From contig RDEW01000141.1 of assembly GCA_011109175.1 (NCBI GenBank), positions 11,130-43,496 on the forward strand: a stretch of 32,367 nt of DNA, read 5' to 3'. This document shows, in pieces, positions 1 to 32,367 of this stretch. Source of the stretch: Dicyema japonicum. Its lineage: Eukaryota; Dicyemida; Rhombozoa; Dicyemidae. Every line of letters begins with the position of its first letter. The first letter of the stretch is position 1. A program made the position numbers and the translations under genes. The notes below the pieces were generated by a model. That model did no database searches, was not told the DNA's origin, and saw only the letters and a program-made list of their open reading frames with translations.

Positions 1-1
1 G

Positions 2-367
2 GAGCATGAGGATGACTTTCTACTGGCTTATGCAGATGATATTGTTATTGCATCCAGGGACCAAGACATTCAAGTCGTCTCGGGGAGATCACAATTACTT
101 TTAAACTGCTTAATCTACTGGTTAAATGACAACAATCTGTCGATCAGCCCGGAAAAATCGGTTACGTCTCTCCTTACCTCTGATAAGAGAATATCCAACA
201 GGACAGTGGATATAGAATCAGATGGATGCAAGTTGCCATTCCAAAAATGGCAGAAGATTCTGGGAGTAGTATTCGACACCCATATGACATTTTCGCGCCA
301 CGTGGGAAATGTTTTAAACAAATGTGAAAAGAAAAACAACCTCTCGAAGGGGATCTTTGGTTTATAG
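2..367 (+). mobile_element. Non-LTR retrotransposon RT fragment (jockey-like, YADD box)
   Basis: One open frame from base 2 to the TAG at 365-367 encodes the palm and thumb of a reverse transcriptase. The catalytic box reads YADDIVIASRDQ, followed by a helix ending WLNDNNLSISPEKS and then the ILGVVFDTHMTFSRHV segment typical of jockey/R1-like non-LTR elements. The 5' part lies outside the window. A TAG ends the frame before the thumb is complete, so this copy is dead. The same element appears to continue through the duplicated segment at 376-467 to its 3' end near 746. The YADDIV-ASRDQ box closely resembles that of the minus-strand element near 14510, suggesting one subfamily. The class is certain; the exact clade is not. 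Confidence 0.85.
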
Positions 368-375
368 AAGATCGG

Positions 376-467
376 AAGTCATCCAGTTCTGAAATCACTA
401 TACAGCTAGTACGTCGAGCTCAAAAGTCATCCAGTTCTGAAATCACTATACAGCTAGTACGTCGAGC
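376..467 (+). repeat. 44-bp direct repeat, period 48
   Basis: The segment starting AAGTCATCCAGTTCTG and ending ACGTCGAGC occurs at 376-419 and again at 424-467 without a visible mismatch, separated by four bases. It lies inside the RT thumb region, where each copy would encode roughly LYS-stop-YVE. The duplication is a local tandem event in a dead element, or an assembly stutter. Confidence 0.85.
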
Positions 468-468
468 C

Positions 469-746
469 ATGCATATCATACGCATGTGCATCATGGGGCC
501 CCTCAATTTCTTGGACGAATGCCCAGAGAATTGCGGCAACCAAAAAAGAGCGTTTTCCGTGATAGAAAATTGGATCAAAGACGATCTAAATTCTACACCT
601 ACCCCCTTGGAAGACCTAATAAGAAGAAAAGAGCCCAAACTCAACGATACCAGAGGATTACTCGTCCACTACGTGCTTGTGTTGGATTGAGGGAAGACCA
701 CCAGGCCAAACTGAGAGCCCTATTGAAATTCGCTGGGATCACATAA
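469..746 (+). pseudogene. C-terminal tail of non-LTR ORF ending in AGIT
   Basis: Two overlapping frames (469-690 and 486-746) together cover the region after the RT. The second ends KLRALLKFAGIT followed by TAA. The ending ...GIT-stop recurs at 22970, at about 20105 on the minus strand, and in mutated form near 21075, so it is a genuine conserved C-terminus of this retroelement family. The 3' UTR that follows contains GTGGTCTTTGG and AAATAAAT, also seen after the 22970 copy. A frameshift between the two frames marks this copy as broken. Confidence 0.65.
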
Positions 747-839
747 TTTCTTGTTTTTGTCTTTAACTGTGGTCTTTGGAAATAAATTTCAACATAATTT
801 TTCTTGTTGTTGCGGTGCCTAATTCAAAATTGTCAAACC

Positions 840-1440
840 AGAAAAAAGTTACAAAAATAATAAGCAAATATCCTATAGAATTTGAGAGAAATTTTAATGG
901 CAATTTATATTATCTAAACTGTCTAGTCAATGTAAACTTTAATAAAAATTTTAATGTTGAACAACACCGGCAAACGACGAAACATGAGTGTTCAGACTTG
1001 AAAAATTCGTCTAATATTCAGAAAATTATTTCCACTTTCAGAGTTTTGATTACAATTGGTCGAAATGATCAAAAGACACCCGTGAGCGCTGCTGGGTATT
1101 TGAGCGAATCTCGCGTGCCGTCATGAGACTGTATAGTCAAGACGTCAGGACGACCGCTATATGACTATTTGTTAACTTTTTTCCTTAATAAATTAGTTTT
1201 TATTGGTCGAAATGATGACCAAAGTGAATATTCCATTATACAAAACTTTATCGAGTTTTTTAAAAATTGGGATATAAATTTCCCATTGAAAAGTTGCTGT
1301 CTAAATTTGGTACCTTAACTTATTTCAAATCAAATTACGAGTATTAAAATACTATTAGTGGAAGAAATGTATTTTAATTGTGAATTAGACCCAAATTTCA
1401 ATGTTAAAAATTATTTGATGTTTTATTTCAATAAATTTGA
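840..1440 (+). pseudogene. Degenerate BED/CGGBP1-like zinc-finger, hAT-type transposase remnant
   Basis: The open frame up to 1126 contains LNCLVNVNFNKNFNVEQHRQ followed by TTKHE. This resembles the Cys-His finger (C-x2-C ... H-x(4-5)-H) at the N-terminus of hAT-like and CGGBP1-like proteins, except that the first Cys pair is incomplete. Downstream, interrupted frames at about 1230-1330 resemble the following hAT block (NIPLYKTLSSFLKNW). The 15-mer ATTGGTCGAAATGAT occurs twice, near 1054 and 1203. No transposase catalytic core or terminal repeats are visible. The family call rests on pattern resemblance only. Confidence 0.4.
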
Positions 1441-1471
1441 TTAAAACAAAGTTAAAAACAGCAGCTGTAGG

Positions 1472-2930
1472 TCACATTTGTGGTTGCCCTATGGCTGTGA
1501 TAACTGTAGAATCAAGTGAATCTAATATTATAATATAATTACATAAATGTGGCATATTAGTATTAATGGTAAGGGGGATGACAAACGCTTCACGTCATCA
1601 AATATATACACAAATCTACAATTTACTTTATTGTTTGGGTTCTATGTGTAATGTGTATATTACTTTCACTACAAAGTCATCCATTGTCATTACATCCACG
1701 ACATTTATTGACCCCAAAAGCACTCCCATTGGATATTCAATGCCTAATGACTACACAAATATTACATAGTTGATTATCATCCACGTGAGTAGTCATTGTC
1801 GAAGCAATCCAAAGACGACCTCTGTGTGATATGTATGTATCAGACTCGTGAAATCTTGTGAACAAATAAACGTACCCAATACTCCCATCCACCACTCGTG
1901 AGGCATAAGGTTGGTCGAGGTTCATGCACACACCAAAATCTCTCATTTCCATTAATTCTCTATCAAATATGTTGGAAATTCCCAATCCCTGATAATCCCC
2001 ACTTTCATCAGTAACCCCCACAAACTTTATAAATAAACTCAAAACCTTAGGGGTAATATTATTATCAACAGAATCAAAGAAATCAGTATTTGATTGAAAT
2101 GAGGACTTTTCCTGTATTTTGTGTGCCTGTGTTAAAATATTCTGTTTTTCGTTGTTTTTGATAATATCGGTAACATCGTTTACAGTCATGTCAGTGTTGA
2201 AGGAGATGTGGTATTCCGAAGAGGGTTCATCATATTTAGCTTTGAGTTCCTCAATTTGTCCCCTTTCCTTCTGTGACGTCCACGTGTTAATACTAAAATA
2301 ATCCATTTGGTCGTCAATAACCCTAGTCCTCTGTTCACTGCCATATAAAACCATAAAACCTATTTCTATCAAATCCTAGTAATTTGTTTTTATTATCAAC
2401 AGCCCTCTTCAGTGAGCAGTCCTCATCATCTTCAAATCTCCTTTGACTCCTAGTTTTGACCTAACTAAGTCTATCAAATAACTGTGTTCCACAGAAGAAG
2501 CAATCCCCCGGACCTTCCTGCAGACAAACTATGCGTCCGCAGCATAAGCAATTGTTGACAAGAGGGTGAACTGTGGCCTGACAAGTGCACCTTACACGTT
2601 TGCCTTTATTTATATATTAGAGGACCTGGAATTAAGTTGCTTTCAAATGTCGGTTTTTTGTTTCGTATTTTAGCTTTTTTATTTGTGGGAAATTTGAGTT
2701 TGTCGATTGAAAATATTCTATCAGTCATTTTGCTTATAATATCTGAGCTTTTTTGACTGTCTGTGCCGATTAAATCCTGCAGATATTCTTTGAACTCATT
2801 GCAGTCATTTATTCGTGATAGACAGCTATGATTATATATTTGAATACTCTATTAGCTCTGAGACGTTTTCAAGTCCAAATTCCTTATTTAATTCATCCTT
2901 CAAATACGCATATCGTTGATGCACATCCAT
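1472..2930 (-). CDS. TRIP4: Activating signal cointegrator 1 (TRIP4/ASC-1), six or more exons
   Basis: TRIP4 is the zinc-finger/ASCH subunit of the ASC-1 complex, which acts in transcription coactivation and splitting of stalled ribosomes. Translation starts at ATG 2930-2928 (MDVHQRYAYLKDELNKEFGL), matching the helical N-terminus of the family. The C2HC5 finger (NNCLCCGRIVCLQEGPGDCF) lies at about 2480-2570, the RTRVIDDQMDYF linker at about 2310-2330, and the ASCH domain (MNLDQPYAS, then HRGRLWIA) at about 1810-1930. Introns consistent with the alignment are 2826-2847, 2338-2359, 1855-1875, 1744-1765 and 1642-1663 (22, 22, 21, 22, 22 nt), with a likely sixth at 1522-1542. Defects: a TAG at 2463-2461 and a one-base slip near 2605-2612. 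The C-terminus is short against human and the exact stop (1472 or 1489) is uncertain. The start lies 86 bp from a divergent ORF. Confidence 0.9.
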
Positions 2931-3016
2931 GAATTGTATTTCAAATTTAAAATTAATTTTGTTATTTACAATAATTTATATTTATAAATATTAAAAGTAT
3001 TTCATATCTATTATGA

Positions 3017-3226
3017 ATGAAACATTGCGGGGACCCACAAGTCACCGATCTATTTGGTCATATTCTGAGAATTGACGCAGAACTTGTTGTATTTGGAAAG
3101 GATCTATGGGCATACGCTCATAACACTTCAGATAGTTCACGATGGTTATTCGAGGCCAATAAAAATCTCAGAATCGAAGAAAATGTTGTATTCACAATTA
3201 GAATTACTATTATTAATAAATTTTAG
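3017..3226 (+). CDS. Small unassigned ORF (69 aa), divergent from TRIP4
   Basis: A 69-codon frame from ATG 3017 contains VTDLFGHILRIDAELVVFGK then DLWAYAHNTSDSSRWLFEAN. The composition is balanced, with alternating hydrophobic strands and an N-T-S sequon, unlike the low-complexity chance ORFs nearby. It starts 86 bp from the TRIP4 start in the opposite direction, as expected for a shared promoter. After ENVVFTIR the frame runs into AT-rich sequence and stops, so this may be the first exon of a gene truncated by the retroelement beginning near 3240. I do not recognise the family. Confidence 0.4.
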   Translation: MKHCGDPQVTDLFGHILRIDAELVVFGKDLWAYAHNTSDSSRWLFEANKNLRIEENVVFTIRITIINKF

Positions 3227-3239
3227 ACCTCAAAGTGAA

Positions 3240-4560
3240 GTGAAACTGGACGTAGTAAACCATACTTCCCGCATGTCTCTTTCCTGTCTAATCTGTGGCA
3301 AAGCAATAGGAATTCGGTATTCAATGTTTCTGTTGCCCAAATTTTGGACACATTTGGTGCGATAAGCTAATAAAGGACTGAACAATATCTGCCAAATTGG
3401 TCATGTCCCTCAGAAGGAACCCTCCTCTGGACCCATCTCGGACTCATCTAACATGGATGAATGCCTACGCCGTTTGAATCAGCTTGTCGGATCTATGCGA
3501 GACAGAAATTAGAAAGGACATTCAACCACCACAGGTAATATAAGATCTGCTATTTCATCTTTCTCAGGAACAGAAATACTGGCTTACTTCTGCAAAAACA
3601 ACCGAACTCCTTCATTAATCTAATAAAGACCCTTACAGATCGAATTCTTCTGGCTGATATCTCCGACTATGCAGAGACTCCTTTTTGCACCCAAGCTTTC
3701 GCCTTCATAATGCCTTATTGTGGGTTAAAACCCATCGCAATAGACAACGTATTCAGCTGACAGAGCGGCGAGTAAGACTCTAAGCCTCAACTTGGGTTGG
3801 AATTCCTCATGGATGCGAGGCAGTAATCCACTCAATCCGGACCTTTACTAATACTATAAATAGTCAAACTGGACATCCGCAATGTTTTCAATAGCATTCA
3901 CAGAGATAGAATCATAGAAGCTAGCATCTCCAGGATTCCGGTAATTAGCAGAATGGTGAAACTCTCATATGGTACCCCCATGTACGCTGATCTTCTGACA
4001 ACACATCATCGAATCCAAGACTGGAGAACAAGGCGACCCCCTTGGCTCCCTAATCTTTGTCGACTGTGAAGAATCAGCGATCGGAACCCCTCAATGAAAA
4101 CTACCGCTTAGCTACGGAGGAATCTGAATACGCTCACAAGAACTCTCCCTCTCGGCTTTTCTATCTTCGACATATGCTTTCAGTGGTCTTACACCTAGAT
4201 CCTACGGTACATTAACAGATTGGACACTGAACCAGTGGCATGCTCGGAAAGTCTGGACGCAACTGAGTGTGGGATTCCCGAAGAAAGCTAATAAACAACG
4301 AGAATGGGAAAAGTTTTTATGCTCAAAAATCATAGACAAGATCATATGCTCAAAAATCGAAACCTTAGCTATATCAGCATCTTCTGGCTTTTTTGCTTCT
4401 ACAAAAGAAAGTGGTGCCTGGGTCAGAGCATTAAGCCTGGTCAAATATCCTGCTAAACAGAATCTGATCATAGCGAAAAATAAAAATGATAGGAGAGAAA
4501 GGAGCTGTCTCATTGATCGGATTTCCTTGCAAATCGTGAGGGGAAATACATTTTCATTAA
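3240..4560 (+). mobile_element. Decayed non-LTR element with PHD-like finger, RT and 3' module
   Basis: Broken frames in one orientation carry, in order: a Cys-rich finger near 3290-3360 (CLICGKAIGIR, then CCPNFGHIWCDK in another frame); RT motif A near 3870-3920 (VKLDIRNVFNSIHRDRII); RT motif B near 4026-4070 (GEQGDPLGSLIFVD); and a linker at 4269-4500 (WEKFLCSKIIDKII ... ESGAWVRALSL) seen in invertebrate elements just before a Cys/His and RPDG-type module. Motifs A and B are in different frames. The copy ends before the zinc module found complete at 25793-26143. It belongs to the same family as 8390-8800. Confidence 0.7.
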
Positions 4561-4688
4561 TGAGAGCAGCAGTCTTTATTTGTCTACTAATAATACCTGA
4601 ACAGGAAATGTTTTAATAATTTAAATGATTACTTTTAGCCTATAATATTGTGAGAATGGGTTGAATTGGGACTAAAAATGAGAAAAGA

Positions 4689-6962
4689 CTAAACAAAAGT
4701 ATAAAAGTTATCATTCTGAATAATTTGTCCATCCTCAATTCGTGTTTCAATAAATGAAGTAATATCATCCATACCAAATGTAAATGAACTATTTCCAGAA
4801 GTATGGGCGAACAGACGCATTGCACTGTATATTTTCTGGGCAGTCACGGCTGGCATAAGTTTGAGCATCCTCGTGACCTGAGGCCAATATTTATCAAACA
4901 ATGGCAAAAGACTGAACTCCCCCATCTACTGTTTCCAATTCAGACTCCTCAGGCTGAAAAGAACTAGAATCCAATAACAAATCGACTACAATATACAATC
5001 AACATACAATTCGACAATTTCCCCACTTTTATATAACAAACCCCTTCACTCTCATAGCTAACAAGAACTCCTTTCGAAATCCACAAATCGATTCTACTCT
5101 TTAAAGCACGTGAGTCTTCAAATTGAAGTATATCACCAAGTCGAGTATATTCAATGACATCTAGCACTCCCATCACAAATTACCATTATCTATAAAACAA
5201 TGAAGAATAGCCGCCATTGAGGGAGTTGTAGTGATTGTAAACGTTTCCCCCAAGTGATCAACCTGTAATGTCATCAACCCAATATTGGGAATCCATCGTA
5301 ACGATCGATTACTTTTATGTGCCACAAACTCGTTTTCGTACTTTGTAAGTTCAATCCCCCAACAATTGGGCAGTTTAAAAACCTCAATATTCTGTTCAGG
5401 CCAAAATTGATCAGAAATGACAATAACCCTCAAAAGACACCCATACATATCTCCCTACACATTACACAACACAAACCTGAGTGAATATCCTCTCACTCTC
5501 CCCAAATATTTTAATAGACTCCATCAAGTCATAAAACATAACTTCAGCCTTGTGGAGATTCTTATCTCCAAATCTATTCCTCAATATCTTCAAAGCACAG
5601 AGTAAACCAAAATATATTACTTGTGTTCCTTCGTCATATCAAAGTTCTTTGAATTAATGATCTTCTCAGCTAAGACTTGTCTATATTCCTTAAGGAGAGA
5701 TTCCTTAGTACCATAAATACTCCCAGAAGAGTCAGAAGATCAGAAGACCGCATTCCTAGGTCTTTCTCAACTACGTAGATCAATAGCATACTTTGGTGGA
5801 CAAAGACAGGTCGAGGTTTCCAACTTCTCCAATGTTTATTGTCAATTTCCCCCAAAAGTTCATCCACAATGCCTACACAGCTTGAGTCGGCGTAATTCCT
5901 CTCAAGAAGTGCATTATCAGTTATTGCAGATACAACAGCATGTAAGATTCCCTTTTCTTGTTCTCAAATGCTTTTATTGGCTCACATACTATTCTAACGA
6001 GAATCCCAGTACTGTCAATGTCATTCAGACTCAATATTGATGATATATAGGCATTCAAGATATCAGTTGTTGCTACTCCTGCAATTACTATAGTTAGCGA
6101 CCTTGGTGGAGTAATCGACAATTAAATGATTTAATCAAAGAGTCTGATATCTCTGACAAGCAAGTATTCAAATTTCCGATGCAAAATCCCAATTCTCTGC
6201 CCACATCCTTACTTTCCGGGTAGTGGATCACAATTTCAAATAAGTTTGACATTCTGTGTCTCATTATAGCCTGTTTTATAATATCAGAAATTTCAATTTT
6301 ATTTAAATCCGAGGAATCGCTAATCTTGAGGAAATCAGTCCACTTTGAGAACAACCCCTCCATATCCTCCAACAAACCGTCAAATACAGCCACTTTGTAA
6401 TTATTATGGCATCGTTTGCGCGTCTCCTCATATAAAACAACGTAAAACTCTCTTATTGGCAGAGATTACTTTATAATTACACACAACTACCAGTTTCAGC
6501 GTTGAACATTCTAATATCCTTTAAGACATCCCTCACAAAGTAAAATTCACTAAAAGATGACTCATCATCGTAATTTTCATTCAAAAATGAGGTAAAGGTG
6601 TTAAAAAGTAATGATTCCAGTAGATTATTGGTGGAACAGGCGGTTTTACCAACCAAAGCAAAAACGTGACGAAAATGCTGAGAATGTCGGTTTATTCTCC
6701 CTTTTACGAGTTTTCCCACATCTCCCTTCAGTTTGACCCAAAAGTTGTAATTGATTGATATAATATGGCACGAATGAGTGAGGGAGACAGAAGAAAGAGC
6801 AACTAACAGTTTACGAGTTAACTCCTCGCTAACAGAATAGAACCAGTCTGTGATGTTCTTAGTGCTGTTGTTCTTAAGAGACTCCAACTCATCATAAATT
6901 GAATCCTTGTTTATTAACAATTCTGAATTCTATTATTACATTATCAAAATAACCTCCGCCAT
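4689..6962 (-). CDS. ANAPC2: Anaphase-promoting complex subunit 2 (cullin-like)
   Basis: ANAPC2 is the cullin-like scaffold of the APC/C ubiquitin ligase; its C-terminus holds the RING subunit and a winged helix. Start ATG 6962-6960 (MAE) is joined by a 24-nt intron (6930-6953) to NSELLINKDSIYDELESL. Diagnostic blocks are SFNCRLLHQG + VATTDILNAYISS near 6060-6130, CEPIKAF, SSDLLTLLG + SIYGTKESLLKEYRQ near 5690-5740, RNRFGDKN, ISDQFWPEQNIEVFKLP, SLRWIPNIGLMTLQVD, ALKSRIDLWISKGVLV and the winged helix ending RIEDGQIIQNDNFYTFV. Other introns: 6469-6490, 6079-6101, 5455-5476, 5161-5183, 4986-5007 (22-23 nt). One-base slips occur at homopolymers near 4919-4923, 5722-5724 and 5950-5956. The block at 5590-5640 is not fully resolved. 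Length is somewhat below the roughly 820 aa of human. Confidence 0.93.
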
Positions 6963-7079
6963 TAATTATTTATTTAACATTTTAAATATAATTAAAATAT
7001 TAATATTTAACATTTTTATATAATTTAATTTATAACTTTTTAGCTTCTATTCTCCATTTAGAGGAAAAGTCGTAACAAA
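6963..7079. promoter_or_regulatory. AT-rich 5' flank of ANAPC2
   Basis: About 100 bases of almost pure A/T with repeated TTAAATATTAATATT-like stretches precede the ANAPC2 start and separate it from a retroelement on the other side. No defined promoter motif can be assigned. By position it should hold the ANAPC2 promoter. Confidence 0.3.
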
Positions 7080-7640
7080 ATCCTGCCAATCGGTCTCAAA
7101 ATTTCTTCCAAACGGCGTGCTACAGGCTTCCCCTTGTTACCGTCGCTTTTTAACTTATTCTTGCATGATATTCAAATTTACTCGAACAAAAATTCCATAA
7201 CTTTTGCGTATGTCGATGACATAATATATGCTTGCAAGGATATATGTGTTACGACAACTAAGAACAAATTGAAAACTACTATGGAAAGACTCCATGAATG
7301 GTTGAAAAGAAATTCAATGTCAACGTCCACAGAAAAGTCATTTACCTATTTTTTACGTCGAAGAAGGCTATCAAGTTATTCGGCTGAACTATTTTTGAAT
7401 GGTGAACTAATCCCAAATTAGAAACAAGCCAAGATTCTGGGAGTAACATTTGACACCTTCACGACCTTCAGCACACATGTGTAAAACGTACTCAATGCTT
7501 CGACACGAAAGCTTAATAAGATCAACTCCGCCGAATACAATAAGAAAATAATCTTTCGAATCACAGGACTACCAATCAGGGCAACCCTATTTGAGGTCCT
7601 TGTGAGGAAATTCGGCGGTATATTCACCCAAAATAAGTTT
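7080..7640 (+). mobile_element. Non-LTR RT fragment with YVDD box
   Basis: The frame at 7134-7421 begins LPSLFNLFLHDIQIYSNKNS and reaches FAYVDDIIYACKD, the catalytic box with Val for the usual Ala. It then continues RLHEWLKRNSMSTSTEKSFT. After the TAG at 7419-7421 the same frame resumes with KQAKILGVTFDTFTTFSTHV, so the stop interrupts an otherwise collinear RT palm/thumb. The 5' end lacks the fingers. This is a different subfamily from the copy at 2-367. Confidence 0.8.
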
Positions 7641-8380
7641 TCATATAGCTACCTCACTAGCTTGCCATCTCTGTTATCTCTACATCTAAAGGAAGTACCT
7701 ATAAGTTGAGATTTCCTCCCAGAATAACCAAGAACTCGAAGACTCGATGACAATTTTTTTTCGTTCGGAGTTTGCCTCCCATGAATTTCATTTTTACCAA
7801 AACAACAAAACATATGCTTAAGCATTTGGGAGACAGAATGAGCTGTCAATGGAAAACGTGAAGCAGTGAATAAAGCAACGTAAAAGATGATCATCAAGTT
7901 TCTTCCCATCTCTGTGGTAAAGATCAGAGGTTCAGCACAAGAACCCAGTTAACTTAGACCATGTTTGATGATATAATTGAGGATGACTTATTTTCCGGTC
8001 AACCTTGTAAGGTTCTCGAACGTTGTACATCAATACCGAAGCGGAGACTTTTGTTGTCAAAAAAGACTTGCAGGAAACTTCCTTTAAAGATATGGGTGAG
8101 GAACTATCATGAAACACACGAAAGCTAATATCCAAAACTTTAAACATTTGTCATCGACCAAAAACCAAGACCACTTATAGCAATCATGAGTTTACACTGA
8201 ATTAATCTCTATAAAGGGGAAGGCTTCGGGCAATTAATCTCTATGGTTTGATTTCTTGGCACCATTGAATGAAATTAAAAAAAATTAAAATTAATTAATT
8301 TTTTTAAATAAATCTAACTAATTGTTAACTGTTTTCATTAAATATATTTTTTGAAATACTAATCATTTCAACTTTTTGGA
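7641..8380. other. Intergenic stretch without a recognisable gene
   Basis: Short frames only, none with a motif I can support. The first part may be further decayed 3' sequence of the element to the left. From about 8270 the sequence turns to A/T-rich spacer. Confidence 0.4.
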
Positions 8381-8389
8381 GCTCTAGAA

Positions 8390-8800
8390 AAACCTCAACC
8401 AACACTGCCTGGTTTGGTTTCGTTTGGCACGCATAGAGGCTACCCAATCCCTGGGGTCGGAACTTTGCTTGACAATGAGAACCTTCGCATCGATATCTCA
8501 TATCGCCTTGGTCTGGATGTTTGCAAGGTCGCTCTCTTGTATGGGATGTAACCTGTGTTGATATCTTTTCCTATACAAACTCATACTATCCTGCCGTTGA
8601 CTCTGCTGAACTTAAAATGCTTTATAAATGGTTTTTGCTTGGAAGTTGTTTCCCCTTCCTCCCAATTGGATTTGAAAATTAGAATATGGTCAGGTTTGTC
8701 ACTAGAGGTGTTCTCCGGGAGATAGAACCGCAATATCGTTCATGCTCGCAGATCCTAAGGAGCGGTTTTAACTTCGAGAACACCTGAAGGACACCCTTCT
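8390..8800 (+). mobile_element. Internally deleted copy of the zinc/nuclease-like retroelement 3' module
   Basis: One segment reads TLLDNENLRIDISYRLGLDV at about 8460-8520, equivalent to NLLDDEAVRIATSLRLGLKL of the 26 kb copy. It is followed almost at once by SLVWDVTCVDIFSYTNSYYP (8530-8590), which in this family lies downstream of the Cys/His finger and RPDG motif. The finger and RPDG block between them are missing, so the copy carries an internal deletion. The W-D-V-T-C motif is typical of the C-terminal block of this family. Confidence 0.65.
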
Positions 8801-9196
8801 ATACTCGAAACAGTCGGTTTTTGTAGATGTGATAAGAAATTATTACGATCTTCCCTTTGAAACAGGGAAACCGTCAACTGCACTGACACATTCGTCCCTC
8901 GCAACCTATATCAGAGTGCCTCTGTAGCCTAATCTGCCACTGAGAAGTCCGAGATATCAAACGAGCAAAATACTCAAAGATTTATTTATGTTCCGATCGC
9001 AGTGGAAATCTCCGGTTCCCTTGCGCATTCGACATTGGAATTTGTGAGTTGTCAAGGTCAGTGGTCCCCTACCAATTGGTACCTGGTAGCGCAAGAAATA
9101 TAGTTTAGAAATATAGAATTCGGTGGGATATAGAGAAACAGGACTTATTGACCCGGATAGATGAAATTTCAATATGAGGATCCTCAGATATAATAA
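8801..9196. other. Degenerate spacer
   Basis: No supportable coding motif. This is probably the 3' remainder of the flanking elements; no repeat with another part of the window was recognised. Confidence 0.3.
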
Positions 9197-9514
9197 TAAT
9201 ATTCGCATTTTCAGAGAGCCATAATAAGTTATAGCTCCCCACAGACAGAACACACACTTTATTTAAGCAAAGACCAGTCATAATAGCTAATCGAGGGCGA
9301 ATCAAATAATGCTCTTCACATCTTTGTTTTCTTTTTCTTGGGTGTATGTCCTTTATAGACAATCTGTTTCCGCAGTGAAGTTCACTGATGACGGCGTCAC
9401 TCGTCAAGCCAAAGCATATTGATTCGTGGAACCTTCAACCGAAATGTCGAGTATCGGGATTCGAACTAGCGACCTTCAGGCCTTTTGCGTGCCAACCCTC
9501 ATACTGAGCCACCC
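9197..9514 (-). mobile_element. tRNA-derived SINE, copy 1
   Basis: Read on the minus strand, the copy starts at GGTGGCTCAGTATGAGGG, has a B-box-like GTTCGAATCC, then GAAGGTTCCACG and a core containing the palindrome TGACGCCGTCA. It ends with ATAAAGTGTGTGTTCTG and ATTATGGCTCTCTGAAAA. Core and tail align with copies 2 and 3, but the tRNA-like head is clearly different. It abuts an endonuclease fragment on its 5' side, so it probably inserted into that element. Confidence 0.85.
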
Positions 9515-9690
9515 TCAAATATGAGAGATTTAATAAAAGTTGAAGAATCGCCAAAAGGAATAGAATTGTGTACAAGAATAAGTAAACCACCCCCAGCTGA
9601 GTTGGAGGCGCGGTAAAGAATAGTTCTTGAAGTAAGGAGTCTTGGATTTTGGTGTAAGTTTAGTTTATTGGATGAGGTCAATGTTCACAC
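9515..9690 (-). mobile_element. AP-endonuclease domain fragment of a non-LTR element
   Basis: The minus-strand frame includes LYRASNSAGGGLLILVHNSI, matching the glycine-rich turn plus strand (GGGvliyV) in the APE-type endonucleases of jockey/CR1-like elements. Only about 55 residues are present, and the frame runs into the SINE. Confidence 0.65.
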
Positions 9691-10690
9691 AATGATTGCA
9701 CGAGAAGATACATAAATCAATATATTTTTTGGAAATACCTATGATGTTCAACTTGAGTATCTTCAACTTTCTTTAACTGGGACGGGTCCAGGGGTAGGTT
9801 CAACATCACCACAGCTGATTAAAGAAATCTGGAACGGCAGCTTGGCACTCGTTTCGTAGCCACTACTAAGCAAAAACTACAGTCCAACCACGAAATGGGC
9901 AAAATTTTGATATTTTTCCCAAAATGAGTGTCTGTTTAAAAATCTAAATTAAAAACGGAAAATTACTTTCATAATTAAAATTACTACAATATGTATGAAA
10001 ACAAGATGAATTATTTGATTTTTATTTTTTGATAAATAAATCTGTCATTTTCATGTTATTTTGTTACTTTTTTTCGTATTGAATGCACAACATCTGCTTA
10101 AGAACATTTTCAGGAGTTGTTTTACTACATTAAAATGCATTGTAATGATTTCTTTGCTAGCGAGATAAGGCAGATGCTTTGTTGCAAGGTCCTCGTTGTT
10201 CCAATAGTAATGACGTGAAAAGGAATTGGTAAAAAAGTTAGGGGTAGATAGGAAATTCCAGGTTTATTTACAGTCCGTTGTTTTAAAGTGGACCCTAGAG
10301 ACCCTGTCACTGGAGTATAGGAGGCAGAGCCTGGAAATTCCACATAGGCAGGGCACAATTGGACAAGATGCTCTTGGAGCTGTTTCAGTAACCAGAATCG
10401 AACCTGCATAGAAGGAAAGGTTGTTGATTGTAGATATTAACTTTTTGTTGGTTAAATAAAGCTTGGGTAAATTTCGCTACTAATTTTTCCAATTTGGGGT
10501 TTTATTAATAAAAAAATTCATATTACTTTTAAAATGATAAAATCTCACCAAAATCGAGGTTTTCCGCAGTTTATTGGTTGTGTAATTTAGGCTCTCCTTT
10601 ACGCAATCCATCAATAAATTTATTAAAAAATAATAATAATTAAAAATCATAATTAGTAAATTATAAATCTGTAAATTTTAATTTAAAATA
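9691..10690. other. Non-coding region with possible degenerate repeat
   Basis: Mostly A/T-rich spacer. A GC-richer block at about 10130-10410 contains GGTTCGATTC on the minus strand, resembling a tRNA B box, but no A box could be seen upstream, so it may be a truncated short repeat. Short frames across this block on both strands have no recognisable domain. Confidence 0.3.
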
Positions 10691-10697
10691 ATCACGT

Positions 10698-10982
10698 TTG
10701 AAATGTTTGTTTCTTGTTGGTAAACATGGACAATCGAAGGGTTTTGAAAATTCCATACAAAAACAACTTTCAAAGTACAATCAAATTAATTTATCTTCAG
10801 AATTTAGAAAGTTTAGGAAACTAATCCTATCAACCAACACAAAAGTGTACAAAGAATTATGCCAACTTGAAACTGAACACATTTTTCTCTTCAAGTGCAT
10901 CCATATGCAGTACATTGAACTGAAGAGTAAAAAGTCTATGCAATCCCTTAAAAAAGTAATAATCAAACTCACTTTAGTTTGA
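10698..10982 (+). CDS. Unassigned ORF, possibly an exon
   Basis: A frame of about 94 codons rich in Lys, Leu and Gln includes FRKFRKLILSTNTKVYKELC and LKSKKSMQSLKKVIIKLTLV. It has no convincing ATG in frame. An ATG 5-10 bases in is in another frame, and a GTAAAC...CGAAG segment (10720-10740) could be a tiny intron but does not join the frames cleanly. The opposite strand is also open. I do not recognise the product and it may be chance. Confidence 0.2.
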   Translation: MKCLFLVGKHGQSKGFENSIQKQLSKYNQINLSSEFRKFRKLILSTNTKVYKELCQLETEHIFLFKCIHMQYIELKSKKSMQSLKKVIIKLTLV

Positions 10983-10989
10983 CAAACTC

Positions 10990-11640
10990 CTTAAGATTTT
11001 CCTTAATCTTAAAATGTTCTCCCTTTTAACAAGAACAGCCAATCTCTTCGAGTACTCTATATGTAATATTCAGCATCTCTTCTGATGGACTTTGCGTGTT
11101 GCCCAGTTTCCGAGAATTCCGTAAAATCTCACGATTGACTAAAACGGGGGAAAATCTCACTGCAGATTGTTGTAATTGTGCAGAACAGTATGGAAAGTAT
11201 ATTTCTGACTAAATATAAGTTACGCAATGATGGAGAGCTGGCAAGGACATTACGTGGCAACTAATCTTGTGTTTCTGTCCGTTTGTTCGAGAATCTATGT
11301 TCTTAACTTGTCTATTACTAAGAATATGAGGAAACTTTGTAAGAGAGGGAAATTGTTTTATAAAAATATTGAATAATGTGTTTGATCGTTGATGTATTTT
11401 ATTGTTACAGAATATTGATAAATCATGTCCTTTATAAATCCATTTATTTTTGGGGAGTTATTATAATTTTAATATATTGTCTTATTTGTTTTTAATTTTA
11501 ATAAATATTGGCTTTCAAAAGAAAATTTAATTTATAAGTATTTTATTAAAAAACACAAAAATCAATCAAATACGATCCCCACTGACATAATCGACGTTTA
11601 GCTCTCCTCACGATTGCTACAGAGATCAACTGGAGTTTTG
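10990..11640. other. A/T-rich spacer
   Basis: No coding motif. Near 11574 the sequence GATCCCCACTGACATAATCG resembles GATCCCCGTCGACATAAATG at 25571, suggesting a shared repeat boundary (see findings). Confidence 0.35.
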
Positions 11641-13500
11641 ACAATAAGATGAGTGTTATTAGGAATGCACAGATTGAACTGGTTATTTGTAAAAAGGGTT
11701 ATTAATGATTTGGCAAAAAAATGGTCCATCCAGGAGGTAATGTATTCTGATTAGTCGCAATTTGGACAACCACCGAGAGAACTGACCCTTGAGGAACCGT
11801 AAAGGAAGCTGTTGGATAGAGTAGGGTCCCTCATCAAGTTTTGTTGTTAATCAATCAAAACTGCTTCCAAAGGGTTAATGTCTGTAGTTAGCGGGAAAAA
11901 GGCCATCATTTCTTCCTAGGGTTTTTGAGATTATCTTCAGGATCCTAATTCTCGTAAATACTGATCCTAACATGTGCGAATGTAAGTCCTTGGTTAAAAG
12001 TCACAACCACCTTTTCCTTAAAAGGGTTGTCACGCGTTAATTCTGGTTCTAGGCCTACTTGTATGATGTTGTCAGCAAGATTTAGAGAGGGTCAGAAATG
12101 ACACCTCCAGGCGTTCCTTCCAACTATTGGGTTAAGGAATTGATCATTCCCTGAACCTTTTGAATGTGACGTCGTAGTCCTGTCCCTTGCAGCAATGACT
12201 ATTATGTCTTCTGCATATGAAAGGGGGAGACAGTTTTCGTTTTTGGGTTGTGGTATGTCGTATTTATAATTTGTTGTGCTGATGATAGTTGGGATTTTTG
12301 GAGCATCTCATTTGAGAAAAAGCGAGTCCTTGCCAGCCTTCCGAATTGGTTTTAAGTGAGATATCTTACAAACTCCCTATATAGACGTATTAAATATATC
12401 ATTTAGAGCAAGAAGGGCCAGATGCCTCAGTTCCATAGTCAAGATGGAATCCGGTTCTCTGGTTCTGGAGTTCTACGTCATAGATGTTGTCAGATGAGCA
12501 TTAGTGTAGGAAAATACGATCCAGTCTGTGGAGCTTTCCATTCTAATCTCTTCAAGTAAACTCGGTGATCTCTGGGGAAATCTTTGTGTGAAACTGAACC
12601 ATAATATTTAATCAGAGAGTTGGAATCAACGTGAATTCCTTCGAGATGTTGTACAGAGGGAGGTTTTGATGGATTTGATCGTATTCCAACTTATGTAACA
12701 GGTTTGCTGAGAGATCTTGGAAATGCTTCGTCCATTGTCCTATGTTTGTGTCTTTGATTTGTGTGTCGATTTCATGTATTCTAAAAAAGTCTTCACCTTT
12801 GAAAAGATTCTTTTTCAACAAGTTCCTATTTGTGCGTACGAAAGCTTATAGACTAGGAAAGGCGCCAGTTCATTGGAATAAATAGCTTCCTTGCTTTGTG
12901 AAGAATCGAGTCGAACTATTTGTTCTACTACAGAAATGTAATGTGTAACTGCAAGTGACTAACAGACATCGATGTATTAATTTTTTTTCCAATTTGGAAT
13001 CCCATCTCTGATTTTATTTTGATCTCCCTAAAGATCAGATAGTCGTTCATAGTGTCATATTTGACAGAACAGTCAAGAAGAGCCAAAAGAAGAGATAACA
13101 ATGAGATATCAACGGATGAAGCTTTATCATTTCGTCAAATTGGTGTTCTTGTATGGAATGCCGGATTTTTGAGTATGCAGAGACTGTGGAGGTTCTCAAT
13201 TATCATCTTCCCACTTTTATACTGAACTTGTCAGCCATAACGGATGCTTCGCATTAAAGTCACCACAAATAAGCAATTCTTAATGAGATTAGAGAATCTG
13301 GGAACAAGGGAGGAGCAGGAACTTAAAGGTGGAAAATATGCGTTGACTAATGTTAGAGAAACTCTGGGAAATTAGTTGCCACAAATTCGAGATTAGTCAT
13401 GGAGCCGTGATTAATATTCAATTAGGTTAGTTAAGAACAGTGTTTCTCAACGAGGTGCGATTTTTGAATATGTTTGGTGCTTCTACGTGCAGACATTAGA
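11641..13500 (-). mobile_element. Degenerate EN-RT non-LTR element
   Basis: On the minus strand the order expected for a jockey-like ORF2 is visible. Near 13327-13347 is the endonuclease strand VNAYFPP, near 13235-13270 LLICGDFNAKHPLW, and near 12200-12235 the RT box LSYAEDIIVIAARD, with Glu for the first catalytic Asp. Between them frames are short and interrupted; the longest, 12612-12821, includes IKDTNIGQWTKHFQDLSANL. The changed catalytic box and many stops show a dead copy. Its endonuclease block is close in DNA sequence to the one at 27553-27700. Confidence 0.7.
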
Positions 13501-14280
13501 TGGCTATCGTTTATTTCACGAATGGAACACACCAAGAAACAGTTATTGAACGCTTGATCATGTGGTTAGTTGTGCTGTCATTTATTGTGCTGGAGAAATC
13601 TTAAAGTCTAAGCCGCTTGAAACACGCGCATTTGGTTGGATTAAGGGCCTGGAAAAGCTCAAGGGGGTCGATCGCGACTCTTTTCTCCTGGCTTTCTGAG
13701 TGAAAATGGGGATCGATGGCAGAAGAGGCTGTGTCTGCCTTCCGAAAAGTAGAACTCCAGGCTGGGTCTCAACCTCAGCCAATGGACACTCAAACTATTT
13801 CCCTATAACGTTGGATTACTGTAGTGAGGAAAACGACTGATCTTGTGAACTGCGGTTCCGCTCCGGCCATTGCAGAAGGAATTATCTATTCCGACGACAG
13901 TAGGGAGGAAATGGAATTCTTCGGTTTCCAACAAACCGCAAACGTGCTGAAATCGGATCCAAACCTGAAAAGCCATTTGTAGGCTCGAATCCTTTCAGAA
14001 AGCACGAACTGAAAAGGGAAAACTGGAATCAGGTAAATATGGAACTTACTACACTAGTGAGGTTGGAGGTCTCGTAGCTAAGAGTAGTAAAGCTTCTCTG
14101 CACCATAAGCACTCTGGCTGTTTATTGGAAAGGAAGAGTCGTTAAGCGTAGAGAATCCCAGTTGTTACTGAGGTCAGAAAGGAAGAAGACGTCTCAGTTT
14201 TTGAAGCTGAGGTGAACGCTAAGGTACGTTGTGCTCGGGGCGCATAACATGTCATGGGTAATTCCTAAGGCGGCTGAATC
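13501..14280. other. Segment of unknown origin between two minus-strand elements
   Basis: GC content is higher than in the neighbouring spacers. The plus-strand frames are broken but one carries NCGSAPAIAEGIIYSDDSRE at about 13850-13910; the minus strand has a 66-codon frame (13582-13782). This could be the 5' UTR/ORF1 part of another retroelement. No zinc knuckle or RNA-binding motif could be confirmed. Confidence 0.3.
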
Positions 14281-16600
14281 GGCTCAATATTTTTTGCTAT
14301 TTGCTGAGCGCAATTCTCTTCCCTCCGCAGTAACTTCTATTGTCCTGTTCGACAATCTTTTGTCCGAGGTATAGAGAGTTGTAACAGATTTTTTCGGTAT
14401 TGATTGACATCCGATTTTCATTAAACCACTCGAGTAGTCGATCCATGTGGTGTTGTATTCTTTCCGTCGCTGTTTGGGTGTTCTGATCCCGTGAGGCTAG
14501 GACAATATCGTCTGCATAAGCAGAAGCAGATCGTCTTCTCCATTCGGCGTCGGAATGTCAGTCGTAAACAGGTTGAATAGTAATGGTGATAGCGGCGAGC
14601 CCTAGGGTCTCCATTTGGAATAAACAGGAGACAGATTGAATATTTCCAGTACACACTCTACCTCTTCGTCCGCTAAGGAAGTTCATCAGCCATCGTTTGA
14701 GGTTCTCAGGGATATCTGATTGGTAGATTTTTCATGTCAGGTTTTTCCTCGGCAGAGTCAAAAGATTTTTGGACGTCTAGTGAGCATAACATAGTTTTCT
14801 GGTGTTTTGGCATGCACAGAAATCCAGAGCGAATAAAGTTAGTCAGGATGTGAGAAAGCTCATTGTGGACCGATCCTTTTTGAAAACATGCTGGAACGGT
14901 TTATCGAGAGTCTGTTCAGTGATTTTTGCGAGGATGAGCTTTTCCAGAATTTTTGACATGGAGCACAAGAGAGAAATAGGCCTGAAGGAAGCTGGGTCTT
15001 CTTTCGGTTTTCCTGGCTTCAATACTGAGCGAATGTTTGCAAGTTTCCACACCGTTGGGATTGAGTTATAATTAATTGAACAGTTGTAGATTTTGGTCAG
15101 GTACCGATTCCCTTATTGCCTAGGTTTTTCAGAAGGATTATGGGAATTCCGTCTGGACTATGAGAATGTGTTACTTTTGTTTGGTTAGGATGCCATTAAC
15201 TCCTTTTCCGTGAAATAAGGTTATTGATCCCTTTTCGGTTTTTTTGCGGCGCTTTGAGTAGGTCAGTCCACATGTGTGTATTGTGAGAGATTTTCGCGTA
15301 GTATTTTATTGCAGCGTTTAGGTTTTTTTGGCTGAATTCGTCATTTCCGGGTGTCTCTCATCCATCTTCGAGATATTTCGAATTGTCTTCCAGACTTCGG
15401 ATGTTAACCGGTTACGATTTAATGACGTAATGACCATTTTCCATTTAGCTCTCTGTATTATGAATTCATTTACTTTTATTTCCTCATTCAGCACTATTAG
15501 ACGGATCTTTGCTTCGGAGAAACGGATCTTTGCTTTTTTGAGACGGTTTCGTTCCTTGACCAGAGCCTTTTCCATACTCTCTCGTGTAAACGACATATCT
15601 TTTAGGGACAGCCATTGTTCTTGCTTCCAGGATGACTTTGTTGACGTAGGCGACCACTATATTAAGGGAGGTAAAGTTTTCCAGCTGTATATTAGCCGTA
15701 ACTGATCGAATAATTGCCAATTTGCAAGATTGTATATGCAGGTTTTTTTTCCACTGGTAATTTCGCTTTTGATTTTTAGCAGAATAGGGTTATGATCACT
15801 TCGGGTGTCGTAGATGACGCACCAATTAATCGTTGGTGAAAGCTGTGGTGAACAGAGTGTGATATCTGGGGAGGTTGGATTGTCAGAGTTCCTTTGAGGT
15901 GTTCTTGTGTTTTTTATGGGTCATTGATGATTGTCAGATGCGTCAACAGCAAATTTCCTCTTGTATCTGCAGACTGATTTAACAGCCAGAAAGGGTGTTT
16001 AGCATTCAAATCGCCGCACATCACGACTTCGTTCCAAATTTCCAGTGCTGATAAGTCCGGCATAGTGTAATGTTTCGACATGAGCCCGGAGACGGAATAT
16101 ACATGTTTACAAAATATAGTCTTCCTTTTGTTGTGCCAACAAATACTCCGATTGTCTCCGTGGTTTCATCACTCCCCAAAAGTTTCTTCGCTTCGAGTGT
16201 ATGGTCCTCATACTTTATGCCTTTTCTGATTAATGTAAGTAGTCCTTCCACGTTTCTTAGTGCAATCTTTGTATCCGGGAAAGAGGGGCATAGTATCTTT
16301 TGCTGATAGCTTCGATTCTTGGATGAGCACGATGTCAGCTTTAAGTTTAACAACCAGAGTTCTAAGTTCAATAATTTTGCCTTTTATTCCGTTCACATTC
16401 AGTTGTATAACGGAGATCCGGTCCTTTGACTTGTGTAGGTTGCGAATCCGAGAAGCTGTAGCCAGACCAGTAATCCGTCGACCGGGGGCGACATGTACCC
16501 CCGGTGGAAGAGAGCTAATGGCTCTTTTTGGAAATGCTTTAGGAGCATTTTGAGCGCCTCCAGAGTTGTTTCATCCGGTGACCACATGACGCCACGCTAA
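14281..16600 (-). mobile_element. Nearly full-length ORF2 (EN-RT) of a jockey-like non-LTR element
   Basis: On the minus strand the element opens with the endonuclease start ISVIQLNVNGIKGKIIELRT near 16400, then LKADIVLIQESKLSAKD (catalytic Glu), GLLTLIRKGIKYEDHTLEAK and RLYFVNMYIPSPG near 16110. A charged linker spans 15318-15596. RT block ANIRSVLKPGKPKEDPASFR then PISLLCSMSKILEKLI is at 14930-15050, and the catalytic AYADDIVLASRDQ lies at about 14490-14520, continuing to WFNENRMSINTEK. Several frameshifts inactivate it. Sequence after the thumb is lost at about 14280. SINE copy 2 begins about 60 bases beyond its 5' end. Confidence 0.85.
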
Positions 16601-16660
16601 AAATTTAAAATAGCAATCATGATAGTGGCTACTAGGGCTACTAACATTTATTTATTTAAT

Positions 16661-16964
16661 AATAAAGCCATAGTATTTATAGCTCCGCATAGGCAGAACA
16701 CACACTTTATTTAAGTAAAGAACAGTTAATTTTAACTAATCGTAGAACCAAGGAATGGTCTTCACTTCTTTTTTTTCTTTTTCTTTGTGTGAGTGTCCTT
16801 TCTAGACAACCCAGTTCCGCAGTGAGTATCCACTGATGACGGCGTCACTCGTCAAACCCTTTCTGCATCGTAGATGCGTGGAACCTTCCACCAATTGAAC
16901 AACAGCGAGATTCGAACCCGTTACCTAAGCCACTTAAGCCCGACACCTAACCACTATGCCACCT
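16661..16964 (-). mobile_element. tRNA-derived SINE, copy 2
   Basis: Read on the minus strand: GGTGGCATAGTGGTTAGGTG (A-box-like TGGCATAGTGG), then GGGTTCGAATC (B box), GGTGGAAGGTTCCACG, the core with TGACGCCGTCA, and a tail with AAAGTGTGTGTTCTGCC and GCGGAGCTATAAATACTATG. The head matches copy 3 well. It ends about 110 bases before the capping-enzyme start. Confidence 0.9.
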
Positions 16965-17077
16965 GGTATTTAATAATAATTTACTGAATTTTTAAATAAA
17001 AAAATATTATATTTAAAAACAAACTTTCAAATTCTCTTGTGTGTTAATCACTTTTATATTGAAAATATTAGTGAGTA

Positions 17078-18980
17078 ATGCCCGTGCCATTTGGATGGTG
17101 TGAATGCCCATTATTTGGTGATGTAATAGGTAATATTTATGTAAAAATAATAGGGGACATATTTATTCCATTCAAAGTGCCATTAGATACTAATAAATAT
17201 AACATTTCGCCCGAAAATGCTTTCACTTTACAAACATTACTAGAAAAATATCCAAAACTAGGTCATGTTGTTGATTTGACCAACTCTGATGAATATTACA
17301 GTCCAAATACTATTGGAATTACATTTACGAAAATAAAATGCAGAGGGTTAATATTGAATAATAATTGAAGTCACGGAGAACCACCTACAGAGGAGCAGGT
17401 GACAGAATTCATATCAGCAGTCAATTCCTCCAATAATGAGTTATTAATCGGTTGGTTATCTATTATTATGCAGGTGTTCATTGCACCCATGGATTTAATA
17501 GAACTGGGTTCATGATCATTAGCTTTCTCGTTTCTGTCAAAAAATATCGTCTTGAGTACGCATTACAATTGTTTTCCAAGGTTGATGAAGTAGTAAATGT
17601 GATTAGTCGAGAAATCCAGGAATTTATAAACAAAATTATGTTAATGTCTTAATTCAACGGTATGGAAATCAAAACGTGTATTTGTTAGCTGCCTCTCTAC
17701 CATATTGGCATAAAGAATATCAGGAAATAAATAACACAGTCAAATTGTGATATAATTTAAGAATAAATAAAGTTCCTGGAGTTATTGAGATAACAGATAT
17801 TGATACAGTAAATGATATTCGTCTAAAAGTCAGACAAATTGCATATCAATCTACAAAAGATAAATCGTGTTTGGATAAAATTCCGTTTTCATATATTATC
17901 ATTTAAAGGTTAGAGCAATTCATAGGAGAACATCCAATCTCTTTATCTAACGAAAATAAAAACAAATTAGCTGAAAACAAATATAAAGTCAGTTGAAAGG
18001 CTGATGGGTGCAGATACCTAATGGTTGTCTTTAAGAGGGTCAAGTTTATTTGCTGGATAGAAAAAATAGTGTATTTTTTGTTGAAGACTTGTCATTTTGG
18101 CACAGAAAGGATTTGAATAAACATTTAACAAATTTACTTGTCGATGGGGTTATAATTATTGTGATCATTGGAAATGATAGAGGATATTAATGAAGGGACC
18201 AAAACATATCGTTATTTGATTTACGATGTTATTGAATTTAATGTATGATATGTTATTTAGTTCAGTGTACTGGAGTTGGGGCTGCTACCTTCAGTATTCG
18301 GAATTCTGTATTGACAAGGAAATAATTGGTCCACGGTCAGAAAATTAAACAAGTTACTCAATAATAAATTGGAGTCATTTTCTGTAAAAAATAAAAATTT
18401 TTGGGGATATTTCTTGTGTTCCTAAAGTTCTATTCCTTTATATTTAGATTTTCTCTGATAAATTTTCTAATCAGTTATTTCACAAAAGTGATGGTCTGAT
18501 TTTCCAACCAGTCAACAAAGTTTACCACTTGTTTATTAAAGCCTTATCATTTTGGTCGTAGTGACACTACTCTTAAATGGAAACCTCTCCAATATAATAC
18601 TGTTGATTTCAAACTGAAAGTATTCAAGAAACCTCAGTTAAGGGGTAGTTTTTACCTTAATTATAGAATTTACCAATATAAGCAGAATTGTTACTCTTGA
18701 ATGAAAAATCAAATTGACAAAAATTTTTGATTAAGTTTTTATTTTGTTTTATACTAGTTTTCAAAGGATATGATCAATGGGTGGTAAAATTGTTGAATGT
18801 TATCATGGGAGTTGTCTTCCTGAAAAGGACATTTTGGCATATTCTCAGAGTTAGAGATGATAGGATACTCCCAATTCACTGTAACAGCAAAAGTATTATT
18901 TTATTATTATTTAGCTGTTTTAAAGCATCAATGATCAGATTAATGATATTGATTTACTCACTTATGTTGAAGTATTCTGA
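17078..18980 (+). CDS. RNGTT: mRNA-capping enzyme, triphosphatase-guanylyltransferase fusion, 10+ tiny introns
   Basis: This bifunctional nuclear enzyme removes the 5' gamma-phosphate and adds GMP to nascent mRNA. From ATG 17078 (MPVPFGWCECP) the cysteine-phosphatase domain runs to the P-loop HCTHGFNRTG at 17477-17506. The guanylyltransferase shows motif I KADG at 17997-18008, VYLLDRKNSVFFV, motif III DG, RYLIYDVIEFN, DGLIFQPVNK, LKWKP and VRDDRILP. Introns: 17347-17370, 17451-17473, 17581-17606, 17885-17908, 18161-18182, 18243-18265, 18427-18447, 18520-18541, 18645-18666, 18893-18914; one near 17739-17761 is ambiguous. Defects: TGA (17994-17996) replaces the family Trp before the catalytic Lys; motif III has Val for the usual Glu; one-base slips near 18033, 18320, 18343, 18404 and in the last 250 bases. 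Either indel-rich assembly or a decaying gene. Confidence 0.93.
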
Positions 18981-19116
18981 CAATTCATAATTTTATTACA
19001 TTCTTTTTGAATTTCATGGTTTATTTTCAAATTTGTCTCATAAATTCACAAATAATATATATTGCGATCATAAAATAAGGAGGGTTGGATTATGATGTAT
19101 AGAAAGACCGTTTGGA

Positions 19117-19415
19117 GGGGTGGCATAGTGGTTAGGTGTCGGGCTAAAGTGCTTAGACTACGGGTTCGATTCTCGCTGCTGTTCACCTGGTGGAAGGTTC
19201 CAAGTATCTACGATGCTAAAAGATTGACGAGTGACGCCGTCATCAGTGGACACTCACTTCGGAACTGGATTGTCTAGAAAGGACCCACACACAAGAAAAA
19301 AAATAAAGATCATTCCTTGGTTCTCCGATTAGCTAAAATTAACTGTTCTTTATTTAAATAAAAGTGTGTGTCCTGCCTATGCGGAGCTATAAATATTATG
19401 GCTCTCGTGAAAAGG
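19117..19415 (+). mobile_element. tRNA-derived SINE, copy 3
   Basis: The head carries an A-box-like TGGCATAGTGG (19121-19131) and a B box GGGTTCGATTC (19162-19172). The body has GGTGGAAGGTTCCA, then the core GACGAGTGACGCCGTCATC, and the tail has AAAAGTGTGTGTCCTGCC and GCGGAGCTATAAATATTATG. Its orientation is opposite to copies 1 and 2. It lies about 140 bases past the capping-enzyme stop. Confidence 0.9.
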
Positions 19416-19910
19416 TTTTATTATTATTAAGGCCATTTGACATTTTGCATTCCAATTTCGAGTGTTAGCAACAAGTTGAGTAATTAAGGATTGGGGAATA
19501 ATGAAAAGGTCTATATAACATGTCATCTCTTTGAGCTTTTCGAGGTTTAAGGTGGCCTATCTTAGAATAATGAATTTGTAGGCCTGGTCTCGGAAGGATA
19601 GCATATATTTAAGATTAAAAAGACTAGTATGGAGACTTGGAAGATACGGATTAAGAGTGGAGACAAGTCATTCCATTCGTTGTCCTTGTATTTTTCTTCG
19701 TCAATTTGTTAATTTCAGACAGATATTCAATTTTTCTCCAAAAACATCGAGAATGGTGGTGAAAGCCACGATTCGATATGAAACTACGGGGAATATATTA
19801 GCAGACAATCTGTGAAAAAACATAACGCTCTTCTTGTTTGGTTGAGGTGGTGACGTCCTTTTCTAGTACTAAGTGCTGGTAATGTGTCAAAAACACTATG
19901 GACGAAAGAA
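19416..19910. other. Spacer without a recognisable gene
   Basis: No coding motif or repeat match was found. The right end may belong to the 5' UTR of the endonuclease fragment that follows. Confidence 0.3.
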
Positions 19911-20049
19911 TGTCAGTGTAATGACTTTTAATGTGAGAGGAATCAGTTCTGAAATACGAAAAAATAATTTTTGCCAAAATCTAAAGCATTACGGAGTAGC
20001 TGTTGAATACAATGGGGAATAAAGATTTCTGTTTCTAGGACCGGGCTGT
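19911..20049 (+). mobile_element. Endonuclease N-terminus fragment of a non-LTR element
   Basis: The frame reads MTFNVRGISSEIRKNNFCQN then LKHYGVAVEYNGE, the start of an APE-type endonuclease (Asn-Val-Arg-Gly block). Only about 40 residues remain before the sequence reaches the 44-bp duplicated target. The start of the element at 30480 (FTFNVRELSS) is equivalent. Confidence 0.6.
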
Positions 20050-20417
20050 AGGCATTATGTAATTGGCTTTGTGGTGCATAAAATCATTACAATTTTTTAT
20101 TTAAAGGTAAAACCAAACTAATTATCACGTGATCCCGATACATTCTAACAGAGACCTCATCTTTGCCCTGTGCTCTTCCTTCGTCCCCGCGCATGAACGA
20201 ATAGGCTGCCTGAATTTTCAGGGCCACCTTCCCGTGATCTGAAGTCTATTTTCATAAGGGTCTCCATAGGCGTAGGTCCGGGTCGGTGATCTTCACAAAT
20301 CCAACGCTCCGTTCCTCTGTAAGCCCTCTTTTGCATTTTCTCATATTTGTCCAAGATATGAACGGTCCCCACGAGGCATTATGTAATTTGCTTTGTGGTG
20401 CATAAAATCATTACAAT
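20050..20417 (-). mobile_element. 5'-truncated non-LTR insertion flanked by 44-bp target duplication
   Basis: A 44-bp segment (AGGCATTATGTAATTGGCTT to CATTACAAT) at 20050-20093 is repeated at 20374-20417 with one mismatch. The 280 bases between, read on the minus strand, encode the C-terminal part of a non-LTR ORF (KYEKMQKRAYRGTER ... ETLMKIDFRSREGG ... RSLLECIGIT then TGA, with one frame slip) followed by an A-rich tail at the left junction. This is the structure of a recent, severely 5'-truncated retrotransposition. Confidence 0.8.
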
Positions 20418-21060
20418 AGTATTGGAAATCAATGACAGGACTCATAATCCAGATATAGCAATATTATGTGACATGCTAGACTGGTCACCATTGTAATCTT
20501 ACATTTTTTTTAATTTAATTTATTAACCCCATATGTAACCTAAATTTCGTACAAAAAATATTTAAATTATTTGCCCATATTTTTTAATTTCATTATTGTG
20601 TCCTCAAAGACGTTAGTGCCTTTCTTTAATAGGTTAAGCATATTTTAAATACGAGAATGTTCTAACCCTAATCCATAAAGGTTTATCGTCCACTAATCCG
20701 AAATGCATACAATCATGCTCTGCATAGAAATAGTCATTACGGAATCAAGTTAAAGAGTGTTTATGGCAACTAAAACGAATTATGGCATTTAAAATCAAAA
20801 ATAACACGTGACTCACCGACAACGTGCTGGAAGAAAAGAGATACAGTTTACAAGATGAACCAACAAGTAATTCCTTGTGTAGATGTTGAGGCAAACCCTG
20901 GACTAGCCAGAATAGTTCAACAATATACTAAGAACGAAAAGAACACCACATGTTAATTATCACCATTCCTTAGGATTTCACTTATGAAGCCATACTATTT
21001 TGTCTACTAGTTATATTTATTTAAAAACAAGAATCATCGAAAAAAATAATAGAGTGGGGG
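20418..21060. other. A/T-rich spacer
   Basis: No supported feature. Short frames on the plus strand show no motif. Confidence 0.3.
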
Positions 21061-21540
21061 CCGTCCGGTGATCCCGGCCTCCTCATGCCGCAGTCTCATC
21101 CTTTCTCTGTGCTCCTTACAATTCGTGTATTGACGAATCACTTTTCGGAGGTTTTGAAGTTTCAACTGAGTTCTCATCTCTTCACGAGTTCCTCGGAGTT
21201 GGCTTTAGTGGCGAGGAAGAGGACCTTTGTATTGCCCTCGTTACCATCTCTTGAAGAAGCTAATGGAGTGACGCTTATTTCAATTCCGATCGAAGTGTCG
21301 GGACCATTAAGGACAGTAATGTCCTCATCAGTATCTCTATCAGACTTGGAGTGGAGATTTTTTCAGACGACAAGTGCCGTTGAGGTGGTAACGTCGATTG
21401 TAATGGACATCATGCCATTTCTAGCCGAAGAAGGGAAAGATGATTCCAAAGACATAAGTCGATAAACAAAAAATGTGAAGCCATTTCTGATACTACACAT
21501 GCTTGTTGGGGTTGGTTTGGGCCCCTCTGTGATTCCTATG
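21061..21540 (-). mobile_element. C-terminal fragment of the AGIT-type non-LTR family
   Basis: On the minus strand a frame ends EEMRTQLKLQNLRKVIRQYT then HRERMRLRHEEAGIT. It aligns with the tails at 746 and 22970 (basic block, Glu/Arg helix, Leu-rich end, AGIT). The stop is mutated to GGA. The long clean frame on the plus strand (21085-21465) appears to be the shadow of this region. Upstream minus-strand sequence is broken. Confidence 0.5.
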
Positions 21541-22320
21541 GATTAGAATCTCCAAGAGTGTCGGTATCATGTTTATATTTTTTATAAACCACTTCTCTGT
21601 CACCTCAAAAGCCCTTTTTATGTTGACGCAATCTTCTCAGCATTAGTCCAAGAGATTAAAGGACATGCAAAAAAATGCATGGCTCAATATATTGCGATTA
21701 AAGCGATTTTTAGTAATGGGTGTCCAGATTTTCCCCATTCGGCTTTTCATCAAGTTGATTTTATTCTCACATTTGTTAACACAATTTCTTATAATTTATC
21801 ATCAATGTTCGAAATAAATTAAAATTTGGGAAAAATAATCATAAAATTATTTTTTAATAAAAAGCCTCATTAATTTATTTTATCTCTAATCAACCAAGTT
21901 TTCTTTATTTGAATTTTCTATATTATACTTGTTGACAGTTCTGTAGAAATCCTGGCCATTCCTTTGTATCGACGACTCCGACAGAGCAGTGACGAGAGTA
22001 AAATCCGACGACTCCGTTAAAGGCGTTGTCATTTCGCGTAAGGAGATAATTTTGTCCAACATCGAGGCAGAGTTGATAGCTCATTGAAGAACAAGCATAT
22101 TTTATAGAAGGAACAATGGTTGTCTGTGTAATTTACGTATGAAAACTTCTAATTATTCCAAAGACCAAGGATACAACCAAACTAACTAATTCCTTGATTC
22201 TTTGCTTGGGAGCGAAATCTTCTCCCAGAGGAATAGAGGAAAAAATTTCAAAATCAAGAATTATAAAATAATTAGGCATTCAACACAGTTTATGTAATAT
22301 CCTAATAATAATGGCATTAC
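21541..22320. other. Spacer, mostly A/T-rich
   Basis: No recognisable coding motif. Around 21960-22030 a repeated GACGACTCCG motif occurs twice within 45 bases. Confidence 0.3.
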
Positions 22321-22329
22321 CTAAATATT

Positions 22330-23020
22330 TTTAGAAATTGCTTTAAAGATGTCGGCTTCTACATTCCCCATCAGAAGGCTAGGACAGAAAAAAGACAAGG
22401 CTAGCTCCAACATTTTAACATGCACTGCAATTCCCTATATGTTTCTTATGGCTATCTGCAATTATGTTATGTGTATCAGCATCCAAGTCTCAGTTCACAT
22501 TATTCACTACGGACAGAAGGTTTAAAAAGGGTCTTCGGAAATGGAACATTCTGAATGCGAAGGTAAAGAAGAGCCCCTTCCCCTGGCTGCATGCGTCAGC
22601 AAGGTCTATTAACAAGTCATCGTACCTACTATTGAATATGCCTGCTCCGCCTGGAGGTTTGCGATTCCCCCTACCGTTTGAACTCCCTCAGGCAGAGAAT
22701 TATGCACCACACGGACATCCCCATTGGTGACCTCGTTTCTGATGAGGCGACGTTGGAAAATGGCCAGGGTTTCCTACGTTTCTGCAAGGAACTGGAAAAC
22801 CCACTCAAGGAAAAGGTGGCCCATGCAGAGGAATTTCGGTCGGTAATAAAAAAGTGCACGCCGATTGAATTCCTTTGCAGAAAAAAGAGAAGACACTTCC
22901 GGAGTGTGGTTGGATCATCAGAAGACCAAATGACGAGAATTCAGATGTTGTTGGAGGCTGGGATCACCTAATAAATTAGTTTTGACCTATATTTCCTGGT
23001 GGTCTTGGGGTTAAATAAAT
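22330..23020 (+). mobile_element. 3' end of a non-LTR element (RT thumb to AGIT tail and 3' UTR)
   Basis: Broken frames at 22464-22730 are followed by a clean one at 22678-22971: MNSLRQRIMHHTDIPIGDLV, then FLRFCKELENPLKEKVAH, a basic FLCRKKRRHF block and the end RIQMLLEAGIT before TAA at 22969-22971. The 3' UTR has GGTGGTCTTGGGG and TAAATAAATCC, shared with the element ending near 746. This is the best-preserved example of this C-terminal domain in the window. Confidence 0.75.
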
Positions 23021-23179
23021 CCAAATCGTGAAAATGATTCTTTCCCTTTCGAAGGAACATTAAATAAAATAAATTAACAAATATTATTGTCATTAAAACA
23101 AAATCCATAATCATGATAACATTTAATTAATAAAACTTAATCATGAGTTGCTTAAGATCTCAACCATAAACAATGACGA

Positions 23180-23650
23180 CTCAGTTTTATAGCGTATAAT
23201 CGAGTAATTCGAGGATATCTGTGGGAGGCACATACATATTGATACACTTCTTTTGGGATAAACGCAACATGAGAACCGAGCAGGTACAGTCTTTTGGTGA
23301 TTTCAACTATATTTTAAGACGCTATAAACTCTAATATTAGAGAGAATCCATCCTAGATCGCGAAAGCTATTACTGGCGATGTAGCAAAACTCAAAAACCG
23401 CACCTGGTCGGCTAGAGAGTAGAGTGAAATTCATTTTCAATTGTATTTGAAAGGTTCTAGGACCTTTCAAGTTCCATATTTGGATAATTCGTGAAAATCT
23501 AATTATGAAATTAAGTTCAGGAATCAATGTAGGTCCTGAAATGAGAATGGCTTTTGTTTCGTGAAGAATCCATATATAAGTAAAGACAGAGAACAGCAAT
23601 TATCGTATACGCGCAAGTTCTGCAACCGATAAACTTAGGTCTGCTTCCAG
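23180..23650 (-). mobile_element. Endonuclease-domain fragment of a non-LTR element
   Basis: The minus strand carries NMYVPPTDILELLDYTL near 23210-23260, the Tyr-x-Pro-Pro strand of APE-type endonucleases. Upstream, the 98-codon frame at 23303-23599 has WNLKGPRTFQIQLKMNFTLL. Frames are shifted relative to each other. Confidence 0.5.
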
Positions 23651-24640
23651 CATCTTGTTCTCTTCGAGGGTCCCTATAGCTGCGTAGACATAAAGTCGAG
23701 TATATTTTTGATACAGCTATGGCCTTTTTCTAGAGATGGGATTCTCCGGCGTGTCTTTTTGGTGGTCAGTGAAGGTTCTTCGGATACGTCTGTTCTTGGT
23801 GGAGTCACCTCATATCCCCAAGCATTTGATTTACGCTTGGCTTAGAGAGAAGGGTAAAATTCAATTCTAAATACTTTTAGGACATTTATTACCTGGAAAA
23901 TATTCATCATTTAAGGCTAAAGCAGGAATTTGGTTGAATTACTATCAGAACTTTTTAACCATAAAGTATCTGAGGATATCTGAGGAGGTAAATTATTTAT
24001 AAAATAGTAATTTAAAAATATTTTCCATATCTGCATAAAACAGCCTTTTTATAGCTGTCGGAATGTTCGAGGAATGTCAATAATGATCGGGTATCGTCAT
24101 GTTCTAGATCATATCTGATATTTAAGTTAATCAATGTTTTGATGCAAAGTGAAAACAGCGAGAGATCAAGAAACGCGTTTGGATTTCTAGGAACAGTCCC
24201 ACATTTTTTGTTGATTGTGGTTGCACACATAACCAAATAATGTTCTGTTCTAACATTCGAGGACTAAATCGAATGACAGAGTGGGTCATTAGCATTCAGG
24301 TCATAGAAAGTGAGTTGGATATACAGTTGCGATAGTTGCAGAGTGGAATATATATGAATAAGAGTGACCAAGCCACCACCATGAGACCAATTGAGTGTCT
24401 ATGAATCTTGTTAATTGGGAGGTAGTAAATATTATTCATCATGGCAGAAGAACAATATCGATTTGCGTCTTGCTAGAAAGTCGTCTACATCACGTGCTTT
24501 GGTTTAGTTCCATTGATGTTCAGTTGTAGGATGTTCGGAGGATCTCATTGCAGCTAAAATATAAAAATATTTTTATTTTAATTAAAATAATAGTTTCCAT
24601 TTTATTAAAATAAAAAATTTTTGATTCATAATTAGAACAA
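23651..24640. other. Mixed degenerate retroelement and spacer sequence
   Basis: On the minus strand near 24270-24300 a frame reads YDLNANDPLCHS, resembling the GDxNAxHxxW endonuclease motif. On the plus strand near 24244 a frame reads CSNIRGLNRMTEWV, resembling an endonuclease start. Both are too short to define an element. The last 80 bases are almost pure A/T and would form the 5' flank of the gene at 24652. Confidence 0.35.
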
Positions 24641-24651
24641 TTGCAGTGAGA

Positions 24652-25503
24652 ATGTTCCAATTACTAGGTTTACAAACTAAATTAATAATAGGAATATATA
24701 CATGTTTAGTAGGCAATACAGATGTGTTCCAGAATACTGACACTTTTGAAAAGTTGCATGATGTACCTTTGTGGGGTGGAGTAAAGAACGATCAAGTTGT
24801 ATCGTTATTCAGTGGAATAATAGAAGTTGAATATAAAATTAATAATACTGTAATCTCGTTTATTTAATAAAAGATTAAAAATGATAATTTAATTGACGCA
24901 TCTTTTGATTTTCATTTTAGTGAACAAAATAGTGAATATAGTTACCTTAAATGGACGAAAAATGATATAGAATTCAGAATATTATTTAAAAATGTTTCAA
25001 ATGTAATATTTGTTTGGTGGGGATTAGAATTGAATTCACATCATACATTTAAGAGTACTCCAGCTTCGAAAATTTTAAATAACGGTTATTATAACTGCAG
25101 TGAAATTGTTGTAACTATTCCTAATTACGGAACTATAAAAATAAAAAATATGAAAATGCAAATATTTAAAACTGACAATAATAAAATATTTACAGGAAAT
25201 GGTAATTATTATAACTCACATTTAGCCCACGGATGTGATTTTGAAAGAAATCTCCGATTCAAGTCAACACCCCATTTGACTAAAAAATTAACTACAGCTC
25301 GAAGTTACAGAACAACTCATGTTACTCTAAATAAAATAAACTCCCATGCAATCAGTAATAATAATTTTAATTTAGAAAACAAATATTTAATACCGATTTG
25401 TGGAATTTGCGGAATTGTCTTTATCATTGCTATCGGTTTCATAATAAAATATAAAAGAAGAAGGCGTTTTTATCCACTAGGGATTGAAATATTCAATTAT
25501 TAA
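24652..25503 (+). CDS. LAMP-like type I membrane glycoprotein, two exons, intact
   Basis: Exon 1 (24652-24849) and exon 2 (24874-25503) join across a 24-nt GT-AG intron into a 275-residue protein with no internal stop. A hydrophobic start (MFQLLGLQTKLIIGIYTCLV) serves as signal peptide. The luminal part has sequons at NNT, NVS and NCS. One transmembrane helix lies at about 237-257 (YLIPICGICGIVFIIAIGFI), followed by KYKRRRR and an 11-residue tail. The block GYYNCSEIVVTIP ... KMQIFKTDN ... HGCDFE followed by a near-C-terminal helix resembles the membrane-proximal half of lysosome-associated membrane proteins. The usual GYQxI lysosomal tail is absent. The start has a TTGCAG just upstream that could be a trans-splice acceptor. 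Family assignment is tentative; that it is a real gene is well supported. Confidence 0.75.
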
Positions 25504-25779
25504 TATTATTCTATTATAATAATGACTTACAAATTCATTAGTCGATTAATATTATAGTTTATTTAGTTTTGATCCCCGTCGACATAAATGACGCTGAGTT
25601 CTTTCTCAAGATATCCTCGATGATCAACTGAAGGAGTATATAGCTTCTGAGAGTAGCCAGGCGTCAAAATCTTAATGATAGTATAATTATTATGGACAGA
25701 CACATTCATAATTAGTATTTTATTATTTAAATTTTTGTATTGTAGGCAAAATAATGACTAATTATTCTATTAAGACGGG
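25504..25779. other. 3' flank with short repeat
   Basis: A/T-rich sequence after the LAMP-like gene. A block at 25571-25635 resembles 11574-11640. Confidence 0.35.
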
Positions 25780-26300
25780 AATAAGATCAGGTTCAGATCA
25801 GGTTTCGTCCGTTGGCGAATGGAAAAGTCGTCATCCCATCAGGGCGTTTTCCATCGTTTCGGGAAAGACCAGCAGGTTCTAACAGGCAATGGTGTCCAGC
25901 AGTGGCAAGGGAATTCTTTAATGTCATGTTAAGACAGGAGTGCCTGGGGAAACGACCCGCACTCATCTTGCATGACAAGGGATGATAACCAAAAGGATCG
26001 ATCCAACGTCCACAGCGGCATTTTCTTTCGGCACACAATTTAAGACCAAGACGAAGCGAGGTAGCTATTCTCACAGCCTCATCATCCAACAGGTTTCCAA
26101 TTTCGGCAGATGGATAATTTTTTTGCATAAAAATAAAATGCACTCGAAATCTAACATAGCCTTTTACAAATTCTTCGAGTTGAATGCAAATAACTTTATT
26201 AATTTCCTAAATTTTTACACTGTTCGTCTACAAGAATAACCGATCAATAGAATCGACAGCATTTGCTGCGACCTTCTAGCCGCTAGACTCCTACACGTAA
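25780..26300 (-). mobile_element. Zinc/nuclease-like C-terminal module of a non-LTR element
   Basis: The minus-strand frame 26143-25793 reads IGNLLDDEAVRIATSLRLGL, then KCRCGRWIDPFGYHPLSCK, FPRHSCLNMTLKNSLATAG and GLSRNDGKRPDGMTTFPFAN. The C-x-C ... H-x3-C arrangement is a zinc-binding finger, and RPDG followed by a W-D-V-T block (seen in the sibling copy at 8540) resembles a PD-(D/E)xK nuclease core. This module follows the RT in a group of invertebrate retroelements. The copy is 5'-truncated and stops before the WDVT block. Confidence 0.65.
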
Positions 26301-27390
26301 GTGAGGCCAGTGTTACTAACTATTAGTTATAAAAATTTTAGGAAATCGTGAGTAAAGCAAGAATTTCAGAAAGGCTGCTTTGGAACCACTGAAGGTGCTA
26401 ACGTCGGTAGAAATATCATCGATTTCTTTGGATCAGGTTTTATTGGGGAATAGGCAGATTGAGCTTATAAACATTCACCACTTCAGAAATGCTTTAGAAA
26501 CACAAGACCTTTTGTTTGCCGTGATGACCTGACCTTATTCGAAAAATGGAATGAACAGTTTGTGAATTTACACTCATTTTCTATTTTGATTAGCTTTTGT
26601 TTTCACTTGTGTTGATTAGTCTACTTTTACAACTCCATTGAATAAAATTTGTAGCCGTCTCAGACTACTTTTTTATTCTCCGCTAATTGTGAGATTGGGC
26701 CGATGCTCGGTAAACAAATTGTTTGTATAGAAGCTCCACCAAAAAGATGGGAGATACAATAGAATGCAAAAAATCCTTAAGAATTCCTATTTTCTTGTCG
26801 AGGCTACCATGTCCACTTGATGTGTTAATAATAACAACGAGTCCGGGTGAATTCTAAGAGAAGGAAGTCTTCCTAGTGGGGATCAGGCAATCATGCAAAT
26901 TGATTGCTGGAGATATCCATCTCCCTTTCCCTTAAAAAGTGATCACGTTACATACGCTTACGTGGTAAGACTTTCAGATACCCCCTCAAGAATCGAGACC
27001 CACAAAGTTTAATGCCTCTTGTACGAAGCCTGCTGCCTTCTCGGGTCTTCGATGTCTTGCTGCCATTACGAGATCACAAGGAATTTTAAGTAACTAGAGA
27101 TGAAAGGTCATTGGGAACACGTTAAACAATGTTAGAGACGAGTAGGAGATGCGGGTTTGATTTTTTTGTTTATAGAGATCGTTGATGAAGTAATCAAGTC
27201 ATAACTTGGTGTGGATGGATGTTATGAAGATTTTCTCAGTCATGAAGATCTTCTGAAAGACTGAATCAAGGGTTATTTTTTAAATAAAATTATTATAGGA
27301 ACGTAAGACTTCACTAAAAAAGGAAGAAATCTTCAATCATGATGCCTCATAGAGCACGTGCCAAAATGTTAATTTTCCGGGTTTTTATTA
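26301..27390. other. Region without a recognisable gene
   Basis: No motif could be supported on either strand. Given that the next exon belongs to a split synthetase gene, missing exons would be expected here, but none was recognised. Confidence 0.3.
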
Positions 27391-27396
27391 TTTTAG

Positions 27397-27552
27397 TACA
27401 TAGTCCACGTGGTCAAAGTTGAGGAAAAAGTGTTATCTGTTGGGGATGAAATAGAACTAGAGTTGGACAAGGAGAGGAGAATGGGCTGCATGCGGAGTCA
27501 CTCAGCATCGCACATTGTGAACTTTGTTTTGTGGAAGTTTTTCAGTAATATT
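27397..27552 (+). pseudogene. Alanyl-tRNA synthetase editing-domain exon (orphan fragment)
   Basis: After TTTTTATTATTTTAG, which looks like a splice acceptor, the frame reads YIVHVVKVEEKVLSVGDEIE then ERRMGCMRSHSASHIVNFVL. This matches the AlaRS/AlaX editing domain: the VGDEVxLxxDxxRR strand followed by H-x3-H zinc site. About 50 residues are present. At 27553 the sequence changes to a non-LTR endonuclease block (VNAYLPPLSSCS) homologous to 13327-13347, so the exon is cut by a retroelement. No other AlaRS exon was found on either side. A free-standing AlaX-type protein is also possible. Confidence 0.65.
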
Positions 27553-28990
27553 GGTCAACGCGTATCTTCCACCTTTGAGTTCCTGCTCTGTACTCCTTCA
27601 GTGAATTTGAAAACAGAGCAGGAACTCACTTTCTGTGCTACAGATTCACTCTTCTCATATTACTGAAGGATGTGATTATCTGTGGTGACTTGAATGCGAA
27701 GCACTTATTGTGGTTGACAAGACAAGCCCATGACAAAGGGGGAAGATGCTAATTGAGGACCATCAAAGTCTCTGCATACTCAACGGTCCGGCTTTCCATA
27801 CAAGAACACTTACTAAACCCTCATCCATTGGAACTAGATAGGATTCAAGGATATGTCGATACTTGCATTGGACACTTGAATTTCCCCACTCCTCCCTCCG
27901 TTGAAAAATTAGTGAAATGGTTCAACTCCACCGAAAAAGAAGTACATTCCAATGCAACCTACGTCATCAAAATGTTTCAACACAACGACGAAATGTTTGA
28001 TCAGAGAACGAAATAATGTAAAGATGGTGAAATCACCAACAGAAGAGAACATCAGAAAATACGAGAACTGAAGAGATAGATCGACAAGAACATAAAGGCA
28101 GAATATGTAAATAGATGGACGAGACTAACGAAGGTTCTCTGCAGGGAGTCCCCGATGCAGATAGTCTAGAAATGGATCAAGAACATCAAAAGATCCTCTC
28201 CAGAGACTAAAGGCAAGTCTACATCCAATCAGACAGCCTGATATTATACTTCTATCTCCAAGGATTTTTCAAAATAACACCAAGTATTCCTGAAAGAGAT
28301 TGAACCGAAACGCTTTGATGACTAGATCCTCTTTACTAGCCAGGATGTCCATGAGCAATATCCAAAGGCAACAACTCAGAGGTCAAGAGACCAGACAACA
28401 TAACCGCATGCGAACTGAAGACCTAGTTTTTGTAACTATTAGCCTACATCTTCAGCCTAACACGAACAAAATCCCTGAAATATGAAAAAAGTCCCTTATC
28501 AAATCTATTCGAAAACCAAAAAAACCAATAAATGAACCATCATCCTATTCTGAGTCCGGTCTCAAGGATTTTTGAAAGGCTTGTTCTGGAAAAATGCGGG
28601 ATTCAATCTCAATACCTTCGTCCCGTCATTGAAACTATCCGCAATCCAAGAGACTGCAGTATAGTTGATCGGACAGAACACAAGATCCAACAAAAATCTT
28701 ATAATCGAATTACAACGAAAATTCTTAAAAGCGGCCAGTCTACAGAGCTGTCCCTGTTTCATATACTATCGAAATATCTACAAACATGTAAAAAGTTTGA
28801 GCGATGCATGCCAAATAAGAAGAGCAGTACAGGATTATCGACTCCGCCGGACCTAAGACAGACCATTGCGGAACCCTCTTTTCAGCAAAAATTTGAAAGT
28901 GGAACTTTAGGTTGTACGCAGTTAATCCGACTGACTCAGCCAAATTATCATAAACTGATGAGTAAAATTATCATAATTTTAAAATAACTA
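27553..28990 (+). mobile_element. Degenerate EN-RT non-LTR element inserted in the AlaRS exon
   Basis: Endonuclease strands VNAYLPPLSSCS (27553-27590) and DVIICGDLNAKHLLWL (27668-27715) are followed by the linker with IQGYVDTCIGHLNF at 27753-28016 and an RT N-terminal remnant VSRIFERLVLEKC near 28555-28600. Stops and frameshifts are frequent. An inverted repeat at 27577-27627 interrupts the endonuclease. The right end lies within about 20 bases of the 3' end of the aminotransferase gene on the other strand. Confidence 0.7.
27577..27627. repeat. 15-bp perfect inverted repeat with 21-nt loop
   Basis: GAGTTCCTGCTCTGT at 27577-27591 is complementary to ACAGAGCAGGAACTC at 27613-27627. The equivalent segment in the related element near 13310 lacks the second arm, so the arm was gained here, probably by a small templated inversion. 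Confidence 0.85.
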
Positions 28991-29008
28991 ACATGAAACT
29001 TATAGAAA

Positions 29009-30307
29009 ATTAAAAGAGACTTTCTAAGGCATCCACTAAATACTCGATGTCATTGATGTTTAAGGCAGATAGGTTAATCCTCCCATTAAATCCAAGCATA
29101 ATGTTATATTTGTCACTGAGAGTGGTTATCTGATTATCTAAATATTATTGTGAGTACAACCAGTTAAGTTAAAACAATAAAAATATCCTACAGTTATCCC
29201 AAAATCATTGAAGGGCAAATTTCGCTTTTCCAGCTCATTCTGCAACAACATTTTGACCTCATTAACTCTTAAACGTATTTCTAGTAGTTCAAGTTTCCAT
29301 TTATTTTTTAATATTTTATTTTCTAACAAAAAACTAATGACAAAGGCTCCAAATCCGGGAGGATTGCCATAAACAGGGGATATTAGTGATTTAAGTACTC
29401 CGGTAATTATGTCTACAAGACTATGCTGTGAACAAATACAGCACAGACTACCAACTCGTTCGCCTAAACATAACGTGTAAATCCACCACAAAGACCAAAG
29501 AATTTTGAGAGATTGTGGGAGACTACAACATTCAGATTTTCGCGTTCAAACAAACGAACGGGAAAGGCATCTTCGCTCAGTCCTCTCCCTAATCCCTGGT
29601 AGCAAATATCAAAAAATGGAATCAAATGTTTTTCCTAGAAAATATCATAAAAATATGACCTTAACTATTGCAAGCAAATCCTTCCACTGTGTGGTACTCA
29701 GGTCATGTCCTGTTGGATTATGGCATATCCCCGACAATAGAACTGCAGATCCGGATTTTGACAGCTACTATAAGCAAAATCTAACCAATATATCATTTTT
29801 GAGATTTTCAAAGTCAATTTTCCTGTTATTGTAATCAAAATATCTATAAGACCTAGTTTTGAGGTTAGTGAATATATTGGGATATTGGTCTTTAAGGTAA
29901 ATTACATAATACTCCAAGATTGCATTGGTATTAGGATTTCCGTGACCCCAAATACTTTAATGAGTACTTCAGTTCCCAAGCTAAGACCACCATTCCCTCC
30001 CAATGTTTGAACAGCAGTGACCTAATTTAGTCAGATTACAATATATACTCTGTTTTCCTTTATCGCCAATGATTTAGAACCCAGCAGGAGTTTGTTGGCT
30101 TCCTGGCATAACTTTGAATTGCCAGAGAAGGGAACCGGACAATTATACTGATAGATGCTATCGTTTATTATTTTCTTTTCCACCAGATTTGTTATTTTAA
30201 AAGAGTAGACATGATAGTTCCCATCCATGCATTCTGCCATTGTTAACATATTGTGAACCTCCCAATTTGAGATTAAGAGTACTTTCTGGTGTATTTTTTG
30301 GTAACAT
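29009..30307 (-). CDS. Aspartate aminotransferase (cytosolic-type fold I PLP enzyme)
   Basis: This enzyme interconverts aspartate/2-oxoglutarate and oxaloacetate/glutamate. From ATG 30307-30305 (MLPKNTPESTLNLKLGGSQY) the blocks run in order: LVEKKIINDS, ALKEKRV-like SLAIKENR, VTAVQTLGGNGGLSLGTEVL, TRSYRYFDYNNRKIDFENLK, GICHNPTGHDLSTTQW (cofactor-binding Asn), LIPFFDICYQG (Asp pairing with the PLP nitrogen), SHNLSKFFGLCGERVGSL (Schiff-base Lys), SPVYGNPPGFGA, and GRINLSALNINDIEYLV (substrate-binding Arg). The stop is at 29011-29009. Introns: 30022-30048, 29765-29785, 29635-29659, 29464-29486, 29138-29157 (27, 21, 25, 23, 20 nt). Joins near 30230 and 29900-29950 are unclear: probably one frame slip and one more intron. 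All key catalytic residues I could check are present, so it is likely functional. Confidence 0.92.
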
Positions 30308-30433
30308 TATTATTTTCTAATATTCATTGAAACAGATGCGACTTTAAAATTAAAATTAAATTTTTATTTTAAATATTTTGTAAATTTTTATTAATAATAA
30401 AATATAATTTTTATAGCATTTTTTTTGGTTGAG
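30308..30433. promoter_or_regulatory. A/T-rich 5' flank of the aminotransferase
   Basis: About 120 bases of nearly pure A/T separate the aminotransferase start from the retroelement on the plus strand. No specific promoter motif could be identified. Confidence 0.3.
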
Positions 30434-32367
30434 CTGGTGACGTGGCTCTTGAACTCAATGTCTGGAAAACACAATATCAAGCCATTGGACTTCTCCCTTT
30501 TCACGTTTAACGTCCGGGAACTCTCTAGCGTTTGAAAACTGAAGGAACAGTTCTTAATTATTTTGCCTGCCTTTAGGAGACCAAACTAATCAACGGGATC
30601 GAAGAACAACATGGGAACTTTCGACTAATCTTCCTTCCAGGTGGAACAAGCACTATGGACTAGGATTTTCCGTCAGGAATGATCTATCCAAGAGAGTCTG
30701 CCGATATTACAGTGTGAATGATAGAATCGGGGTGTTGCAATTGAAACTGGATGACCGGTTACGACCGATGAGACATTCATGGGAAGGCATGGTAAGGGGA
30801 AAAGAAATTTCCCGGGAACGAACAATCTATTTTTATGCAATACAGCCTTCATGCATCCAGCTAGACATAAATCTACGTGGTGGGACACAAAACAAATCCC
30901 GAAGGGCGAGTGATAAATATGTACAACCACATCGACTATATCATATGCAGACAAAAAAATTGAGGGATTATACTTGATTCACGAGCTTATGGCGGATCGA
31001 CAGCGACAACAAAATGGTTATTGCTAGACTTTCTCTAAAGAGATTTATGGTACTACAAAGAACGAAATGGAAGCACATAACCCAACTATAGACGTTATAA
31101 CTTGGAATCCTTAATCAGTCAATCAGAAGGGGCCTTAGCATTCAAAGAATATCTGGATGCAGAACTAGAAAACATGCCTACAGATTTGCCCCCGGAAAAT
31201 CCTGGGATTTTGTAAAGCAGTCAATACACAAAGGAGCCAATCTGCATCTATTGAAAGAAAATGAAAAAATCCCATCCGCACAATGAAATTTACACGGTGA
31301 AGGACCTTGCCAATAAACAGAAGACCATATGGATGCTATATCAAAATACTGACGATTCGAATGTAAAATCAAAATTGCGGCTAGAAAGAAAAACTATCAA
31401 AGCAAAAATAAGAAAAACTATACGCCAGCATAACAGAAATAAGCACTGGACCAGATTAAGAAGATAGAATCTCTCAAGGACAACGCTAGATTTTACGAGG
31501 CTGTGAAACAGATGAAAGGAAAGAGCCCATCAACCGATAATGATAAGAGGATGACAAAAACGCAAATGGACTGGCTGAAATTATCGCTGCCCACTTTGGA
31601 AAACTTTTGACCCAAGGAACGACACTATCAACCTAGAACGAGGAAAATTGGACGAGGAAATCACACCATATGAAGTTGAACTTGCGAGTTCCAAGTTGAA
31701 AAACAACAGGACTCCTGGCCCCGACGGACTCGCTGGTGAATTCTTCAAATATGGAACCCAAAAGCTGTATGAATGCATCGCTAGGATCCTGAATGAAATG
31801 TACTATTATGGTCACACGCTGACCCTGGGAGAGGGTATCTTGATACCTGTACAGAAGGCGAATAAACCAAGATCTAAGGTGGAGAACCTCCGTCCGGTCA
31901 TATTAATGAATTCACTTCGGAAAATTCTGGCGAACAAACATTACAAAGGATGGAAGGACGCCTAGATACTTTTCTGTCGCCATACCACAGCGGATTCCGA
32001 AAAGGAAGATCTACTTCCGATGTTTTGTGGTCCCACAAGTGGAGATCTGCGGCCGTTCAAAAGTTCAAAATGTCTACAACCATCCTCGGAATCGACATTT
32101 CGAGGGCCTTCGACTCTGTCGACAGACGGAGGCTAATACTGGTTTTGGAAAGTTTCCTAGACGCTTCAACTGTCAGAATGGCCACCACCCTCCTAGCTGA
32201 TACTTGGCTCACTGTAAGAGTCGGGGGAGCCTTGTCTCGCCGATTTGAGACGACTGTTGGCACTCCACAGGGAGACCATTATCACCTATTCTTTTTGTCA
32301 TATACCTTGAAGCTGCTTTACGGGAGTCAAAACCGATAATGGGTGAAAAGACAAACATTATTGCGTA
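30434..32367 (+). mobile_element. EN-RT non-LTR element running off the right edge
   Basis: The endonuclease start reads DFSLFTFNVRELSS near 30490. After a broken stretch a basic linker (LRLERKTIKAKIRKTIRQHN) sits at 31261-31467. RT fingers are at 31648-31965: SKLKNNRTPGPDGLAGEFFK, then LRPVILMNSLRKIL. The next frame, 31950-32339, has YHSGFRKGRSTSDVL, motif A GIDISRAFDSVDRRRL and motif B GTPQGD. The window ends before the catalytic YADD. Motifs A and B differ in style from the YADD-type elements at 2-367 and 14.5 kb. One frameshift (31950-31965) separates fingers from palm; the rest of the RT is well kept, so this is among the younger copies. Confidence 0.85.

Follow-up and report, generated by a model that had tools for sequence, protein, structure and literature searches.

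Tiny GT-AG introns in a dicyemid-type genome and an adenine enriched at their sixteenth nucleotide

Short introns in the genes of the window

At stake in this locus is the question of how the full-size spliceosome of an animal can act on an intron of just 22 nt. The window, meaning the whole stretch of 32,367 nucleotides analysed here, had been predicted to hold 27 introns of 20 to 27 nt in five genes, with no longer intron needed. Rough products of four of these genes, spliced by hand, matched their own families, namely mRNA-capping enzyme (E 3.4e-62), aspartate aminotransferase (E 5.4e-31), ANAPC2 (E 1.5e-30) and TRIP4 (E 2.3e-25). Among the 120 listed of 181 capping-enzyme relatives, the best identity was 49%. 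The weighted aligner placed 21 gaps in the four genes, and 11 of them scored 10 or more in each flank, with lengths of 24, 24, 23, 26, 22, 23, 21, 25, 23, 23 and 22 nt; 9 of the 11 also passed a stricter flank cut of 14. Another 10 window introns are based on the reading frame or on one flank. The introns and the less regular stretches are as follows.

1642..1663, minus strand: TRIP4 intron, 22 nt; reading frame and splice sites only
1744..1765, minus strand: TRIP4 intron, 22 nt; reading frame and splice sites only
1855..1875, minus strand: TRIP4 intron, 21 nt, in frame and without a stop; its removal brings back the ASCH alignment, not placed by the weighted aligner
2338..2359, minus strand: TRIP4 intron, 22 nt (FDRN/SEQRTRVIDD); two-sided homology
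2450..2482, minus strand: TRIP4 stretch, 33-nt gap or shorter ones; spliced alignment
2604..2625, minus strand: TRIP4 intron, 22 nt; frame, joins the zf-C2HC5 exon
5161..5183, minus strand: ANAPC2 intron, 23 nt; spliced alignment, weighted runs favour 5167-5183 (17 nt)
5455..5476, minus strand: ANAPC2 intron, 22 nt; spliced alignment with weak flanks
5580..5620, minus strand: ANAPC2 stretch, 41-nt gap; spliced alignment
5689..5711, minus strand: ANAPC2 intron, 23 nt; spliced alignment, one side strong
6079..6101, minus strand: ANAPC2 intron, 23 nt (LLHQG/VATTD); two-sided homology
6930..6953, minus strand: ANAPC2 intron, 24 nt, close to the start codon; frame only
17130..17153, plus strand: capping enzyme intron, 24 nt, in frame and without a stop; alignment on both sides
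17347..17370, plus strand: capping enzyme intron, 24 nt (CRG/HGEPPT); two-sided homology
17451..17473, plus strand: capping enzyme intron, 23 nt (LLIG/VHCTHG); two-sided homology
17581..17606, plus strand: capping enzyme intron, 26 nt (FSK/SRNPGIY); two-sided homology
17747..17761, plus strand: capping enzyme stretch, 15-nt gap; spliced alignment, reference residues absent there
17885..17908, plus strand: capping enzyme intron, 24 nt; downstream homology only
17992..18040, plus strand: broken capping enzyme stretch, in-frame TGA at a conserved W and one-base frame shift; frames and alignment
18161..18182, plus strand: capping enzyme intron, 22 nt; two-sided homology
24850..24873, plus strand: intron in the gene called LAMP-like, 24 nt; frame only
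29138..29160, minus strand: aspartate aminotransferase intron, 23 nt; two-sided homology
29464..29486, minus strand: aspartate aminotransferase intron, 23 nt (LCG/ERVG); two-sided homology
29635..29659, minus strand: aspartate aminotransferase intron, 25 nt; two-sided homology with splice-site weights, 31 nt chosen without weights
29765..29785, minus strand: aspartate aminotransferase intron, 21 nt; spliced alignment with a short upstream match, not placed without weights

The original prediction was borne out in part, with 11 two-sided and 10 weaker short introns in the window, but its 27 introns came without a list and could not be paired individually with those found here. The five junctions it had named (CRG/HGEPPT, LLIG/VHCTHG, FSK/SRNPGIY, LLHQG/VATTD and LCG/ERVG) each showed homology on both sides. 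The capping-enzyme intron at 17130-17153 is a multiple of 3 long and free of stops, so that the support for its removal comes from the alignment. For the fifth gene, the frame gave one intron, but the family search of this LAMP-like gene returned no significant match, and the intron is therefore placed by the frame.

The claim that no longer intron is needed was not confirmed. ANAPC2 takes the 41-nt gap at 5580-5620, and gaps of 56, 52 and 34 nt were also placed in its poorly aligned parts; with introns limited to 30 nt, the ANAPC2 score dropped from 383.6 to 259.3. A 33-nt gap falls at 2450-2482 in TRIP4, and a 44-nt gap at 17992-18035 in the capping enzyme. The frame of the capping enzyme is broken by an in-frame TGA near 17994, at the conserved W position, and by a one-base shift near 18036. 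An assembly error is the likeliest cause, since the frames of Prp8 point to a one-base loss of like kind. A tRNA scan of the window found none, and an Rfam search of the window and 16 of 40 loci returned nothing at curated cut-offs.

Intron length in Prp8 and other genes

Spliced alignment to solved homologues, with introns of up to 400 nt allowed, gave 63 accepted introns, 30 in Prp8 and 33 in the window and DEAD-box genes. Fifty-seven of the 63 were 20 to 27 nt long (30/30 in Prp8 and 27/33 in the others). In three parts of the Prp8 gene, the match to human Prp8 chains had an E value of 0. With the same 400-nt limit, 31 introns were called in it, every one of 20 to 26 nt, and 30 were kept; the exception, 20 nt at 6591-6610 on the reverse strand of L023, compensates for the one-base loss and was dropped.

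For the window and 10 DEAD loci, alignment without splice-site weights produced 58 calls, 33 of which passed the flank and necessity tests. The 27 short ones, of 22 to 27 nt, were spread over 12 genes, with 8 in the window; the other passing lengths were 16, 31, 71, 89, 109 and 140 nt. Among the 25 calls that failed, 11 were outside 20 to 27 nt. On hand check, the 71-nt intron (L037) and the 109-nt intron (L034) were each resolved into two short introns (21 and 23 nt, and 23 and 23 nt, respectively) flanking a divergent exon. The 89-nt intron in L036, the 16-nt intron in L029 and the 31-nt one in aspartate aminotransferase (25 nt with weights) are tentative, and a longer tail is present, with a 140-nt intron in L037. 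In a U2AF-like gene, exon matches lying directly next to each other in the family model were separated by gaps of 22 and 23 nt, and in two AAA genes by gaps of 22 and 32 nt. Short introns are thus shown in 15 genes, either through alignment or through exon matches that adjoin each other.

Removal of the GT-AG segments restored the protein in Prp8, the window and the DEAD loci, as for U2-type introns. Judged from these alignments, the GT-AG introns of 20 to 27 nt in the named genes are confirmed as real.

An adenine at intron nucleotide 16

The original prediction left almost no room for a separate branch point or a polypyrimidine tract. This holds for the tract, as only 4 nt lie between A16 and AG in a 22-nt intron, but in part not for the branch point. 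An A was found at nucleotide 16 in 18 of the 27 window/DEAD introns (shuffle mean 6.2; reached in 0/4000 shuffles), although the p values for this set are after the fact, because the same 27 introns prompted the idea. In Prp8 it was found in 19/30 introns (12.4 by shuffle; p 0.009), giving 37/57 over both aligned sets. Of a further 47 introns from a gene finder that applied no weights at that position, 21 had the A (p 0.010). The held-out set of 47 has a broad A peak at 15-17 and contains false introns.

U2 pairing was also best at nucleotide 16, in 8.5/27 window/DEAD introns versus 1.9 by shuffle and in 7.8/30 Prp8 introns versus 2.35 (p 0.0015). The genome has 25 U2 RNA matches, 22 of them above cut-off, and both of the two that were read carry the branch-recognition sequence GTAGTA. 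The motif YTNAY with its A at 16 occurred in 9/27 window/DEAD introns, compared with 0.9 in matched random GT..AG stretches. In Prp8, the result was marginal (5 versus 2.4 expected; p 0.054), and YTNAY overall was not enriched in Prp8 introns (17 introns versus 20.6 expected).

The pyrimidine context of A16 is clear only in the 22-nt introns. Pyrimidines occupied positions 13 and 14 in 16/20 and 16/20 of these, and in 7/21 and 12/21 of the 23-nt introns, where A16 was present in 13/21 and YTNAY at 16 in 1/21. Between the 22-nt and the 23-nt class the A keeps its 5' distance, indicating, for these two classes only, that the added base lies between A and AG. In introns of 24 to 28 nt, the position of the A was diffuse.

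Alternative explanations

It is very improbable that the segments are artefacts, that is, decayed copies or assembly indels patched by chance GT..AG pairs. The assembly does contain such damage in Prp8 (the one-base loss) and in the capping enzyme (the TGA and the frame shift), but an intact Prp8 requires 30 introns of 20 to 26 nt. In a decoy test of four window genes and three of the 10 DEAD loci, with introns up to 120 nt, GT-AG scored above eight other dinucleotide pairs in 7/7 genes, by a narrow margin in TRIP4 (254 versus 247). A gene finder whose length prior was flat from 15 to 200 nt also placed 67 of 126 filtered introns at 22 to 25 nt, though its splice weights had been trained on short introns; without any splice weights just 13 filtered introns were left. 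A frame-only gene model and early trained gene finders, which added false introns of every length, were discarded.

Alternatively, the introns may be real and A16 may reflect another constraint, such as a contact with U6 or Prp8, with branching itself loose. The 2008 survey of 41 D. acuticephalum introns saw no branch-point signature (PMC2483917), and this agrees with the marginal motif in Prp8, its absence from nearly all 23-nt introns and the diffuse A at 24 to 28 nt. However, the best U2 pairing falls on nucleotide 16 in two sets, and 11949 random GT..AG stretches had no rise at 16 (A 30.5%). We regard this explanation as unlikely, though clearly less so than artefacts.

Comparison with known tiny introns

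The predicted origin from a dicyemid-like animal is probable and is supported by paired-box and 7tm_1 matches and by introns near published dicyemid ones. The paired box was matched 8 times across 4 places, with 97.9 bits as the best score; a control genome matched as well, but below cut-off. The assembly is 64.7 Mb and window GC 37.0%, compared with 67.5 Mb and 36.7% given for Dicyema japonicum (PMC6736024). Tiny dicyemid introns have been in print since 2007, with medians of 25-27 nt (PMC2222250, PMC2483917, PMC6543705, PMC6736024), whereas the median for orthonectids is 57 bp (PMC6543705). Another reduced animal as the source, either an orthonectid or an unknown parasite, is improbable in view of the size, GC and introns, although none of the 120 capping-enzyme relatives listed carries a dicyemid name. 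Like the present introns, the published dicyemid introns are GT-AG, about 25 nt long, with weak 5' splice sites and several per gene, and their AT content is 70%, versus 68% here outside Prp8. Published lengths have a mean of 26.2 (n=16), a median of 25 (n=41) and a median of 27 (genome prediction); those here, picked as short, have a median of 23 and a mean of 23.3 (n=61; Welch p 0.0003 versus the published n=41). The published dicyemid introns also differ in that no branch-point signature is reported, versus the A at about 16 here. Tiny dicyemid introns are themselves already known, and those described here are further instances, with a median of 23. An A16 held to the 5' splice site looks like a new detail for dicyemid introns; Ogino 2010, reportedly among the dicyemid intron papers, is known to us by citation only.

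Paramecium is a ciliate with a nonstandard genetic code. Its introns, with a median of 24-25 nt (PMC12862383), resemble those here in length and AT richness, but no branch signature is reported for P. tetraurelia in PMC2483917, and P. bursaria is described as exclusively U2-dependent (PMC12862383), while the genome studied here has a U12 RNA match. The introns of the Bigelowiella natans nucleomorph, an enslaved algal nucleus, share the uniform tiny length (18-21 nt), again with no branch signature reported (PMC2222250, PMC2483917). Together with dicyemids and Paramecium, they were the shortest then known according to PMC2483917. As to the predicted nearness to the lower limit of the spliceosome, still shorter introns are known, at 19 nt in this nucleomorph and 15-16 nt in Stentor coeruleus. 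Stentor introns have a branch A fixed near the 3' end and a short tail of 5 nt (PMC9505925), both resembling the arrangement proposed here, and they share AU richness with the present introns. However, only 18% of the genes of this ciliate have introns, the loop is 10 or 11 nt versus the 16 nt proposed here, and the A is at position 10 in about 91% of Stentor introns versus A16 in 37/57.

A proposed compact geometry

The reading we consider probable is that these are ordinary U2-type GT-AG introns of a dicyemid-type genome, mostly shortened to about 22-24 nt, with a compact geometry that places the branch A at about nucleotide 16. By analogy with Stentor, a normal major spliceosome likely works on this geometry, but with a 16-nt loop. 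As the 5' splice site is marked by little beyond GT, recognition would probably be by intron definition, with the 5' splice site, the branch A and the AG read as one unit. The enriched A would serve as the branch point, and the AG, mostly TAG or CAG, would follow 6-11 nt past it, so that the lariat would have a 16-nt loop and a tail of 6-11 nt. Standard factors probably do the work, including U2 with GTAGTA, Prp8, SF1, RED and a U2AF-like protein; SF1 and RED matches, the U2AF-like gene and 11 U1 RNA matches are present in the genome.

At a spacing of 15 nt, the U6 and U2 helices would lie much nearer to each other than in the human B complex, for which a gap of about 21 nt is reported; the prediction is therefore either help of the Smu1-RED type or a B complex that is altered. 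Smu1-RED is required for short introns (PMC6692369). A bolder form, which we hold as possible but somewhat short of an even chance, is an animal molecular ruler with the branch at about the 16th nucleotide in most introns and a U12-type spliceosome surviving alongside; because the spacing is below the human gap, the B complex would have to be rearranged or very compact.

If the spacing is indeed set at 16 nt, it would offer a geometry that can be tested directly, and the 15-nt distance can be compared with human B-complex structures and with the Smu1-RED requirement. A fixed distance of the A from the intron start would bear on the smallest intron that a spliceosome can handle.

Introns in the window genes

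Family searches with ten single frames of the window matched the TRIP4, ANAPC2, cullin and phosphatase families but gave no significant match for the LAMP-like gene. The ANAPC2, capping enzyme, aspartate aminotransferase and TRIP4 products, spliced roughly by hand, gave strong matches to solved structures. Introns were placed with a purpose-written spliced aligner, which took the residues of solved homologues as reference and imposed no length preference. With splice-site weights, 21 gaps were placed in four window genes. For eleven, both flanks scored at least 10 (24, 24, 23, 26, 22, 23, 21, 25, 23, 23 and 22 nt), and for nine both reached 14; ten more introns, of 21 to 24 nt, were placed from the frame or one flank. 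When GT..AG was swapped for eight other dinucleotide pairs, the score fell with every pair in all seven genes tried. The original prediction of 27 GT-AG introns of 20 to 27 nt in five genes holds in that short introns are present (11 two-flank, ten weaker), although a one-to-one match is impossible. That all introns are of this length is not confirmed; several window stretches fit no such length:

2450-2482, TRIP4, stretch of 33 nt, outside 20 to 27 nt
5580-5620, ANAPC2, stretch of 41 nt, outside 20 to 27 nt
ANAPC2, poorly aligned parts, gaps of 56, 52 and 34 nt
17747-17761, capping enzyme, stretch of 15 nt, outside 20 to 27 nt
17992-18035, capping enzyme, broken stretch of 44 nt

Within 17992-18040 the frame of the capping-enzyme gene is interrupted twice: by a TGA at the position of a human W, before KADG, and by a shift of one base. 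These breaks are likely an assembly error, since the Prp8 locus (L023) shows a similar one-base loss; they may instead reflect editing or a decayed copy.

The window also contains three SINE-like copies of about 300 bases each (mean column identity, 82%) and three reverse transcriptase matches. By our own reading the repeat has a tRNA-like head; ARAGORN called no tRNA in the window, these repeats included. The window spans bases 11130-43496 of contig C47 (43,496 bases), in a genome of 64.67 Mb and 191 contigs; the sequence retrieved directly upstream of it (G000:C47:1-11129) reads N.

9230-9520, minus strand, SINE-like repeat copy
16670-16975, minus strand, SINE-like repeat copy
19100-19405, plus strand, SINE-like repeat copy
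7062-7421, plus strand, reverse transcriptase match, short open frame
14297-14557, minus strand, reverse transcriptase match, short open frame
31878-32339, plus strand, reverse transcriptase match, short open frame

Short introns outside the window

The 38 DEAD matches in the genome yielded 12 cut loci, of which 10 were aligned, leaving aside L033 and L038, which are helicases of other types. In the four window genes and these 10 loci, a run that used no splice-site weights called 58 gaps, 40 of them 20 to 27 nt long. Flank and necessity tests were passed by 33 of the 58, and 27 of these were introns of 22 to 27 nt, spread over 12 genes, with 8 in the window. The remaining six gaps measured 16, 31, 71, 89, 109 and 140 nt. 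Single introns of 71 and 109 nt were rejected, each being two short introns that flank a divergent exon (21 and 23 nt; 23 and 23 nt). The 140-nt intron, in the DEAD locus L037, falls inside an otherwise unbroken conserved motif and appears genuine.

Prp8, on contig C87, was compared with the residues of human Prp8, allowing introns of up to 400 nt; the alignment covers two parts of the reference, without the 756 bases between them or either end of the gene. All 31 introns called were 20 to 26 nt long. One proved to be an artefact of the one-base assembly loss, and 30 were kept: 20 (1), 22 (9), 23 (8), 24 (9), 25 (2) and 26 nt (1). Their bodies are 96% AT, against 68% in the 27 homology introns at the same lengths.

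An abutting-exon test, which uses no sequence letters and excludes pairs overlapping or missing model residues, found exon matches abutting exactly in the family model across gaps of 22 and 23 nt in a U2AF-like gene and of 22 and 32 nt in two AAA genes. A gene finder given a flat prior on length (15 to 200 nt) and splice weights taken from short introns called 237 introns, of which 126 survived filtering; 67 of these were 22 to 25 nt, above a scatter of other lengths, many of them surely false. The median intron length is 23 nt (n = 61: 27 homology, 30 Prp8 and 4 hand-resolved introns, leaving out those of 16, 31, 89 and 140 nt).

An adenine at nucleotide 16

Of the 27 homology introns, 18 carry an A at nucleotide 16, counted from the 5' end. 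Shuffling the interiors gave a mean of 6.2, and none of 4,000 shuffles reached 18. YTNAY with its A at this position was seen in 9 of the 27, where length- and AT-matched random GT..AG stretches gave 0.9. Position 16 was the most informative of positions 3 to 19 (0.70 bits; runner-up, 0.31). With 5' anchoring, the largest count exceeded all 5,000 shuffles; with 3' anchoring, it had a P of 0.003.

Because the idea arose from these 27 introns, it was then tried on others. Prp8 introns had A at 16 in 19 of 30 (shuffle, 12.4; P = 0.009) and the best pairing to U2 GUAGUA there in 7.8 of 30 (shuffle, 2.35; P = 0.0015). YTNAY at 16 occurred in 5, with 2.4 expected (P = 0.054); anywhere in the Prp8 introns it was not enriched (17 versus 20.6), and position 16 was not the most informative of positions 3 to 19. 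Further gene-finder introns of 21 to 26 nt, called with acceptor weights blanked around position 16, had A there in 21 of 47 where 28% was expected (P = 0.010); over a wider length range the count was 18 of 40 (P = 0.009). This set includes false introns and shares loci with that of the 27, and positions 15 and 17 were raised too.

Among 23-nt introns, A stood at 16 in 6 of 8 homology and 6 of 8 Prp8 introns, and at the position that shifts along with the 3' end in 3 of 8 and 2 of 8, respectively. Its position was diffuse at 24 to 28 nt. Pyrimidines were common at positions 13 and 14 of 22-nt introns (16 and 16 of 20) and not frequent there in 23-nt introns (7 and 12 of 21), where YTNAY at 16 occurred once in 21.

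These are probably U2-type introns of compact geometry, and we infer from statistics on about a hundred introns that the A at about nucleotide 16 serves as branch point. A ruler, setting the branch point about 16 nt from the 5' splice site in most introns, is a more tentative reading, somewhat below even odds. The weak pyrimidine context outside the 22-nt introns lowers the odds of both readings and raises those of an alternative in which the introns are real and this A is not the branch point.

Spliceosome components and 5' splice sites

U2 RNA gave 25 genome matches, 22 above the cut-off, and both of the two read contain GTAGTA; 16 matches of at least 112 bits lie on contig C115 (five) and other contigs. 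The best of 11 U1 matches scored 69.0 bits, slightly below the curated 69.5. One U12 match (G000:C68:163471-163599) scored 85.4 bits against a cut-off of 53, so a minor spliceosome may be present. U12-type introns have long signals, and introns in this genome measure about 23 nt. SF1-HH and RED_N matched at 80.5 and 64.3 bits. The U2AF-like gene, on C114, was matched exon by exon; no match reached the whole-protein cut-off, and other RNA-binding proteins gave matches as well.

Donor positions +3 to +6 hold 0.78 bits in the 27 homology introns and 2.94 in the AT-only Prp8 introns, and +5 is G in just 7 of 27 and 1 of 30. These weak 5' sites agree with those described for dicyemids in PMC2483917.

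Comparison with known tiny introns

Published dicyemid introns measure 26.2 ± 1.9 nt (n = 16; PMC2222250), have medians of 25 (n = 41; PMC2483917) and 27 nt, two thirds being under 30 (PMC6543705), or average 38.2 nt genome-wide (PMC6736024); our median is somewhat shorter than these, and the species may even be one already published. PMC2483917 describes no branch-point signature in its 41 introns of D. acuticephalum. Stentor introns are given as 15 to 16 nt, branching at an A in position 10 or 11 (PMC9505925). Tiny introns were thus already known, and those described here are a real, well-supported feature of known kind. No report of the positional signal was found in the dicyemid branch-point literature searched (Ogino 2010 not covered), and the A at nucleotide 16 is possibly a new, testable detail. 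According to PMC6692369, a close 5' splice site and branch site require Smu1 and RED, and in the human B complex the gap between the two helices is about 21 nt. A total of 15 to 16 nt would be far tighter than that spacing.
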